From Planotetraspora kaengkrachanensis (lineage in GTDB: Bacteria; Actinomycetota; Actinomycetes; Streptosporangiales; Streptosporangiaceae), in assembly GCF_016862895.1 (NCBI RefSeq), contig NZ_BONV01000037.1, positions 62,001 through 126,000 of the forward strand: 64,000 nucleotides of DNA, read 5' to 3'. The notes under the pieces were generated by a model. The model saw only the letters and a program-made list of their open reading frames with translations. It searched no databases and had not been told where the DNA came from. Position 1 is the first letter of the stretch. Every line of letters starts with the position of its first letter. Both the position numbers and the translations under genes were made by a program. Below, one piece after another: positions 1-64,000 of this stretch.

Positions 1-671
1 TTGTACACCTGCCCGGGAGTGCCGATGTCCTGCAGCACGCCCCTGTTCATGATGGCGATGTGATCGGCCAGCGTCAGCGCCTCGACCTGGTCGTGTGTCA
101 CGTAGATCGTCGTCACGCCGAGCGAGCGGACCAGTGAGGAGATCTCCATCCGCAGTTCCGTCCGCATGCCCGCGTCCAGGTTCGACAGGGGCTCGTCCAT
201 GAGGAACAGGGACGGCCGGCGCACGATCGCCCGGCCCATCGCGACGCGCTGGCGCTGCCCGCCTGACAGGGTCGCCGGCCGCCGGTCCAGGGTCTCGTCG
301 ATGTGCAGGGCGCGGGACAACTCGACCACCCGCTCCTTCACCGTCGCCGGGTCCTCCTTGGCGATCTCGAGCGGGAACGCGATGTTGCCGCGCACGGTGC
401 GGTGCGGGTAGAGGGCGCCGTTCTGGAAGACCATCGCCACGTCGCGGTCGCGTGGCGCGAGGTGGTTGGCGAGCTTGCCGCCCAGCCACAGGTCGCCCTT
501 GGTGATCTCCTCGAGTCCCGCGATCATGCGCAGCAGCGTCGACTTCCCGCAGCCCGACGGCCCCAGCAGGACGAGCAGCTCACCTTCGGCGGCCCGGAGG
601 TTCATGCGGTCGACCGCGAGATGCCCACCCGGGTAGACCTTGGTCACGTTGTCGAGGACGACGGTGCTCAT
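1..671 (-). CDS. Sugar ABC transporter ATP-binding protein, MsmK/UgpC type (3' end cut by window)
   Basis: Cytoplasmic ATPase that would power a carbohydrate importer. Read on the minus strand from the ATG at 669-671, it shows Walker A GPSGCGKST, Q-loop VFQNGALYPH, ABC signature LSGGQRQRVA, Walker B LFLMDEPLSNLD and H-loop THDQ, in the right order over the first 215 residues. The C-terminal regulatory domain typical of MsmK/MalK proteins lies beyond base 1. The gene is divergent from the binding-protein operon at 984. That operon lacks its own ATPase, so this gene is the natural partner, although MsmK-type ATPases often serve several importers. The shared spacer holds the 19-bp operator at 895-913. 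The family assignment is firm; the partner assignment is inference from position. Confidence 0.93.
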   Translation of the reverse strand, partial: MSTVVLDNVTKVYPGGHLAVDRMNLRAAEGELLVLLGPSGCGKSTLLRMIAGLEEITKGDLWLGGKLANHLAPRDRDVAMVFQNGALYPHRTVRGNIAFPLEIAKEDPATVKERVVELSRALHIDETLDRRPATLSGGQRQRVAMGRAIVRRPSLFLMDEPLSNLDAGMRTELRMEISSLVRSLGVTTIYVTHDQVEALTLADHIAIMNRGVLQDIGTPGQVY

Positions 672-983
672 GAAAGCTCGTTCCTCCCGGGCACACGAGC
701 CCGGATCCCCAGCCATCAGTGTGATTGATGAGGTAGTACATCGCGTCTGACGTCTTGTGTCCATACATGTTGTGAGAAATCCAGCATCACTGTGAAACCT
801 GGCGTTACTGATACGTTTCCCGTCGTTAAGGCCGTTTGTCAGGGCTTGTTAATGACCTGGGGCGACCGCCGGCCCGCGGCGAAATGTAACAACTTTGCTG
901 AAAGTTTCAGCAAGGCCTTTCAGGGGTGTGCCGACCCTGTTACGTTCCGGGCAAATCCCCCTGAGCCCGAGGAGTACGACATC
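672..983. other. Divergent promoter region of the sugar transporter
   Basis: This 312-bp gap lies between two divergent gene starts and holds no plausible gene. It contains the operator at 895-913 and is the only place where promoters for the minus-strand ATPase and the plus-strand binding protein could sit. I could not assign -35 and -10 boxes with confidence. Confidence 0.7.
895..913. promoter_or_regulatory. Perfect 19-bp inverted repeat, probable LacI-family operator
   Basis: TTGCTGAAA G TTTCAGCAA is two exact 9-bp arms around a single base, about 70 bp before the start codon of the binding protein at 984. LacI-family regulators bind palindromes of this size, and a LacI-family gene ends the operon at 5749-6801. 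The assignment to that regulator is inference. The symmetry is seen directly. Confidence 0.75.
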
Positions 984-2270
984 ATGCGGCGAGTCATCTC
1001 CGCCGTGGCGGTAGTCGCGTCACTCGCCCTGGCGGCCTCCGCCTGCGGTGGCACCGGCACCGGCACCCCCCAGCAAAGCGTCGCCCCGGCCGACGTGTCC
1101 GGCGAGGTCACCTGGTGGGACACCTCCGACGCCACAACGGAGGCCCCCGCGTTCCAGGAGCTCATCAAGAACTTCGAGGCCAAGTACCCGAAGATCAAGG
1201 TCAACTACGTGAACGTGCCGTTCGCCGAGGCGCGGGACAAGTTCAAGACCGCCGCCCAGTCCGGTGCCGGCGCCCCCGACGTGCTCCGCACCGACGTCGG
1301 CTGGGTCGCCGAGTTCGCCTCCCTGGGCTACCTCGCGCCGCTCGACGGCACGCCCGCGCTGGTGAGTCCGGAGGAGTTCCTCCCGTCCCCGGCGGCCAGC
1401 GGCAAGTACGGCGGCAAGACGTACGGCGTCCCGCAGGTCACCGACACCCTCGGACTCCTCTACAACAAGGAGCTGCTGAAGAAGGCGGGCTACGACGCCC
1501 CTCCGGCGACGATGGCCGACCTGAAGAAGGTCGCGCTCGACGTCAAGTCCAAGGCCGGCGCCGACGGCCTCGCGCTGAACGTCGACGCGTACTTCCTGCT
1601 GCCGTTCATCTACGGCGAGGGCGGTGACTTCGTCGACGTGCCGAACAAGAAGATCACCATCTCCTCGCCGCAGACGACCGCGGGCGTGAAGATCGTCGAG
1701 GACCTGATCGCGTCCGGCGCGACCGCCAAGCCCGCTCTCCAGGACAGCTACACCAACGCCGAGACCGCCTTCAAGGAAGGCAAGGTCGCGATGATCTTCA
1801 ACGGGCCGTGGTCGAACGCCGACAACCTCGGCGGCAAGGTCTTCAAGGACGACCCGGACAACTTCGGCGTCGCCCCCGTCCCGGCCGGAACGGTGAAGGC
1901 GGGTTCGCCCGTGGGCGGTCACGACTACACGGTCTACGCGGGATCCAAGAACCTGGCCGCGTCGTACCTGTTCATCCAATTCATGGCCGCCACCGAGAGC
2001 CAGGCCGCCATCGCGGGCAAGCTCGGGCTGCTGCCCACCCGCACCCCCGCGTACTCCGCGCCGGAGGCCACGGCCAACCCCAAGATCGCTCAGTGGCAGA
2101 AGCCGATGGAGTCCGCCGTCGAGCGTCCGTGGATCCCCGAGGCGGCCTCGCTGTTCCAGCCGCTCGTCGAGGGCTACCAGAAGCTGGCCGGCGGCCAGAC
2201 CGCGACCGAGCCGATGCTGAAGGACGTCGCCACGGCCTACCAGGGCATCCTCAAGGGCTGGAGCCAGTGA
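984..2270 (+). CDS. Sugar ABC transporter substrate-binding lipoprotein
   Basis: Extracellular solute receptor of a MalE-type carbohydrate importer. The ATG at 984 was chosen over upstream starts because GAGGAG lies at 969-974 and the protein then begins with a lipoprotein signal peptide: MRR, a hydrophobic stretch, then a lipobox ending at Cys21. Mature protein features include VTWWDTSD near the N-terminus, PQVTDTLGLLYNKELLKKAG and the FNGPWS segment, all typical of family 1 solute-binding proteins. The 428-aa length is normal. It opens an operon with two permeases (starting 3 bp downstream), an alpha-glucosidase and a LacI regulator. The glucosidase makes maltose or isomaltose-type oligosaccharides the likely ligand, but ligand identity is inference. 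Confidence 0.95.
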   Translation: MRRVISAVAVVASLALAASACGGTGTGTPQQSVAPADVSGEVTWWDTSDATTEAPAFQELIKNFEAKYPKIKVNYVNVPFAEARDKFKTAAQSGAGAPDVLRTDVGWVAEFASLGYLAPLDGTPALVSPEEFLPSPAASGKYGGKTYGVPQVTDTLGLLYNKELLKKAGYDAPPATMADLKKVALDVKSKAGADGLALNVDAYFLLPFIYGEGGDFVDVPNKKITISSPQTTAGVKIVEDLIASGATAKPALQDSYTNAETAFKEGKVAMIFNGPWSNADNLGGKVFKDDPDNFGVAPVPAGTVKAGSPVGGHDYTVYAGSKNLAASYLFIQFMAATESQAAIAGKLGLLPTRTPAYSAPEATANPKIAQWQKPMESAVERPWIPEAASLFQPLVEGYQKLAGGQTATEPMLKDVATAYQGILKGWSQ

Positions 2271-2273
2271 CAC

Positions 2274-3236
2274 ATGACGACTGACGTCGTCGGGCGGCGA
2301 AGGGCCGCGCCCCACTCAGGGGCGCGGCGCTTCCTGTCCCGTCATTGGTACGCGTGGGCGATGACCGCGCCGGTCGCCGTCGTGACGCTGGTGCTCGTCG
2401 GTTATCCGCTGGTCCGCGGCGTCTACCTCTCGCTCACGGACGCGACCGAGGCCAACATGGGCCGCACGATCGGGATGAACGTCATCCCGTCGACCTACGA
2501 GTTCGTCGGGCTGGCCAACTACGCGGACATCCTGACGTCCGGCACGTTCGTCTCCCGTCTGACCTGGACCGTCGTGTGGACGATCGTGTGCGTGGCGCTC
2601 CATGTGGGCATCGGCCTGGGCATGGCGATGTTGCTCAACCGGCCGATGCGGCTGCGGTCCCTGTACCGCGTGCTGCTCGTGCTGCCCTGGGCCGTCCCCG
2701 CCTTCGTGTCGGCGTTCATCTGGCGCTACCTGCTGAACGGCGAGTTCGGCGTGGTCAACGCCATGCTCAGGGCCGCCGGCCTCGGCGGGATCAGCTGGCT
2801 CGACGACCCGTTCTGGGCCAAGGTGTCGGTGATCGCCTGCAACGTGTGGCTCGGCGTGCCGTTCATGATGCTCGCGCTGCTGGGCGGCCTGCAGGCCATC
2901 CCGCGCGAGCTCCACGAGGCCGCCGAGGTCGACGGCGCGACGCCGTGGCAGCGGTTCCGGCACATCACCCTGCCCGGGCTGCGCCCCGTGTCGAGCACCG
3001 TCGTGCTGCTGGGCACGATCTGGACGTTCAATCAGTTCCCGGTCATCTTCCTGCTGACCAAGGGAGGGCCGGGCGGCGCCACGGAGATCCTCGTGACGTA
3101 CGCCTACCGCCAGGCGTTCGAGGGCATCCGCGACTACTCCGGCTCGGCGGCGTGGGGCATGGTGATCCTCGCCCTGCTCGTCGTGCTGGCCGCCGTGTAC
3201 CGGCGCGCCCTCAAACGACAAGGAGAAGCCTGGTGA
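2274..3236 (+). CDS. Sugar ABC transporter permease, MalF type
   Basis: Inner-membrane permease of the importer, 320 aa with about six membrane segments and a basic cytoplasmic N-terminus (GRRRAAPHSGARR). The EAA loop that docks on the ATPase is clear: HEAAEVDGATPWQRFRHIT then LPGL, around residues 213-235. The start is 3 bp after the stop of the binding-protein gene, and the stop overlaps the GTG start of the next permease by four bases (GTGA), so the three are almost certainly co-translated. It pairs with the MalG-type protein at 3233 to form the translocation channel. Substrate is inferred from the neighbouring glucosidase. Confidence 0.95.
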   Translation: MTTDVVGRRRAAPHSGARRFLSRHWYAWAMTAPVAVVTLVLVGYPLVRGVYLSLTDATEANMGRTIGMNVIPSTYEFVGLANYADILTSGTFVSRLTWTVVWTIVCVALHVGIGLGMAMLLNRPMRLRSLYRVLLVLPWAVPAFVSAFIWRYLLNGEFGVVNAMLRAAGLGGISWLDDPFWAKVSVIACNVWLGVPFMMLALLGGLQAIPRELHEAAEVDGATPWQRFRHITLPGLRPVSSTVVLLGTIWTFNQFPVIFLLTKGGPGGATEILVTYAYRQAFEGIRDYSGSAAWGMVILALLVVLAAVYRRALKRQGEAW

Positions 3237-4087
3237 GTCGCGTCGCCGTCAAGACCAGGGACTCGCGCTCACCGGCGAAGTCCGTGGCGTTGCACCTCAC
3301 TCTCATCGCGGCGAGCGTCGTCTCCGTCTTCCCCGTCGCCTGGCTGGTCCTGACGTCGCTCAAGCCGCGGCAGGTCATCGAGACGGCGTCGGTCGGCATC
3401 TTCGAGCAGCCGACGCTCGCCAACTACACCCAGGTCCTCGGCCAGACGAAGTTCCTCACCTGGGCGGCCAACTCGGTCATCGTGTCGCTCGCGACGGCCG
3501 TGCTCGGCGTCCTGCTGTCCGCCACCACGGGATACGCCGTCAGCCGGTTCCGCTTTCCCGGGTTCCGCTCCGTGATGTGGATGCTGCTGATCACGCAGAT
3601 GTTCCCCGTGGCCATCCTCATCGTGCCGATCTACAACCTGATGGCCGGCCTCGGCCTCATCAACCAGTTCCCCGGGCTGGTCGTCGCGTACCTGACGTCC
3701 ACCGTGCCGTTCTGCGCCTGGATGATGAAGGGCTACTTCGACACCGTTCCCGTGACGATCGACGAGGCGGGACGGGTCGACGGGCTCACGCCGTTCGGCA
3801 CCTTCTGGCGCCTGATCGTGCCGCTGGCCAAGCCGGGGCTCGCGGTCGCCGCCTTCTACTCCTTCCTCACCGCATGGGCGGAGGTCGCCTACGCGACCGC
3901 GTTCATGACCGGCGACGAGAGATACACCCTCGCCGTCGGGCTCAGCCAGTTCGTCGGGCAGCACAAGGCGGAGTGGGGCCTGCTCACCGCCGCCTCCGTG
4001 CTGATCGCCATCCCGGCGGCGGCCGTTTTCCTTCTTGTCCAGCGCCATCTCGTCACCGGCCTGACCGCCGGCGCGACGAAGGCATGA
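3233..4087 (+). CDS. Sugar ABC transporter permease, MalG type
   Basis: Second channel subunit, 284 aa, about six membrane segments. The EAA loop reads DEAGRVDGLTPFGTFWRLI with VPLAKPGL following, near residue 177. The true start is the GTG at 3233, which overlaps the TGA of the MalF gene; AGGAGA at 3221-3226 is its ribosome site. Longer versions of this frame that run back to 2345 are the out-of-frame shadow of MalF and should not be used. The family is firm, with normal length and the usual MalF-MalG order. Confidence 0.95.
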   Translation: MSRVAVKTRDSRSPAKSVALHLTLIAASVVSVFPVAWLVLTSLKPRQVIETASVGIFEQPTLANYTQVLGQTKFLTWAANSVIVSLATAVLGVLLSATTGYAVSRFRFPGFRSVMWMLLITQMFPVAILIVPIYNLMAGLGLINQFPGLVVAYLTSTVPFCAWMMKGYFDTVPVTIDEAGRVDGLTPFGTFWRLIVPLAKPGLAVAAFYSFLTAWAEVAYATAFMTGDERYTLAVGLSQFVGQHKAEWGLLTAASVLIAIPAAAVFLLVQRHLVTGLTAGATKA

Positions 4088-4112
4088 CCATATTGAGAAC
4101 CGGGGGATCCCA

Positions 4113-5756
4113 ATGACCGAGCTCGCCGTCCCGCCGTCCGCGGTGGCCACCCGCTGGTGGCGCGACGCGGTGATCTACCAGGTGTACGTCCGCAGTTTCG
4201 CGGACGGCAACGGCGACGGCGTCGGCGACCTGCCGGGAGTGCGCAGCAGGTTGCCGTACCTCGCCGGGCTGGGCGTCGACGCCGTCTGGCTGACGCCGTT
4301 CTACACCTCGCCCATGGCCGACTTCGGCTACGACGTCGCCGACTACCGGGACGTCGACCCCATCTTCGGGTCGCTGGCCGACGCGCGCGCCCTGATCGAG
4401 GACGCCCACGACCTGGGGCTGCGGATCATCGTGGACGTCGTCCCCAACCACACCTCCGACCGGCACGCGTGGTTCGCCGCCGCCCTCGCGGGCGCCCGCG
4501 GCGGCCCCGAGCGCGACCGGTACGTCTTCAGGGACGGCAGGGGTGAGGCCGGGGAGCTGCCGCCCAACGACTGGGAGTCCGTCTTCGGCGGCCCCGCGTG
4601 GACGCGGATCGAGGACGGGCAGTGGTACCTCCACCTGTTCGCCCCCGAGCAGCCCGACCTCAACTGGGACGACCCGGAGGTGCACGCCGAGTTCGCCGAC
4701 GTGCTCCGCTTCTGGCTCGACCTCGGCGTGGACGGCTTCCGGATCGACGTGGCGCACGGCATGGTGAAGGCGCCGGGTCTGCCCGACGTGGGACGCCCGG
4801 GACACGTGGAGATGATCGGCGTCGCGGAGGTGCCGTTCTTCGACCAGGAGGGCGTGCACGAGATTCACCGCGCCTGGCGGCGGATCCTCGACTCCTACGA
4901 AGGCGAGCGCATCGGCGTGGCCGAGGCGTGGGCGCCCTCGCCCGAGAGGCTGGCCCGATACGTCCGGCCCGACGAACTGCACCAGGCCTTCAACTTCCAC
5001 TTCCTGAAGACGCCGTGGAACGCCGCCGCCTTCCGCGCGGTCATCGAGGAGTCGCTCCTGACCGCCGCCCTCGTCGGGGCGCCGTCCACCTGGGTGTTGT
5101 CCAACCACGACGTCAAGCGGCACGTCACCCGATACGGCGGGGGCGAGCGCGGACTGCGCAGGGCGCGGGCGGCGGCGCTGCTCATGCTCGCACTGCCCGG
5201 CTCGGCCTACATCTACCAGGGGGAGGAGCTCGGCCTGCCGGAGGTGCTCGACCTGCCCGAGCGTTATCTGCGTGATCCGCAGCGGCTGCGCGACCCCGAC
5301 AGCGGGCGGGACGGCTGCCGCGTGCCGCTCCCGTGGACGGCCTCGGGGGAGCCGCAGCACGGGTTCGCCCCTCCCGGCGCGGTGGAGAGCTGGCTGCCGA
5401 TGCCCGCCCACTGGCGGGACCTCAGCGTGGAGTCGCAGACGCGCGACGGCGCGTCCATGCTGAGCCTCTACCGCACCGCGCTCGCGATGAGGCGCGAGCA
5501 CCCCTCGCTCGGAGACGGCGCGATGACCTGGCGGGACAGTCCGGCCGGCACGCTCGTGTTCTCCCGCGGCGAGGACTTCACCTGCGTCGCCAACCTGACC
5601 GGCGAGTGGGTGGAGCTGGCGGCGGGCCCGGGCGAGCTGCTCCTGGCGAGCTCGGCCCCGGCCGTCTCGGGCAACGTCGTCAGGCTGGCGCCGGACTCGG
5701 TCACCTGGTGGTCCGGCGATCTCGGGGACGCCGTCCGGCGCGCGGACGATGTCTAA
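4113..5756 (+). CDS. Alpha-glucosidase, glycoside hydrolase family 13 (oligo-1,6-glucosidase/alpha-glucosidase type)
   Basis: Cytoplasmic retaining glucosidase that would hydrolyse the imported oligosaccharide to glucose. It has all conserved GH13 regions: DVVPNHTSDRHAWF, then nucleophile Asp212 in DGFRIDVAHG, acid/base Glu271 in GVAEAW, and transition-state Asp333 in SNHDVKRH. The substrate-entry motif after the nucleophile and the 547-aa length fit the GH13_30-like intracellular alpha-glucosidases of actinomycetes. No signal peptide is present, consistent with acting after uptake. It follows the permease by 25 bp and overlaps the LacI gene start (ATGTCTAA). Exact linkage preference (alpha-1,4 or alpha-1,6) cannot be read from sequence. 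Confidence 0.94.
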   Translation: MTELAVPPSAVATRWWRDAVIYQVYVRSFADGNGDGVGDLPGVRSRLPYLAGLGVDAVWLTPFYTSPMADFGYDVADYRDVDPIFGSLADARALIEDAHDLGLRIIVDVVPNHTSDRHAWFAAALAGARGGPERDRYVFRDGRGEAGELPPNDWESVFGGPAWTRIEDGQWYLHLFAPEQPDLNWDDPEVHAEFADVLRFWLDLGVDGFRIDVAHGMVKAPGLPDVGRPGHVEMIGVAEVPFFDQEGVHEIHRAWRRILDSYEGERIGVAEAWAPSPERLARYVRPDELHQAFNFHFLKTPWNAAAFRAVIEESLLTAALVGAPSTWVLSNHDVKRHVTRYGGGERGLRRARAAALLMLALPGSAYIYQGEELGLPEVLDLPERYLRDPQRLRDPDSGRDGCRVPLPWTASGEPQHGFAPPGAVESWLPMPAHWRDLSVESQTRDGASMLSLYRTALAMRREHPSLGDGAMTWRDSPAGTLVFSRGEDFTCVANLTGEWVELAAGPGELLLASSAPAVSGNVVRLAPDSVTWWSGDLGDAVRRADDV

Positions 5757-6801
5757 AGTAATGCCCATGAGTACCACGCGGCTCGCCGACATCGCGGCTC
5801 AGGCAGGGGTCAGCGAAGCGACGGTGAGCCGCGTGCTCAACGGGAAGGCGGGGGTCTCCACCGCCACCCGCCAGGCCGTGCTCACCGCGCTCGACCTGAT
5901 GGGGTACGAGCGCCCGCAACGGTTACGCGCGCGCAGCAACGGGCTCATCGGCCTGGTCATCCCGGAGCTCGGCAACCCGATCTTCCCGGCGTTCGCCCAG
6001 GCGGTGGAGAAGGCGCTGACCCAGCACGGGTACACGCCGATCCTGTGCACCCAGGAGCCCGGCGGCGCGACCGAGGACGAGTTCACCGACATGCTCCTCG
6101 ACCGGGGCGTCTCCGGCATCGTGTTCGCGTCCGGTCTGCACGCCGACACGACGGCGCGGATGGACCGCTACACCCGGCTCACCGACCGCGGTCTGCCGAT
6201 CGTGCTCGTCGACGGATACAACGAGGCCATCGCCGCGCCGTTCATCTCGCCTGACGACCGGCTGGCCGCACGCCTCGCCGTGCAACATCTGGTCGACCTC
6301 GGGCACGAGCGCATCGGCCTCGCCCTCGGCCAGGGGCGCTTCGTCCCGGTGATCCGCAAGATCGAGGGCTTCCGCCAGGCCATGGCGAACCTGCTCGGGG
6401 TGACGGAGGTCGGCGACCTGATCCAGCACTCGCTGTTCTCCGTGGAGGGAGGACAGGCCGCGGCCGCCGCCCTGATCGAACGCGGCTGCACCGGGATCTT
6501 CTGCGCCAGCGACCTCATGGCGCTCGGCGCGATCCGGGCCGCGAGGGAGCGGGGACTGTCGGTGCCGGGCGACGTGTCGATCGTCGGGTTCGACGACTCG
6601 CCGCTGATGGCCTTCACCGACCCGCCGCTCACCACCGTCCGCAAACCGATCGGCGCGATGGCGACGGCCGCGGTACAGACGTTGCTCGACGAGATCGGCG
6701 GCACGCCGGCCAAGCAGGTCGAGCTGGTGTATCAGCCCGAACTCGTGGTCCGCGGCTCCACCAGCTCCGGCCCCCTGGTCAACCGCGACCACTGGGGGTG
6801 A
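5749..6801 (+). CDS. LacI-family transcriptional regulator
   Basis: DNA-binding repressor controlled by a sugar effector. The N-terminal helix-turn-helix TRLADIAAQAGVSEATVSR and hinge helix (VLNGKAGVS) are textbook LacI. A periplasmic-binding-protein-like effector domain follows, with VDGYNEAIAAPFISPDD and IVGFDDSPL motifs. The protein is 350 aa if the ATG at 5749, which overlaps the glucosidase stop, is used. ATGs at 5761 and 5767 are also possible and give 346 or 344 aa; the HTH begins just after either. Its place at the end of the importer/glucosidase operon suggests autoregulation through the operator at 895-913, which is inference. Confidence 0.95.
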   Translation: MSKVMPMSTTRLADIAAQAGVSEATVSRVLNGKAGVSTATRQAVLTALDLMGYERPQRLRARSNGLIGLVIPELGNPIFPAFAQAVEKALTQHGYTPILCTQEPGGATEDEFTDMLLDRGVSGIVFASGLHADTTARMDRYTRLTDRGLPIVLVDGYNEAIAAPFISPDDRLAARLAVQHLVDLGHERIGLALGQGRFVPVIRKIEGFRQAMANLLGVTEVGDLIQHSLFSVEGGQAAAAALIERGCTGIFCASDLMALGAIRAARERGLSVPGDVSIVGFDDSPLMAFTDPPLTTVRKPIGAMATAAVQTLLDEIGGTPAKQVELVYQPELVVRGSTSSGPLVNRDHWG

Positions 6802-6915
6802 TCATGCACAGGTTCGGCTGCGTGTCACCTGACCTCGCACAACTCACATCGTGATCATGCGCGGATTCGCCGGGAGGCCCGATGACCTCGAAGTACACCC
6901 GTGGTGATCATGCAC
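6798..6915. repeat. Three GTGATCATGC[A/G]C elements spaced exactly 53 bp
   Basis: The 12-mer GTGATCATGC[A/G]C occurs at 6798, 6851 and 6904, so the phase is exactly 53 bp, about five helical turns. The first two 53-bp units also share TGACCTCG at the same offset, and about 34 of their 53 positions match. The first copy overlaps the stop codon of the LacI gene, the second lies in the spacer, and the third lies inside the start of the sugar kinase gene. The array may be a degenerate tandem duplication or a set of phased protein-binding sites. Confidence 0.7.
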
Positions 6916-7766
6916 TGGACGTGCTCGTCGTCGGCGGCACAGGGGTGGACACGACCGTCCGGGTCCCGGAACTGCCGTTGCCGTACGCCGACACCTACCC
7001 GGTCCCGCCCGTCGTCGACCGGATAGGCAACACCGGATCAGGCGTCGCACTGGGCTGCCACGCCCTGGGACTGCGCGTGGCACTCGTCGACCTCATCGGC
7101 GAGGACGCACAGGGCGCGCTGATCCGCCGTCATCTCGACGCGCGCGGCGTCGACTTCGCCTGGGCGCCCTCCGCGGCGGGTACGCGGCGCAGCATCGTGC
7201 TCGTCGACCCGGGCGGCCGCCGGCTGTCGCTGCACGACCCTCGTCCCGTCGACGGCCGGCGGCTGCCCCCGGACCTCTACCTTCCGGCGCTGCGCGCCGC
7301 GCGGCACGTGCACCTGTCGATCGTCGACTTCTCCCGGCACGTCTACGCCGACATCCCCGCCGGGACGACGACGTCGACCGACCTGCACGACTGGGACGGC
7401 GAGAACGACTACCACCGCGACTTCGCCTACTCCTCCGACCTCGTCTTCATGTCCGCGACGGCGCTCGGGGAACGCCGCGAGGCGGTCATGCGCGACATCG
7501 CCGCCCGCGGCCGTGCACGCGTGGTGGTCTGCACGGACGGCGCCGACGGCTGTCACGTCCTGTCGGACGGTGCGGGCGTCAGGCACTTCCCGGCGGAGCC
7601 GCCGCCGGGCCCGGTCGTGGACACCGTTGGCGCCGGAGACGCGTTCGTCTCCGGGTTTCTCCACGGGCGGCTGACCGGTCGCCCACTGGAGGAGTGCGTA
7701 CGGCTGGGCGCGCTGGCCGGCGCCCGTGCGTGCACGGTCGCGGGCGTGGACGGCGAAGGCCCGTGA
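6882..7766 (+). CDS. PfkB-family carbohydrate kinase
   Basis: ATP-dependent kinase of the ribokinase fold, 294 aa. Motif 1 is VGGTGVDTTVRVPELP at the N-terminus, with GRIDRIGNTGSG-like glycine-rich sugar contact (DRIGNTGSGVALG). Motif 2 is DTVGAGDAFVSGF, with catalytic Asp253. GGGAGG lies a few bases before the ATG at 6882. The gene follows the LacI regulator by 80 bp across the 53-bp repeat array, and a hairpin at 7758-7789 overlaps its stop. The substrate cannot be read from sequence; a hexose or a nucleoside is possible. Its neighbourhood suggests sugar catabolism. Confidence 0.88.
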   Translation: MTSKYTRGDHALDVLVVGGTGVDTTVRVPELPLPYADTYPVPPVVDRIGNTGSGVALGCHALGLRVALVDLIGEDAQGALIRRHLDARGVDFAWAPSAAGTRRSIVLVDPGGRRLSLHDPRPVDGRRLPPDLYLPALRAARHVHLSIVDFSRHVYADIPAGTTTSTDLHDWDGENDYHRDFAYSSDLVFMSATALGERREAVMRDIAARGRARVVVCTDGADGCHVLSDGAGVRHFPAEPPPGPVVDTVGAGDAFVSGFLHGRLTGRPLEECVRLGALAGARACTVAGVDGEGP

Positions 7767-7789
7767 CCACCGGTCGGAAGTCACGGGCC
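7758..7789. terminator. Hairpin terminator between convergent kinase and eda genes
   Basis: GGCCCGTGAC at 7758-7767 pairs perfectly with GTCACGGGCC at 7780-7789 around a 12-base loop. It overlaps the stop codon of the kinase gene and lies downstream of it, 86 bp before the 3' end of eda on the other strand. There is no T-run, as is usual in actinomycetes. Confidence 0.65.
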
Positions 7790-7875
7790 AGCACCATGGA
7801 CGTGGTTCCGGGTCGCGGACACGAGCATGGCCGGTCAGCTCCGCCGAGGGAGAAAGGCTCGGCTGACGAGGTCTT

Positions 7876-8490
7876 TCAGGGGCGCAGCGCCGCCGCCTCG
7901 GCCGCGAGCTTCTCGATGCGGCCGTAGTCGCCGGCGGCCAGGGCGTCGGCCGGTGTGAGCCAGCTTCCGCCGACGGTGCCGACGTTCGGCAGGGCCAGGT
8001 AGGAGGGCGCGCTCGACAGGGTGATCCCTCCCGTGGGGCAGAACCGCACGTCGGGCAGCGGCCCGCCCAGCGACTTCAGGTACGGCACGCCGCCCGCCGC
8101 CTCGGCGGGGAAGAACTTCATCTCGCCGATCCCCCGTTCGGCCAGCGTCATCGCCTCGGAGGCGGTGGCCACGCCGGGAAGGAACGGCACACCCGACGCG
8201 AGCAGGGCGTCGAGCAGCCCGGGGGTCGTGCCGGGGGAGACCAGGAACCGCGAGCCCGCCGCGACCGCGGCGTCGACGTCGGCGGCCGACCTGACCGTGC
8301 CCGCTCCGACCACGGCGTCAGGCACCTCGGCGGCGATCCGCCGGATGGACTCGAGCGCGGTGGCCGTGCGCAGGGTGATCTCGATGACCGGCAGGCCGCC
8401 GGAGACGAGGGCCCTGGCGAGGGGAACGGCGGTCTCGGGGTCGTCCACCACGACGACCGGGACGACGGGGGCGAGATCGAGAAGGCTCAT
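7876..8490 (-). CDS. eda: KDPG aldolase (2-dehydro-3-deoxyphosphogluconate aldolase)
   Basis: Last enzyme of the Entner-Doudoroff pathway, cleaving KDPG to pyruvate and glyceraldehyde 3-phosphate. The 204-aa protein has the class I aldolase signature: Glu37 in VIEITLRT, PGVATASE, and the Schiff-base lysine Lys125 in EMKFFPAE. The ATG at 8488-8490 overlaps the TGA of glk (ATGA), so the start is not the longer upstream one in the same frame. It closes the zwf-edd-glk-eda operon. The assignment is firm from motifs and context together. Confidence 0.95.
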   Translation of the reverse strand: MSLLDLAPVVPVVVVDDPETAVPLARALVSGGLPVIEITLRTATALESIRRIAAEVPDAVVGAGTVRSAADVDAAVAAGSRFLVSPGTTPGLLDALLASGVPFLPGVATASEAMTLAERGIGEMKFFPAEAAGGVPYLKSLGGPLPDVRFCPTGGITLSSAPSYLALPNVGTVGGSWLTPADALAAGDYGRIEKLAAEAAALRP

Positions 8491-9446
8491 ATCAGCTCCA
8501 CGGTAGACGACCGCTGGGCGAGCCATGCGGCGGCTCCCACCAGCGCGGGCTGCTCGGCGACGATCAGCGAGGTCGCGATCGCGGTGATGTAGTCGGTCAG
8601 GGCGGGCGCGGTCGTCTCGAACCGTGCCCGGAAGTCGCTCCGGCGGGCGCGCTCCGCGATCCGCGGCAGCACGCCGCCCCCGAGGTAGACCCCGCCGCGC
8701 GCGCCCAGCATCAGGGCGACGTTCCCGGCGAAACCGCCGAGGAGGGCGAGGAAGACGTCGACCGTCTCGACGCAGAGCGGGTCGTCGGAACCGACCACCT
8801 CCGCGGCGGTGGCCGCCGTCGGCGTCACTCCGCGCACGAGTGCCAGGCCCCGGTGGAGCCGGGGCAGTCCCGTGCCGGACAGCAGGTGCTCGGCGTCCAC
8901 GTACGGCAGGCCGTCCGCCCGCAGCGCCCGCACGATCTCCATCTCGAGGTCGGTGACGGCGGGGACCGATACGTGGCCCCCTTCACCGGGAACCGGCACC
9001 CAGCCGCCGCGCACCGGAACCAGGCCGCTCACTCCGAGACCGGTGCCGGGCCCCAGCACCGCCTTGGTGTCTCCGGCGGCGGGAGGGGGCCCGCCGAGCG
9101 ACACGAGATCGTCGCCCGCGAGATGGGGGAGGGAGACCGCGAGCGCCTCGAAGTCGTTGAGCAGGTCGACGTGCGGGATGCGCAGGTCCTCGACGGAGCC
9201 CGACCATCCCGCGTTCGTCAGCCGATAGCGGTCGTCCTCGACCGGACCGGCGATCGCCAGGCACGCGGCCCCCGGCCGAACTCCGCCCGCATGGTCTGCG
9301 ATATAGGCGGCTACGGCATCGGAGAGTCCCCGATATTCGGCGACGTTCAGTACGGCGACGTGCTCGGGCGGCCCGCCTCGGCGGTTCACCAGGCCGAATC
9401 GCGCGTTCGTCCCCCCGACGTCTGCGACCAGCCACGGCAACGTCAC
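8487..9446 (-). CDS. glk: Glucokinase (bacterial Glk family)
   Basis: Phosphorylates glucose with ATP, feeding glucose 6-phosphate to Zwf in the same operon. The 319-aa protein shows [14 protein letters not shown] (phosphate binding), [18 protein letters not shown] and [12 protein letters not shown], all diagnostic of the Glk family rather than ROK-type glucokinases; no CxCG zinc motif is present. The GTG at 9444-9446 overlaps the edd stop by four bases (GTGA) and its own TGA overlaps the eda start. The long fused frame that runs back to 11315 is an edd shadow joined to this gene. Confidence 0.94.
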
Positions 9447-11275
9447 CGGGCACCTCCCGCGAACACGCTCGCCCCACGGTCGGGCGGGCCGACCATGCGG
9501 CGGAAGGACGAGAAGAGCTCCCTGCCGGTGCCCGCCCACTCCGCGTCGCTCAGCGGCGCGCCCTCGGGCGTGCGGTCCGACAGGTCCGCCTGGACGCTCA
9601 GGGTCCCGGCGGCCGAGTCGAGCCGAATGAGGTCGCCGTCGCGGATCAGCGAGATGGGCCCGCCGTCGGCGGCCTCGGGCGACAGGTGGATCGCCGCGGG
9701 CACCTTGCCCGAGGCGCCCGACATGCGGCCGTCGGTGACGATGGCCACCTTCTGGCCGCGGTCGAGCAGGACGGCCAGCGGGGGCGTGAGCTTGTGCAGC
9801 TCCGGCATCCCGTTCGCGCGCGGGCCCTGGTAGCGGACGACGGCGACGAAGTCCTGCCCGTCGAGGTCGCCCGACTCGAAGGCGGCCAGCAGGTCGCGCT
9901 GGTCGTCGAACACCCGCGCCGGCGCCTCGATGACGAGGTGCTCCGGCTTGACCGCCGACACCTTGCTCACCGCGCGGCCGAGGTTGCCCGACACCATGTG
10001 GATGCCGCCGTCGGCCGAGAACGGCTCGGCGGCCGGCCGCAGCACGTCGTGGTCGGTGCTGCCCTCGGCGCGCTCCTCCCAGACGAGCGAGCCCTCCTTG
10101 AGCTCGGGGGCGGAGCGGTAGTGTCCGAGCCCGCGTCCCGCGACGGTGAGGACGTCCTCGTGGAGGAAGCCGCCGTCGAGCAGGTCCCCGATGAGCACCG
10201 GCATGCCGCCCGCGGCCTGGAAGTGGTTCACGTCGGCCTGACCGTTCGGGTACATGCGCGTGAGCAGCGGCACCACTCGGGACAGGTCGGCCATGTCGTC
10301 CCAGGTCAGGTCGATGCCCGCCGCGGCCGCCATGGCCACCAGGTGCATCGTGTGGTTGGTCGACCCGCCGGAGGCGAGCAGCGCGACCACCGCGTTGACG
10401 ATGGCACGCTCGTCGACGATCTCGCCGACCGGCGTGTACTCGTCTCCGTGCGCGGTGATCTCGACCGCGCGGCGGCCCGCCGCCTCGGTGAGCGCGTGCC
10501 GCAGCTCGGTGTGCGGGTTGACGAAGGTCGCGCCCGGCAGGTGGAGGCCCATGACCTCCATGAGCAGCTGGTTGGAGTTCGCGGTGCCGTAGAACGTGCA
10601 GGTGCCCGGCGAGTGGTACGACTTCGCCTCGGCGTCCAGCATCTCGGCCCGGTCGATCAGGCCTTCGGCGAACCGCTGCCTGGCCCTCGCCTTGACCTTG
10701 TTCGGCAGGCCCGAGGTCATCGGTCCGGCGGGAACGAAGATCGCGGGAAGGTGGCCGAAGTGCAGGGCGCCGATGAGCAGACCCGGCACGATCTTGTCGC
10801 AGACCCCGAGGAGCAGCGTGGCGTCGAACATGTCGTGCGACAGCGCGATCGCGGTCGCCATGGCGATGACGTCGCGGCTGTACAGGGACAGCTCCATGCC
10901 GGCCCGGCCCTGGGTGATGCCGTCGCACATGGCCGGGACGCCGCCTGCGACCTGCGCGACGCCGCCCGCGGCCCGCACCGCCCGCTTCAGCTCCGGCGGG
11001 TAGGTCTCGTACGGCTGGTGCGCGGACAACATGTCGTTGTACGACGTGACGATGGCCACGCCGGGCTTGGCCGTACCGCGCAGGTCGCGCTTGTCGTCCT
11101 CCGGGGCGCCGGCGAACCCGTGCGCGAGGTTGGCGCAGCCGAGTCGGCCGCGGGCGGGTCCGCGCTCGCGCAGCTCGTCCGCCGCGCGTCCGACGCGCTC
11201 CAGGTAGGCGGCGCGGCTGTCTGCGCTCCGCTCGCGGATCCGGTCGGTGACCTGGTCGATCACGCGGTTCGTCAC
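9443..11275 (-). CDS. edd: 6-phosphogluconate dehydratase
   Basis: Iron-sulfur dehydratase of the IlvD/Edd family that converts 6-phosphogluconate to KDPG. The 610-aa length matches Edd rather than the shorter IlvD. Visible markers are [58 protein letters not shown] and [13 protein letters not shown], which include the conserved cluster cysteines. GTG at 11273-11275 overlaps the zwf stop (GTGA) and its own stop overlaps the glk start. The function is firm because it sits between zwf and glk/eda. Confidence 0.96.
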
Positions 11276-12756
11276 TCGAATGCCTCCTCGTGCCACGTGC
11301 GGTCGCTGCGGGCAAGCAGTTCGTGGGCGCCGGCCGGGCCGGTGGTGCCGGCCGGGTAGGGCTCCGGCGTCATCCCCGATCCCTCCCAGTGCGCGATGAT
11401 CGGGTCGATCCAGCGCCAGGCGGCCTCGACCTCGTCGCGCCGCATGAACAGGGTGGGGTTGCCGGCGAGCACGTCGGTGAGAAGCCGCTCGTACGCGTCC
11501 GGCACGCGGGCCGTGAAGGTGTCGGCGAAGCTGAGGCTGAGCGGCACCGGGCGGAGCGTCACCTCGCCCGCCCCCGGCTCCTTGGCCATCAGCCGCAGGT
11601 GGATGCCCTCGTCGGGCTGCAGCCGCAGGACGAGGCGGTTCGGCGCCGCTCCCGTGAAGATCGCGTGCGGCACGTCCTTGAACTGGACGACGATCTCCGA
11701 CCGCCGGGCCGGCAGCCGCTTGCCGGTGCGCAGGTAGAAGGGCACGCCCGCCCAGCGCCAGTTCTTCACTTCCGCGCGGACGGCCGCGAAGGTCTCCACC
11801 CGGTGCGACGCGGCGGTGGGCCGGGTGCTGTCGGGCTCGTCCAGGTAACCGGGGACGGTCTCGTCCCCGAGGCGGCCCGAGGTGTACTGGCCCCGGACGG
11901 TGAACCGGTCGACCTCCGAGCCGACGATGGGCCGCAGCGACTGGAGCACCTTGACCTTCTCGTCGCGGACGGCCTCCCGGTCGTTCTTCGACGGCGGTTC
12001 CATGGCGACCAGGCAGAGCAGCTGGAGCAGGTGGTTCTGGACCATGTCGCGTAGCGCGCCCGCGTGGTCGTAGTAACCGCGGCGGCCCGGTGTGCCGACG
12101 GTCTCCGCCGCCGTGATCTGGACGTGGTCGATCCACAGCGAGTTCCAGATCGGCTCGAGGAACGCGTTGGCGAACCGGAGCACGAGCAGGTTCTGGACCG
12201 TCTCCTTGCCCAGGTAGTGGTCGATGCGGAAGATCTGCCGCTCGTCGAAGATGGCACCGACCTCGTCGTTGATGGCCTGGGCGCTTGCCAGGTCGCGTCC
12301 GAGGGGCTTTTCCAGTACGACCCGCGAAAGCGGCGTCACCAGCCCCGCCTCGTAGGCGCTGCGGCAGAAGGGGCCGAACGTCATGGGCGGACTGGCCAGG
12401 TAGAAGACGCGGTCGCGGTCCTCGCGGCCCGCGAGCATGGCGGTCAGGGCGTCCCAGCCGGCCTTCTCCGCGGGCCCGCCGACGTCGACGGAGACGTGGT
12501 GGAGCCGGTCGACGAACCGGTCCCAGCCCTCGGCTGAGCCCAGTGCGGGGCGCACCTCCGCGTCCACCTTGCCGCGGAAGTCGGCGTCGTCCAGCCCGCC
12601 GCGCGACATGGCGATGATCCGGGTCTCCTCGGCGAGCCGCCCGTCGCGGTCGCAGTGGTAGAGCGCCGGGAGGAGCTTCCGCATGGACAGGTCCCCGGTG
12701 CCGCCGAAGATGATCAGATCGACGGCTTGCCTGTCGGCAGAGGGTTGAACGGGCAT
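11272..12756 (-). CDS. zwf: Glucose-6-phosphate 1-dehydrogenase
   Basis: Oxidises glucose 6-phosphate with NAD(P)+ to 6-phosphogluconolactone, the entry step of both the pentose phosphate and Entner-Doudoroff routes. It has the cofactor motif [14 protein letters not shown] near the N-terminus and the substrate motif [14 protein letters not shown] chose the ATG at 12756 (494 aa, normal length) over an in-frame ATG at 12825, because the latter would place the palindrome at 12798-12812 inside the coding region. No strong ribosome site is visible at either. No 6-phosphogluconolactonase gene is in the operon, so that step must be supplied from elsewhere. Confidence 0.95.
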
Positions 12757-12797
12757 GTTCGGGACATTAGCGGGAGATATGTGCTCTTTCAAGCCGA

Positions 12798-12812
12798 CTT
12801 TTGTAACTAAAG
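12798..12812. promoter_or_regulatory. Palindrome CTTTTGTAACTAAAG between zwf and the ROK gene, probable ROK operator
   Basis: Six of seven base pairs are symmetric around a central A. It lies 42 bp before the preferred zwf start and about 50 bp before the ROK start at 12862. AT-rich CTTT...AAAG palindromes are typical ROK/NagC-family sites. The link to the adjacent regulator is inference. Confidence 0.55.
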
Positions 12813-12861
12813 ATGAATAAGTCATTGCACTTAGGTGAGTCGCTGTGCTTGACTTCCGTAG

Positions 12862-14037
12862 ATGTCACGACTTGCAACCACCGGAGAAGTCCTCCAGCTC
12901 ATCAGGAGCGGAGAGGCCCTCACGCGTGCCGACATCGGGCGGGTGACGGGACTGTCGCGGCCCGCCGTCGCGTTGCGGGTGTCCGAGCTCCTGGGCCGCG
13001 GCCTGATCGTGGAGGACGCGGAGGGGCCGTCGACCGGAGGCAGGCCGCCGGTGCGGCTGCGCTTCGACGCGGCGGGCGGCGTGGTCCCGGTGGCCTCACT
13101 GGGTGCCAGTCGTACCCAGATCGCGGTGTGCGACCTCGCCGGTGACGTGCTGGTGCGCACCGATCTCGACATCGACGTCGAGGAGGGGCCGGAGGTCGTG
13201 CTGCCCCTGCTCATGGACACGTGGGAGAAGCTGCTCGACGGGCAGGCGCCGGTCGTGGGAGTCGGTCTCGGCGTGCCCGCGACCGTGGAGTTCGCCGCCG
13301 GGCGCACGGAAAGCGCCCGGGTGATGGCGAGCTGGACCGGGGTGGTCATTCCGCCGATCATCGCCGAGCGGTTCCCTGTCCCCGTGCTCGTCGACAACGA
13401 CGTGAACGTCATCGCGATGGGGGAGCACCGCGTCGTCTACGCCTCCGAGCTCGACGACCTGCTCTTCGTGAAGATCTCCACCCGGATCGGGGCCGGCGTC
13501 ATCTCCGGCGGAAGCATCCTGCGCGGTGCCCTGGGCGCGGCCGGTGAGATCGGCCACATCCCGGTCAGGGACGGCGGGGGAGTGTTGTGCCGGTGCGGCA
13601 ACCTCGACTGCGTCGACTCGGTCGCCAGCGGCACGGCCATCCTGCGTGACCTGCGTGCCAAGGGCCGCGAGGTGTCCACCATGGCCGATGTGACCGCGCT
13701 GGTGCGCGCGGGCGACGCGGAGACCATGGCGGTCGTACGGCAGGCCGGGCGCTGGCTGGGCGAGGTGATCTCCGGCGCGGTGAACCTGCTCAATCCGTCC
13801 GTCGTGGTGCTCGGGGGCGACATCGCGGAGATGTTCCAGCCGCTGGTGTCGGGCGTCCGCGAGGTCATCTACCAGCGCTCGACCCAGCTCGCGACCCGCA
13901 GCCTCAGGATCGAGCGCAGCACGCTCGGCCCCGGCGCGGGGCTGACGGGGTGCGCGCTCATGGTTCTCGACCATGTGCTCTCCGCCGACGCGGTCGACGC
14001 GGCGAGCGGCCGGCCCGCCTCCTTCGCGGGCTGCTGA
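12862..14037 (+). CDS. ROK-family transcriptional regulator
   Basis: Sugar-responsive repressor of the NagC/XylR/Mlc group, 391 aa. Residues 1-60 form a winged helix-turn-helix (ALTRADIGRVTGLSRPAVALR and a GGRPP wing). The rest is a ROK sugar-kinase-like domain with LVDNDVNVIAMGEH and the zinc motif Cys243-Arg-Cys245-Gly-x3-Cys250, with GHIPV upstream. Its gene is divergent from the Entner-Doudoroff operon, with a palindrome in the spacer, so control of zwf-edd-glk-eda by a sugar or sugar phosphate is the obvious reading. No kinase activity is implied by the fold alone. Confidence 0.93.
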   Translation: MSRLATTGEVLQLIRSGEALTRADIGRVTGLSRPAVALRVSELLGRGLIVEDAEGPSTGGRPPVRLRFDAAGGVVPVASLGASRTQIAVCDLAGDVLVRTDLDIDVEEGPEVVLPLLMDTWEKLLDGQAPVVGVGLGVPATVEFAAGRTESARVMASWTGVVIPPIIAERFPVPVLVDNDVNVIAMGEHRVVYASELDDLLFVKISTRIGAGVISGGSILRGALGAAGEIGHIPVRDGGGVLCRCGNLDCVDSVASGTAILRDLRAKGREVSTMADVTALVRAGDAETMAVVRQAGRWLGEVISGAVNLLNPSVVVLGGDIAEMFQPLVSGVREVIYQRSTQLATRSLRIERSTLGPGAGLTGCALMVLDHVLSADAVDAASGRPASFAGC

Positions 14038-14066
14038 CCGCCCTCCGCGGTGAGCGGCGGACCGTC

Positions 14067-14840
14067 TCAGCGGCCCCGCGCGTGATCGTGCGGACGCGGG
14101 AACAGCAGGCAGCGCAGGGCGTACTCGAGGGCCTGCGGGCTGGCCGCGGGAATCGGCCAGGGGAGGCGGATGAACCGGTCCTCACCCGCTCCGGATGACT
14201 CCGCCCCGGGTGCGGCCGACTTGATCGTGGCGCCGTAACGGTCGAGCTCCCAGAGCCAGGCGTCGGCCGCGGGCTCTCCCATCAGAACGGCGGTCGCCAG
14301 GGCCAGTTGGTCCCGGTGGGCCTCGTTGATGTGCCTGATCATCCGCTCGGCGGCGTGCAGGAAGGGGTCGGGCCGGGCGTCCAGGTAGTCGTCGGCGTCG
14401 AGCAGTCCGGACTCCTGTCCGGTCAGGTAGACGACGTGGGCCACGTCGACGCGCACGAGCCGGGGAGGGCCGTCCTCCAGCGCCGCGAACAGGTCCTCGT
14501 CCGGGCAGGCCTCGGCGATCGCGATCGCGGTTTCGCGGAGTTCGTCGTCAGGTACGGACTGGGTCCATCCCCGCACCTTCAGCAGGCCGCGCGCCTTCTC
14601 CCCGCCCGCCACGACACGCGTGGCCATGAGATCGACGGTCACCACGGTCTCCGAGGCGGAGCCGTACAGGGCCTCGCCGGGTTTGAGCAGCAGCACGGGC
14701 CTGCCCTGCGCGTCGACGCCCCCGCGGGCCGGGCAGGCGGGGAGGCCGGCCTCCGCGATGGACACGTGGGTCGGAGCGGCCATGGCGGCGAGGGTCCTGA
14801 CCCGCTCGGGGATCGGGGCCGCCGCGACGGGGTGCTGCAT
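14067..14840 (-). CDS. DUF2470-domain protein, possible haem-related protein
   Basis: The 257-aa soluble protein has an N-terminal part with LLLKPGEALYG and VVTVDLMATRVV, and a C-terminal DUF2470 region (AERMIRHINEAHRDQLALATAVLMG). DUF2470 is the C-terminal module of HugZ-type haem-utilisation proteins, but it also occurs in proteins without known activity. The gene is divergent from rpsD, with an IdeR/DmdR-like box in the 77-bp spacer. This hints at iron control and fits a haem or iron role. Specific activity is not known. Confidence 0.8.
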   Translation of the reverse strand: MQHPVAAAPIPERVRTLAAMAAPTHVSIAEAGLPACPARGGVDAQGRPVLLLKPGEALYGSASETVVTVDLMATRVVAGGEKARGLLKVRGWTQSVPDDELRETAIAIAEACPDEDLFAALEDGPPRLVRVDVAHVVYLTGQESGLLDADDYLDARPDPFLHAAERMIRHINEAHRDQLALATAVLMGEPAADAWLWELDRYGATIKSAAPGAESSGAGEDRFIRLPWPIPAASPQALEYALRCLLFPRPHDHARGR

Positions 14841-14866
14841 GACTCTCCTCGAGTGCCGTGAGACGA

Positions 14867-14885
14867 TTAGGTTAGTCTTACCTTA
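14867..14885. promoter_or_regulatory. Iron box (IdeR/DmdR-like) between DUF2470 gene and rpsD
   Basis: TTAGGTTAGTCTTACCTTA matches 16 of 19 positions of the actinobacterial IdeR/DmdR consensus TTAGGTTAGGCTAACCTAA. A weaker overlapping match (13 of 19) ends at 14900 with ACCTAA. It lies 26 bp from the DUF2470 start and 32 bp from the rpsD start, so it could act on either. The match was counted by eye. Confidence 0.65.
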
Positions 14886-14917
14886 GTAAGGATTACCTAA
14901 CTTGGGAAGGCGAGTAC

Positions 14918-15532
14918 ATGCGTTACACAGGGCCGAAGGTGCGGTTGTCGCGCCGGGCGGGCGTTCCGTTGACCCGCAAGGCGGTCAAGTACTTCGAGGC
15001 CCGGCCGTACCCGCCTGGAGAACACGGCCGCAAGACCAACCGGCGCACCACCGGCGACTACGGGATGCGGCTGCTGGAGAAGCAGAAGCTGCGCTGGTAC
15101 TACGACGTCTCGGAGAAGCAGCTGCGCCGCTACTGGGACCTGGCGGTGCGCCGGCCGGGCCGGTCCGGGGAGGAGCTGCTGGTCATCCTCGAGACCAGGC
15201 TCGCCTCGCTCGTGCTGCGCGCCGGGCTCGCCCCGTCCATCTACGCCGCCCGGCAGTACATCAACCACGGCCACATCACGGTCGACGGCCGCAAGGTCGA
15301 CATCCCGAGCTACCTCGTCAAGCCGGGTCAGGTCGTGGCCGTCCGGGCCCGGTCCCGCGCGATGCAGCCGTTCGTCGCCGCCTCGGAGGGCGTCTACGCC
15401 GACGACCGCATCGCGCCTTACCTCTCGGTGGACCACAAGGAGTTGCGGTTCACGCTGGTCGAACGCCCCGTCCGCGAGAACATCGTGCTTCCCGTCGACG
15501 AGCAGCTCGTCGTCGAGCACTACTCGCGCTAG
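14918..15532 (+). CDS. rpsD: 30S ribosomal protein S4, cysteine-free type
   Basis: Primary 16S rRNA binding protein of the small subunit, 204 aa. The N-terminus RRAGVPLTRKAVKYFEARP then YPPGEHGRK lacks the four zinc-binding cysteines of C+ S4 proteins. The S4 RNA-binding fold (ETRLASLVLRAGLAPSIYAA with RQYINHGHITVDGRKVDIPS) is intact, and it ends EQLVVEHYSR. It stands alone, as in Streptomyces, not in the alpha operon. It may be the only S4 or one of two. GGGAAGG precedes the ATG. The iron box upstream is unusual for a ribosomal gene. A strong hairpin follows at 15538-15590. Confidence 0.96.
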   Translation: MRYTGPKVRLSRRAGVPLTRKAVKYFEARPYPPGEHGRKTNRRTTGDYGMRLLEKQKLRWYYDVSEKQLRRYWDLAVRRPGRSGEELLVILETRLASLVLRAGLAPSIYAARQYINHGHITVDGRKVDIPSYLVKPGQVVAVRARSRAMQPFVAASEGVYADDRIAPYLSVDHKELRFTLVERPVRENIVLPVDEQLVVEHYSR

Positions 15533-15537
15533 GACGT

Positions 15538-15590
15538 GTCCGGTGAAGCGACCGCCTGCCGCGCGTGGACGGGCGGTCGATTCACCGGAC
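15538..15590. terminator. Strong bidirectional terminator between rpsD and the lipoprotein gene
   Basis: GTCCGGTGAA pairs with TTCACCGGAC, and after one mismatch CGACCGCC pairs with GGCGGTCG, giving a stem of about 19 positions around a GC-rich loop. It lies 5 bp after the rpsD stop and 21 bp before the 3' end of the convergent lipoprotein gene. Confidence 0.85.
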
Positions 15591-15611
15591 GCTCCCCGGG
15601 CCGGCGGCGGG

Positions 15612-16574
15612 TCAGCCGAGGACGGTGACGAGACTGTCGTCCTTGAACCTCACGGGCTCACCGGTCCGCCGCTCGACCGCGCCGTCCGTCCCCACGATGA
15701 CGATGGTGTTGTGCGCCGATCCCTTGACACGGACCGCGAGACGGCCGTCGTGGAGATACATGGCCCCGATCAGCGTGCCGCCGACCGGGATGGCGACCTT
15801 CTTCCCTGTCCTGGTGTCGACGATCGTCGGGGGGAACCCGGGCGGCCAGGCGCCGTCGCCGCCCGGGTCCTCGGGGCCGATCCGGTGGACGACGACCCGG
15901 CCGCCGTCGGGTGACAGGCTCTGGACGTGCTTGGCGAGCTCGATTCCAGCGGCCCTGTGCGCGGCCCCCGTCGTGGTGTCGAGCAGGTAGACCCCCTCCG
16001 TCGTCCCCGCGTAGCCGGCCAGGAAGCGGCCATCGCCGGACCACGCGAGGTGACAGATCCCCTCGCTCGGTCCGACGACCCGTCCTCCCGTCCCGTCGAC
16101 GGCCACGGTCGCGACGGCGGGCTCGCCCGAGTCCGACCTGACCGAATAGGCGACCGTCGCCGAGTCCGGCGAGAAGACGGGCGTCTCGCAGGGTGCGATG
16201 CCCGCGTCCGAGGCGACGACCCGGTCCTCGACATCGCGGCCCGCGCCGAAGTAGTGGGTGACATGCAGCTCCCCGTCGAGGATCCAGGCCGCCCTGCTGC
16301 CGTCCGGCGACACCGCCACCTGCGTGAGGGGCCGGCCGTCCGCGAGGGTCTCCACCCGCGGCTTCCCGTCCGGCCGATCCCAGACGATCTGCTTCGTGCC
16401 GTCCTCGCCGTGCCGTACATAGGCCGCGCCCTTCGCCGGCGGCTGCGGCGTCTCGGCGGCGCCGCCGGTGTCCGCCGGGCGGTGGACCGTTCCAGACACA
16501 GGCGCCGACGAGCAGGCCGCGATCAACGCGGCGGCCGCCCCCGTGACGGCCAGCGGCCGCAGGAATTCCCTCAT
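15612..16574 (-). CDS. Lipoprotein with WD40/TolB-like beta-propeller repeats
   Basis: Exported lipoprotein of 320 aa. The ATG at 16574 is preceded by GGAGGGGG and begins a signal peptide, MREFLRPLAVTGAAAALIAA, with the lipid-anchored Cys21. The body shows repeating propeller blades such as VAVSPDGSRAAWILDGELH, PVFSPDSATVAYSVRSDSG, LAWSGDGRFLAGYAG and SLSPDGGRVVVH. No catalytic motif is seen. Function is unknown; such propellers usually act in protein-protein or envelope sensing roles. It is convergent with rpsD and not obviously in an operon. Confidence 0.85.
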   Translation of the reverse strand: MREFLRPLAVTGAAAALIAACSSAPVSGTVHRPADTGGAAETPQPPAKGAAYVRHGEDGTKQIVWDRPDGKPRVETLADGRPLTQVAVSPDGSRAAWILDGELHVTHYFGAGRDVEDRVVASDAGIAPCETPVFSPDSATVAYSVRSDSGEPAVATVAVDGTGGRVVGPSEGICHLAWSGDGRFLAGYAGTTEGVYLLDTTTGAAHRAAGIELAKHVQSLSPDGGRVVVHRIGPEDPGGDGAWPPGFPPTIVDTRTGKKVAIPVGGTLIGAMYLHDGRLAVRVKGSAHNTIVIVGTDGAVERRTGEPVRFKDDSLVTVLG

Positions 16575-16700
16575 CTTGCCCCCTCCATGATTCCTGGACC
16601 ATTTGACGCCGGTCACCGGGAGAAGGTTCGGGGCAGTGGGGCTCGCCGTTCGTCACGCCTGCGCCGGCCGCGGCGCATCTGAACGCGGACCGGCGCCGCG

Positions 16701-17261
16701 TCAGGGCGTCAGGGCGCGAAGCCGGTCCTCGAGGGGCGGTGCGCCGAGCCGGTTGTCGACCTCGATGTACGGCACGGCGGGCGGTTCGTCCACCCGGATC
16801 GCCCTCAGGTATTCCGCGAACCGCTCGAGCTTGCCCGCGTCCCTGGGCGAGCCCCGCCTTTCCAGGCGCTCGCGCAGGGTGGCACCGTCGGACCTGATCC
16901 AGAGGAGATGAATGTCGGGGCCGCCGAGTTCCGCCGCCCATTCGCGCCATCGGGCGGAGTCGTGGACCTGGGCGGTGAAGGGCCCGCTGAGCATGACCGG
17001 GCAGTCGTGCGATCGGATCTCCCGAGCGGTCGCGGTCAGCCCGGCGTACTCATGCCGCTTGATGTGCTCGTCGTACCACGCGCCTTCGCGCTCGCCCTGC
17101 GGCCGGCCGCCGGCCGCGAGTGTGGCCGCGACGAATCCGCCGTAGACGGTGTCCTTGTCCAGCAGCGCGGGCACGGGACGGAGGAGGCGCAGGAGGATCG
17201 AGCAGACCGTCGACTTGCCCGAGCCGGGCGGCCCCGACACGACCCACACCGGTGCCGCCAT
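16701..17261 (-). CDS. AAA-type P-loop kinase of unknown substrate
   Basis: The 186-aa protein opens with Walker [10 protein letters not shown] (residues 10-18), followed by [11 protein letters not shown] and later [22 protein letters not shown], a lid-like arginine-rich segment. This architecture is typical of small-molecule or adenylylsulfate-kinase-like P-loop kinases (AAA_33). GGGGAGG lies just before the ATG at 17261. The substrate is unknown. It stands alone on the minus strand between the lipoprotein and LCP genes, in no recognisable pathway. Confidence 0.8.
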
Positions 17262-17369
17262 CACACCTCCCCGATCGCGTCCGCCCCTGTCATGGTGCCC
17301 CGCCGGGGCGGGACGCCCGCTCATCGGCCTGCAAGCCGGCTGCCTGGAACCGCGGGCCGGGAGGCGCCT

Positions 17370-17423
17370 GACCGGAGCGGCCCGCCAGATCGGAGCGGCC
17401 CGCCAGACCGGAGCGGGCCGCCT
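17370..17423. repeat. Tandem 18-bp repeat, three copies
   Basis: GACCGGAGCGGCCCGCCA at 17370, GATCGGAGCGGCCCGCCA at 17388 and GACCGGAGCGGGCCGCCT at 17406 follow without gaps, with one to two changes between copies. It lies 10 bp beyond the 3' end of the LCP gene, in a non-coding gap. Confidence 0.85.
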
Positions 17424-17433
17424 GGTGACCGGC

Positions 17434-18945
17434 CTAGAAGCCGCACAAGTCGTCGAGGCTCTTGGCCGCGTCCTTGTTGGACGTGGGCGTCGAGTGCGCC
17501 TTGGGCTTGTCCTTCGTCTTGGTCGGGTCGGGGGTCGCGCCCGAGGTCGCGTCGGCGGCGACGGTCTCCGTGTCCGCCATCGAATCCTTGATCGCCTGAG
17601 TGGTGAGGGTGCGGATCTTCTTCCAGTCCGGATCGCCGGTGTAGATCAGCGGGGGGACGAACTGGAGGCTGGTGATCTTGGCGGCCTTCACCTTCAGGCC
17701 GAGGGGGACCAGGTGCTCCAGCAGGTCGCGCGGGATGTCGGTGCGGAACATGTGCCGCGCGGCCGCGGCGATCTTGGTGAAGTTGGCGAGGAAGGTGGCC
17801 GGAGTGATCTGCTGCGCCATCGCCCCGATCACGCAGCGCTGGCGGGCCATCCGGGAGTAGTCGTCGCTGTCAACGCGGGACCGGCCGTACCAGAGCACCT
17901 GCTCGCCGTCGAGCTGCCGGTAGCCCGCCTTGATCGTGCCCGCCGTGCCGTAGTGCCCGCCCCACTTGATGTCGCGCTCGACCCGGATCTTCAGGCCGCC
18001 GACGGCGTCGATCAGCGCCGCGAAGCCGAACATGTCGACGATCGCGTAGTAGTCGATGTGCAGTCCGAGCGTGTAGCCGATCGCGTCGCGCAGCGCCTGG
18101 GCGCCGCGGTTCTTCCCGCCCATGATCTGGGGGTTGTTGTCCGCGTAGTACCAGACCGAGTTGAGCAGGCCCTGGCCCTCGGCGTCGAACCCGTTGGGGA
18201 ACTGCTTGTGCAGCGGGCTCGACGGGGGGAAGCGCACGTACTGCAGGTTGCGCGGGAGGCTGATCAAAACGGTGTTGCCGCTGGCGATGTCGACGCTCGC
18301 CACGGTCATGGAGTCGGTCCTTACGCCGATCCTGTTGCCCGCCGCGTCACCGCCGAGCAGCAGGAAGTTCACCCGCTTGCGCCCGTTCCACGGGTCCTCG
18401 GCCCGGACGGGCGAGGCGGTCACGCCTGATGAGCCGACATCGGGCGCGGTGACGGCGTCGAGAAGGTCGTTCGCGGTCTTGACCGTGCTGGCGGTGAAGC
18501 CGAACGGGGCCATCACCGCGATGCACAGGACGCCGACCATGATGCCCGCCACGACCTGGCCGCCCCGGGGAAGACGACTGGGACGAAGCGCCATGAACGA
18601 GAACAGGATCAGCGCGAACCAGGCGAGCGCGCACACCGCCGCGCCGACCATGATGGCGTTGAGGGTGCTGTTCCTGACCACGACGCCCGCGTTCTGGGTG
18701 AGCTGCAGGCCGAAGACCACGAGGCCGGCGAGCGCGGCGCCGAAGACGGCGAGCAGGACGAACCCCGTCTTCCGCTTGCCCGCTCTCAGATGCGCCGCCC
18801 CGGGGATCACCGCGGACAGAGCCGTCCACCCGATCAGGGATCCGGTCGTCACCGGGCGGACGAAGCGCGGTCCTCCGCCGGTGGGACGTGGTCCCTGCTC
18901 GCCTCCGGTCTTGTCAGCCGTCCCCCGTGAGGCCTGACTCACCAC
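17434..18945 (-). CDS. LytR-CpsA-Psr (LCP) family envelope protein
   Basis: LCP enzymes transfer polyprenyl-phosphate-linked glycopolymers such as teichoic acid or arabinogalactan to peptidoglycan at the outer membrane face. The 503-aa protein has four hydrophobic segments in the first 150 residues (more than the single segment of most LCPs), then an LCP domain. The domain shows [22 protein letters not shown]-type signature, [10 protein letters not shown], and the arginine-rich [17 protein letters not shown] that contacts the pyrophosphate. The C-terminus is low-complexity Thr/Lys/Pro. I use the GTG at 18945, preceded by GGGAGGGG; a second GTG directly follows. Family is firm; the exact glycopolymer is unknown. 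Confidence 0.92.
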
Positions 18946-19259
18946 TGGCTCCCCTCCCGTAAAAGCTTGGCACGGGATTGTAGCCATAAATTCGGACAAG
19001 TCCGGCGTTATTCTTCATTCCTCTCGATAGTTATCGAAAAGAAGCCGTTTCCTGTGTTTCAGCAAGAAGCCGACGACGCCTGGGTCTTCGGCCGGGCTGT
19101 CCGCCGACACCCCGCCCAAGTGCGGTGAATGTACGCCAAATGTCACTGTTTTCTCACCCGTCACGGATGTAGCGGTAACCGGGCACAATGCGTAATCGTC
19201 CGAGGTGATCTCTGCGATGTTCCGGAATCGCCGGGCTCGTCTGCCCTAGCGTTTTTCGT
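18946..19259. other. Divergent intergenic region, LCP / LysR
   Basis: This 314-bp gap has no plausible gene. It contains a perfect 14-bp palindrome TCGATAGTTATCGA at 19024-19037 and a -10-like TAGCGT at 19247-19252, seven bases before the LysR ATG, suggesting a leaderless LysR transcript. The palindrome is a candidate regulator site, but its owner is unknown. Confidence 0.55.
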
Positions 19260-20129
19260 ATGAATCTGCAGCAGCTCCGTTATGTGGTCGCCACCGCGGA
19301 GCACCGCACCATGACCGATGCCGCAAGATCGCTTTACATCGCGCAGCCCGCTCTTTCCCGGGCGATTCGGGACCTCGAGCGGGAGCTCGGAATGACGCTC
19401 TTCGCGCGCTCGGGCAGGGGTGTGGTGGTGACGGCGCAGGGCCGCCGCGTCGTCAAGCTCGCGCGTGAGGCGCTCGACGCCGTCCATGAGATCGAGGCGC
19501 TGGCGACGAACACCCCGTCGTCGGGCTCGGAACTCCGGGTCGCCTCGACCCCCAGCCTGGAGCCCGGCCTCGCCGGTCGCCTGCTCCCCGCGTACGTGGC
19601 CGAGCATCCGGACGTCCGGGTGCACATCGTGCGATGCGAGGGGCGCGACGCCGTGGTGAGCGCCGTGCGCGAGCAGCGCGCCGATCTCGGCCTGACCGAT
19701 CTCCCGGTGCCGACCGACCTCGTCAGCCATCCGGTCGAACGCCAGGAGATCGTGCTGATCTCGCCGCCCGGCGCCGACCTGCCCGACCCGGTCCCGCTGA
19801 CCCGGTTGAACGGACTTCGGCTGGTCCTGCCGGCGCCGGGAAGCCCCCGGCGGCGGGAGTTCGACCACATCTTCGCGACCTACGGCGTCCGCCCCATCCC
19901 CGCGGTGGAGTCGGACGAGCGCGGCGGCTGGCTGCGCGCGGTCCGGGACGGCAAGGCGTCCCTGTTGTGGTACCGCGGCATGGCGGACCAGGCGGCCCGG
20001 ACGGGGCTGGTGGTCCGATCCCTCGATCCCCAGCTCAAGAAGATCATCGCCGTGGTCCACGTCCGCAAGCGGCTGACCGCGGTGGCGCAGGACTTCCTGA
20101 CCATGGCCGAGGGCGGTTCGGCCGCCTGA
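19260..20129 (+). CDS. LysR-family transcriptional regulator
   Basis: The 289-aa regulator begins MNLQQLRYVVATAEHRTMTD with the winged helix-turn-helix ARSLYIAQPALSRAIRDLER, the most conserved LysR segment. A two-lobed effector-binding domain follows (SGSELRVASTPSLEPGLAG, then the LxDLPVPTD stretch). The start lies seven bases after TAGCGT, which fits a leaderless transcript. LysR genes often control a divergent neighbour, here the LCP gene 314 bp away, but nothing in the sequence proves this. The effector is unknown. Confidence 0.93.
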   Translation: MNLQQLRYVVATAEHRTMTDAARSLYIAQPALSRAIRDLERELGMTLFARSGRGVVVTAQGRRVVKLAREALDAVHEIEALATNTPSSGSELRVASTPSLEPGLAGRLLPAYVAEHPDVRVHIVRCEGRDAVVSAVREQRADLGLTDLPVPTDLVSHPVERQEIVLISPPGADLPDPVPLTRLNGLRLVLPAPGSPRRREFDHIFATYGVRPIPAVESDERGGWLRAVRDGKASLLWYRGMADQAARTGLVVRSLDPQLKKIIAVVHVRKRLTAVAQDFLTMAEGGSAA

Positions 20130-20196
20130 TCGGCGGGCGCAGTGTTGGACCGTTCCACCATCGGGCTCGCGGTCGGCGCCGAGTAGTGTGGCCACG

Positions 20197-21042
20197 ATGT
20201 CTAATCCCTCTGCTCTGCGTCTTCGGGGCCGCACGTTCGGGCCGGGCGACTTCGCCGTCATGGCCGTCGTCAACCGGACGCCCGATTCCTTCTATGACAA
20301 GGGCGCGACGTTCGGCTTCACGGCCGCTGTGGACGCGGCCACGCGGCTGATCGACGAGGGGGCCGACATCGTCGACATCGGCGGGGTGAAGGCCGGCCCC
20401 GGCGACGTGGTCGGCCCGGCGGAGGAGATCGACCGGGTCGCCGGTGTGGTCGCGGCCGTCCGAGCCCGCCATCCCGACGTGATCATCAGCGTCGACACCT
20501 GGCGGTCCGAGGTGGCCAAGGTGGTCGCGGACGCCGGCGCCGACCTGTTGAACGACACCTGGGGCGGGGTGGACCCCGGGCTGGCCGAGGTCGCGGGCGC
20601 GTACGGCGTCGGGCTGGTGTGCGCCCACGCGGGGCGGGTGGAGCCGCGGACCCGGCCGCACCGGATCGGCTACGCCGACGTGGTGGCCGACGTCATCGGC
20701 TACACCACGGCCCTGGCCGAGCGGGCGGTCTCCGTGGGAGTCCGCCGGGACGCGGTGCTCATCGACCCGGCCCACGACTTCGGCAAGAACACCTGGCACT
20801 CGCTCGAGGTCTCCCGGCGGCTGGGAGAACTGGTCGCAACGGGCTGGCCGGTGCTGGTGGCCGTGTCCAACAAGGACTTCGTCGGGGAGGCCCTCGGCGG
20901 GTTGCCCGTCGAGCGGCGGCACGAGGGGACGCTGGCGACCCTCGCGGTCTCGGCCGTGCAGGGAGCACGGGTCTTCCGCGTCCACGACGCCGCCGGCGCC
21001 CGCGCCGCACTCGCCGCGGTGGAGCGGCTCAGGGACGCGTGA
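20197..21042 (+). CDS. folP2: Dihydropteroate synthase paralogue, FolP2 type
   Basis: TIM-barrel protein of the dihydropteroate synthase family, 281 aa. It reads VNRTPDSFYDKGATF, DIGGVKAGPG, SVDTWRSEVA, LLNDTWGG, GLVCAHAGR and LIDPAHDFGKNTWHS. These variants follow Mycobacterium tuberculosis FolP2 (Rv1207) and not the catalytic FolP1, where the corresponding signatures are DPGGES-like and HMRG. FolP2 is not a demonstrated DHPS, so the enzymatic role should be treated as open. In mycobacteria folP2 lies beside gpgS; here gpgS is at 32767, 11.7 kb away. TAGTGT at 20184-20189 sits seven bases before the ATG, suggesting a leaderless transcript. Confidence 0.88.
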   Translation: MSNPSALRLRGRTFGPGDFAVMAVVNRTPDSFYDKGATFGFTAAVDAATRLIDEGADIVDIGGVKAGPGDVVGPAEEIDRVAGVVAAVRARHPDVIISVDTWRSEVAKVVADAGADLLNDTWGGVDPGLAEVAGAYGVGLVCAHAGRVEPRTRPHRIGYADVVADVIGYTTALAERAVSVGVRRDAVLIDPAHDFGKNTWHSLEVSRRLGELVATGWPVLVAVSNKDFVGEALGGLPVERRHEGTLATLAVSAVQGARVFRVHDAAGARAALAAVERLRDA

Positions 21043-21056
21043 GGCAGGCCCGCTCG

Positions 21057-21096
21057 CCGGCGGTGCGTCAGGACGCCTCCCGGCGGTGCGTCAGGA
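21057..21096. repeat. Direct repeat of 17 bp in the convergent folP2/decarboxylase junction
   Basis: CCGGCGGTGCGTCAGGA occurs at 21057-21073 and again at 21080-21096, a 23-bp period. The second copy overlaps the last codons and stop of the decarboxylase gene. Confidence 0.8.
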
Positions 21097-22524
21097 GTAC
21101 ATGACCGACAGGAAGCGGACCAGGACCGCCTCGCGGGTCGCGGCAGGCAGCGCGTCGAGGACCGCGTTCACCACGGCCATCTCCGGCTGCGCGGCGTCGC
21201 CGGAACCCGACCCCCGCAGGTCGACGCCGACGGACGCGGCGAGCTCGGCGAACGTCGCATCGTCGAGGGCGTCGAGGTCGAGCCCGGCGATCAGCTCGGG
21301 AAGACCGTCGGGGACCACGGCCGGGCCCCTTGCCCGCGCGGCCCCGGCCGCGGCGGCGATCACCTCGAGCAGGGCGTCCACGCCGGCGAGGGTGACCCCG
21401 GTGACGGTGATGTGGAGATTGGCGGGGATCCCCGCGTACGACAGTTGCGGTTGCAGGAACCAGCCGAGTCGCCTGGCCTCGTCGGCGACCACGAAGACGT
21501 CGACCTCGTCCGAGCCCGCGATCGCGACCAGCGACGACTCCGGCTCGCCCAGCACGCGCAGGCCCGGGATCGCCGCCACGCCCTTGACGAGCCGGCGGGT
21601 CGCCTCCAGGGTCGTACGGCCCAGCTCCCGATAGCCCTCGGCCCCGAGGGCCTGAAGCGTCCCCCACGCGCCGCCGAGCGGACCGGCCGACCGGGAGCTC
21701 TGCACGGTCGCGTTGATGATCGTGTACCCCGGCCACGCCGCAGAGGCGAAGTACGCCTTCCTCCGCAGCGCGGCGTCCCGGAACAGCAGCACCGAGGCGC
21801 CCTTGGGCGCGTAGCCGAACTTGTGCAGGTCGCACGAGATCGACGTCACGCCGGGGACGCTCAGGTCGAACGGCGGCACGGCGGCTCCCGCCTCCCGGAG
21901 CCAGGGGAGCAGCCAGCCGCCCACACAGGCGTCCACGTGGCACAGCACCCCCTTCGCCGAGGCCAGGGCGGCGACCTCCTCGACCGGGTCGATCACGCCC
22001 TGGGGGTAGGACGGCGCCGACGCCACCACCAGCACGGTCCTGGCGGTGAGGGCCGCCTCGACCGCCGCGGGGGAGACCGTGAAGGTGACCGGGTCCACCG
22101 GTACGGGCACCACGTCCAGGCCGAGGTAGTGGGCCGCCTTGTGGAACGCGGGATGGGCGGTGACCGGCAGGACGATCTCCCCGCCGCCCGGGCCGTGGTC
22201 GCGGGCGGCCTTCACCGCCAGCATGATCGACTCGGTGCCGCCGCTCGTGAAGATCCCGGGGGCGCCCGGCCGTCCGAGGAGTTCGGCGACCGCGCCGACG
22301 ACCTGCTTCTCGATCGCCACCATGCTGGGGAACGCCGTCGGGTCGAGCATGTTGACCTCGAGCATCTCGGCGTATGCGCGGTGGGCGGTCTCGTGGACCT
22401 CCGGCCGTCCCGTGTCGTAGACGTACGCCGTCACCTTGCCGCCGCGGACCGGAAGATCGGCGGCCTTCAGTCCGGACAGTTCGGCGAGCAGGTCCTGCGC
22501 GGTCCTGCCGTGCTCGGGAAGCAT
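21091..22524 (-). CDS. PLP-dependent decarboxylase / sphingosine-phosphate-lyase-like enzyme
   Basis: Group II PLP-dependent decarboxylase fold, 477 aa. It shows GIFTSGGTESIMLAVKAARD (cofactor phosphate binding), VLCHVDACVGGWLLPW, and the Schiff-base lysine in SISCDLHKFGYAPKGAS. The HKFG(Y)APKG motif and the ending are closest to sphingosine-1-phosphate lyase-like bacterial proteins rather than glutamate decarboxylases. The substrate is unknown. It is convergent with folP2 and has no pathway partner nearby. Start ATG at 22524 fits normal length. Confidence 0.88.
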   Translation of the reverse strand: MLPEHGRTAQDLLAELSGLKAADLPVRGGKVTAYVYDTGRPEVHETAHRAYAEMLEVNMLDPTAFPSMVAIEKQVVGAVAELLGRPGAPGIFTSGGTESIMLAVKAARDHGPGGGEIVLPVTAHPAFHKAAHYLGLDVVPVPVDPVTFTVSPAAVEAALTARTVLVVASAPSYPQGVIDPVEEVAALASAKGVLCHVDACVGGWLLPWLREAGAAVPPFDLSVPGVTSISCDLHKFGYAPKGASVLLFRDAALRRKAYFASAAWPGYTIINATVQSSRSAGPLGGAWGTLQALGAEGYRELGRTTLEATRRLVKGVAAIPGLRVLGEPESSLVAIAGSDEVDVFVVADEARRLGWFLQPQLSYAGIPANLHITVTGVTLAGVDALLEVIAAAAGAARARGPAVVPDGLPELIAGLDLDALDDATFAELAASVGVDLRGSGSGDAAQPEMAVVNAVLDALPAATREAVLVRFLSVMYS

Positions 22525-22697
22525 GTCGATCTCCTCGCGTCACGAGGATGCTAACGGGAGTGGCCTGACCCGGCGAAGGGCCCGGTTCCTTCGGAGGACT
22601 CCGGTTGGAACCAGTCTGACCTAACTCCTCAAGTGGGGTGCTCTTTATTGCGCTTTGTCGCTATGGTTGCCGCGAACCTCTGACTAGGTGGTGTGCA

Positions 22698-23168
22698 TTG
22701 CGGCACTTCTTCGGGTTGCTGCTGGGTGTCGTCGTGACCGCGGCCGTTCTCCTCGGCGCCGGGTGGGCGTCTCAGGAGGTGATCCGGGGCGCGGCCCTGA
22801 ACCTCGATCCGTCCAGGGACTGGCGCATGCTGACCGCCATCGGAGTGATGGCGCTGGTCGGCCTCCTGGTCGCCCTCGTGCTCGTCACCAGGGTCTCGCC
22901 GCTGGCCGCGTTCGTCCCCTCCCTCGTTTTGCTGGCCTGGACCGTGGTCTACGTCCTCGACGTCACCCGGGCCACCGGGCTCGCCCCGACGGGCTCCTCC
23001 GTCCAGGCGGAGGTCGCGGAGGCCGGCCGGGGCATGCTGGCCCTGCTGTCCACCGGCATTCTGGGCATGCTCGGCGTGGCCCTGTTCGTCCCCGTTCTCA
23101 TGCCGTCACGCTGGGCGGGTCCGGTGCGGGACGATGAGGATGAGTACGAGGAGAACGTCGGCTACTGA
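22698..23168 (+). CDS. Small integral membrane protein, unknown
   Basis: The 156-aa protein has four predicted membrane segments: FFGLLLGVVVTAAVLLGAG, AIGVMALVGLLVALVLVT, PLAAFVPSLVLLAWTVVYVL and ALLSTGILGMLGVALFVPVL, then an acidic cytoplasmic tail DDEDEYEENVGY. The start is a TTG at 22698 (LRHFF...), as no closer ATG or GTG is in frame; AGGTGG lies upstream. Its last 71 bases overlap the 3' end of the convergent ABC ATPase gene, so both frames use the same DNA. Function is unknown. Confidence 0.75.
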   Translation: MRHFFGLLLGVVVTAAVLLGAGWASQEVIRGAALNLDPSRDWRMLTAIGVMALVGLLVALVLVTRVSPLAAFVPSLVLLAWTVVYVLDVTRATGLAPTGSSVQAEVAEAGRGMLALLSTGILGMLGVALFVPVLMPSRWAGPVRDDEDEYEENVGY

Positions 23169-23898
23169 GGTAGAGGTGGGTGACGGCCTCCTCGATCGAG
23201 GCCTCGCCCGGCACGACGGCCCGGAGTCCGGCGACGGTCCCGTCGAAGGCCAGCCGCCCGTGGTCGATGAGCATCACTCTGCGGCACAGTTGCTCGATGT
23301 CGCCCAGGTCGTGGGTGGTGAGCAGGATCGTCGTGCCGTGCTCGGCGTTGAGCCGCCGCAGGAAGTCGCGCACCCCGGCCTTGCTGACCACGTCCAGCCC
23401 GATGGTCGGCTCGTCGAGGACCAGGATCGGCGGGTCGTGGAGCAGCGCCGCGGCGATGTCGCCCCGCATCCGCTGCCCGAGGCTGAGCTGGCGCACCGGA
23501 GTGGCGAGGAAGTCCCCGAGTTCGAGGAGCGAGCACAACTCGTCCAGCCTCCTGCGGAACACCCGGCGATCTACTTTGTAAAGGAGCCGGACCAGTTCGA
23601 AGCTGTCCTTGAGCGGCAGGTCCCACCACAACGTCGTCCGCTGGCCGAACACCACGCCGATCATGCGCGCGAGAGCCATACGGCGGCGTGAGGGGTCCAG
23701 CCCGGCCACCCGCAGCCTGCCGGAGGTGGGCGCGAGGATGCCCGTGAGCATCTTGATCGTCGTTGACTTCCCCGCCCCGTTCGGGCCCAGGCAGCCGACG
23801 AACTCCCCGGCCTCCACGGCGAAGGACAGGTCCCGCACGGCGTGCACGACCGTCCCTCGCACCTTGAACGTCCGCCCTAGGCGGTCGACCTCGATCAT
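23098..23898 (-). CDS. ABC-2 type exporter ATP-binding protein
   Basis: ATPase of an export-type ABC system, 266 aa. Walker A GPNGAGKST, VFGQRTTLWWDLP Q-loop region, signature LSLGQ, Walker B ILVLDEPTIGLD and H-loop TTHD are in order. It is the last gene of a minus-strand operon with two DUF990-type permeases (23899 and 24680), which follow directly upstream with 0-bp and 8-bp junctions. The permeases' family (ABC-2, DUF990) often exports antibiotics or drugs; the cargo here is unknown. The C-terminal 24 codons lie on DNA that also encodes the end of the membrane protein on the plus strand. Confidence 0.92.
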   Translation of the reverse strand: MIEVDRLGRTFKVRGTVVHAVRDLSFAVEAGEFVGCLGPNGAGKSTTIKMLTGILAPTSGRLRVAGLDPSRRRMALARMIGVVFGQRTTLWWDLPLKDSFELVRLLYKVDRRVFRRRLDELCSLLELGDFLATPVRQLSLGQRMRGDIAAALLHDPPILVLDEPTIGLDVVSKAGVRDFLRRLNAEHGTTILLTTHDLGDIEQLCRRVMLIDHGRLAFDGTVAGLRAVVPGEASIEEAVTHLYLSSRRSPRTHPHRPAPDPPSVTA

Positions 23899-24687
23899 CT
23901 AGCTCCCCGTCGATCGGTAGCGGCGGACGCCGGCGCGCCACGCGAGGAACGCGGCGAGCGCGATCGCGGCGGCGGCGGCCGGAGAGAGGAAACGCAGCCA
24001 GTACGGCAGGCCGAACGGGTCGTCCCGGCCGAGCACGTAGAGCCCCGGCTGCCAGTTCACGAACGCCAGCGGCAGCACGTAGGTGACGCCGCGGACGAGT
24101 TCGCCCCCGTAGACGCTGAGGGGGTAATGCGTGAGGGTCGCGCCTCCGTAGGTGAAGGCGTTCGCCACCTCGGGGGCGTCGGTGAGCAGGAACTGGGCCG
24201 CGCCGCCCAGCGCCCAGAGCGCCGTGAAGATCACCGTGCCGGACGCGACCATGACGGGGATCATCCAGCCGCGTTCCAGGGGGACGTCGACGCGGTTCAG
24301 CGCGATGGCGAGGACCGCGGCGGCCTGGATCACCCGGCCGATCCGGTGCGGCACGAACCGCTCGGTCGCGACCTGCACGAACGGGCTCACCGGCCGGATG
24401 AGCATGACGTCGAACGTGCCGGCCCTGATGTGCTGGCTGATCCGGTCGACGTTGCTGAACAGCAGGTCGGCGAGGGCGAAGGAAAGGCCGGCCGTGCCGT
24501 ACAGGAACATGACCTCGCCGAGGTCGAAGCCCCCGAGGCTGGTGGTGTTGGTGAAGATCACCCAGATCACGGCGACGTCGAGGCCGCTGATGACGAAGCC
24601 CCCGACGGTCATGAGCGCGAAGGACACGGGGTACTGGGCGGCGGCGCGGGTCCAGGCCCACACCAGCAGCAGGTACGTCCTAACCAC
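23899..24687 (-). CDS. ABC-2 exporter permease, DUF990 type
   Basis: The 262-aa permease has about six membrane segments, such as FALMTVGGFVISGLDVAVIW and AIGALAAFLAW-like C-terminal segment. The DUF990 signature is seen in SQHIRAGTFDVMLIRPVSPF. Its start ATG at 24687 overlaps the end of the other permease by eight bases, and its stop abuts the ATPase start. It would form a heterodimeric channel with the protein at 24680. Cargo is unknown. Confidence 0.9.
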   Translation of the reverse strand: MVRTYLLLVWAWTRAAAQYPVSFALMTVGGFVISGLDVAVIWVIFTNTTSLGGFDLGEVMFLYGTAGLSFALADLLFSNVDRISQHIRAGTFDVMLIRPVSPFVQVATERFVPHRIGRVIQAAAVLAIALNRVDVPLERGWMIPVMVASGTVIFTALWALGGAAQFLLTDAPEVANAFTYGGATLTHYPLSVYGGELVRGVTYVLPLAFVNWQPGLYVLGRDDPFGLPYWLRFLSPAAAAAIALAAFLAWRAGVRRYRSTGS

Positions 24688-25453
24688 CCTGGATCACCAC
24701 CTTGCGGCGGGCGGCGGCCGTGGCCAGGGCGCCCGCGCCGAGCAGGGCGGCGGCCCAGAACGTCTGGAAGGCGAGGGCGCCGGCGACCGAGGTCTTCCCG
24801 AGGTACACGTCGGCGGGCACCTGGACCATGGCCGCCCAGGGCAGCGACCGCGCGAGCGTGCCCAGCCAGCCGGGGAAGATCACCAGTGGCAGCATGAGGC
24901 CGCTGAAGAACGTGGTCAGGATCGTCGACAGGACGGAGAGCCCGCGGTCGTCGATCACCCAGCAGGTGGCGAGCGCGACCAGGTAGCGCCAGCCGAAGCT
25001 GACGACGACGCCGAGGACGAAGCTGACCATGAACGCGGCCCAGGTGGCCGGGCCCGCGGGGAGCACGATGCCGAACAGCAGGGCGCCGACCAGAGCGGGC
25101 GGGACGCTGCGGGCGACGAAGAGGTAGGCGGCCCGCCCGAGGTCCTCGGAAAGACACCAGAGCTGAAGCGACGCTGGACGCACGAGATCGAGGGCGACGT
25201 CCCCGGTGCGGATCCGCTGGGGGAGGTCCAGCCCTCCGCCGAAGACCTGCATCGGCCCGATGTAGGCCTGGGTGAGGAAGCAGAAGGTGACCGCGTCGAC
25301 GACCTCGTATCCGCCGAGGCCGGGCCGCGCCTGCCAGAGGGCGATCAGGACGTACGCGCGCAGGACGCCGAAGACGGTGTTGGTGAACGCGCCGGCCGCC
25401 GCGGCGGCCCAGTAGGTCGCGTGCCTGCGGAAGCCGTAGCCGATCAGCCGCAC
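24680..25453 (-). CDS. ABC-2 exporter permease, DUF990 type
   Basis: First gene of the exporter operon, a 257-aa permease with about six membrane segments. The cytoplasmic motif RIRTGDVALDLVRPASLQ is the DUF990 hallmark and mirrors the RAGTFDVMLIRPVSP segment of the next gene, so the two are paralogous half-channels. The ATG at 25453 is used. The operon order permease-permease-ATPase is common for actinobacterial DUF990 systems. Confidence 0.9.
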   Translation of the reverse strand: MRLIGYGFRRHATYWAAAAAGAFTNTVFGVLRAYVLIALWQARPGLGGYEVVDAVTFCFLTQAYIGPMQVFGGGLDLPQRIRTGDVALDLVRPASLQLWCLSEDLGRAAYLFVARSVPPALVGALLFGIVLPAGPATWAAFMVSFVLGVVVSFGWRYLVALATCWVIDDRGLSVLSTILTTFFSGLMLPLVIFPGWLGTLARSLPWAAMVQVPADVYLGKTSVAGALAFQTFWAAALLGAGALATAAARRKVVIQGG

Positions 25454-25507
25454 ATAGAGGGTGAAGAGCGGGCACCTCCAAGGCCGGGGGAACGCGATGA
25501 TCCTAAG

Positions 25508-25890
25508 TCAACGGTCGGCCAGGCGATAGACGAAACGCAGCCCCGACCAGACGGCGTCGACGGCGCAGACCTTGTTGTCGACCAGTCCCTGGCCGAGGCC
25601 GTAGGCCCTGACCCTGTCGTCGGACAGGTCGGTCGCGACCCCGCTCGACTTCTTCGGCCAGCACACCCAGAGCCCGCCGTCGCGGGCGAGCGTGTCCAGG
25701 GCCCCCGGGAACCACCGGGCCAGCGCCGCCTCGTCGCGGCAGAACAGCAGGGTCACGTCGTACGGCCCGGGGCCGTCGGCGCCCTCTATGCCCAGGTCCG
25801 GAGGATCGGGCGGGGTTCCGATGAGCCGGACGAGATGCCCGGCTTGATTCCGAGCTTCCTCGTCAGGGGGACTCCGGCATATTCGCTCAT
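25508..25890 (-). pseudogene. DUF3052 family gene with a one-base frameshift
   Basis: From the ATG at 25890 the frame reads MSEYAGVPLTRKLGIKPG, a clear DUF3052 N-terminus. It then diverges from the family. The rest (HLVRLIGTPPDPP to VDNKVCAVDAVWSGLRFVYR, with LWVCWPKKSSGVATDL) continues in the -1 frame and ends at 25508. The switch lies at 25837-25839, in a CCC/GGG run. Restoring one base would give about 127 aa, the normal family length. No slippery heptamer is present, so programmed frameshifting is unlikely. This is either a real null mutation or a sequencing indel. DUF3052 function is unknown. Confidence 0.8.
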
Positions 25891-26009
25891 ATCGGGGGGA
25901 TCCTCGGACTGTGAACGTTACCGCTCTGTAACCACTCTGTAAGGCAGGAGAAACGTACCAACCGGTAGAACGATTGCCTAGCCGGGTATGTCCCTTTTGG
26001 GAGGTTTGC

Positions 26010-26990
26010 ATGGCGGATGAGATCGACGCGGACATTAATCCGGAATATCCGGTCAGCTGGCAGGCGGCGGCGCTCAACGGGGTACTGCGCGGCACGATGA
26101 AACCGATCTCCACCATCCTCCTCCGCAACACGACCGGCATGGCAGTCGCCAGCCGGTTGATCTGTCTCGGTGAGCGGGTTCCCGGGATCCTCCCCAAGCA
26201 CGTCACGATACGGCAGGAGCGATTCGAGTCCTGCGCGGGCGAATGGGTCCGGGGTGGGGACGACGTCGACGAGAGCAAGGTGCTTCTGTACTTTCACGGC
26301 GGCGCCTATTTCATCTGCTCCGCCGCCACGCACCGCCCGATCACCTGGAGGCTGTCGGCGGTCGCCAAGCGGCCGGTGCTGGCGATCGACTACCGGCAGG
26401 GACCCATCCACACGCTCGCCCACTCTCTGACCGACGCCCTCGAGGCCTACCAGTCGCTGCTCGACCGGGGGCACGCCCCCGGGGACATCCTGTTCGCCGG
26501 CGACTCGGCCGGCGGCCATCTGGCCCTCGCCACCCTGCTCTCCCTGCGTGACCAGGGGCGCCCGCTGCCCGCCGCCGCGATCTGCATGTCGCCCTGGACC
26601 GACCTCAGCGACGTGCGCCGGCGGGTCAACTGCTGGGCCGACCCCCTGCTGCCCGCGGGCCGCGTGGACTGGCTGGCCAGACGCTGGACCGACGGCCTCG
26701 ACTGCCGCGACCCCCTGGTCTCTCCCGTGTTCGGCGACTACACCGGCATCCCCCCGCTCATGATCGTGACGGGTTCCACGGAGATCCTGCGCGACGACGG
26801 CCGCCGGGTCGCGCTCAGCGCACGGGAGAACGGCGTCCCGGTCACCTACGAAGAGTGGAACCGCATGCCCCACGTCTTCGCGATCCTCGCCGACGTCGTC
26901 CCCGAGGCGCGCCTGGTCTTCCAGCACATCTCCCGTTTCATCGGAGCGGTCGAGGCGCGGTCCGCGCGATCCGGGCAGGAAGCCGCCTGA
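26010..26990 (+). CDS. Alpha/beta hydrolase, hormone-sensitive-lipase type esterase
   Basis: Cytoplasmic esterase of the HSL (family IV) group, 326 aa. It has the oxyanion motif HGGAYF, nucleophile Ser166 in GDSAGGHL, catalytic Asp region (VTGSTEILRDDG) and His in MPHVFAIL. GGGAGG at 26000-26005 supports the ATG at 26010 rather than the one at 25974. The N-terminal cap region is unremarkable. Substrate is unknown; short acyl esters are typical of the family. It stands alone between DUF3052 and the kinase. Confidence 0.9.
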   Translation: MADEIDADINPEYPVSWQAAALNGVLRGTMKPISTILLRNTTGMAVASRLICLGERVPGILPKHVTIRQERFESCAGEWVRGGDDVDESKVLLYFHGGAYFICSAATHRPITWRLSAVAKRPVLAIDYRQGPIHTLAHSLTDALEAYQSLLDRGHAPGDILFAGDSAGGHLALATLLSLRDQGRPLPAAAICMSPWTDLSDVRRRVNCWADPLLPAGRVDWLARRWTDGLDCRDPLVSPVFGDYTGIPPLMIVTGSTEILRDDGRRVALSARENGVPVTYEEWNRMPHVFAILADVVPEARLVFQHISRFIGAVEARSARSGQEAA

Positions 26991-27164
26991 TGTAGGTATT
27001 TGTAACCAATGGGACGCTTGTGACCTGCGGTTTCCCGAATTCCCCTTACCTAAAGGTGTCATTGGCCTTACCTCGCATGCCGCTTCCGGTCAGTACCGCC
27101 CCTGGCGCGTTCCAAGAGAGCACAGTGTGCTGTGCGGTACTTCCGTGAGAGAGGCAGCTTCCGG

Positions 27165-28652
27165 ATGGCGCGTGGCGGAAACGGCCCCCAGAACGGCATG
27201 CCCCGGGGCGTGCGGCCGCTGACGGTGGGCGATCCGGTGATCATCGGACGGTACCTGCTTCTCGGCCGTCTCGGCAGTGGCGGCATGGGCGTGGTCTACC
27301 TGGCCGAGCGGCCCGAGGGCGGCCTGGCGGCGGTGAAGACCCCGCACTCGATGCACCTGTCCGATCCCACGCTCCGCGCGAGGTTCGCCGAGGAGGCCGA
27401 GTTCTCCCGGCGCGTGGTGCCCTTCCACACCGCCACCGCGATCGAGGACGGCTTCGACAACGGCCGGCCCTACCTCGTCACCGAGTACATCCCAGGGCCC
27501 TCGCTCTCCCAGGTGGTCGTCGACGGCGGTCCGCTCACCCCCGATCTCGCCTACGGCGTGGCGCTCGGTGCGGCGGCCGCCCTGCTCGCCACCCATGAGG
27601 CGGGGCTGGTCCACCGTGACCTCAAGCCGGCGAACGTGCTGCTGTCTCCGCGCGGCCCCTACGTCATCGACTTCGGAATCGCCCGCGACGTGGACGCCGC
27701 CACCGCCCACACCCAGGCCGGCCAGATCATGGGCAGCCCCGGCTGGGTCGCCCCCGAGCGGCTGACCGGCGGCCCCGCCATCCCGGCATCGGACGTCTTC
27801 TCGTGGGGCTGTCTCGTCGCCTTCGCCGCCACCGGCCTCCATCCGTTCGGCACAGGGGAGCTCGACGTCGTCAGCCGGCGGATCCTGGTGGAGGAACCGC
27901 GCATCGCGGGTGTGCCGAGGCTGCTGTGGGACAGCGTCTCCGCGTCGCTGCGCAAGGAGCCCGCCGAGCGCCCCGACGCCGGGGAACTGCTGTCGGCGCT
28001 GCTCGCGGTGGGTGGGATCGCCATGCCGGGGGACGTCCGCGACGCCGTCGGCCGCATCATGGCGGAGATCTGGCAGCCGGTGCCGTACCCGGAGGACGAC
28101 GAGGAGGACACGGCCGAGCGGCCGGCCGGCAGGACGTCGCGCCGCAGGGCGGGCGGCCACGTCACCCACGCGGGGTTCGCGGCCCTGGCGACGGTCACGA
28201 TCGCCGCGATGACCGTGGTGGCGACCGGGTCCGGGGTGGCGCGCCTCAGAGGGGGCACCGAGCCGCCACCCCCCGCCCCAGTGGTGATGCCGGGAGACGA
28301 GGGCGTGTCGATTCCCCAGCAGACGCCGCCGCCTCCGAGTCCGTCGGCGACCGGCCTCAGCCCGATCATCCGTACGACCGTCACCGCGACGGCGTCCCCT
28401 CCCATCGTGCGGGTGGAGGCGCCGTTGCCGCCGCTCCCGCCGGTGGACCCGTGCTTCGTCCGGGCGGGCCGGCCGAAGGACTGCGTGCCGTCGCAACCGT
28501 CGCAACCCCCGACGCCGGCGCCGCCGTCTCCCGCCGGCCCCCAGCCGTCGCCCGACGACAGCGGCGTCTCGCCCCAGCCGAGCCCCTCGCCCGTGCCCAG
28601 CCCGGAGCCGAGTCCGTCCCCGAGCCCGAGTCTCGTCCCCCCGGCAGGCTGA
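27165..28652 (+). CDS. Membrane-anchored serine/threonine protein kinase with proline-rich extracellular tail
   Basis: Hanks-type kinase of 495 aa. The kinase domain fills residues about 28-290: glycine loop LGSGGMGVVY, Lys58 in AAVKTP, catalytic Asp152 in HRDLKPANVLL, DFGIAR and GSPGWVAPERL. A linker rich in Glu/Arg leads to one membrane segment (about residues 325-350). A roughly 130-aa outer tail of Pro/Ser repeats (PPPPSPSAT, SPSPVPSPEPSPSPS) contains two cysteines (in DPCFVR and RPKDCVPS) but no PASTA repeats. The ATG at 27165 is preceded by GAGAGAGG. The signal sensed is unknown. Confidence 0.93.
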   Translation: MARGGNGPQNGMPRGVRPLTVGDPVIIGRYLLLGRLGSGGMGVVYLAERPEGGLAAVKTPHSMHLSDPTLRARFAEEAEFSRRVVPFHTATAIEDGFDNGRPYLVTEYIPGPSLSQVVVDGGPLTPDLAYGVALGAAAALLATHEAGLVHRDLKPANVLLSPRGPYVIDFGIARDVDAATAHTQAGQIMGSPGWVAPERLTGGPAIPASDVFSWGCLVAFAATGLHPFGTGELDVVSRRILVEEPRIAGVPRLLWDSVSASLRKEPAERPDAGELLSALLAVGGIAMPGDVRDAVGRIMAEIWQPVPYPEDDEEDTAERPAGRTSRRRAGGHVTHAGFAALATVTIAAMTVVATGSGVARLRGGTEPPPPAPVVMPGDEGVSIPQQTPPPPSPSATGLSPIIRTTVTATASPPIVRVEAPLPPLPPVDPCFVRAGRPKDCVPSQPSQPPTPAPPSPAGPQPSPDDSGVSPQPSPSPVPSPEPSPSPSPSLVPPAG

Positions 28653-28683
28653 CCGGTCGCGGGCGTGGTGCATCCTTGGGCGC

Positions 28684-29487
28684 ATGCAGGCAGCGCTCGA
28701 ACTGAACGACATGACCGTCCGCGTGGTCGGCCGCACCCTGGTGTCCGAGGTGAACTGGAGGGTGGATCACGGGCAGCACTGGGTCCTCCTCGGACCCAAC
28801 GGCGCGGGCAAGACGACGATGCTCTCGGTGGCCGCGGCCGTACGGCACCCGAGCTCGGGCAGCGCCACGGTCCTGGGGCGGCGGCTCGGCCGGACCGACC
28901 TGCGGGAACTGCGGCGGGACATCGGGCTGGTGGCGGCAAGTCAGCGGCTGGTCGACGAGGCACTGCTCGAGGAGGAGGCCGCGACGGCGCTGACGGTCGT
29001 CCTCACGGGGCACACCGGGACGAGCGCGCCGCTGTGGGACCGGTACGGCGACGCCGAGCGGGAGCGGGCCCACCGGATGCTCGCCGATCTCGGCTGCAAG
29101 GAGCTTGCCGACCGCCCCTTTCTGGTCTGCTCACAGGGGGAGAAGGCGCGGATCCGGGTGGCCAGGGCGCTGATGGCGGATCCGGCGATCCTGCTTCTCG
29201 ACGAGCCGTTCGCGGGACTCGACCTGCCCGCGCGGGAGGACCTGATCGAGGCGCTGGAGGATCTCGCGAGCACGCGTGACGGGCTGACGACCGTGCTGGT
29301 CACGCATCACCTGGAGGAGGTGCCCGCCACCACCACCCACGCGTTGCTGATGAAGGACACCCGCGTGCTCGCGGCGGGCCCGGTGGGGGAGGTCCTCACC
29401 GGTCCCGCCCTGTCGGACTGCTTCGGCCGGCCACTCCGGCTCGACTCGGTCGACGGCCGGTGGTACGCGCGGGCCACCCGGGCCTGA
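28684..29487 (+). CDS. ABC ATPase, orphan (no permease nearby)
   Basis: The 267-aa protein carries Walker A GPNGAGKTT, a signature changed to CSQGEKARIRVARAL, Walker B ILLLDEPFAGLD and H-loop THHLEE. The SQGE signature and the lack of any permease gene match the YlmA/ModF-like cytoplasmic ATPases, whose partners are unknown. It follows the kinase by 31 bp on the same strand and could be co-transcribed. Transport substrate cannot be inferred. Confidence 0.88.
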   Translation: MQAALELNDMTVRVVGRTLVSEVNWRVDHGQHWVLLGPNGAGKTTMLSVAAAVRHPSSGSATVLGRRLGRTDLRELRRDIGLVAASQRLVDEALLEEEAATALTVVLTGHTGTSAPLWDRYGDAERERAHRMLADLGCKELADRPFLVCSQGEKARIRVARALMADPAILLLDEPFAGLDLPAREDLIEALEDLASTRDGLTTVLVTHHLEEVPATTTHALLMKDTRVLAAGPVGEVLTGPALSDCFGRPLRLDSVDGRWYARATRA

Positions 29488-29640
29488 CGCGCGTCACGCG
29501 GGGCCGGCCCCCGGCGGGCGCGTTCGCTCAAGGATCAGGCCCCGCCGGTGGCCGTCAGATCCCGAGGGGTGACCTGCGGCTCCGTGACGGGGCCTGGGTT
29601 TCCGACCGGCAGTGCCGTCGCCGGGGTCAGTGAGCCTCAT

Positions 29641-29667
29641 TGATCACTGTGCCCGATCGATCAGTGA

Positions 29668-29670
<3 letters not shown>
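29641..29670. terminator. Hairpin at the 3' end of aceA
   Basis: TGATCACTG at 29641-29649 pairs perfectly with CAGTGATCA at 29662-29670 around a 12-base loop. It overlaps the aceA stop codon and serves the minus strand. Confidence 0.7.
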
Positions 29671-30960
<1,290 letters not shown>

Positions 30961-31203
30961 GTCCGTCACTCCCTCGTTGCGTGCTGTGCCGTCACCTGGG
31001 TGCTTATTTCGAGTTTGTTCCCGGCATCGGAGGTCAACAAGGCGAGATGTCGTGAAAGAACCGGGAAATTTTCTTAGATTCGAATACCGGCCGGTATTTT
31101 GTAGGGAAGAATCGTCAATCTTCTCCTATGGACTAGACCAATCTGAGCGCGGGGGTGTGCGAGAGGCTGGAAGAAAGGAGGAAATTCCGCTTAGGATCGA
31201 GCC

Positions 31204-32673
31204 ATGCCGTCCTTGCTGGGTGAAGAACCACTGTCTTTGACGCAGGAGCTCGACCTTCTGGCCTTCGGCCAACGCCTGAAGCACCTGCGCAGGCAACGTG
31301 GGCTCACACTCTCCGAGCTCGGTGAGCGGGTGGGGCGCGCGCCCAGCCAGCTCTCCCTCCTGGAGAACGGCAAGCGCGAGCCGAAGCTGTCGCTGCTGAA
31401 GGCCCTGGCCACCGCGCTGGGCGTCCCCGTCGAGGAACTGCTCCGCAGGCAGGCGCCCAACCGGCGGGCCCAGCTGGAGATCGCCCTGGAGGAGGCCCAG
31501 CGCGACCCGCTCTACACGAGCCTCGGGCTGAGCAGGCTCAAGGTCTCCGCCCGGGTGCCGAACGACGTGCTGGAGCACATTCTCGGCCTGTTCGACGAGC
31601 TCAAAGCGCGTGAGGCGAAGGGCACGGCCACTCCGGAGGAGGCGCGGGCGGCCAACGCCGACCTGCGCCGCGAGCAGCGGGAGCTGGGCAACTACTTCGA
31701 GGACATCGAGCAGGCGGCCGCCGAGGCCCTCGCGGCGGTGGGCTACCGGATGGGCGCGCTGTCGGAGAGCACCGTCCAGGCGCTGGTCTCGCACTTCGGG
31801 TTCACCGTCCACCAGGCGCAGGACCTGCCGCGCTCCGCCCGGTCGGTGACCGACCTCAGGAACCGGCGGATCTACCTCAAGCGCGAGCAACTCGGCATGC
31901 ACACGCCCCGGACGATCCTGCTGCAGACCCTCGGCCACTTCGCGCTTCAGCACCACAAGCCCCGCGACTTCGCCGACTTCCTGCGCCAGCGGGTCGAGGC
32001 GAACTACTTCGCGGCGGCCGTCCTCGTCCCGGAGACGGCGGCCGTGCCGTACCTGCTGGAGGCCAAGCAGGACAAGGCGCTGTCCGTCGAGGACCTCAGG
32101 GACGTCTTCGCGGTCTCCTACGAAATGGCGGCCCACCGGTTCACCAACCTCGCCACCCGTCACCTCGACCTCGTGTGCCACTTCGTGCGCAACGACGCGG
32201 GCGGCATCATCTACAAGGCCTACGAGAACGACGGGATCGTCTTCCCCGCCGACGAGCAGGGGGCGATCGAGGGCCAGCGGCTCTGCCTGCGGTGGTCCGG
32301 CCGGCAGGTGTTCCAGTCGCCCGACCGGTTCTCGCTGTACTACCAGTACTCGGACACCCCCACCGGGACCTACTTCTGTGTGGCCCACGTCGACCCTTCG
32401 CAGGAGAAGGACTTCGCGATCACGCTCGGCGTGCCGTACCGGGAGTCGCGCTGGTTCCGCGGCAGGGAGACGACCAGCAGGACCAAGTCCAACTGCCCGA
32501 ACGGCGAGTGTTGCCGCCGGCCGCCCGCTGATCTGGCGCAACGGTGGGAGGGGTACGCCTGGCCCTCGGTCCTGGCCAACTCGCACATCCTGGCCGCGCT
32601 GCCGCCCGGTTCGTTCCCCGGCGTCGACGAGGCGGACGTCTACGCCTTCCTCGACCGCCATGCGTCGTCCTGA
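31204..32673 (+). CDS. ramB: RamB-like XRE-family regulator of acetate metabolism
   Basis: Transcription factor of the short-chain fatty acyl regulator family, 489 aa. The helix-turn-helix (FGQRLKHLRRQRGLTLSELG) with VGRAPSQLSLLENGKREP sits near residues 20-65. An IrrE-like (DUF955) middle region follows, with LLQTLGHFALQHHKPRDFAD and NYFAAAVLVPE. A cysteine-bearing C-terminal domain (CPNGECCRRPP) ends the protein. In Corynebacterium RamB represses aceA, and the divergent layout here supports the same role. No clear RamB consensus site was found in the 243-bp spacer by eye. Confidence 0.92.
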   Translation: MPSLLGEEPLSLTQELDLLAFGQRLKHLRRQRGLTLSELGERVGRAPSQLSLLENGKREPKLSLLKALATALGVPVEELLRRQAPNRRAQLEIALEEAQRDPLYTSLGLSRLKVSARVPNDVLEHILGLFDELKAREAKGTATPEEARAANADLRREQRELGNYFEDIEQAAAEALAAVGYRMGALSESTVQALVSHFGFTVHQAQDLPRSARSVTDLRNRRIYLKREQLGMHTPRTILLQTLGHFALQHHKPRDFADFLRQRVEANYFAAAVLVPETAAVPYLLEAKQDKALSVEDLRDVFAVSYEMAAHRFTNLATRHLDLVCHFVRNDAGGIIYKAYENDGIVFPADEQGAIEGQRLCLRWSGRQVFQSPDRFSLYYQYSDTPTGTYFCVAHVDPSQEKDFAITLGVPYRESRWFRGRETTSRTKSNCPNGECCRRPPADLAQRWEGYAWPSVLANSHILAALPPGSFPGVDEADVYAFLDRHASS

Positions 32674-32766
32674 CCATCCTCTCGGCCGGTCCCCGGGGCT
32701 CCGGGGTCCGGCCGGCGCACCGTAGGGTGATGGCCGTGGACTCAGAGGGCGACGAGAGGATCATGC

Positions 32767-33720
32767 GTGCTGCCTGAGGTCGAATCCTGGCTGCGCAGCC
32801 GCACCACGTCGTCCGCCGACTGGCCCGTCAGCACGTTGATGGCGGCGAAGGGGGCCACGCGGATCAGCGTGGTGCTCCCGGCGCGCGACGAGGCGGAGAC
32901 GGTGGGGGAGATCGTCGGCGCGATCCGGCGCGACCTCGTCGAGTCGGTGCCCCTGGTCGACGAGCTCATCGTCATCGACTCCCGGTCGACCGACGACACC
33001 GCGGCCCAGGCCGTACAGGCTGGGGCGAAGGTCTTCGCGCAGGACGAGATCCTGTGCGAGCTGGAGCCCCTCGACGGCAAGGGCGAGGCGCTGTGGAAGT
33101 CGCTCGCGGTGACGACGGGCGACCTCATCGTCTTCGTCGACGCCGACCTGCGGGAGTTCCGCACCTCGTTCGTGACCGGGTTACTCGGGCCGCTCCTGGC
33201 CGACCCCTCGGTGGCGTACGTGAAGGGCTGCTACGACAGGCCGCTGTCGGGGGTGCAGGGAGCGGGCGGGCGGGTCACCGAACTCGTCGCGCGGCCGCTG
33301 CTCAACCTGCACTGGCCGTTGCTCGCCGGCTTCGTCCAGCCGCTCTCGGGTGAGTACGCCGGACGGCGCAGCGCGCTGGAGCGGGTGCCCTTCGTGAGCG
33401 GGTACGGCGTCGAACTGGCCCTGCTGATCGACATGCTCGAGTTCGCCGGGCTGGACGCGCTGGCCCAGGTCGACCTGGGCAGGCGGGTGCACTCCCATCA
33501 GTCGACCGAGGCGCTCGGCGGGATGGCGGGCCAGATCATGCACACCGCGTGGTCCCGCCTCGAACGGCAGGGAAAGATCGTTTCCTTACACGTCCCGTCG
33601 GCGCGGGTGACCCAGTTCCGCCGGGGCCTGTCCGGCCACGATCCACTTGTCAGGGACGTCACGGTGGCCGAGCGCCCGCCGATGGTCACGGTGCCGCAGT
33701 ACGCAGGCAGAGGGTTGTAG
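32767..33720 (+). CDS. gpgS: Glucosyl-3-phosphoglycerate synthase
   Basis: GT81 glycosyltransferase, 317 aa, which makes glucosyl-3-phosphoglycerate, the precursor of glucosylglycerate and methylglucose lipopolysaccharides. Seen motifs: ISVVLPARDEAETVGEIV, VIDSRSTDDTA, the metal-binding DxD at Asp125-Ala-Asp127 (VFVDADLREF), PLSGEYAGRR and GYGVELALLIDM. The GTG at 32767 gives the usual length, with GAGAGGA just upstream. The phosphatase partner (GpgP) is not in the window. FolP2, its mycobacterial neighbour, lies at 20197. Confidence 0.95.
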   Translation: MLPEVESWLRSRTTSSADWPVSTLMAAKGATRISVVLPARDEAETVGEIVGAIRRDLVESVPLVDELIVIDSRSTDDTAAQAVQAGAKVFAQDEILCELEPLDGKGEALWKSLAVTTGDLIVFVDADLREFRTSFVTGLLGPLLADPSVAYVKGCYDRPLSGVQGAGGRVTELVARPLLNLHWPLLAGFVQPLSGEYAGRRSALERVPFVSGYGVELALLIDMLEFAGLDALAQVDLGRRVHSHQSTEALGGMAGQIMHTAWSRLERQGKIVSLHVPSARVTQFRRGLSGHDPLVRDVTVAERPPMVTVPQYAGRGL

Positions 33721-33829
33721 CGCCCAGTCGGACACTCCCTAACCCGGGGGTGAATTATCCGAGCCTGTTACTGGCGAGTAGCATTCCTCTCCATTGATCC
33801 CGCTTTCGGCTTTCCATGGACAGGACTCG

Positions 33830-35056
33830 ATGACCGACAACACCACGGGCTTCTACCCCGAGCTGAGTGACGACGTCCGCGAGGTACGTGACTGGGCGCG
33901 CGAGTTCGCCCGTGACGTCATCCGTCCTGCCGGGGCGGAATGGGACGAGCGGGAGGAGACTCCCTGGCCGGTCCTGCAGGAAGCGGCCAAGATCGGCCTC
34001 TACTCCCTCGACTTCTTCGCCGCGCAGTGGTTCGAGGAGTCCGGGCTCGGCCTGCCGGCGACCTTCGAGGAACTGTTCTGGGGTGACGCCGGCATCGGCC
34101 TGTCCATCGTCGGCACCGGCCTCGCCGCCGCGTCCCTCGCCTCGAACGGCACGCCCGAGCAGATGGGGGAGTGGCTGCCCCAGATGTTCGGCTCCGTCGA
34201 CGACATCAAGCTGGGCGCCTTCTGCGCGTCCGAGCCCGACGCGGGCAGCGACATCGGCTCGATCCGCACCCGCGCGGTCTACGACGAGGCGGCCGACGAA
34301 TGGGAGCTGAACGGCGTCAAGACCTGGGTCACCAACGGAGGCATCGCCAACGTGCACGTGGTCGTCGCCTCGGTCGACCCGTCGCTCGGCACCCGCGGCC
34401 AGGCGTCGTTCGTGGTCCCGCCGGGCACGCCCGGCCTGTCCCAGGGGCAGAAGTTCAAGAAACACGGCATCCGCGCCTCGCACACCGCCGAGGTCGTCCT
34501 GGACCACGTGCGCGTCCCCGGCTCGTGCCTGCTCGGCGGCAAGGAGAAGCTGGACGCCCGCCTGGCCAGGGTCCGCGCCGGCGCCAAGAGCGGCGAGCAG
34601 GCCGCGATGCGCACGTTCGAGTCGACCCGGCCGCTCGTCGCGGCCATGGCCGTCGGATTGGCCCGGGCGTCCTTCGAGTACGCCCGCGACTACGCCAGGG
34701 AGCGTGAGCAGTTCGGCCGGAAGATCGGTGAGAACCAGGCGGTGGCCTTCCTCCTCGCGGACATGGCCACCCGGATCGACGCGGCACGGCTGATGACCTG
34801 GCGGGCGGCGTGGATGGCCAGGCACGGGCGGCCGCTGGACCACGCCGAGGGCTCGATGAGCAAGCTCGTCGCCAGCGAGACGGCGGTGTGGGTGAGCGAG
34901 CAGGCCATCCAGATCCTGGGCGGCGCCGGCTACACCCGTGAGCACCCGGTGGAGCGCTTCCACCGCGACAGCAAGATCTTCACGATCTTCGAGGGGACGT
35001 CGGAGATCCAGCGTCTCATCATCGGCCGCGCCGTCACCGGCCTGCCCGTCCGGTAA
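33830..35056 (+). CDS. Acyl-CoA dehydrogenase
   Basis: FAD-dependent enzyme of fatty-acid beta-oxidation, 408 aa. Three domains are seen: alpha N-terminal (residues about 1-120), beta middle (CASEPDAGSDIGSIRTRAV and VTNGGIANVHVVV), and alpha C-terminal (QFGRKIGENQAVAFLLADMA, QILGGAGYTREHPVER, and the catalytic Glu in TIFEGTSEIQR). The ATG at 33830 has AGGA upstream. Substrate chain length is not readable. It lies 110 bp after gpgS with no clear operon link. Confidence 0.94.
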   Translation: MTDNTTGFYPELSDDVREVRDWAREFARDVIRPAGAEWDEREETPWPVLQEAAKIGLYSLDFFAAQWFEESGLGLPATFEELFWGDAGIGLSIVGTGLAAASLASNGTPEQMGEWLPQMFGSVDDIKLGAFCASEPDAGSDIGSIRTRAVYDEAADEWELNGVKTWVTNGGIANVHVVVASVDPSLGTRGQASFVVPPGTPGLSQGQKFKKHGIRASHTAEVVLDHVRVPGSCLLGGKEKLDARLARVRAGAKSGEQAAMRTFESTRPLVAAMAVGLARASFEYARDYAREREQFGRKIGENQAVAFLLADMATRIDAARLMTWRAAWMARHGRPLDHAEGSMSKLVASETAVWVSEQAIQILGGAGYTREHPVERFHRDSKIFTIFEGTSEIQRLIIGRAVTGLPVR

Positions 35057-35140
35057 TACCCCCTCCATTGGGGCCTGCGTGGTTTCGCCCTCGCTTGAGG
35101 ACCGTGATCCGCTGTGTGGGTGGCCTGTGCGGGGCGCGGC

Positions 35141-35695
35141 TCAGCTCATCCAGTTGACCAGGAGGCCGATGGGGATGGACGCGGCCAGGCCGATCAACAG
35201 GAACATCCACTCGCGGAGCCGTGCGGCGCGGATGGACTTCTCGGTCTCTCCGACGAAGAGCTTGCGGATCTTCTCTGCTTCGTCCTTGTTGACTTCGAGT
35301 AGGTGCTGCTGGTGTTCGGTTTCCTCGAGGAGAGCCTGACGGGTGGCCTGCTGGGCCTCGAGGTCGCGCCGCAGGTCGTCCATGAGCGCCGTAGCTTCGG
35401 TGAAGAGTGAATTGACGCGGGCGACGCGGCGTTGGAGACGTTCGCGGGGATCTTCCTCCGCTCTGGCGAGGGCCAGTTTCGCGCGGGCTATGTCCTCACG
35501 TGCCATCAGTGCTGCCACGCCCCATACAAAGGCGAAGCAGGCGGCCCATCCGATCCCCGGCACGTCCGGAATCCCTTCAACGCCCAGATTGATCGCGCCT
35601 CTGTACATCCCGTAGAAGCAAGCGACCGTGATGGAAGCCATCACGGTGCAGGTGATGATGGTGACCCATATGTACCTGTGCTGACGGCGAGCCAT
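35141..35695 (-). CDS. Membrane protein with coiled coil, unknown family (copy 1)
   Basis: The 184-aa protein has two N-terminal membrane segments (TIITCTVMASITVACFYGM and GIGWAACFAFVWGVAALM), then a charged coiled coil (DPRERLQRRVARVNSLFTEA to VNKDEAEKIRKLFVGETEKS) and a C-terminal membrane segment (MFLLIGLAASIPIGLLVNW). A close paralogue of the same topology lies at 41810. Shared cores are FTEA.xLMDDLRRDxEAQQATRQAL and REWMF. No catalytic motif is visible. The two copies bracket the 35.9-41.7 kb accessory island. Confidence 0.8.
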   Translation of the reverse strand: MARRQHRYIWVTIITCTVMASITVACFYGMYRGAINLGVEGIPDVPGIGWAACFAFVWGVAALMAREDIARAKLALARAEEDPRERLQRRVARVNSLFTEATALMDDLRRDLEAQQATRQALLEETEHQQHLLEVNKDEAEKIRKLFVGETEKSIRAARLREWMFLLIGLAASIPIGLLVNWMS

Positions 35696-35853
35696 GGCTT
35701 ATTTGATCGCAGGGAGCCGACGGGTGAAACAGGTGTGATCGGATCGCGATCAGTCGGCCTCGCAGCACGTCCGTCGGTACGCGTGCACGACCGCGCACGG
35801 CGGCGGCCGCCCAGGCGGTCCGTCCAGTGCTGATCTCCTCGACGAAGCGTTGT

Positions 35854-36750
35854 TTAAGGGCCCGACGACAGGCGGCCGAGAGGCAGCGGTGGGGAGATCA
35901 TCTCGGCGGGGCGACAGTCGTTCCCGTCCGGGTCCGGCCTGCACTCGGTCGAGGCCGAGGAGCGGTGCACCATCACGAGGAGTTGCCACCAGACAGTACC
36001 GGCGAAGATCGCTGCGAGTGAGGAGTCCTTGACGTTCCCGGCAGGCTGGAGGAACCGCGACCGTGCGCACATCCACACGTCGCCGTTAAGGGACACTGCG
36101 GCCTTGGCGTGGCCGCACCGGCCGCACAATTCGCCGACGATCGTGGCGGTGGCGTGAGTAGCTCGGCCGACGCCGTGCATCCTGTCCATGCGGACTAGGG
36201 GAACGCCGATCGCGGTCATCTGGTCGTGAGCTTCCTGGGCGCGCTGCCCGTTGCCCGTGTCGACGATGCCGACCTGGAGCGGGATACCTCTCTGTATGGC
36301 CTCGCGGATGTTCGCGAGGGTGCGGCCGTGCGAGCCGCGTCGGCCGGTGATCTTTTCGTGCTGTTCCGGGTCATCGGAGTAGTACGACGTGGACAAAGAC
36401 ACGGCGGGCTCGGACAGCAGGCCCCACAGGCTCTCACGCACCTGGTAGAGGTTGCTGTGGACTTGCACGCGCAGGCCTTGGTCGAGCGCGCGCCCAATCA
36501 GATGCTCGAAGTCCGGGTGCATGGTCGGCTCACCGCCGATGATCTGGACGGCAGTGATTCCGGCGGCCGGTGCTGAGATGATCAGCCGCTCCCAGTCGTC
36601 CGTGTTCATGGTGCCGCGCAAGATCGTGGGACCGGATTCGGCCTGGTAGGGATCGCATTCGAGCCGGCCGGTGATGTCCAGTTCGAGGAACGTCACGGGG
36701 GCCGGCGCGGAGGCGGGCACCGTGGTCGGGAGTTCGTGCGGTGACGCCAT
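35854..36750 (-). CDS. Radical-SAM-like SPASM protein with a degenerate cluster motif
   Basis: The 298-aa protein aligns along its length with actinobacterial radical SAM maturases: TFLELDITGR, then IGGEPTMHPDFEHLI, TSYYSDDPEQHEKITG and VPLVRMDRMHGVGRA, ending with a SPASM-like part (CGRCGHAKAAVSLNGDVWMC and CRPDPDGNDC). At the site where the family has CNLxCxHCYxESGP this protein has RLECDPYQAESGP, so only one of the three cluster cysteines remains. It therefore may not bind the 4Fe-4S cluster in the usual way. The ATG at 36750 is preceded by AAGGGAG. No precursor peptide is evident nearby. Loss of function is inferred from the missing ligands. Confidence 0.75.
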   Translation of the reverse strand: MASPHELPTTVPASAPAPVTFLELDITGRLECDPYQAESGPTILRGTMNTDDWERLIISAPAAGITAVQIIGGEPTMHPDFEHLIGRALDQGLRVQVHSNLYQVRESLWGLLSEPAVSLSTSYYSDDPEQHEKITGRRGSHGRTLANIREAIQRGIPLQVGIVDTGNGQRAQEAHDQMTAIGVPLVRMDRMHGVGRATHATATIVGELCGRCGHAKAAVSLNGDVWMCARSRFLQPAGNVKDSSLAAIFAGTVWWQLLVMVHRSSASTECRPDPDGNDCRPAEMISPPLPLGRLSSGP

Positions 36751-37129
36751 GGCGCTCCCTTGTTCGTGGAGATGGGGTTGGCGGTCCCAGGGCTGCCTGG
36801 AAACGGCCCCGGGACCGGGTCCCAGATCACGACGTCGTGGGTCGTGTCTCGGTGGGGTTGGCCTGGCGGACATCCCCGGGTGCCGCTGGGGTGGGCGCGG
36901 CGAGGAAGGAGATGGGAGGTCCGCCAGACCTCCGCCTCGGCCTTCTGCCTGCCGTCCCGCAGGTCGGCAGGCGTTTCGGCCCAGACGATTCGGCATTCAC
37001 GCGGGTCGCCTACGTGAAAGGCGGTGAAGGTCCGGCTGCAGAGGTCGTACACGATGACCCAGGCGGGGTCATCGCCTGGATGTGCTCGGCGTGGGCGATG
37101 TTCTCCTGATCAAACCGGGGAAGCGACAT
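36693..37129 (-). pseudogene. Small protein gene with a one-base frameshift
   Basis: The ATG at 37129 opens MSLPRFDQENIAHAEHIQAM, a start like that of small actinobacterial proteins with a HAExIxAxxPxW core. The expected continuation DPAWVIVYDLCSRTFTAFH is found in the other frame, switching near 37068. The frame then runs to 36693, overlapping the radical-SAM-like start by 57 bp. One missing base, probably a G, would join the two parts into about 145 aa. No slippery sequence is present. The function is unknown. The start sits inside the end of the 136-aa gene upstream. Confidence 0.6.
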
Positions 37130-37520
37130 CGCCCACCTCCTCGCCGAACCAGAGGGCGGCGAGTTCGGCCGCCACGTGCGTGATGCGTCCGCTGGCCAAC
37201 AGTTCGCCGAGATCGGCGCCGCGAATCGTCGCATAGTCGTCTGCTAGCCCGGCCGCGGCGGTCGGCACGAAGTACCGGAGGCGGACGAACGGCCTCTTGC
37301 GGTTGCCGTCGATGTTGGGCACGGACCACCAGATGCTGCGGCCGTCAGTTCGTGCGAGGAGGCCCACGAAGACGGACACCACGGCTTCGTCGCATCCCGG
37401 CACGTGCACGTCGGCTGGGATGTTGTGCTTGGTGGCAAGCACGTTGACCAGGTGCCTGGCGACCTGTTCGGCGCGGCCTACCCGCTCCTCGGGGAGGACC
37501 TCGCGAACGATCTCGATCAT
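37110..37520 (-). CDS. Hypothetical protein in the accessory island
   Basis: The 136-aa protein (MIEIVREVLPEERVGRAEQV start) contains a small alpha/beta region (VVSVFVGLLARTDGRSIWWS, RPFVRLRYFVPT, LADDYATIRGADLGELL) and no recognisable motif. Its ATG overlaps the stop of the 53-aa gene by four bases (ATGA), and its 3' end overlaps the next gene start by 20 bases, so it is a member of the same operon as the frameshifted gene and the radical-SAM-like gene. I do not recognise its family. Confidence 0.65.
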   Translation of the reverse strand: MIEIVREVLPEERVGRAEQVARHLVNVLATKHNIPADVHVPGCDEAVVSVFVGLLARTDGRSIWWSVPNIDGNRKRPFVRLRYFVPTAAAGLADDYATIRGADLGELLASGRITHVAAELAALWFGEEVGDVASPV

Positions 37521-37678
37521 GACTGTACATCCCCTCGTCGGGGCCTACGCAGCGCTGGGAACGGGAGGCGCACGTACTGCTCAGTTGGAGGCGCGGGAGG
37601 GAACAGGCCCGCCCCGTTGACGCGTGGGGTCACGACATCAAGGCGCTTCTCGATGTCTTGGGCAAAGAGCACGGCCAT
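37517..37678 (-). CDS. Small 53-aa protein, unknown
   Basis: The ATG at 37678 has AGGAG about nine bases upstream and opens MAVLFAQDIEKRLDVVTPRV, with a proline-rich later part (LFPPAPPTEQYVRLPFPAL) and a basic C-terminus. Its stop overlaps the start of the next gene (ATGA). It could be a precursor-like peptide or a small accessory subunit; it has no core or leader motif I recognise. Coding is supported by the ribosome site and overlap only. Confidence 0.5.
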   Translation of the reverse strand: MAVLFAQDIEKRLDVVTPRVNGAGLFPPAPPTEQYVRLPFPALRRPRRGDVQS

Positions 37679-37780
37679 GCGGGGGGCTCCTGGGCGAGAG
37701 AACAGGTTGGTTGCGCGCATCGGCGTTCACCGAAGCCGACGCTACGATCGCGTCTCTCGCATCCTCAAGGGGATTGCTCG

Positions 37781-38626
37781 CTATTGCTCAGCAGCGGACA
37801 GGTCGTGGAGAACCTGGGTCATGAGCGCCACGGCTTCGCGACCGTAGACGGCGGCGCCGTGCATCAGGTTGAAGATCTTGCCGTACAACTCGATCTCCTC
37901 CTGCTGCGTCAACGTCAGGTGCGCGGCGAAGGTCTCGACCTGCACAATCCGATCGTCGTACAGGAAGAACCCGTGAACCGGCGCCTTGGGTAGCCGGGCC
38001 GTGAACGGGACCACACCCAAGACGACATTCGCCAGCGACGTGGTCACCATGAGCCGTTCGATCTGCCCCTTGAGCGCGTCGACCGGACAGAGGCGGTTTC
38101 GGAGAACGGCCTCGGTGAGGATGAAGTGGAAACCCTTACCCGCCTGATACAGCACGTCCTGGCGAGCCATCCTCGCGGCCACGCCGGCGTCGAGATCGTC
38201 AGGGATCTGGTGGACTCGGATCGACTGGGTGATGATGCTCCGCGCGTACTCACTCGTCTGAAGGAGACCCGGCACGGTGGACGGCTCGAAGACCCTGGTC
38301 ACCGTCGTCTCAGCCTCGATCGCTGCGATCTGCTGCTGCCGGGCGGTCGTCCCGGAACGCAGGTGCCGCCGCCATTCGGCGTAGGCCAACTCGAGACTTC
38401 GGAGTTGCGCGAGCAGCGATGGCACCTGATCTTCGGTGCCAGTCGCTGCTGCCCATGCGCGGATGTCGTCTTCGGTCGGTGTCTGCTTCCCGTGCTCGAT
38501 CTTGGAGACCTTGGTCGCCAGCCAGTGCAGGGACTCGGCGAACTGCTTTCCGTTCAGGCCGATGTCGAGGCGCAGTTCACGTAACCGGGTCCCGAGCGCT
38601 TCCCGGGTCTGGCGGACGTTCGGCAC
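37781..38626 (-). CDS. XRE-family regulator with DUF5753 domain
   Basis: The 281-aa protein has an N-terminal helix-turn-helix (LGTRLRELRLDIGLNGKQFA with SLHWLATKVSKIEHGKQTP), then the DUF5753 domain common in actinomycete regulators (VTRVFEPSTVPGLLQTSEYA, FHFILTEAVLRNRLCP, VHGFFLYDDRIVQVET). It starts two bases after the stop of the DUF6879 gene, so the pair is co-transcribed. This XRE/DUF5753 plus DUF6879 arrangement is very frequent in Streptomyces and relatives and has no known target. Confidence 0.9.
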   Translation of the reverse strand: MPNVRQTREALGTRLRELRLDIGLNGKQFAESLHWLATKVSKIEHGKQTPTEDDIRAWAAATGTEDQVPSLLAQLRSLELAYAEWRRHLRSGTTARQQQIAAIEAETTVTRVFEPSTVPGLLQTSEYARSIITQSIRVHQIPDDLDAGVAARMARQDVLYQAGKGFHFILTEAVLRNRLCPVDALKGQIERLMVTTSLANVVLGVVPFTARLPKAPVHGFFLYDDRIVQVETFAAHLTLTQQEEIELYGKIFNLMHGAAVYGREAVALMTQVLHDLSAAEQ

Positions 38627-38628
38627 GA

Positions 38629-39171
38629 TCAGCCCTTGGTGTACTCGGTGTGAGGGATCGCATAGTGCCAGGCGGCGTCACGCCAGGCGCAATGCTCCAC
38701 GACCTGAGCCGGAACTTCGATCAGTTCGGCCCCCAACAGCCGACTGTCTCCCCCATCGTCGAACCACAGCCGCGCGACCAGCCGGGAGTCGAAGAGCCAG
38801 TAGTCCCACGACGGCAGCGCGCTGACGCTGGTGTGGTGGCGCGGCAGGTACCGGATGTCCTCTCCGACCGATGCGTTTCCGGCCGTGAGTGCCAGCGTGT
38901 ATCGCGTGTAGTCGCCGTGCGGTTCGGTCACGACGCGGACCCTCTCGACCCGTTTTCCGGCCGACGTCGCGTCCCTCATCAGGTCGAACCAACGGACGCG
39001 CTGAATCTTGTTGAGCCGGTCGAGTTGCTCGGCCTCGCCGGAGAGGAACGCCGCGAACCTCTCCCGCTCGCTGGGCTCGTTGTACTGATCGCGGAGTTCC
39101 AGGCGGAATGCAGTGTGCTCGAAGCTGGTGAACAGGCGAAGGAAGTCCTCACCTGTCACGAGATCGGTCAC
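38629..39171 (-). CDS. DUF6879 family protein
   Basis: The 180-aa protein has VTDLVTGEDFLRLFTSFEHT at the start and RWFDLMRDATSAGKRVERVR, then VVTEPHGDYTRYTL, DYWLFDSRLVARLWFDD and the C-terminal CAWRDAAWHYAIPHTEY, all typical of DUF6879. Start is the GTG at 39171, which overlaps the TGA of the upstream 69-aa gene (GTGA). It is nearly always found next to an XRE regulator, as here. Function is unknown. Confidence 0.85.
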   Translation of the reverse strand: MTDLVTGEDFLRLFTSFEHTAFRLELRDQYNEPSERERFAAFLSGEAEQLDRLNKIQRVRWFDLMRDATSAGKRVERVRVVTEPHGDYTRYTLALTAGNASVGEDIRYLPRHHTSVSALPSWDYWLFDSRLVARLWFDDGGDSRLLGAELIEVPAQVVEHCAWRDAAWHYAIPHTEYTKG

Positions 39172-39377
39172 GGCTGGGCCTCCCGGTGAAGCAGTAGGAC
39201 GTCGGCAGGGATCTCGACCAGGGTCTCGTCCGGTGCCAGGTCCCGGACATCGGCGAGGGCCTGGGCGTCCTCGACCTTCACGCCCTGGACGACGTAGGTC
39301 CCGCGGTCGGTGAGGTACAGGGCGGGGCACCCACCCTCGTTGGATCCGCCGGTCTTGCCGAGAAACGTTAGCCGCAT
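39168..39377 (-). CDS. Small protein upstream of the DUF6879/XRE pair
   Basis: The 69-aa protein reads MRLTFLGKTGGSNEGGCPAL then YLTDRGTYVVQGVKVEDAQA. GAGGAG lies about seven bases before the ATG at 39377, and the stop overlaps the next start. Proteins of this kind regularly precede DUF6879 and XRE genes in actinomycetes. No function is known. The three genes form a translationally linked operon. Confidence 0.75.
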   Translation of the reverse strand: MRLTFLGKTGGSNEGGCPALYLTDRGTYVVQGVKVEDAQALADVRDLAPDETLVEIPADVLLLHREAQP

Positions 39378-39572
39378 TGCCGTCTCCTCGTGATAGGGAT
39401 TGCTCGACATTGCTCGCATGCTCAGCATCGGCTGGGCACGAGAGGTCGTCAAGCGAGTGGTGTAGTTATGCGATGAGACAGCGGATAGATCGACATGGCG
39501 AAGCGCACAGCACCCAGCTCGGCCGCGCGGTGACGGGCCCAGCTGTTCGGTAGTGCACCCCGCAGGCCGCTC

Positions 39573-40692
39573 TCAAGTGATTGTGGCCCTCCACTGACCA
39601 CGCTGGAGATGAATCGCCCCCTCGGGGGTCACGCGTGCAGCGGCACCGTACAGGGGAGGTGCTCCGTGCTGGAGCCAGTAGTCGCACCTCGTCGAGGAGG
39701 TCCCATAGTCGACGGGGGCCGCCCTGGTGGACCATGGGCGGGCCGTGGGTCGAGACGGCGCGAGCCCATGATCCGTCCTCGTGGACCATCAGCGCGGTAC
39801 GGCTCCCCGGCTCCTCCGAGTAGTGGTGTTCGATCCCCGGTACGGTGATCTCCAGCATCGACCGGACATCCCACGTCTGCAGGAGATCGAGGATGGGGAA
39901 TCTGGCTCGGTCGACCGTGTCCCCGTCCGCGGTCCGTGCAGTCTCCATGAGGTCGGCCAGGCCCGGCGGATAGTCCTCTCCGTCCCTGGTCCGCATGAAC
40001 ATGGCCCAGTCTCGCTCGATCTGGCCGACGGCACCGCCCTCCTGGGTCTTCCGCCCGGTGAGGATGAGCGACGTGTCGATGATCGTCGTTGCGAACCGAC
40101 CGCCGACCCTGAGCGCCTCCAGCCATGACGCGGGGATGGGTCTGACCGAAACGGTGGCCACGATCCGGTCGAACCCGTCCGGCAGCGGCCCCGTCGCGTC
40201 GACCGTTGCCAGGCGCGGCTTCAGCCCGGTCTTAGCGAGCCGGTCACCGGCGGCTGCGGTGAGGTACGGGTCGACGTCGACGGATGTGACTCGGTCGTCG
40301 CCGACTCGGTTACAGAGCAGGGCGGTGCCGTACCCGGACCCGGTGCCGACGTCCAGGATCGTGTGCCCATCTCCGATGCGAGCGTGCCGGTACATCTGCA
40401 GCAGCAGGCCAGGGAGAGTCGAGGATGATGTCGGCCACCCTTCCGGGTGGTCGCCTGGGGCGGCCTGGTCGGCATGCAGTGCGCCGACGCGTGTGACCAG
40501 GGTCCGGTCCTGGTAGATGGTCTCCAGCCACCGCTCGTCACCTGGCCTGTTGCTGAGCTCCCAGCGGTCGTCGCTCCACGTCCACCAAGAGGGCACGAAA
40601 TGCCGTGGAGTATCAGCGATGGCGGCGCACCAGCGTGAACCCTGATGGGTGACACGGTCGGCGAGCCGCGCAGCGTGGGTTTTCCAGCTCAT
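39573..40692 (-). pseudogene. Peptide-maturase-type methyltransferase gene with a frameshift near its 3' end
   Basis: The SAM-dependent methyltransferase belongs to the PCMT-like group found with ATP-grasp peptide maturases. It shows MSWKTHAARLADRVTH, PTSSSTLPGLLLQMY, LDVGTGSGYGTALLC (SAM-binding glycine motif), TSVDVDPYLT and TVPGIEHHYSEEPGS. Near 39684 the frame switches: up to LWDLLDEV it follows the family, and the family ending DYWLQHGAPPLYGAAARVTP with ATIT stop is in the +1 frame, ending at 39573. The uninterrupted frame instead runs on with a nonsense tail to 39466. One extra base or two missing ones explains it. No ATP-grasp or precursor gene is nearby. Confidence 0.75.
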
Positions 40693-40841
40693 GAAGTCAT
40701 CTTCCCTGCCGCGCCACCGGTACGGGCAGAACGAGAGCATTGCCCTCGCGTGATCTCGGTCAGGGCGTTTCGCGTTGCATCCTGACCTGGTCAGGTGCGC
40801 GCGGAAAACCCCGCCGGGCCGCACCCCGCGGAGGGGCCGGT

Positions 40842-41687
40842 CTACTGGCCCGGGCGAGACCCGGCCTGACCCCAGGTGACGTGGATGGACCCGAGAAGGT
40901 TGAGCGCCTGGGCGCTGGGGCTGCCGACTTCGGCCTGGTAGACGATGAGCTGCTGACCCGGGGCATCCCGTACGTCGAACGCCTGGTAGCTGAGAGACAG
41001 GGCGCCGACGTCCGGGTGTGAGAACTCCTTGGCCTCCTGGGTCTTGCCACGCACCGCGTGGGTGTTCCACAGGTCGCTGAAGTCCTTGCTGCGCTCGGTG
41101 AGGGTGCGGACGAGCTCGCGCAGGCGCGGGTTGTGCGGGTCGAGGCCGGAGGCGTGCCGCAGGCTCGCCACCGCGGCCTGCGCCGTCCAGGCCCATCGCG
41201 AGTAGAACCGCCGGCCCGCCGGATCGAGGAAAACCATGCGGGCCAGGTTGTCCGCCTGCTCGAACGGCGAATGCAGGGCCTCCGCCAGCGCGTTGGCCGC
41301 CAGGATGTCCAAGGACGGGTTGATGACGAACACCGGCGAGGCCGTGAAGCCGTCCATCAGCTGGCGCAGGGCCGTACTGACCCGGTCCGTGGTGGGGGTG
41401 AACCGGACGCTCGGTGAGGTCCCCGCCAGCCCATACAGGTGTGCGCGGGCGTCGGCCTCGAGGCGCAGGGCACGGCTGAGCGCGTCGAGCACCTGGGACG
41501 AGGGATGGCGTTCGCGGCCCTGCTCCAGGCGGGAGTAGTAGTCCGCGTTGACGCCGGCCAGGACGGCGACCTCCTCGCGGCGCAGTCCGGCGACCCTCCG
41601 CACGCCGTGGCTCGTCATGCCGACGTCCTCCGGCCGCAGGCCCGCCCGGCGCGCGCGGAGGAAATCCCCCAGTTGGTTTTCCGGCAT
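40842..41687 (-). CDS. XRE-family regulator with MmyB-like ligand domain
   Basis: The 281-aa regulator has a helix-turn-helix with MTSHGVRRVAGLRREEVAVL and AGVNADYYSRLEQGRERHPS, then the MmyB-like domain (VFVINPSLDILAANALAEAL, FLDPAGRRFYSRW, VRGKTQEAKEFSHPDVG), a family linked in Streptomyces to antibiotic regulation. Its target here is unknown. It lies between the frameshifted methyltransferase and the second coiled-coil gene. Confidence 0.9.
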   Translation of the reverse strand: MPENQLGDFLRARRAGLRPEDVGMTSHGVRRVAGLRREEVAVLAGVNADYYSRLEQGRERHPSSQVLDALSRALRLEADARAHLYGLAGTSPSVRFTPTTDRVSTALRQLMDGFTASPVFVINPSLDILAANALAEALHSPFEQADNLARMVFLDPAGRRFYSRWAWTAQAAVASLRHASGLDPHNPRLRELVRTLTERSKDFSDLWNTHAVRGKTQEAKEFSHPDVGALSLSYQAFDVRDAPGQQLIVYQAEVGSPSAQALNLLGSIHVTWGQAGSRPGQ

Positions 41688-41809
41688 GGCTTCAGGCTAG
41701 GCCGCGAGGCGGCGGGCCGCCTGGGTGTGGCACACCCAGGGAGCAGACGTCCTGGCCGCATGGAGGTCGGCCTGCCTGCACAGACGCTGTCGTGCGGCAC
41801 AGGCCGCGA

Positions 41810-42373
41810 TCAGCTGATGCGGTTGACCAGGATCCCGATCGGGACGGACACGACGGCGGAGGCCGCGAATCCGAGCACGAAGAACATCCATTCGCGCCTC
41901 CGCTCGGCGCGGAGGGTCTCCTTGGTCTCGCCGATGAGGATTTCGCGGATCCTCTCGGCCTCACCCCTGTTGACCGCGAGCAGTTGCTGCTGGCGTTCGG
42001 CCTCGGTGATGAGCGCCTGACGGGTGGCCTGCTGTGCCTCGACGTCTCGCCGGAGGTCGTCCATGAGGGTGACCGCTTCGGTGAACGCCGCGCTCACGCT
42101 CTCCACCCGACGGCGCAGCCGCTCGCCCGGATCCTCACCCGCCTGTTCCAGGGCCTTGCGCCGTCTCCGGGACGCCCACAGGAACTGGGTGGTGATCAGT
42201 AGAACGCTGCCGGCCGCTGTTGCGGCCACGACGGTCAGGTTGTCGGCGGACAGAGCGCCGACGATCGTCAAGGCGAACGCCCCGGATCCGGCCAGCACGG
42301 CGGAGAGGGTGATCGCTGGGTTGTCGCTCGCGTACCGAAGTGTCTGGGAAAAGGTGCCTTGTCGCCGGCTCAC
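41810..42373 (-). CDS. Membrane protein with coiled coil, unknown family (copy 2)
   Basis: The 187-aa paralogue of the 35141 gene has the same layout: hydrophobic N-terminal part, coiled coil (DPGERLRRRVESVSAAFTEA to EAERIREILIGETKETLR) and C-terminal membrane segment (FFVLGFAASAVVSVPIGILV). The DNA is also clearly related along the coiled-coil half, with identical stretches such as GCCTGACGGGTGGCCTGCTG. GTG at 42373 is used as start. Function is unknown. Confidence 0.8.
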   Translation of the reverse strand: MSRRQGTFSQTLRYASDNPAITLSAVLAGSGAFALTIVGALSADNLTVVAATAAGSVLLITTQFLWASRRRRKALEQAGEDPGERLRRRVESVSAAFTEAVTLMDDLRRDVEAQQATRQALITEAERQQQLLAVNRGEAERIREILIGETKETLRAERRREWMFFVLGFAASAVVSVPIGILVNRIS

Positions 42374-42514
42374 GGTCTCATTGCACCGTGACCGCAGGGT
42401 CCCGCACCAGAAAGTTGATCAGATCGCGATCGGTTCGCGAGCCCGTTTCGGGCCATGAGGGAGGCCCCACGCCCACCGGGGCGGTCTCAGGTCGGGGACT
42501 CCCGGCTCACCTGA

Positions 42515-43297
42515 TCATCGGGGATGCGTGACGCGCAGCTTGGACTGCTTGTGCCGAGACCGTTCCCAGTCACCCATGAATTCGGCCTTCAGCCCATGCT
42601 GTTCGGCGAGCCCGATGAGCGTCTCCGTCCGGTAGTAGAAGTCCTCGCGGAGGACGTGATGTTCGGCCTTCTCCGTCCGGTCGAAGGTGAAGTCGAAGAA
42701 CCCGTCCGGGTGAAGGATCCGTCCCACGTGCCGCAGGCATTCGTCGATCACGTCGATCGGGTTGTGGGAGAACACGCTGTGCGCGTGGATCACGGTGAAG
42801 TGCGCGTCGGGAAGGGAGGCGAAGGTGAGGTCCTTCACCAGGCTCAGATGCGGCAGCTTCGCCTGCAGCCCGTGCTCCGTGACGGTGTCCGCGGCGGCCA
42901 TGAGGATCTCGGGGGAGATGTCGACGCCGTAGTAGTTGCCCGTCTCGAGATGCTCGACGAGGCGCCAGCCGAGCCGCAGGTTGCCGCAGCCGATGTCCAG
43001 GACCCGATCCTGCGGTGTGAGCCCGTGCTTGACCAGGTAGTCGAACTGCATCCTGCCGACGCGCAGCCAGCTCGCCCGCCGGTGGCTGCCGATAGCGCCG
43101 TCCGCGGTCATATCCCGGATGTCGGCCCGCATGACCTCGCGGTAGTACGAGACGTGGTCCCGTGTCGTGCTCCGCAGCTTCGCGTCCCGGGCCAGGCGCC
43201 TCAGATGCGGCCAGACCTTCTTCGGATGGCGTAGCGCGTACGTCAACTGGTAGGTGAGGCGCGACCGCGGGCGTGCGACGTAGGGGTGTCGTTTCAC
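42515..43297 (-). CDS. Class I SAM-dependent methyltransferase
   Basis: The 260-aa enzyme has SAM motif I RVLDIGCGNLRLGWRL, motif II NYYGVDISPEIL, and FTVIHAHSVFSHNP, VGRILHPDGFFDFTFDRTEK. The rest of the fold is a standard Rossmann methyltransferase. Substrate is unknown; no associated pathway is visible. GTG at 43297 opens the frame. Confidence 0.88.
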   Translation of the reverse strand: MKRHPYVARPRSRLTYQLTYALRHPKKVWPHLRRLARDAKLRSTTRDHVSYYREVMRADIRDMTADGAIGSHRRASWLRVGRMQFDYLVKHGLTPQDRVLDIGCGNLRLGWRLVEHLETGNYYGVDISPEILMAAADTVTEHGLQAKLPHLSLVKDLTFASLPDAHFTVIHAHSVFSHNPIDVIDECLRHVGRILHPDGFFDFTFDRTEKAEHHVLREDFYYRTETLIGLAEQHGLKAEFMGDWERSRHKQSKLRVTHPR

Positions 43298-43444
43298 TCA
43301 CTCCACGTTAGGGGTCGGCGCCGATCCGTGACCGGAACCTGGGAGGATGATCAGGAAAGGACGGCCACGGAAACGGTGTGACGAGGGCAAAGGCGCGGGC
43401 TGCGAGTGGCTCGTCGCCCGCTCGAGCCGTATGCCGTCAGGCCG

Positions 43445-44335
43445 TCACCCCGACGACGCCGGGAGGCGATCGGCGGGTGCGAGGCCCGACTGCAGCGCGG
43501 CCGCCTCCGCCGTCTGGGAAAGCAGCATGGCGATGGTCATGGGACCGACACCACCGGGCACCGGGGTGATCAGGCCGGCGCGGGTCGCGGCGGCGTCGAA
43601 ATCCACATCGCCGAGGTTGCCGGGGTTGTAGCCGGCGTCGATCACCACGGCACCCGTCTTGATGTCCTCGCCGCGGATGAAGCGCGGGCGGCCCACCGCG
43701 GCGACCAGGACGTCGGCCTCCCGGACGATCGATTTCAGATCGCGGGTGCGCGAGTGGCAGTACGTGACGGTCGCGTCCCGGGCGAGCAGCAGCATGCCGG
43801 CAGGCTTCCCGAGGATCGCGCTGCGGCCGACGACCACGGCGTGCCTGCCCGCCAGATCGACGTCGTAGTGATCCAGCAGGCGCATGATTCCAGCCGGTGT
43901 GCAGGACACGAAGCCGGGCAGGCCGAAACTCATCGCGGCGAACGAGCGCATCGTGACCCCGTCGACGTCCTTGTGCGGGGCGATGGCCTCGAACGCGGCC
44001 CGTTCGTCGATGTGGGCGCCCACCGGGTGCTGCAGCAGGATGCCGTGCACCCCGGGGTCTTCCGACAGGGCCGTGATGGCCTCGACGAGCTCCGCCGTCG
44101 TGGTCGCCGCGGGCAGGGAAAGGTGCCGGGAGGCGATGCCGGCCTTCTCACATCGGGCACGCTTCATCCGGACGTAGGTCGCGGAAGCGGGGTCGTCTCC
44201 CACCAGTACGGTCGCCAGGCACGGAGCCTCGCCGGTCTGTTGTGTGACGGCCCTGGCCGTGGCCGCACTGTGATCGAGGATCTGGCGGGCGAGGCGGGTG
44301 CCGTCCATGAGACGGGCGGTCGGTGTCATCGGCAC
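43445..44335 (-). CDS. folD: Methylenetetrahydrofolate dehydrogenase/cyclohydrolase
   Basis: Bifunctional one-carbon enzyme that interconverts 5,10-methylene-THF and 10-formyl-THF, 296 aa. It has ATVLVGDDPASATYVRMKRARC, the substrate-binding PHKDVDGV, VVVGRSAILGKPAGMLL (dinucleotide-binding glycine loop) and PVPGGVGPMTIAMLL. The GTG at 44335 has GGAG six bases upstream; an ATG lies at 44329. It is the regulated gene of the ZTP riboswitch at 44361-44440, in keeping with 10-formyl-THF supply for purine synthesis. Confidence 0.95.
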   Translation of the reverse strand: MPMTPTARLMDGTRLARQILDHSAATARAVTQQTGEAPCLATVLVGDDPASATYVRMKRARCEKAGIASRHLSLPAATTTAELVEAITALSEDPGVHGILLQHPVGAHIDERAAFEAIAPHKDVDGVTMRSFAAMSFGLPGFVSCTPAGIMRLLDHYDVDLAGRHAVVVGRSAILGKPAGMLLLARDATVTYCHSRTRDLKSIVREADVLVAAVGRPRFIRGEDIKTGAVVIDAGYNPGNLGDVDFDAAATRAGLITPVPGGVGPMTIAMLLSQTAEAAALQSGLAPADRLPASSG

Positions 44336-44360
44336 GGGCTGCTCCAGGCGTCAGGTGATC

Positions 44361-44440
44361 TCGCCCAGGCGCACGGCATTGACGATGTCCGCCGGGCCGC
44401 TCCCCGGTGGTGCCCCACCTCAGCGCCAGTCACGACCCGG
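44361..44440 (-). promoter_or_regulatory. ZTP (pfl) riboswitch upstream of folD
   Basis: Read on the minus strand the leader has GGGTCGTGACTGGCGC, then GTGGGGCACCACCGGGGAGC and the 3' GCCGTGCGCCTGGGCGA, the conserved parts of the ZTP/pfl riboswitch in order. It ends 25 bases before the folD start. ZTP riboswitches raise folate one-carbon genes when AICAR/ZTP builds up. Recognition is by eye from conserved motifs. Confidence 0.85.
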
Positions 44441-44506
44441 ATCAACTCTAACGGGGATGTTCCGATCGGCGCGGCGCACCATGGGGGTCGCCGGGGTCCG
44501 GCCCGG

Positions 44507-44776
44507 TCACGCGAAGATCTCGTTCCACTCGCGGACGTACCAGTTGCGGACCACGCCGTTCAGGACGAAGGGGTCCTCCCTGGCGAACGCCTCGGCCGCT
44601 TCGCGGGTGGTGAACACGGCCATCGAGCCTTCGTTCTGCGGGTCCCCGAAGGGGCCGACCATCAGGAGCGTGCCCCGGGCGTGGAACTCGTCGAGCAGGG
44701 CGCGGTGGGCGGGAAAGTGGGCGGGAGCCTTCGACGCGGCGTCGTCGCCGGAGTCGTAGAACATCACGTACTTCAT
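44507..44776 (-). CDS. YCII-related protein
   Basis: The 89-aa protein of the YciI-like ferredoxin-fold family begins MKYVMFYDSGDDAASKAPAH and has PAHRALLDEFHARGTLLMVG, FGDPQNEGSMAVF and DPFVLNGVVRNWYVREW, with the conserved His and Asp positions of the family. GGAGG precedes the ATG at 44776. Function of YciI-like proteins is mostly unknown. Confidence 0.88.
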   Translation of the reverse strand: MKYVMFYDSGDDAASKAPAHFPAHRALLDEFHARGTLLMVGPFGDPQNEGSMAVFTTREAAEAFAREDPFVLNGVVRNWYVREWNEIFA

Positions 44777-44859
44777 GAAACCCTCCAAGCGTAAGTGTCG
44801 GCTAACGCTATCGGTGAGGGCGGCCGGGACGCGAGCCCTTTCCGGCTGGGGTGTGCGGC

Positions 44860-45111
44860 TCAGAGCTCGCCGAGTTCGCCGAGGGGTTTCGTCCAGAAGT
44901 CCCGGTCCTGCGGTGCCTCCCCGGCCATGGGGTCGATGACGACCTGCGTGATCAGGAGGAAGGTCTTGTAGTCCTCGTCCTCGCCGACGCGGATCTGGCC
45001 GCGTGAGATGAGCCGGTCCCAGTGGTGTTGTTCGGCTTCGACGCGCGGCAGGAGCTCGTCGCGGCTGAGTGTCCGTGCTTCCTCGACGGTGAGTCGCTTG
45101 AAGGCGGCCAT
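44860..45111 (-). CDS. Small conserved hypothetical protein
   Basis: The 83-aa protein reads MAAFKRLTVEEARTLSRDEL and RGQIRVGEDEDYKTFLLITQ, acidic and without a known motif. The ATG at 45111 faces the start of a plus-strand gene at 45158, so the two share a 46-bp divergent spacer. I do not recognise the family. Confidence 0.6.
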   Translation of the reverse strand: MAAFKRLTVEEARTLSRDELLPRVEAEQHHWDRLISRGQIRVGEDEDYKTFLLITQVVIDPMAGEAPQDRDFWTKPLGELGEL

Positions 45112-45157
45112 GCCGCCGATTGTCGCACCCGGACCGGCCGTGGGGCAGGATGGCCGA

Positions 45158-45769
45158 ATGCAGTTTCGGGCGATCTTGCTTGTGGCCGCGGGCGTCGTCG
45201 CCCTCGTGCTCGTCGTGTTCGGCCTCGTCGCCTTCGCCGGGCGTGATTCCGGCGCATCGCTGCCGGAGGCGGATCTCGCGCGGATTCGGGCCCAGGGCGT
45301 CGCCCCGGACCTCATCTATCTGGTCGACGTGCCGGGTTACACGCTCGCTGAGCAGTCGCTGGGTGTCATCAACGACGAGGGGTTCGGCGCGATCTACTCC
45401 TCATCCGAGGGGAGGACCGTGGAACTGCGGGTGGACCGCGGCGCCTTCGACGACGCCGTGTGCGCGGACATGCCCGTTCACAACGTCGTCGACGCCCCCG
45501 TCACCTGCGACCGCGACGACGTGGGCTGGTACCGGACGGCCGGTGATCGCCACGAGTACATCGTCGTCCGGGGCGACCACTTCATCCGGCTCAACGGCAT
45601 GGCGACCGAGGTGACCCGGGAGACGCTGAAGGCGGCGGTCGCCGGTGCGCGGCAGATCACCGGCGACGTTACCGAAGCTCCTGAGCCGCCGCGCACTCCG
45701 GTCGAGCGAGGCGACCTGCCGACGGTGGGTGACGGCGCGCCGAACAACGAGGTCGGTCCGGGCGGCTGA
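45158..45769 (+). CDS. Single-span membrane protein, unknown
   Basis: The 203-aa protein begins MQFRAILLVAAGVVALVLVV with one N-terminal membrane segment, then a soluble domain of about 170 residues with a pair of cysteines (in VCADMPVHN and VTCDRDDVG) that could form a disulfide if outside the cell. The C-terminus is Pro/Gly-rich. No enzymatic motif is seen. The assigned start is the ATG at 45158. Confidence 0.7.
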   Translation: MQFRAILLVAAGVVALVLVVFGLVAFAGRDSGASLPEADLARIRAQGVAPDLIYLVDVPGYTLAEQSLGVINDEGFGAIYSSSEGRTVELRVDRGAFDDAVCADMPVHNVVDAPVTCDRDDVGWYRTAGDRHEYIVVRGDHFIRLNGMATEVTRETLKAAVAGARQITGDVTEAPEPPRTPVERGDLPTVGDGAPNNEVGPGG

Positions 45770-45780
45770 AAGCCGGTCAT

Positions 45781-45852
45781 CCCCGAGTCGGGTCAGCCGC
45801 GGACGGCGGGCAGGCCATGCTCCCCGAGTCGGGTCAGCCGCGCACGGCGGGC
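45781..45852. repeat. Two 41-bp tandem copies containing a small hairpin
   Basis: A 31-bp core beginning CCCCGAGTCGGGTCAGCCGC is at 45781 and again at 45822 (period 41), with one mismatch in the core. CCCGA-G-TCGGG inside it is a short palindrome. It lies in the convergent gap between the membrane protein and the DUF3291 gene. Confidence 0.8.
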
Positions 45853-45855
45853 GGG

Positions 45856-46314
45856 TCATGGCAGGGACGGCTCTGATGCGCCGGGCTCGTAGAACTCCTT
45901 GAACGTGAACGCCTCCGGTCCCGGCCCCCGGGTCCGGAGCGACTCCAGCCGCTCCATGGCCTCGCCGAGCGTCGGCGTGTGCCCTTCGGGCACCCACCAC
46001 ATCAGCGTGTACGGCACGGCCGTACGGAGGAACCATTCGCGACGGCGGCGCAGCAGTTCCAGGTGGGGGCTGCGGTAGACGAAGTTCCACAACGCCTCGC
46101 GCGACTCCCATATGGACACGTTGACCAGCAGGTCGTCGCCGTACTCGTGGACGATGACCTCGGTGGGGTCGTCGCTCCGCTTCATGCGCCAGACGAACCC
46201 GGGCGCCGAGTCCGCGATGGCGTAGACGGGTTCCAGCGCGGCGACGAAGTCCGCCAGCTCAGGACCGTCGATGGGGGCGATGAGATGCGCGACGTTCAGC
46301 TGGGCCAGATGCAT
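45856..46314 (-). CDS. DUF3291 domain protein
   Basis: The 152-aa protein starts MHLAQLNVAHLIAPIDGPEL and has FVWRMKRSDDPTE, NVSIWESREALWNFVYRSPH and MWWVPEGHTPTLGEAMERLE, typical of the DUF3291 fold (related to antibiotic-biosynthesis monooxygenase-like barrels). It lies 14 bp after the HTH regulator on the same strand and is probably co-transcribed. Function is unknown. Confidence 0.88.
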   Translation of the reverse strand: MHLAQLNVAHLIAPIDGPELADFVAALEPVYAIADSAPGFVWRMKRSDDPTEVIVHEYGDDLLVNVSIWESREALWNFVYRSPHLELLRRRREWFLRTAVPYTLMWWVPEGHTPTLGEAMERLESLRTRGPGPEAFTFKEFYEPGASEPSLP

Positions 46315-46328
46315 GACCGGATTCTATG

Positions 46329-47015
46329 TCAGTCTTGATTATTTTTAGAAGGGCCTTCTGGGATGTGCCCGGTGATGTCCTCCGCGACGAAGGCGACGCA
46401 GCACTCGCCGGGACGGGCGTCGAGCGCCGCCGTGAACCGGTCCTCGCCCAGGCCGCGAAGCAGGCCCTCGCACATCGCGAGGTTCATCGAACAGACGAGC
46501 ACGGGATGCGTCTCGGCCAGAACGTGGAACGGGCAGTTGCGCAGCCTGATCCGGCCGCCCTCCTCGTACGGCTCGTATCCGCGCTCGGCCAGGACGTCGG
46601 TCAGCGTCGTGTGCTCGCTCGCCGCCGCCAGCCGCTCACCCGTGCGGCGGGCCGCCTCCTGTCCCTCCTGGTCGCCGTCGAGCCGGTCGACCACCTCCGC
46701 CAGGACGAGTGCGAGGGTCCGATAGTCCCGGGGCGGCAGGCTCACCGTCCGCTCCGGCCCGCCTCTTCGATAGACCTTCGCCGGCCGCCCGCTGCCCGGC
46801 CCCCTGCGCTCACCGAGCCGGCGGAAATCCGCCTCCAGCAGGCCGGCGTCGACCAGTTTGTCGAGGTGGAAGGCGGCGAGCGTGCGCTGAATGCCGGCCG
46901 CCTCGGCCGCCTCGTTGCGCCCGACGTCCCGCCCCTGCGCGGCGACGAATCGGTACAGGTCCCGCCGTACGGGATCGGCGAGCACGCTCATCGACTCGAG
47001 GTCGTCGCTCTTCAC
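46329..47015 (-). CDS. ArsR-like winged-helix regulator with cysteine-rich C-terminus
   Basis: The 228-aa protein has a winged helix-turn-helix at residues 1-75 (LADPVRRDLYRFVAAQGRDV with NEAAEAAGIQRTLAAFHLDK and a GSGRPAK wing). A C-terminal domain carries five cysteines (RNCPFH, VLVCSMN, AMCEGL, GECCVAF), a pattern resembling SufR-type iron-sulfur or metal-binding regulators. GTG at 47015 is used. It precedes DUF3291. Effector is unknown; iron-sulfur or redox sensing is a guess from the cysteines. Confidence 0.85.
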   Translation of the reverse strand: MKSDDLESMSVLADPVRRDLYRFVAAQGRDVGRNEAAEAAGIQRTLAAFHLDKLVDAGLLEADFRRLGERRGPGSGRPAKVYRRGGPERTVSLPPRDYRTLALVLAEVVDRLDGDQEGQEAARRTGERLAAASEHTTLTDVLAERGYEPYEEGGRIRLRNCPFHVLAETHPVLVCSMNLAMCEGLLRGLGEDRFTAALDARPGECCVAFVAEDITGHIPEGPSKNNQD

Positions 47016-47192
47016 AGCCGGAGTCTAGGTGCTCCGTCCTGACGGGTGCTCACCTCCGCAGGCACGGGGAGAGCGGATCGTCCGGCCCTATCGTCCGTAG
47101 ATCAGCCCGGATATTCTCGCCTCATCCTGGTGATCGTGTTTTCAACAAACGTGCCGTGATTCGGGTAATGCGTGCGAAGGCGAGATGATCAT

Positions 47193-47996
47193 ATGAAATT
47201 CTTTCGTAAGATCATTACGGATGTGAAAGCCCGGCGGCACATTGAGGCGTACGTCGTGACGCTCGTTGTGGGCTCTTTCGCGGTCGTGTCGGTGGTCGAC
47301 GACATCGTTCCGCTCAGCCTGAAATGGGCGGCGTTGTTGTCCGGGGTGGGACTTCTCGTCTACCGGATCACCCTGCCGGAGGATCGGGACCAGGGAGGGG
47401 ACTTCCTGCATGATCGGGCTTCCTTCGATTCCGTTCCCATTTCCGTCGCCTTCGCCAACGCGCGGGACATCCGGGTCTTCGCCCCTTCCGCCGTGAACCT
47501 GTTGTCGCCGCACGCCTGTGAGATCCTCCGTACGAGCGTGCTGAACCGCAGGGGAGGTTCGGTGCGTGTGGTCATCCTCGATCCGCGTGAGACCGAAGCG
47601 GTGAAGATCGCCTCCCGCCAGCTCGACCAGTCGGTCCGCTACCAGATCCAGAACCTGCCCGGCGCGCTGGAAAGCATGATCGACAGGCTGGGAGCGATGA
47701 GCGGATGGCAGGTCGCCGGCTCTTTCGGCTATCGGCTCTTTCCTTACAATCCGGGGTTCAGTCTCGTGATCATCGATCCGGAGACGACACACGGCCGGGT
47801 GATCGTGGAGATCCACGGCTTCCGCAATCAGTCCACGTTCGCGCGCATGCACCTGGAATTGACCCGCGAGCGGAACGAGCGCTGGTATTCCTACTGGATC
47901 GAGCAGTTCGAAAGCCTGTGGGACGCGGCCGCGGTCACGCAGCGGCCCGCAGTTTCAGAGCAATCGCCCGTAGATACGGTGGAAGCGCCGGACTAG
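47193..47996 (+). CDS. Two-span membrane protein with PLD-like soluble domain, unknown
   Basis: The 267-aa protein has two N-terminal membrane segments (AYVVTLVVGSFAVVSVVDD and LKWAALLSGVGLLVYRI), then a cytoplasmic region with DIRVFAPSAVNLLSPHACEI, GSVRVVILDPRETEAVKIAS and a C-terminal helix (RERNERWYSYWIEQFESLW). The layout recalls a phospholipase-D-like fold, but no HKD catalytic motif is visible. Its last 62 bases overlap the 3' end of the convergent STAND NTPase gene. It may be part of the immune-like locus, but only position suggests this. I do not recognise the family. Confidence 0.65.
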   Translation: MKFFRKIITDVKARRHIEAYVVTLVVGSFAVVSVVDDIVPLSLKWAALLSGVGLLVYRITLPEDRDQGGDFLHDRASFDSVPISVAFANARDIRVFAPSAVNLLSPHACEILRTSVLNRRGGSVRVVILDPRETEAVKIASRQLDQSVRYQIQNLPGALESMIDRLGAMSGWQVAGSFGYRLFPYNPGFSLVIIDPETTHGRVIVEIHGFRNQSTFARMHLELTRERNERWYSYWIEQFESLWDAAAVTQRPAVSEQSPVDTVEAPD

Positions 47997-49872
47997 CGGC
48001 GTCGAGGGCGCGGGCGGAGAACTCGACGGCCGACTCGGGACGGCCGAGGAGCGCGTACACGCGGGCGGCCCGCAACAGGACGGGTCCGGTCGGCGGACCG
48101 GCCGCGAGAGCGTCCAGTATCTCTTGCTCCGCGGCGTCAAGGCGGCCCGTGGCCGCGAGGGCCAGCGCACGTGCAGCGAGAATGTCCGGCTGCTGATGAT
48201 CTCGCACCCGGTCCAGGTCGCGCAGGGCGTCCGCCGACCGGTTCAGGTCGGCGAGGATCTGGCCGCGCAGGGCGAGCGCCTCGCCCGACGGGGAACGGGC
48301 GAGCTCCACCGCCCCATTGAGCAGGGGGAGCGCGGCCTGAGGCTGTCCCGAGTGCCACAGGGCCTGCCCGAGGGCCAACTGCGCGCCCGAATGATTGGGC
48401 ACCCAGCTCAGCACCGCCTTCAGCCGGTCGATCGCCTGCGGGTAGTCGCCCTGGGCCAGCCAGAGCCGTCCGTCCGCGGTGAGCGCCTCGGCGACGGCGT
48501 CGTACTGCTGGAGACTGGCGGAAATGCCCGCGGCCTTCTCGAAATGATCCTTGGCCCCCTCGACGTCGCCGCTCGCCGCGGCCACCTCGCCGAGGATCAG
48601 TTGCGCCTCACCCTCCACGTGGACGTCGTCGAACGACGACGCGCGCACTGCCTCGTCCGTCAGCCTCCGCGCCGTTTCGAACTCCCCGCGTCCGAGTGCC
48701 AGACGAGCGTCGTCGAGGTAGTTCCTGGGCGGAGCGGCGGTTCGGACAGCGCTGATCAGCCGGTCGTGTTGCAGTTCGTACCAGCGGATCCCGAGCCGGT
48801 GCTCGCCACGCAGTATGTGCCTGTCCTCGAGGGCCGCGGCGATCTCGTTGGGCATTCCAGCGGTCTCGTGCAGGCCCTCGTAGACGGTGTTGCGGGTGCC
48901 GTGGTCGGTGACGAAAGAAGTCCGCAGCCAGTGCTGGAGTTCGCCCGGGGTACGGCCATGTTCGGCGGCCACCCGCTCGAGCGCGCGTCGGCAGAACCCG
49001 ACCAGGAACCTGTCGACGTCGGCACGCAGCCGTACATGCTCGACGGTGATCACGGAGATGTCCGGCTCAAGCGACTCCCACAGAGCGGAACAGACCACCT
49101 GGAGCTGCACCGGTTCGACCGTCTTGCCCTCGATCTGCGAGACACGACCGTCATCTCGCGCGTACGTCACGGTGCGCAGGCTGTCGACGAGAAGCTCAGC
49201 GGCGCCGGGTGCGAAAACCCGGTCGGTCACTCCCAGCGGTCGCACGACGGCGTCGAGCGCGGCGGTGCGCGCCAGCGGCTGCAGGGGGAAGCGGGCACGG
49301 GAACCCCGGCCGAGCAGCCGTTCGTGGGGGAGAACGCCGGCGAGGTGCTCCTCGCGGAGGACCAGCAGCAGATGAAGCCCGTCGTGTTCGGCCACGGCCT
49401 CGGCCAGCTGGGCGAGGAACGCGTCCCGCTCGTCCTCGCGCTGCGCGGGGACGTCGAACAGCTCTTCCGCCTGGTCGACGGCCACCAGCACAGGCATCGG
49501 ATCGCCGTACCTGTCCCTGAGCTCCGGCCGGTCGCCGAAGAAGCGAGAGACGGTCATGCCGGCGAGGGCCTCCACCGGCCTGTCCGGCGCGAGGGCCGAG
49601 AGCAGGCCGCGGACGTAGGGGTTGCCGTGGCCGGCGGTCTCCGGGCGGACCCTCGCCACGGGTAGCAGGTCCGCCCGCCCGGGTTCGATACGGGGGAGGA
49701 CTCCAGCCTGCAACAGGGACGTCTTGCCGCTTCCCGACGCTCCGTAGAGGATGGTCAGCCCCGTCGCCTGCCAGATGATGGCAAGCTCACGCGCCTCACG
49801 TTCGCGCCCGAAGAAGAGCGCGTTCTCGTCGGTGCCGAAGGCGCGCAGGCCGACGTACGGCGACGGCGTCAT
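47935..49872 (-). CDS. nSTAND1 NTPase with TPR repeats (copy 1)
   Basis: The 645-aa protein opens with the nSTAND1 signature PYVGLRAFGTDENALFFGRE, Walker A GASGSGKTS (Lys50) and Walker B VLVAVDQAEELF. A STAND-type linker region follows (VEPVQLQVVCSALWESLEP, WYELQHDRLI). From about residue 400 there are tandem TPR-like repeats to the C-terminus. STAND NTPases are switches used in immunity and signalling. The ATG at 49872 overlaps the stop of the SIR2 gene (ATGA), so the two proteins are made together, suggesting a complex. It is a paralogue of the protein at 57840 (same architecture). Function is inferred from family and coupling. Confidence 0.9.
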   Translation of the reverse strand: MTPSPYVGLRAFGTDENALFFGREREARELAIIWQATGLTILYGASGSGKTSLLQAGVLPRIEPGRADLLPVARVRPETAGHGNPYVRGLLSALAPDRPVEALAGMTVSRFFGDRPELRDRYGDPMPVLVAVDQAEELFDVPAQREDERDAFLAQLAEAVAEHDGLHLLLVLREEHLAGVLPHERLLGRGSRARFPLQPLARTAALDAVVRPLGVTDRVFAPGAAELLVDSLRTVTYARDDGRVSQIEGKTVEPVQLQVVCSALWESLEPDISVITVEHVRLRADVDRFLVGFCRRALERVAAEHGRTPGELQHWLRTSFVTDHGTRNTVYEGLHETAGMPNEIAAALEDRHILRGEHRLGIRWYELQHDRLISAVRTAAPPRNYLDDARLALGRGEFETARRLTDEAVRASSFDDVHVEGEAQLILGEVAAASGDVEGAKDHFEKAAGISASLQQYDAVAEALTADGRLWLAQGDYPQAIDRLKAVLSWVPNHSGAQLALGQALWHSGQPQAALPLLNGAVELARSPSGEALALRGQILADLNRSADALRDLDRVRDHQQPDILAARALALAATGRLDAAEQEILDALAAGPPTGPVLLRAARVYALLGRPESAVEFSARALDAASPALPPYLRAIALKLRAAA

Positions 49873-50750
49873 GAGGCGGCGTCCAATCTCGCCCGCAACT
49901 GGGCGCAGAAGTCGGAGGCGCTACCCAGGAAGATCGAGATGTTCCAGCCGTTGAGATAGTGCTCCAGGTAGCGGCGTGCTTTCTGCTCGGCGTCCCTCGC
50001 CCCGCCGTTGACCCTGGGCATGAGCTGGACGCTGACGTGCCGGCGCTGGTTCTGCCGGGGCGTGGTTCTGGCGAGTCCGTGGAAGAGCACGCGGAAGGTC
50101 CAGTCCTGGAGGCTGTACCCGATGAACAGGAGCGGCTTGTTGCTCATCGCTTCCAGGACGACGGGCGGCAGCAAGGAACGTCCCGTAGATGCCGGAAATT
50201 CCACAATATTAACCATATAGGTTAAATAGTCGGATTCGGTGAGCACCATCGACAGTGGATTGCGGCAGTTGCCGTGCAGATGGTAGACGAGCGGGCTCTC
50301 CACGGTCGCTTCCAGCGGAGGGTCGACCGGGTGATTCAGGATGTCCCACCATCGAGAGAGCTCCACCTGTGGCCGTTTGCCCACGCGACGAAGGGCCACG
50401 GCAAGAAAGTCGTCGTAATTGGTGGTGAGGAACGTGGAAATCGGGAGGCTTGCGAGCAGCGAATGAGGTTCGGCCAGGTCTGTCGACGGTGGATAACCGC
50501 ACATGCCGAAAAATCGACATAGTTCGACTTTCAGATCAACCGGATCTCTGATTTCGGTCAACGCATACTGCATGACCCGCGCGAGATCCATGTCGTCGTC
50601 GAACGGATAACCGTACTGATCGGCGTATCGCCTGCTCAGGTCGCGTGCGTTCGGGATCGTCCCGCTGCACGCTCCCGCACCGAGGAAGGGCAGGCAGTCG
50701 CCAGAGCGGACCTGGTTGACCAAACGTCTCCAGTCCGCATCATCCACCAC
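49869..50750 (-). CDS. SIR2-like domain protein (copy 1)
   Basis: The 293-aa protein has the SIR2 core: DCLPFLGAGACSGTI (NAD loop, Gly24-Ala-Gly26), STFLTTNYDDFL with Asn111, YHLHGNCRNP with catalytic His159, and LLFIGYSLQDWTFR. These residues match NAD-consuming SIR2 proteins of bacterial defence. No zinc ribbon of deacetylase sirtuins is present. The GTG at 50750 is preceded by GGGGCGG. The stop overlaps the nSTAND1 start. The precursor gene fxsA lies 74 bp upstream on the same strand. NADase activity is expected from the family and is not shown by the sequence alone. Confidence 0.92.
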   Translation of the reverse strand: MVDDADWRRLVNQVRSGDCLPFLGAGACSGTIPNARDLSRRYADQYGYPFDDDMDLARVMQYALTEIRDPVDLKVELCRFFGMCGYPPSTDLAEPHSLLASLPISTFLTTNYDDFLAVALRRVGKRPQVELSRWWDILNHPVDPPLEATVESPLVYHLHGNCRNPLSMVLTESDYLTYMVNIVEFPASTGRSLLPPVVLEAMSNKPLLFIGYSLQDWTFRVLFHGLARTTPRQNQRRHVSVQLMPRVNGGARDAEQKARRYLEHYLNGWNISIFLGSASDFCAQLRARLDAAS

Positions 50751-50824
50751 GCCGCCCCGCTGCTCTGATGGGAATGTCTCCTTATGACACCCTATCTCGC
50801 ATAAAGTCGGCGATCCGTCAAGAT

Positions 50825-51001
50825 TTATATTTCGGCGCTGAACCCCGCGACAGGGGCGAAGTCCTCGCCGCCGATGATGCGTTGAAGCGCGACACTGAGG
50901 ACGGAACCGTCCACGGTGTCCAACTCGGTCAGCTGCCACCGGCTGACATCGAGGAGGTCGGTGGTCAGCTCTTCGTCTACCAGGGAAACGTGCTCACTCA
51001 T
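50825..51001 (-). CDS. fxsA: FxsA-like precursor peptide (copy 1)
   Basis: Short gene of 58 codons, too short for ordinary calls. The ATG at 51001 has GAGGAGG five bases upstream. The protein begins MSEHVSLVDEELTTDLLDVS, contains a leader helix (DGSVLSVALQRI), and ends in FAPVAGFSAEI, with a C-terminal FSAEI. The FxSxx-COOH family ends in F-x-S-x-x; here Phe is at the right place and Ser is one position early, a variant that also occurs in this family. It is divergent from FxsT at 51163 and is co-directional with SIR2. The radical SAM maturase FxsB at 53689 would act on it, probably joining Phe by a carbon-carbon cyclophane. Confidence 0.85.
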   Translation of the reverse strand: MSEHVSLVDEELTTDLLDVSRWQLTELDTVDGSVLSVALQRIIGGEDFAPVAGFSAEI

Positions 51002-51162
51002 ATGTGCCTCCTCGTAGTGCTCGCCGTAATCTTTCCACGCTCAGCATGTAGTTCTAACATCGAGACGCACCTGTGTTCCCGGTCAAGATCGCCGGCGAGT
51101 CCGCTCTGAATTATCTGGTTATTGCGCGAGGGCGGATCGGCCCGTCAAACGAGAGGTCTCCC

Positions 51163-53688
51163 GTGTCGATCCCGCAGCCCTCGGGGCCCGGACCGCAGCC
51201 GCGCGTGTGGGGTCGCATTCCCCAGCGGAACAAGAACTTCACCGGCAGGGACGACCTTCTGGACAAGGTGCATCAGGGAGTGACGTCCGAGGTCACGGCC
51301 GTCCTCCCGCACGCGCTGCACGGATTCGGCGGCGTGGGCAAGACCCAGGTCGCGATCGAGTACGCATGGCGGTTCCGGCACGAGTACGACGTGGTCTGGT
51401 GGATTCCGGCGGACCAGCTCATGTTGATCAGGTCGGCTCTGGCCGGTCTCGCCCCGCATTTGGGCCTGCCGTCCTCCGCGGCGACAAGCGTGGTCGACGC
51501 GTCCGAGGCCGTGCTGGACGCTCTGCGTAGGGGAGAGCCCTACTCCCGCTGGTTGCTGATCTTCGACAACGCGGACGAGCCGGAGGACATCAACGAGTTG
51601 GTGCCGCGTGGCCCCGGGCACGTGCTCATCACGTCCCGGAACTTCGCCTGGCAGAGCGTGGTCGACACGGTCCCCGTCGACGTCTTCAGCCGGGAGGAGA
51701 GCGTCCAGTTCCTCAAGAAGCGGGTGGCCGCGTCCATCGCCGAGCCCGAGGCGAGCCGCCTGGCCGAGGAGTTGGGCGATCTTCCGCTGGCCCTGGAACA
51801 GGCGGGAGCCCTGCAGGCGGAGACCGGGATGTCGGTGGACACGTATCTCGACCTGCTCGCCAAGCAGGCGGCCCGGCTGCTCGACGCGAACAAGCCCGCC
51901 GACTACCCCCTGTCCATGACCGCCGCCTGGTCGCTCTCCGTGGCGCAGTTGGAGAGCAGGCTCCCGGAGGCCGTTGAACTGCTCAAATGTTGTGCCTTCT
52001 TCGGGCCCGAGTCCATTCCGCGTGACGTCTTCGGAGAGTTGCCGCCTGCCCTCGCCGGCCAGTCCAGGCTTCAGCCGATCCTGAGCGACACGATCCTGCT
52101 GAGCAAGGCGATCCGCATGCTCGGCCGATACGCACTGATCCGCATCGAGTCGACAGGCCGGACGATCACCCTGCACCGGCTGGTCCAGGCCCTCATGCGT
52201 GCCGAGCTCAGCGAAGAGGATCGGGCGGCGTTCCGGCACGAGGTGCACCTTCTCCTGGCCGCCTTCGCGCCGCAGAGCAGTGACGACGTCACCACCTGGC
52301 CGCGGTACTCGGAGCTGCTCGTTCATGTGACGCCGGCGCGCGTGGAAGTGTGTCTCGACCCCGGTATCCGGCGCTTCGCCCTCGGTGTCACCCGCTACCT
52401 CTACAGCTCCGGAGACGTCCACGTGGCCCGCACGCTGGCGGAGCGGTTCGTGGCACGGTGGCGGGCGGACAGCGGGGACGACGACATCCACGTCATGACG
52501 ATGCGGCGCCATCTCGGCAACATCCTGTGGGCTCTTGGCAGTTACCCCGAGGCGTATGAGCTGAACAAGTGGAACCTCGCTCGGATGCGGGAGCTGCTGG
52601 GGCCAGACCATGAAGAGACACAGGCGTTGGCGAACGCTCATGGGGCCGATCTCCGTGCCAGAGGCGAGTTCGTGGAAGCCCTACGGCACGACGAGGAGCT
52701 GTTCTCGCAACACAGAAGCGCGTTCGGCCCTGAGCACCGCCGGACTCTGCGGGTCCAGAACAATCTGTCCGTCGACCATCTGCTGCTCGCCGACTACGGG
52801 CGCGCCAGAGAACTGCAGGAGGCCGTGTTCCGTCGGTTGCGCAGGCCGGAGACGGGATCGAGCCAGATCGAGCTGGTGATCTCATGGAACGGCCTTGCTC
52901 GCGTGCTCAGGTTGAGCGGCGAGTACTCCGAGGCATGCGACGTCGGCGAGGACGCCCATGAGTTCGGCGTCAACGAACTCGGTGCCGAACACCCGTGGAC
53001 GCTCAAGACGGCCAAGGACCTTTCCATAGCCAAGCGCCGAGCCGGACTGATCGACGAGGCCCTGGAGATCGCCCAGGTGACCCACGAGCGCGAGCAACGT
53101 TTGTTCGGTCGCGACCATCCGGACACACTGGCGGCCGCGTTGTGCCTGGCGAACGCTCTCCGTACCCAGGGCCGGATCGAGGATGCTCTGGACCTGTTGC
53201 GGGACGCGGCCGCGCGCTACCCGGCCACCTTCGGGGACGACCATCCGTTCCGATACGGATGTGACATGAACCTGGCGCTCCTGCTTCGGGTCAACGACCA
53301 GGCATCAGAGGCCCTGACACTGGATCGAAGCGCACTCGACGGCTTCGACGCGAAGCTCGGCCGTGATCACCACTACTCCCTTACCTGCGCCATCAATCTC
53401 GCCAGCGACCTCGCGTCGGTGGGAGACGCGGAATCCGCGCGCCGGCTGGGGGAGAACACTCTCGAGCGACTTCGCGTGCTGCTCGGATCCGATCATCCGC
53501 TGACCCTGGCGGGGGCGGCGAACCTCGTCATCGACCTGCGATCGACCGGTGACGACGACCAGGCCGACGCGCTGGCAGAGGACACCTTCGACCGTTACCA
53601 GAGGGCGCTCGGCAGTGATCATCCCGATGTGATCGTGGCGTTGAACGGCCAGCGGCTGGACTTCGACTTCGACCCGCCCGCGCTGTGA
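51163..53688 (+). CDS. fxsT: FxSxx-COOH system TPR protein FxsT (copy 1), NB-ARC NTPase
   Basis: The 841-aa protein has an N-terminal NB-ARC region (GRIPQRNKNFTGRDDLLDKV, Walker A HGFGGVGKTQ with Lys60, VLITSRNFAW, DLPLALEQAG) and a C-terminal array of TPR-like repeats with the recurring DHxxTL pattern (GPDHEETQALANAHG, GRDHPDTLAAALCLANALR). It ends DFDFDPPAL. NCBI names this family FxsT. Start is the GTG at 51163, preceded by GAGAGG. It is convergent with, and directly abuts, the fxsB gene (stop 53688, next 53689). NB-ARC/TPR proteins are STAND-like switches; its role in the peptide system is unknown. Confidence 0.92.
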   Translation: MSIPQPSGPGPQPRVWGRIPQRNKNFTGRDDLLDKVHQGVTSEVTAVLPHALHGFGGVGKTQVAIEYAWRFRHEYDVVWWIPADQLMLIRSALAGLAPHLGLPSSAATSVVDASEAVLDALRRGEPYSRWLLIFDNADEPEDINELVPRGPGHVLITSRNFAWQSVVDTVPVDVFSREESVQFLKKRVAASIAEPEASRLAEELGDLPLALEQAGALQAETGMSVDTYLDLLAKQAARLLDANKPADYPLSMTAAWSLSVAQLESRLPEAVELLKCCAFFGPESIPRDVFGELPPALAGQSRLQPILSDTILLSKAIRMLGRYALIRIESTGRTITLHRLVQALMRAELSEEDRAAFRHEVHLLLAAFAPQSSDDVTTWPRYSELLVHVTPARVEVCLDPGIRRFALGVTRYLYSSGDVHVARTLAERFVARWRADSGDDDIHVMTMRRHLGNILWALGSYPEAYELNKWNLARMRELLGPDHEETQALANAHGADLRARGEFVEALRHDEELFSQHRSAFGPEHRRTLRVQNNLSVDHLLLADYGRARELQEAVFRRLRRPETGSSQIELVISWNGLARVLRLSGEYSEACDVGEDAHEFGVNELGAEHPWTLKTAKDLSIAKRRAGLIDEALEIAQVTHEREQRLFGRDHPDTLAAALCLANALRTQGRIEDALDLLRDAAARYPATFGDDHPFRYGCDMNLALLLRVNDQASEALTLDRSALDGFDAKLGRDHHYSLTCAINLASDLASVGDAESARRLGENTLERLRVLLGSDHPLTLAGAANLVIDLRSTGDDDQADALAEDTFDRYQRALGSDHPDVIVALNGQRLDFDFDPPAL

Positions 53689-56217
53689 TCATCCGTTGCG
53701 TTCGCGCCATCGCGTGAGGTGCCGCTCCGCCCGCTCACGGGAAAGGCTCTGCGCCCGCGGGGAGACGGGTTCGTCCGCCCACGCGTCGAGGCGCTGGGCC
53801 ATCGTCGTGGCGAAGTGCTCGCCGGGCTCGGTCAGCCGCCCGCTGCCGAGCAGCGTCCGAGTGACCATGAGAGCCGCCGCTCGCCACTGGTGGAACTCCG
53901 CGGCGGCGTTCGTGGCGGCGTCGCCGCTCTCCACGAGGCGCTGACGTCGCCAGAAGTCGGTCACTCCCAAGTAGGCGTAGGCCCCCTGGAGCAGGCCGGG
54001 GACCGGGCGGGGGTCCTCGCGCCACGGTGCGTAGTAACGAGAGCCGTCATCGGGCCTGGTCAGAGGGACGAGATCCAGCAGGGCCGAGAGCTTCGCGTGT
54101 TGTGTCTCGTGTGCCAGGGTCACCGCCATGGTGACGGGATCGGGCGGAATGGACAGGGCGATGCATCCGAAGGTCTCCCGTGAGGAGGCGCTCGTCTGTC
54201 CCTGAGCCGGAGCGACCAGTGGAGTGAACACGTTGATCGCGCCGGACACGTCCTCGGCCACCTGCGGGTGGTGACGCACGAGGATGTTCCACGCCTCGCC
54301 GAGCATCGTCTGCCAGTCCCCGACCTCGTCCGCCGGCAGCCGCTCGCGGAGATTGGCCACACCGGGCATGCGGTACGGGTCGAGATCGTCGACCACGACG
54401 TGAAGGGCGTACGCGCCCGCCTCGGCGGAGAGGTCGCGCAGACCCGTCCAGCCGGGACCGTCGGTGCGGGGGTCGGCGGGGATCGTGACGATGGCGTGGC
54501 CACCCGCGATTTCTGCACCGTGAGTGTGGCACTGGACGGTGGCCGTCTCGACCATGGGAGGCAGAACGGCCTGGCCGAGCGACGGCAGCGTGACGATCCC
54601 CTCCGTGGCGGGAACGTCGATGTCGCAGGCCGTACCCGAAAGGATCGCCGCGGATGCCGCGACGGCGGCCAGTTGACCGGGAGCGGCGGAGCGCTCGCCG
54701 GACCGCAAGGCGATGATCGCCTGACGTGCCCAGGCTCCGACGGAGGGGTGCCGCAGCACCCGTTCCACGATTCCGGGATGGTGCCGCTGAATCGTGGCCA
54801 GGAGATCGTACGCGCGGCGCGCTCCGGCGGCGTCGGGATGCGCGTGGACTCGAGCCTCCTCCATCACCCCGCGGACCAGCAGCACATGCTTGCTGTGTTG
54901 CGCGGCGCGGAGCTGGGAGACGGCGTCCCTCCCGCCGACCCCGGTGGCCAGCGCCGAGAACGTGGCGGCCGAGATGCGGTGCTCGTTCGGCTTCATCGTG
55001 CTCCTTTCCACCGAGCCTGGACGTCGGCTCCGGCGGTGGCGGATGTCGGCTTCGACCGTGTCCCTGACATGTCCGATGAGATGAAGGAGGTCGGGACAGT
55101 AGACGGAGGGATTGGCGAAGCCCTCCCCCTCGCGGTAGCGGTGGGCGTACAGGCCGCCGCCGCAGACGCGTTTCACCGTGCACGCGGTGCAGGTCGGTGA
55201 CAGTGCACGCTCGCCGATCTGACGCGCCACGAACATGGGCAGAGCCAGAGCCTCGTCGAAGGAGTTGCGGCTGATGTGCAGGCCGGTCTCCGGGGCTCCG
55301 TCGTAAGCCGATTTGAGGAAGTCGGACTGTTCGATTCCGCCGTCCGTCTCGACGACCACGAGAGCGGCGGGGGACAGCCCGATCTGCTCGCTGGACGACC
55401 TTCCGCCGAGGATCAGGTGAATGATCTCGGCGAACATCCGGATGCGCGTGCGTTGCGGTCGCGTGTGGTACCAGCGGTCGAACACGTCGATCAGCCAGTC
55501 GGCGTACGGCGTCGCCTCGGGCTCTGGCGTACGGCCGGGGGGCGGCGCCGACCAGTTGCCGTGGGGGAGCAGGAAGTCGACCGCGGGCGGTTCGAACTCG
55601 AGGAGCGCCTCATAGGCGGTGACGGGATCGTTGCGCAGGTCGATGGTGCACAGGAGGCCGCCGAACAGATGCCGGTAGGGCGGCGAGGTGAGGAGGCGCA
55701 GGGCATCGGTCACGGCTCCGTGGCTGCCCCGTCCGTTGGCGAAGCGGCGGCTGCGGTCGTGCATGGCCTGATCGCCGTCGAGGCTGACCCCGACCTTGAT
55801 GCCGAGTTCGTCGAACAACCGGAGGTAGGAGACGTTGAGGAGGGTGGCGTTCGTCTGAAGTGTGACCGCGACGCGGGTGTGTTCGCCGGTCGCGGACCGG
55901 ATGAGGGTCACGATCTCGCGAATGAAATCGACGCCGGCCAGCAGGGGTTCTCCGCCGTGCAGGATCACTTCGACTTCTGGGAGCCCGTGAGCCCTCGCGT
56001 GCTCGCCGATTCTTTCCGCCGCAGCCGCCACGACCTCGGCGGGCATTCTTTTCGGCCGGTTTTTCCAACTGGAGTCGGCCATTTCGTACACATAGCAGTA
56101 ATCACATGCCAAGTCGCAACGGCTGTGTATCTTGAGGATGAACTGCCGAAAAGGCGTCGGTCGCCAACCTGCGGCCATCAGCCCCTTCACATCAAGACCG
56201 GCAGGCCACTCCAGCAT
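53689..56217 (-). CDS. fxsB: FxsB: radical SAM/SPASM maturase fused to HExxH hydroxylase domain
   Basis: The 842-aa maturase has the radical SAM motif CDLACDYC (Cys34, Cys38, Cys41), glycine motif HGGEPLLAGVDF, and a SPASM part (CTACTVKRVCGGGLYAHRYR, SVYC). After about residue 415 comes a second region ending in LAHETQHAKL, a HExxH zinc/iron motif at His703-Glu704-His707, with a later His in EFHQWRAAAL. NCBI describes such FxsB proteins as cyclophane-forming maturases, with an aKG-HExxH-type beta-hydroxylase often fused. Peptide substrate would be FxsA. It is convergent with FxsT1. The upstream MFS gene is 91 bp away on the same strand. Chemistry is from the family. Confidence 0.93.
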   Translation of the reverse strand: MLEWPAGLDVKGLMAAGWRPTPFRQFILKIHSRCDLACDYCYVYEMADSSWKNRPKRMPAEVVAAAAERIGEHARAHGLPEVEVILHGGEPLLAGVDFIREIVTLIRSATGEHTRVAVTLQTNATLLNVSYLRLFDELGIKVGVSLDGDQAMHDRSRRFANGRGSHGAVTDALRLLTSPPYRHLFGGLLCTIDLRNDPVTAYEALLEFEPPAVDFLLPHGNWSAPPPGRTPEPEATPYADWLIDVFDRWYHTRPQRTRIRMFAEIIHLILGGRSSSEQIGLSPAALVVVETDGGIEQSDFLKSAYDGAPETGLHISRNSFDEALALPMFVARQIGERALSPTCTACTVKRVCGGGLYAHRYREGEGFANPSVYCPDLLHLIGHVRDTVEADIRHRRSRRPGSVERSTMKPNEHRISAATFSALATGVGGRDAVSQLRAAQHSKHVLLVRGVMEEARVHAHPDAAGARRAYDLLATIQRHHPGIVERVLRHPSVGAWARQAIIALRSGERSAAPGQLAAVAASAAILSGTACDIDVPATEGIVTLPSLGQAVLPPMVETATVQCHTHGAEIAGGHAIVTIPADPRTDGPGWTGLRDLSAEAGAYALHVVVDDLDPYRMPGVANLRERLPADEVGDWQTMLGEAWNILVRHHPQVAEDVSGAINVFTPLVAPAQGQTSASSRETFGCIALSIPPDPVTMAVTLAHETQHAKLSALLDLVPLTRPDDGSRYYAPWREDPRPVPGLLQGAYAYLGVTDFWRRQRLVESGDAATNAAAEFHQWRAAALMVTRTLLGSGRLTEPGEHFATTMAQRLDAWADEPVSPRAQSLSRERAERHLTRWRERNG

Positions 56218-56308
56218 GGCTGATCACTCTCCGTGAGTGCGGGCGCCTCAGATGGAATTCCAGGATAGGGGTAGATCCGAAGGGGCGTGCGCAGCTGAGC
56301 AATGGTTT

Positions 56309-57784
56309 TCAAACTAAAACGGATTGTCGGCTGTTTTCTATCTGCTTGGTTTTGAGCGCATCGACCATTTCGAGATCTAGGCCGATACGGAGGGACGTCT
56401 TCAAAGGCGGGCGTGATTTGTGGGGCAGCGACCTGACGCCGCTGAGGCGGCGACCGCGCACGAGCCAGGCGAGCGTGGCGCAGACGGCGACGAAGAGCAT
56501 GGCCGCCATCAGGATCACGGTCGCCTGCGCCGGTCCGAAGCGAGTGACGAGCAGGCCTCCGAGCGGGGCGGCTAGGCACACGACCCCGTGGACCACCAGT
56601 CGGTGGATGCTCATCACGCGGGCGACGAGATCTTCGCGCACGTTGCTCATCTCCTCGGTCCGGATGGCCATGTTGCTGATGGAGCCGGTGACCCCGGTGA
56701 GGAGGGTCGCGAGGCCGAACGAATACGGCCGTGGAGCCAGGGCCGCGACCAGCAGCGCGATGACCCAGATCCACACCTGCGCGAAGAGAAGGGGGAACCG
56801 CTGAAGAGACGGCTTCCAGCGGAAGACCCGGGACGCGATGCCGGACCCGACCGAACCGCTCAGGCCGCCGGCAGCCAGAACCAGTCCCACCTCCACGGGG
56901 GAAAGGTCGGCGGAGCTCGCCAGGAAGACCATGATGAGGGCGTTGACCATCAGATTGGTCGCCGCGGTGACCCCCATCGCCTGGCGCAGGAATTCGTTGT
57001 TCCAGAGCTCGGAAATGCCCTGGCCGACCTCACGCCAGAATGCCGGCCTTCTGGATCCGAGGCTTTCCCTTGTGAATTCCGATCGCCGGCGGGACCGCGG
57101 TTCCCGAATGAACAGCAGCGCCACGAACGAGGTGGCGAAGAATATGGCGTTGGTGATGAACGGGATGCCTTTCCCGAGCCCGAAGAGCAGGCCTCCGAGC
57201 GGCCGCCCCGTGAGAACGGCGACGTGCGAGGCGGTCTCGCTTCCAGTGAGTGCGCGGTCAGGCGGGGTGCCGGGAGCTATGGAGCGGATCAGCGCCGTCT
57301 CGGCCACGGCATACATGACCCAGGTCGCGCCTTCGACGAACGCCGCGATCTTCAGGTGCGTGACGCCCAGTTCGGCCCAGGCCATCGCCGCGAACACGGA
57401 GAACGCCGCGATGCCCCGCGCACCCTCGCTGACCAGCATGACGATCCGGGGCGAGAACCGGTCCGCGACCACCCCGGCAGGCAGATACATGACCAGGCTG
57501 GGGACCGTCAGGATGAAACCGACCCACCCGACCTCGGCCGCGGAACCGGTGAGGGCGAGTGCGAGCAGGGGGTAGGCGACTCCGAGCGTTCGGGTGCCCA
57601 ACATGGACATCACGCAGGACGCCCATGTGAACGTCATCCTTTTGTTCCGCGGAGGGCTGGGATGCCCTCCTGTGGGGGTTTTCGCCACGCCGCCTCGTTC
57701 GCCGGAGCTCCCGCTTTTAAGAGGCAACTCAATCTCATCGGCGGCTGCTTGCTCTTCATCGAGCGCCGAACGCGGCTGCGGCAT
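56309..57784 (-). CDS. MFS transporter, possible peptide exporter
   Basis: The 491-aa protein has about 12 membrane segments in two halves. The MFS motif is seen as VVADRFSPRIVML (between TM2 and TM3), with RPLGGLLFGLGKGIPFITNA and GVVCLAAPLGGLLVTRFGPA in later parts. It lies between the nSTAND1 copy 2 (55 bp) and fxsB (91 bp), all on the minus strand, so it may export or import a matured peptide or serve resistance. No ABC exporter is in the locus. Substrate is inference. The ATG at 57784 is used; a later start is possible because residues 1-50 look disordered. Confidence 0.82.
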   Translation of the reverse strand: MPQPRSALDEEQAAADEIELPLKSGSSGERGGVAKTPTGGHPSPPRNKRMTFTWASCVMSMLGTRTLGVAYPLLALALTGSAAEVGWVGFILTVPSLVMYLPAGVVADRFSPRIVMLVSEGARGIAAFSVFAAMAWAELGVTHLKIAAFVEGATWVMYAVAETALIRSIAPGTPPDRALTGSETASHVAVLTGRPLGGLLFGLGKGIPFITNAIFFATSFVALLFIREPRSRRRSEFTRESLGSRRPAFWREVGQGISELWNNEFLRQAMGVTAATNLMVNALIMVFLASSADLSPVEVGLVLAAGGLSGSVGSGIASRVFRWKPSLQRFPLLFAQVWIWVIALLVAALAPRPYSFGLATLLTGVTGSISNMAIRTEEMSNVREDLVARVMSIHRLVVHGVVCLAAPLGGLLVTRFGPAQATVILMAAMLFVAVCATLAWLVRGRRLSGVRSLPHKSRPPLKTSLRIGLDLEMVDALKTKQIENSRQSVLV

Positions 57785-57839
57785 GGGGAGAATTTAGTGA
57801 GCGAGGATCGCTTCTGATGGTGATTTGATCAAATCTGTT

Positions 57840-59837
57840 CTATAGGCTTAACTGATTCGCCACCTTCGCCACATGTGGTGGGAGCCCCGGCTGCGCGGTC
57901 GATCGGCGGGCGCGGCTCGCGAGTTGTGCCGCCTTCTCATGCTGACCGTCCGACTTCAGGACGCGAGCGACACGGAGAAGGACGGCCGGGTCCTGTTCCC
58001 TGTCGGTCGGCGGAACGAGCCGCATGGCCTCTGAGACGTCGCCGTTCATCGCCAGGGCCAGGGCGTACGCGGCCCGGGTCGACGGCAGATGGTGGGGAAG
58101 AACGCGCTCGAGGTCCTGGATCGCCTTCCCGGCCTCGCCGAGATCGGCGTACATCTCGCCTCGCGCTCGCAGCGCCTCGGCGGTGTTCCCCTCGAGGTTC
58201 AGCGCGTTCCCCAGCACATCGAGGGCCGCGTTCGCGCGTCCGCTGTGCCACAGAGCCCAGGCCAGGGTGGTCTGGACGCCGAGGTCGGCGGGATTCTGCC
58301 GGACGGCCGCGCGAAGCTCGCTCAGGGCGGTCGCGAGGTCTCCCTGACGCATGCACAGCCGCGCTATGGCGGTGAGGAGTGCCGCGATCGCGCCGTCCGT
58401 GCCCCGCAGCGAGGCGAAGAGTTGAACCGCGGACCGGTAGTGCGAGATGGATTCCCGGGCATTCCCCGCGAGGTCGTAGATGTTGCCGAGGAACGACTCG
58501 ATCTCGCCCTGGAGACGGGTGTCGGTTCCGATGTGGCGGAGCGCCTCTTCCGCGTGTTTAGCCGCGAGCCCGAACTGGCCCTCGCTCATGGCCAGTTCCG
58601 CCGCGCGAAGGTACTCGGTGGGATCCGATCGCTCGTCTCCGCGTTTGATCGGTCCGCCGCGCAGAAGCGGCTGGATGAGCCGGTCGTGCGACAACTCCAC
58701 CCATCCGCCCACAGGATCCTCCTCGATCCGGAGAATGTGGCGGTCGGCCAGCGCCCGGATGACCGCGTTCGGAAGACCTGAGGTCTCCGTCATGCCCCGG
58801 TAGACGATCTCCCGGGTGCCGAGGTCGTTGATGAAGATCTGGCGCAGCCGGAGGCGGAGCTTCTCCGTCTCCCCATTGAAATGATCACCGGCCACTTCGT
58901 CGATCATCTGGTCGCAGTAGTCGGCGAGGGTCCGATCCACATTCGACGCCCTGACGTCGTCGATCGTGATCACGTCGTGGTCGTCCGGCAGGGACCGCCA
59001 CAGTTCGGCGCAGACCACCTGGAGTTGCACGGGCTCGACCGTGTCGCGGATCTCGACGACCTTCTGGCTCACCGGCCTGCCCAGCCGTACGGTGCGCAGA
59101 TCGTCGACCAGTGCCTCGGCCGCTCCGGGGGCGAAGGAGCGTTCCGTCTCCTCCAACGGGCGGCGACACGCGTCCAGGGCGGCCGTGACGGTGAGGGCGC
59201 CGACCGCGAAACGTCCGTGACCGATCGCGGCCAGCCTGTCGCCGTATTTCAGCACCGACGCGAGATGGTCGTCGCTGACCGCGACCAGGAGGCGGGCGTG
59301 CGGGTGGCTGTCCAACGCCGCCGCGAGTTGGGCGAGGAATCCCTCGCAGTGGTGCCTTCGCCGTCCGAAGTCGGCGAACAGGTCCTCCACCTGATCGATG
59401 ACGAGCATGGTCAGCAGCGGGTCTCCGTACGGGTCCGTCTTCGCCGGCGACCGTCTCAGGAATTCGGTGATCGTGATGCCCGCGATCTGGGTCGGCGGTG
59501 TGAACGGCGCCCAGGAGGACAACAGGGCGAAGACATGCGGGTTGCCGCCGTCGGGGAGGACCGCGGTGGGGACCGTCATGCCGCGTGACAAGCGGCCGAC
59601 GGGCAGCACGTCCGTCTTGTTCGGATCCAGCAAGGGGAGCACACCCGCATGGATGAGGGAGGACTTCCCCACACCGGAGGCTCCGTGGAGAATCGTCAGC
59701 CGGTTCGCCTGCCACAGGTCGGAAAGTTCGTGCCTCTCCCGGTCTCGGCCGAAGAACAGGTGACTGTCCTCACGCAGGAAGGGGCGCAGGCCCACGTAGG
59801 GGTCCCTGGTGTGATGAGCTCTGCCGCTGGTCTCCAT
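57840..59837 (-). CDS. nSTAND1 NTPase with TPR repeats (copy 2)
   Basis: Paralogue of the 47935 gene, 665 aa. It has PYVGLRPFLREDSHLFFGRD, Walker A GASGVGKSS with Lys58, Walker B LTMLVIDQVEDLFADF, VEPVQLQVVCAELWRSLPDD and TPR-like repeats from about residue 410 (ALWHSGRANAALDVLGNALN). Starts four bases after the SIR2 copy 2 stop, so co-translated. As in copy 1, coupling to SIR2 implies a two-component switch-effector unit. The trigger is unknown. Confidence 0.9.
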   Translation of the reverse strand: METSGRAHHTRDPYVGLRPFLREDSHLFFGRDRERHELSDLWQANRLTILHGASGVGKSSLIHAGVLPLLDPNKTDVLPVGRLSRGMTVPTAVLPDGGNPHVFALLSSWAPFTPPTQIAGITITEFLRRSPAKTDPYGDPLLTMLVIDQVEDLFADFGRRRHHCEGFLAQLAAALDSHPHARLLVAVSDDHLASVLKYGDRLAAIGHGRFAVGALTVTAALDACRRPLEETERSFAPGAAEALVDDLRTVRLGRPVSQKVVEIRDTVEPVQLQVVCAELWRSLPDDHDVITIDDVRASNVDRTLADYCDQMIDEVAGDHFNGETEKLRLRLRQIFINDLGTREIVYRGMTETSGLPNAVIRALADRHILRIEEDPVGGWVELSHDRLIQPLLRGGPIKRGDERSDPTEYLRAAELAMSEGQFGLAAKHAEEALRHIGTDTRLQGEIESFLGNIYDLAGNARESISHYRSAVQLFASLRGTDGAIAALLTAIARLCMRQGDLATALSELRAAVRQNPADLGVQTTLAWALWHSGRANAALDVLGNALNLEGNTAEALRARGEMYADLGEAGKAIQDLERVLPHHLPSTRAAYALALAMNGDVSEAMRLVPPTDREQDPAVLLRVARVLKSDGQHEKAAQLASRARRSTAQPGLPPHVAKVANQLSL

Positions 59838-59841
59838 CGCC

Positions 59842-60744
59842 CTATCCCATCCGATCCCGCAATTCGATCATGAACTCGTCGAGCGTCCCCCAGTAGATGG
59901 ATATCCGCCATCGTCGATAGAAGTTGGAAAGGTACTCAATCGTCGGCTGCTCGACATCCTCATCGATGCCGTCGTCCCGCGGGCGTCGTTGCACGCTGAC
60001 GTGGGATCGCCGGTTGATTTCCGGAACGGCGCTGAGCAGGCCCTTGAAAAGCTGGCGAAAGGTGGTGTCGCGCAACCCGTAGCCGATGAAGAGCAGGGGC
60101 TTCGTCGTGAGCGCCGCCTGGATGGACGGTGGCAGGATCGCCCGATCGGCCGCCAGGCTGGTGACGAATTCGAGGTAGTCGTCCTCGGTGACCACGATGG
60201 AGTGAGGCTGCTCAATGGCGCCGTGCAGGTGATAGACGAGCGGCGCCTCCGGCTGCGGACTCCATCCCGCGGCGCTGGAGAAGGGGCCGTTGTTCCGGTC
60301 GATGCCGGCGTTCCACGGACAGATCGCGGCCTGAGGATCCTTGCCCGCCTGTTTCAGCGCCTGCATCAAGAAGTTGTCGTAATTAGTAGTGAGAAACGCT
60401 GAAATGGGAAACTCGGCGAGGAGGGCATGGGGCTCGAGCGGGTCCGAGAAGTCGGGTAAGGGCCCGGCCATCTCCTCGAGTTCCCGGCGGACCAGCGTCT
60501 TCACATAGACCGCGTCGTCGCTGAACCTCATCGTCATGTACTGCGTGACGCGGGTCAGGTCGTACCTGTCCGGAAAGGGGTAATGGTACTTCGCGGCGAG
60601 TTTCTCGCTCAGTTGCGAGCCGGTGGGAAGGCTGCGCCCGCAGGCGCCCGCGCCGAGAAAGGGCGTGCAGTCCCCATGCCGCAACTGATCGAGAAGTCGT
60701 TCCCACTCGCCGTCACTGAGCCGGTTCGGGCCCGGAATTCTCAC
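59842..60744 (-). CDS. SIR2-like domain protein (copy 2)
   Basis: The 300-aa protein has DCTPFLGAGACGRSLP, AFLTTNYDNFLMQA with Asn121, YHLHGAIEQP with His174 and LLFIGYGLRDTTFRQLF. All NAD-loop, Asn and His residues of the first copy are kept, so both copies look active. Start is the GTG at 60744 with GGGAGAG upstream. It is 100 bp after fxsA2 with a hairpin in between, which would favour more precursor than SIR2 message. Confidence 0.92.
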   Translation of the reverse strand: MRIPGPNRLSDGEWERLLDQLRHGDCTPFLGAGACGRSLPTGSQLSEKLAAKYHYPFPDRYDLTRVTQYMTMRFSDDAVYVKTLVRRELEEMAGPLPDFSDPLEPHALLAEFPISAFLTTNYDNFLMQALKQAGKDPQAAICPWNAGIDRNNGPFSSAAGWSPQPEAPLVYHLHGAIEQPHSIVVTEDDYLEFVTSLAADRAILPPSIQAALTTKPLLFIGYGLRDTTFRQLFKGLLSAVPEINRRSHVSVQRRPRDDGIDEDVEQPTIEYLSNFYRRWRISIYWGTLDEFMIELRDRMG

Positions 60745-60817
60745 GGTCTCTCCCGGCTCCCGATCCTGAGACGGGCGAGAGGGAACGTGCCGCCGTGCGA
60801 TGACATCCCTGAGGCAC

Positions 60818-60839
60818 CGAACCCGTATGTCTGGGTTCG
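60818..60839 (-). terminator. Hairpin between fxsA2 and SIR2 copy 2, possible attenuator
   Basis: CGAACCC at 60818-60824 pairs perfectly with GGGTTCG at 60833-60839 around an eight-base loop, five bases past the fxsA2 stop on the minus strand. It would partially terminate transcription after the precursor and before SIR2. Confidence 0.5.
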
Positions 60840-60844
60840 ATCCA

Positions 60845-60991
60845 TCAGATCGCGGACTGGAATCCGGCTGACGGAACCTCGGGGGCCTCCGCGATCCGCG
60901 ACAGGACCTTCTTGAGCCTGTCGTTCTGCACGGACTTCAGGTCATCGAAAGTGAGACCAATGACATCGATGATGCCCAGCTGGTCGTTCAT
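60845..60991 (-). CDS. fxsA: FxsA precursor peptide (copy 2), canonical FxSxx end
   Basis: Short gene of 48 codons, opposite the FxsT2 gene. The ATG at 60991 has GAGGAG nearby. It reads MNDQLGIIDVIGLTFDDLKS then a leader helix (NDRLKKVLSRIAEAP) and ends in SAGFQSAI, so its last five residues FQSAI match FxSxx-COOH exactly (Phe, x, Ser, x, x). It precedes SIR2-nSTAND1 on the same strand and diverges from FxsT2. Length and end match known FxsA precursors. Confidence 0.9.
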   Translation of the reverse strand: MNDQLGIIDVIGLTFDDLKSVQNDRLKKVLSRIAEAPEVPSAGFQSAI

Positions 60992-61161
60992 GCCCGCTCC
61001 TCGCGTCGAGACGGCGTTATGCGTGATTCCGGATGACCGTATTGCTGGATAAAGCGTTCTCTATTTGACATGCCCGGTCTATATACGATTCTGAGACGCT
61101 ACATCACATGCATCAACCTTAGGATCGAAATAACCTGGTCGGGCGCGGCAGGAGGGCTCAT

Positions 61162-63708
61162 ATGAACATGGCGGTCTCCGGGCAGATACCGGATCGGGTT
61201 CCCGTGGTCTTCGGAGACCGGATTCCCGGCCGGAACAGGAATTTCACCGGCCGTGACGAGCTGCTCGAGGATTTACGGCGAAGTCTCGAGACGACGACCG
61301 CCGCGGCCGTGGTCCCTCAGCCGCAGGCGTTGCAGGGCCAGGGAGGTGTGGGCAAGACCCAGCTCGCCATCGAGTACGTGTGGCGCTACCGGGGCGCCTA
61401 CGACCTCATCTGGTGGATCCTGGCCGATCAGGTCGCGCTCGTCCGCGGCGCGCTGGCCGGGCTCGCGCCGCGTCTCAACCTGCCTCATGCCAGCACGGTC
61501 GGCGTGGAGGAGGCGGCGGCCTCGGTCCGTGACGCCCTCCAGCGTGGTGAGCCGTACGGCAAGTGGTTGCTGGTCTTCGACAACGCCGACCAGCCGGAGG
61601 ACATCAAGGACTTCATTCCGCACGGCGGATCGGGTCATGTGCTGATCACCTCCCGCAACGCCCGATGGAGCGGAATCGCCGAGACGCTGCCCGTCGACGT
61701 GTTCTCCAGGGAGGAGAGCGTCGCCTTCCTGCGCAGGCGTCTGAAGCGGGGGATCGACGACACCGCGGCCGACCGGCTCGCCCAGGAACTCGGCGACCTG
61801 CCGCTGGCCCTGGAGCAGGCGGCCGCGCTCCAGTTGCAGACCGGCATCACCGTCGACGACTACATCGAGCAACTCGCCGTGCAGACTCGCGAGTTGCTCA
61901 AGCTGGGGAAGGCGACCGAGTACCCGCTGTCGATGACGGCCGCCTGGCAACTGTCCCTGCAGCAGATCGAGGATCGGCTCCCCGAAGCCGCCGAGGTGTT
62001 GCGGTGCTGTGCGTTCTTCAGTCCGGAACCCATTCCGCACGACCTGTTCCGGCGGGCGAACAAACGAACCGGCGCCCAGCGCATCGGACCGATCCTGGCC
62101 AATCCGGTCCTGCTCACCAGAGCGCTGGCGGAGCTGAGCAGGTTCGCCCTCGTGAGAGTCGATTCCCAGACCGGAACCATTCAGGTCCACCGCCTGGTGC
62201 AGGCATTGATCCGTGACAGCCTGGACGAGGAGCAACGGGGAGAGATCAGGCACGAGGTCCACCTGCTGCTGGCCGGAGGCGCGCCGAGCGACCCGGAGGA
62301 CACCGGCAAGTGGGGCAACTTCGCCGACCTGGTCGCGCACGTCGGTCCGTCGGGCCTGGCGGAATGCGAGGAGACCGGGCCTCGTGAGTTCGCCACGAAC
62401 CTCGTCCGCTACCTCTACCGGGTCGGCAACCTGCAACTGGCCAAGACGTTCGCCGAGGAGTTCCTCCGCAAGTGGACCGAGATGTCGGGGCCGCGCCATC
62501 CCGACGTCCTCCGGTTGCGCAGACACCTGGGCAACGTGTTGTGGCAACTCGGCGAGTACGTGAAATCCCGGGAATTCAACGAAGAGACGCTGCGGATGGC
62601 CCCCGAGGTGTTCGGGCAGGACCACGAGGAGACCCTGCGTCTGTACAACAACTACGGCGCCAACCTTCGCGCCTCGGGCGACTTCCAGAGAGCTCTCGAC
62701 CAGGACCGGATCTCCCGAGCGGCACATGAGCGCGTCTTCGGCAAAGCGCACCCGGCCACGCTTCGCGTGATCAACAACTTGGCTCTGGACTACGTGCTGC
62801 TGAGCGACTTCGAGGCCGCGAGCGGATTGCACGAGCTCGCGTATCTGGAGCAGAGCGGCGCGGTCGAAGGGGTCGGCAAGTGGGACGTGCTCAGCTCCTG
62901 GAACGGCTTCGCGCGGGTGGTCCGGCTCGCCGGAGACGCCCACACCGCCTGTGACATGGGCGAGGAGGCCTACGCGTACGGCGTCCGCGAGTTGTCGCTT
63001 GAGCATCCCCTCACCCTGCAGACGGCGAAGGACCTGGCGATCGCCAGACGGCGGGCCGGCGACATGGAGGGCGCGGAGGAACTCGCACGAGAGGCGTTCG
63101 AGCGGCTGGAGAAGGGGCTCGGCATAGACAACCCGCTGACGATGGCGGCGGCGGTGGGCCTGGCGAACACGCTAAGGCAGTCAGGCGACACCGGGCTGGA
63201 CGAGGCGTTCGGGCTCGCGAGGAGCACGGTGGCGCGCTACGAACGCGTCTACGGCCGGGATCATCCCTTCACTCATGGATGCCGGATGAACCTGGCCCTC
63301 CTCTACCGGCATCGCGGTGACGCCATGCGTGCGCGAGAGATCAACGAGCAGGCGCGGACACGGCTGATCGCCCGTCTGGAGGAGGTTCACGAGTACCCGC
63401 TGACCTGTGCGAACAACCTGTCCAACGATCTGGCGGCGCTGGGGGAGGCCAAGGCGGCGCGGGAACTCGGCGAACAGACCCTGCAGCGGATGCGCACGTT
63501 CTTCGGGGACGACCACTTCTTCGCGCTCGGCTGCGCGATGAACCTCAGCTACGACCTGGATGCGGACGGGGCACAGGAGGAGGCCGAGGCGCTCCGCAAG
63601 GAAACCCTCGCCCGCTATGAACGGCTGTTCCCACCAGGGCATCCGGACCGGGTCCAGGCGGAGAGCGGCGCACGGATCGACTGGGACTTCGACCCGCCGC
63701 CTCTGTAG
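61162..63708 (+). CDS. fxsT: FxSxx-COOH system TPR protein FxsT (copy 2)
   Basis: The 848-aa paralogue of the 51163 gene has RIPGRNRNFTGRDELLEDLR, Walker A GQGGVGKTQ with Lys65, WWILADQ, LPVDVFSREESVAFLRRR, and TPR repeats with GRDHPFTHGCRMNLALLY. It ends WDFDPPPL, like copy 1 (FDFDPPAL). ATG at 61162 has GGAGGG 61151-61156. It diverges from fxsA2 across 170 bp. It is convergent with the partial fxsB2. Confidence 0.92.
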   Translation: MNMAVSGQIPDRVPVVFGDRIPGRNRNFTGRDELLEDLRRSLETTTAAAVVPQPQALQGQGGVGKTQLAIEYVWRYRGAYDLIWWILADQVALVRGALAGLAPRLNLPHASTVGVEEAAASVRDALQRGEPYGKWLLVFDNADQPEDIKDFIPHGGSGHVLITSRNARWSGIAETLPVDVFSREESVAFLRRRLKRGIDDTAADRLAQELGDLPLALEQAAALQLQTGITVDDYIEQLAVQTRELLKLGKATEYPLSMTAAWQLSLQQIEDRLPEAAEVLRCCAFFSPEPIPHDLFRRANKRTGAQRIGPILANPVLLTRALAELSRFALVRVDSQTGTIQVHRLVQALIRDSLDEEQRGEIRHEVHLLLAGGAPSDPEDTGKWGNFADLVAHVGPSGLAECEETGPREFATNLVRYLYRVGNLQLAKTFAEEFLRKWTEMSGPRHPDVLRLRRHLGNVLWQLGEYVKSREFNEETLRMAPEVFGQDHEETLRLYNNYGANLRASGDFQRALDQDRISRAAHERVFGKAHPATLRVINNLALDYVLLSDFEAASGLHELAYLEQSGAVEGVGKWDVLSSWNGFARVVRLAGDAHTACDMGEEAYAYGVRELSLEHPLTLQTAKDLAIARRRAGDMEGAEELAREAFERLEKGLGIDNPLTMAAAVGLANTLRQSGDTGLDEAFGLARSTVARYERVYGRDHPFTHGCRMNLALLYRHRGDAMRAREINEQARTRLIARLEEVHEYPLTCANNLSNDLAALGEAKAARELGEQTLQRMRTFFGDDHFFALGCAMNLSYDLDADGAQEEAEALRKETLARYERLFPPGHPDRVQAESGARIDWDFDPPPL

Positions 63709-63720
63709 GCGGTTCGGGAG

Positions 63721-64000
63721 CTACTCGCGGAAGTCCGGGTTCCGGAGTTTCCACGCCTCACGGTGGGCGGCGGCCTCGGCGCGGGCCGCCGCCAGCGCCG
63801 CCGCCGGCACCGGCTCGTCCAGCCAGGGTGCCAACGTGTCCCGCATGGCGGTCACGAAGGGGCGGCCCTGCTCGGTCAGCGACTCGCCGGCGAGCATCAC
63901 CTCGGTGACCGTGTGCGCCGCATCCCGCCAGTGGGCGAACTCGATGTGCGGGCGCAGATCCCGCTCGTGTGCGCGCTGCCGACGCCAGAAGCCGGCGACG
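63721..64000 (-). CDS. fxsB: FxsB C-terminal part (copy 2), cut by window end
   Basis: The 280-bp part encodes about 93 residues that align with the last part of FxsB copy 1: VAGFWRRQRAHERDLRPHIE, FAHWRDAAHTVTEVM (mirroring FHQWRAAALMVT), and PWLDEPVPAAAL. It ends at a TAG at 63721-63723. The radical SAM and HExxH parts are beyond the window. The 12-bp gap to FxsT2 and the same convergent layout as in copy 1 show that the cassette is repeated. Confidence 0.85.
   Translation of the reverse strand, partial: VAGFWRRQRAHERDLRPHIEFAHWRDAAHTVTEVMLAGESLTEQGRPFVTAMRDTLAPWLDEPVPAAALAAARAEAAAHREAWKLRNPDFRE

Follow-up and report, generated by a model that had tools for sequence, protein, structure and literature searches.

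Related systems and architecture of the locus

Among the closest described systems are the FXS cyclophane RiPP systems, for whose peptides no demonstrated function was apparent from a limited look at the literature. Peptide-processing modules have also been described for vWA-MoxR (VMAP) ternary conflict systems. In the sections of Kaur et al. (2020; PMC7159879) considered here, these modules comprise an FxSxx precursor, a radical SAM/SPASM protein, a zincin-like (HExxH) protein and an AP-ATPase with TPRs, and the authors predict that a peptide, as toxin or signal, is coupled to the effector. On the side of SIR2 enzymes, the closest described systems are ThsA of Thoeris, KomC and further NADases of the SIR2_2 family. 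The relevant part of a report on Avs5 (PMC12931631) describes an NADase of the SIR2 type connected to a STAND switch.

We analysed a 64,000-nt stretch of a Planotetraspora kaengkrachanensis contig (the window), which ends in two tandem, diverged cassettes of fxsA, SIR2, nSTAND1-TPR, divergent FxsT and fxsB (Table 1). The initial annotation had each gene occurring twice. This holds for the two cassettes as such, except that fxsB of the second cassette comes as two separate genes (HExxH and rSAM) and lies nearly completely outside the window, i.e., the in-window portion is just 280 bp. Its remainder was taken from the same contig past the window end. The annotated starts of FxsT (51163, 61162) and nSTAND1 (49872, 59837) were reproduced. 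The annotated region start, 47193, is the start of an extra gene, whose 267-aa product has no Pfam or NCBIfam match.

Table 1. Features of the two cassettes and the surrounding island (window coordinates)
Feature	Position	Strand	Remarks
Accessory island, in-window part	47030..64000	.	whole island 47030-66403, 19.4 kb
267-aa protein gene	47193..47996	+	two N-terminal hydrophobic stretches (by eye)
nSTAND1-TPR, cassette 1	47935..49872	-	Walker A GASGSGKT
SIR2 (SIR2_2), cassette 1	49869..50750	-	TTNYD and HLHG motifs intact
fxsA1 precursor, 58 aa	50825..51001	-	C-terminus GFSAEI
FxsT (NB-ARC + TPR), cassette 1	51163..53688	+	
FxsB, cassette 1	53689..56217	-	one fused protein with radical SAM/SPASM and HExxH hydroxylase-type domains
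Major-facilitator (MFS) transporter, cassette 2	56309..57784	-	directly downstream of nSTAND1, same strand
nSTAND1-TPR, cassette 2	57840..59837	-	Walker A GASGVGKS
SIR2 (SIR2_2), cassette 2	59842..60744	-	motifs intact
fxsA2 precursor, 48 aa	60845..60991	-	C-terminus GFQSAI
FxsT (NB-ARC + TPR), cassette 2	61162..63708	+	
HExxH gene, cassette 2, 3' part	63721..64000	-	whole gene 63721-64968
rSAM FxsB2, cassette 2	64979-66193 (L003:3979-5193)		beyond window, same contig

In cassette 1, the nSTAND1 ATG overlaps the SIR2 stop codon. The likely SIR2 start lies at about 50747-50750; read in its longest form, from 50939, the ORF overlaps fxsA1. Both cassettes resemble the FXS systems in that FxsT (NF040586; 1024 and 991 bits, cut-off 300) and FxsB (TIGR04269; 479 and 506 bits, cut-off 370; CxxxCxxC motif at residue 34 and 42, respectively) exceed the NCBIfam cut-offs, and in their HExxH domain and short precursor with a Phe near the C-terminus. 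SIR2 and nSTAND1 match PF13289 (E 2e-27 and 7e-29) and PF20703 (E 2e-34 and 1e-37). The canonical FXS locus of the same genome (C54) encodes a TIR-like FxsC and has its FxsT within a longer ORF that also encodes a KGGVGR ATPase domain. In contrast, the window cassettes carry SIR2 and nSTAND1 in place of FxsC, for which the cassette ORFs scanned gave no match, and in cassette 2 the two parts of FxsB are encoded separately. The modules of Kaur et al. share the precursor and enzyme types named above, while their FxSxx-type AP-ATPase bears a TIR domain, unlike the window cassettes. Neither SIR2 nor nSTAND1 came up when the main text of that paper was searched for these terms. Conversely, vWA, MoxR and VMAP have no Pfam match in 24 cassette and near-flank ORFs, some of which are probably spurious.

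An all-against-all BLASTP comparison of the cassettes yields 42% identity for nSTAND1, 44% for SIR2, 49% for FxsT, and 60% and 46% for the rSAM and HExxH parts of FxsB. Only the two fxsA lack a mutual match (at E 1e-3). That is, the copies are clearly diverged, as initially annotated, and not unrelated in sequence.

Recurrence and co-inheritance of the cassette

Within the order, a SIR2 of the cassette type is found at 85 places in 51 of 249 genomes, after merging two pieces of one gene (genome G080) among originally 86 rows. FxsT is encoded within 10 kb of SIR2 at 83 of these places, and 79 show the same divergent layout; only one SIR2 (G063 C95) has no FxsT in its fetched stretch. Among the 84 neighbourhoods fetched, nSTAND1 lies directly downstream of SIR2 in 81 and a divergent FxsT within 3 kb in 80. 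The layout is spread over 14 genera, and by row count 84/92 SIR2_2 (PF13289) matches in the 51 genomes are the cassette SIR2. FxsB is present in 168 of the 249 genomes, compared to 51 for the cassette SIR2, and in those 51 lies within 10 kb of a cassette SIR2 in 63/107 cases. The ten named loci (L008-L017) are not independent of the surveyed genomes, with which several share contigs of exactly the same length. A survey of 396 genomes of the phylum, which scored 6 candidates per genome (3 in another search), recovered the cassette in the window's own genome only, such that its absence elsewhere is probable.

The trees of SIR2, nSTAND1, FxsT and FxsB agree to a large extent. For 58 cassettes, 32 splits of the SIR2 tree have a support of at least 0.9, and 28 of these are found again for nSTAND1, 25 for FxsT and 22 for rSAM. 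The initial annotation had proposed a linked system, and the neighbourhood survey it suggested bears this out: the genes recur together well beyond this genome. We thus regard SIR2, nSTAND1 and the fxs genes as one recurrent, co-inherited unit. Across 44 gene comparisons from 11 cassette pairs, dN/dS ranges from 0.03 to 0.43, which indicates purifying selection.

With regard to its origin, the 19.4-kb island is missing at the same site in three of four congeners, where the flanks are nearly adjacent; the fourth could not be placed. As to site-specific integration, the segments 46951-47250 and 66251-66500 share no exact direct or inverted repeat of at least 9 bp, and the window contains no tRNA gene. 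An accessory island whose site is unoccupied in congeners is what one would expect if SIR2-nSTAND1 and fxs merely hitch-hike on common accessory DNA. This reading we consider very improbable given the layout fixed in 79/85 places, the downstream nSTAND1 in 81/84, the largely congruent trees and the spread over 14 genera. A chance neighbourhood was likewise rejected based on linkage counts and tree congruence.

The window's two cassettes belong to different clades (among clades I-III, called by eye from the tree of 58 cassettes). The old local duplication assumed in the initial annotation is therefore not upheld; rather, both were acquired, or lost, jointly on a single island. A recent tandem duplication is rejected as well, because of the different clades and since divergence within genomes equals that between genomes (median SIR2 identity 0.458 for 23 within-genome pairs vs. 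0.476).

The SIR2 enzyme and its optional presence

The cassette SIR2 is a stand-alone protein of about 290-300 aa, and its GxG/TTNxD/HG residues are intact in 81/84 cases. The three exceptions are exactly the three fusions of an FxsT-type NB-ARC to SIR2. Since their SIR2 domains are dead, these fusions suggest contact rather than activation. Among solved structures ThsA is matched best, followed by KomC, which is a named NADase; the same two NADases are the closest PADLOC matches of the window SIR2, with which they share the motifs. The SIR2 is thus likely a candidate ThsA-like NADase. It differs from Thoeris in that it stands alone and in that the PADLOC match covers just the SIR2 part of ThsA, not the sensor domain; ThsB found no PADLOC match among the seven proteins scanned. 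Compared with Avs5, where SIR2 and STAND form one polypeptide, the window has separate SIR2 and STAND ORFs, two STANDs and a RiPP maturation set. The three fusions noted above, from other loci, do unite NB-ARC and SIR2 in one chain, but with the SIR2 active site lost.

Another group of matched structures (9v0g and others) is deposited as 'NAD-dependent protein deacetylase', and fxsA adjoins SIR2 on the same strand. Both would fit a SIR2 that modifies the peptide NAD-dependently during RiPP maturation, e.g., by ADP-ribosylation or deacylation. We deem this improbable: the best structural matches are ThsA NAD hydrolases, KomC is a named NADase, and cassettes without SIR2 (e.g., G060) have the same precursor type.

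SIR2 is missing directly upstream of nSTAND1 in 69 of 150 loci among the matches listed. SIR2 is optional in the cassette, which implies that the peptide-STAND core either dispenses with it or has another output. Five SIR2-negative cassettes were examined, selected with the SIR2 profile from 20 loci fetched around split-type FxsB; for two of them the absence of SIR2 rests on the profile search and the lack of room. An fxsA-like ORF is present in all five, in one case with the opposite orientation, and in three the nSTAND1 and FxsT ORFs are only about 300-450 bp apart. One locus (L138) retains a broken SIR2 remnant and another (L136) has a different layout. No replacement effector was found in the SIR2 slot of the five, whose nSTAND1 ORFs match only models of STAND-type NTPases and TPRs.

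Precursor peptides and proposed mode of action

The precursors were initially annotated as FxSxx-COOH peptides. This is correct for fxsA2, whose tail FQSAI fits F-x-S-x-x-COOH, but not for fxsA1, where the residue two positions after Phe is Ala (FSAEI). Both miss the 28-bit cut-off of the NCBIfam FxsA model TIGR04268 (18.1 and 13.2 bits); two of four relatives' fxsA pass it (49 and 44.6), the others reach 27.7 and 17.4. Precursors were also searched with a profile built on 11 seeds, which recover themselves (2 from the window, 9 from the ten named loci). In a position control with 28,087 ORFs, it reports 55 matches in the fxsA slot vs. 8 elsewhere at E<0.01 (61 vs. 13 at E<1), and by our reading the 8 also sit at cassette positions. 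Among 62 profile matches from relatives and the window, residue i+2 is Ser in 41, Ala in 12, and other or mis-parsed in 9, where all counts are approximate because the automatic parse misreads extended C-termini such as FTFQSS or FSQSID. Radical SAM is absent from the fetched stretch in 18/84 neighbourhoods, for some of them because of a contig end or because the gene sits in an adjacent unit. Three loci without any radical SAM nearby retain an FxsA-like leader with a different core, which suggests that the peptide is matched to the enzyme.

Peptide export would apply to part of the cassettes only. An MFS gene adjoins nSTAND1 in 37/84 neighbourhoods and is often outside the operon, given that 25 of the 37 are not encoded on the SIR2 strand. 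A homologue of the 267-aa protein occurs in 22/84 (including the window's own), and half of the clade I cassettes (9 of 18) lack both genes in the stretch searched.

Given these observations, the cassette is best read as a self-contained conflict module (immune or kin-signalling) of one actinomycete family, with a probability of roughly 0.55; the peptide and the SIR2 enzyme probably function jointly, in a single immune or signalling system. A predicted operon would provide the short precursor, the stand-alone ThsA-like SIR2 and an nSTAND1-TPR switch, with the divergent gene providing FxsT (NB-ARC-TPR) as a second switch. FxsB is the probable source of a cross-link between residue i+2 (Ser, Ala or Asn) and the Phe close to the C-terminus of the peptide, which the HExxH domain may modify further. 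The switches would sense a trigger via their TPRs, assemble and activate SIR2, which in turn would destroy NAD such that the cell stops. The modified peptide may act as a ligand or signal by which the response is set or spread, and would be exported in MFS-bearing cassettes.

A possible but clearly less favoured reading is that of a RiPP production unit making a secreted toxin or signal, with FxsT and nSTAND1 as regulators and SIR2 acting in self-protection or quality control instead of as immune effector. The frequent MFS neighbour, the many nSTAND1 genes without upstream SIR2, and a precursor core that changes with the modifying enzymes would fit. On the other hand, half of the clade I cassettes lack both transporter and 267-aa protein, and the joint retention of two STANDs and a ThsA-like NADase is a composition one would expect in conflict systems.

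Within the conflict-module reading, a more speculative and rather unlikely variant has the cross-linked RiPP as a labile check on SIR2. Here, the STANDs would monitor the peptide or its maturation, and an invader or stress that cuts the supply would release SIR2. This corresponds to toxin-antitoxin logic with the RiPP as antidote or licence, and the two cassettes of the island, each with its own peptide, would form two independent channels.

Tied to a candidate NADase of the SIR2 type and to two STANDs, FXS peptides gain a testable readout, i.e., whether they control NAD. Loci that have lost SIR2, carry it in a dead fusion, or lack radical SAM and show a changed core are ready natural controls. 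If the peptide does control NAD, cyclophane RiPPs would be tied to NAD-depleting immunity.

Two related cassettes on one accessory island

The initial annotation had read the two cassettes as diverged copies of one locus, and protein alignment bears this out, i.e., homologous gene kinds share 42-60% identity between cassettes 1 and 2 (BLASTP), fxsA excepted, for which no mutual match between fxsA1 and fxsA2 was found by BLASTP. The spacing of SIR2 and nSTAND1 is as expected for one operon: the nSTAND1 start overlaps the SIR2 stop in cassette 1 (ATGA), and four bases separate the two genes in cassette 2.

Cassette genes and associated features (window coordinates; L-numbers are loci fetched from relatives)
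Feature	Location	Strand	Remark
Cassette 1: fxsA1, SIR2, nSTAND1-TPR	51001 down to 47935	minus	
Cassette 1: FxsT	51163-53688	plus	divergent from fxsA1-SIR2-nSTAND1
Cassette 1: FxsB with fused HExxH domain	53689-56217	minus	convergent to FxsT
Cassette 2: fxsA2, SIR2, nSTAND1-TPR, MFS	60991 down to 56309	minus	
Cassette 2: FxsT	61162-63708	plus	
Cassette 2: HExxH, then rSAM	63721-66193	minus	two separate genes, mostly outside the window
Radical SAM-like protein	35854-36996	minus	NCBIfam matches all below cut-off
Methyltransferase	39466-41196	minus	ATP-grasp peptide system methyltransferase model, 244.9 bits, below the cut-off of 380
Broken SIR2 remnant	L138 about 14792-15595		between fxsA-like ORF and nSTAND1
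FxsA-like leaders with RLWQ core	L125, L126, L127		upstream of HExxH gene
NB-ARC-SIR2 fusion ORF	L067 7713-10406		
NB-ARC-SIR2 fusion ORF	L068 9482-12121		
NB-ARC-SIR2 fusion ORF	L086 9094-11664		

The pair lies on an island (47030-66403) whose flanks are merely ~67-103 bp apart in three of four congeners and on different contigs in the fourth. Given these near-adjacent flanks, the window's pair behaves as one accessory element, for which gain here and loss elsewhere are indistinguishable. To the right of the island, on the same contig beyond the window (L003 8613-12551), lies a gene for a large protein that combines AMP-binding, carrier and hexapeptide-repeat domains. The window also holds another, putative peptide-modification neighbourhood at 35854-41196.

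On the cassette tree, with clades I-III assigned by eye, copy 1 belongs to clade I and copy 2 to clade II; the smallest split containing clade I comprises 22 cassettes, with a support of 0.997. Pairs of SIR2 genes at a distance of 9-12 kb occur in six genomes, and every such pair combines clade I with clade II; the window's genome has its pair in tandem, whereas the remaining five genomes have theirs inverted. The five inverted pairs, which come from two genera, may represent one event. In four more genomes the two SIR2 genes are ~5 kb apart, two of these being an ordinary cassette plus a fusion and two being repeated clade II-side units. At the fetched loci L100/L121 and L110/L119, FxsT-SIR2-nSTAND1 occurs as two like-oriented units ~5 kb apart, and the fetched stretch shows one rSAM/HExxH set.

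Recurrence and co-inheritance

A SIR2-pair scan of a named genome collection returned ten loci (Streptosporangium, Acrocarpospora, Planobispora, Nonomuraea, Spongiactinospora, [Actinomadura] parvosata), which overlap with the larger genome set used below. In all ten, nSTAND1 lies downstream and FxsT upstream in divergent orientation, FxsB is present, and an fxsA-like ORF separates FxsT from SIR2; in one locus this ORF has residues beyond the motif.

Within the order, 249 genomes were scanned with the SIR2 profile, which marks 85 places spread over 51 genomes from 14 genera, with one family label throughout; FxsB occurs in 168 of the 249. The association of SIR2 and nSTAND1 with fxs genes, initially seen in this genome, recurs outside it: FxsT lies within 10 kb of SIR2 in 83 of the 85 places (divergent layout in 79/85), and FxsB does so in 68/85. 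Of the two places outside the 83, G216 C51 shows part of an FxsT where the contig ends, and at G063 C95 no FxsT was found in the stretch examined. Custom profiles were applied to 84 of the 85 neighbourhoods. nSTAND1 is directly downstream of SIR2 in 81 of them, FxsT is divergent and less than 3 kb away in 80, HExxH is present in 74 and rSAM in 66, and an fxsA-like ORF is found upstream in 62 at E < 1, to which 7 chosen by eye from the C-terminal motif can be added. Cassette genes make up 84 of the 92 SIR2_2 (PF13289) matches in the 51 genomes, which were selected for carrying them. In a phylum-wide sample of 396 genomes, this SIR2 (6 candidates per genome scored) and this nSTAND1 (3 per genome) turned up in the genome of the window alone.

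SIR2, nSTAND1, FxsT and rSAM are one inherited unit. We compared trees for the 58 cassettes having all four proteins: 32 SIR2 splits have support of at least 0.9, and these recur in nSTAND1 (28), FxsT (25) and rSAM (22). Distance correlations are 0.86-0.94, values that include shared species history, and some splits conflict between the cassette proteins. In 44 gene comparisons from 11 cassette pairs, dN/dS ranges from 0.03 to 0.43.

Variable genes, peptide cores and SIR2 sites

MFS adjoins nSTAND1 in 37/84 cassettes, on the strand opposite SIR2 in 25 of the 37. By clade, it is found in 29/33 (II), 6/7 (III) and 0/18 (I) cassettes (I vs. II: Fisher p = 3e-10, relatedness ignored). Homologues of the 267-aa protein at 47193 occur in 22/84 cassettes. 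SIR2 itself is an optional member: among 150 nSTAND1 places listed, it is directly upstream in 81 and not in 69, the latter including distant members and the broken remnant, and a congener (G060) has fxsA-nSTAND1-FxsT-HExxH-rSAM without SIR2.

In most precursors the C-terminus is F-x-S or F-x-A followed by two further residues. A reference point is MscB, which we take to be an FxsB-family enzyme. According to a review (PMC11002830), MscB links Phe to Ser C-beta and HaaB links His to Ala C-beta, such that, by analogy, an F-x-A core like that of copy 1 could still be cross-linked. At five fetched loci having SIR2, nSTAND1, FxsT and HExxH, no radical SAM was found in the stretch; three of them still encode a leader with weak similarity to FxsA (E 1e-5 to 1e-4), joined to another kind of core that includes RLWQ. 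At these three loci, two of which are close relatives, the core seems to vary in step with the modifying enzyme.

Of 84 SIR2 sequences, 81 retain every residue of GxG, TTNxD and HG. Among solved structures, the closest by sequence are 7uxt (S. equi ThsA, PMC12700824), 8wc0 and 6lhx ThsA; KomC and 9v0g (deposited as NAD-dependent protein deacetylase) match as well. For Avs5, N110A and D112A in TTNxD are described to abolish immunity (PMC12931631); Avs5 tolerates NG for HG. The three sequences without the full set of residues are ORFs of 856-897 codons in which an FxsT-type NB-ARC is fused to a SIR2 domain (two at 72% identity, the third at 40%). They keep the NB-ARC Walker A, lack the catalytic Asn of SIR2 and have the HG His replaced by Asn or Ala; the one with NG has lost the catalytic Asn, too. 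Two adjoin an ordinary cassette with intact SIR2, and one occupies the SIR2 slot before nSTAND1. The fused SIR2 domain would thus be a scaffold or decoy attached to the switch, which would argue for contact between SIR2 and FxsT.

Relation to known FXS systems

A third, canonical fxs locus of the genome encodes FxsB and a TIR-like FxsC, and its FxsT is part of an ORF of 1603 aa that also contains a KGGVGR ATPase. It gave no SIR2_2 match, whereas the window cassettes have SIR2. Since the TIR and SIR2 folds both consume NAD, SIR2 may substitute for FxsC in the cassettes.

Kaur et al. 2020 (PMC7159879) place FxSxx peptide modules, which combine radical SAM with AP-ATPase-TPR and in some cases TIR, among the components of conflict systems; a term search of the main text of that paper gave neither SIR2 nor nSTAND1. 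The name nSTAND1 is used in a 2021 paper that also counts SIR2 as an effector in other conflict systems (PMC8195603). By title or abstract opening, in a search with subscription journals mostly outside its coverage, no publication on the SIR2-nSTAND1-fxs combination was found. The cassettes are a genuine and well conserved variant of the FXS peptide conflict systems, for which the linkage evidence is strong and the mechanism putative.
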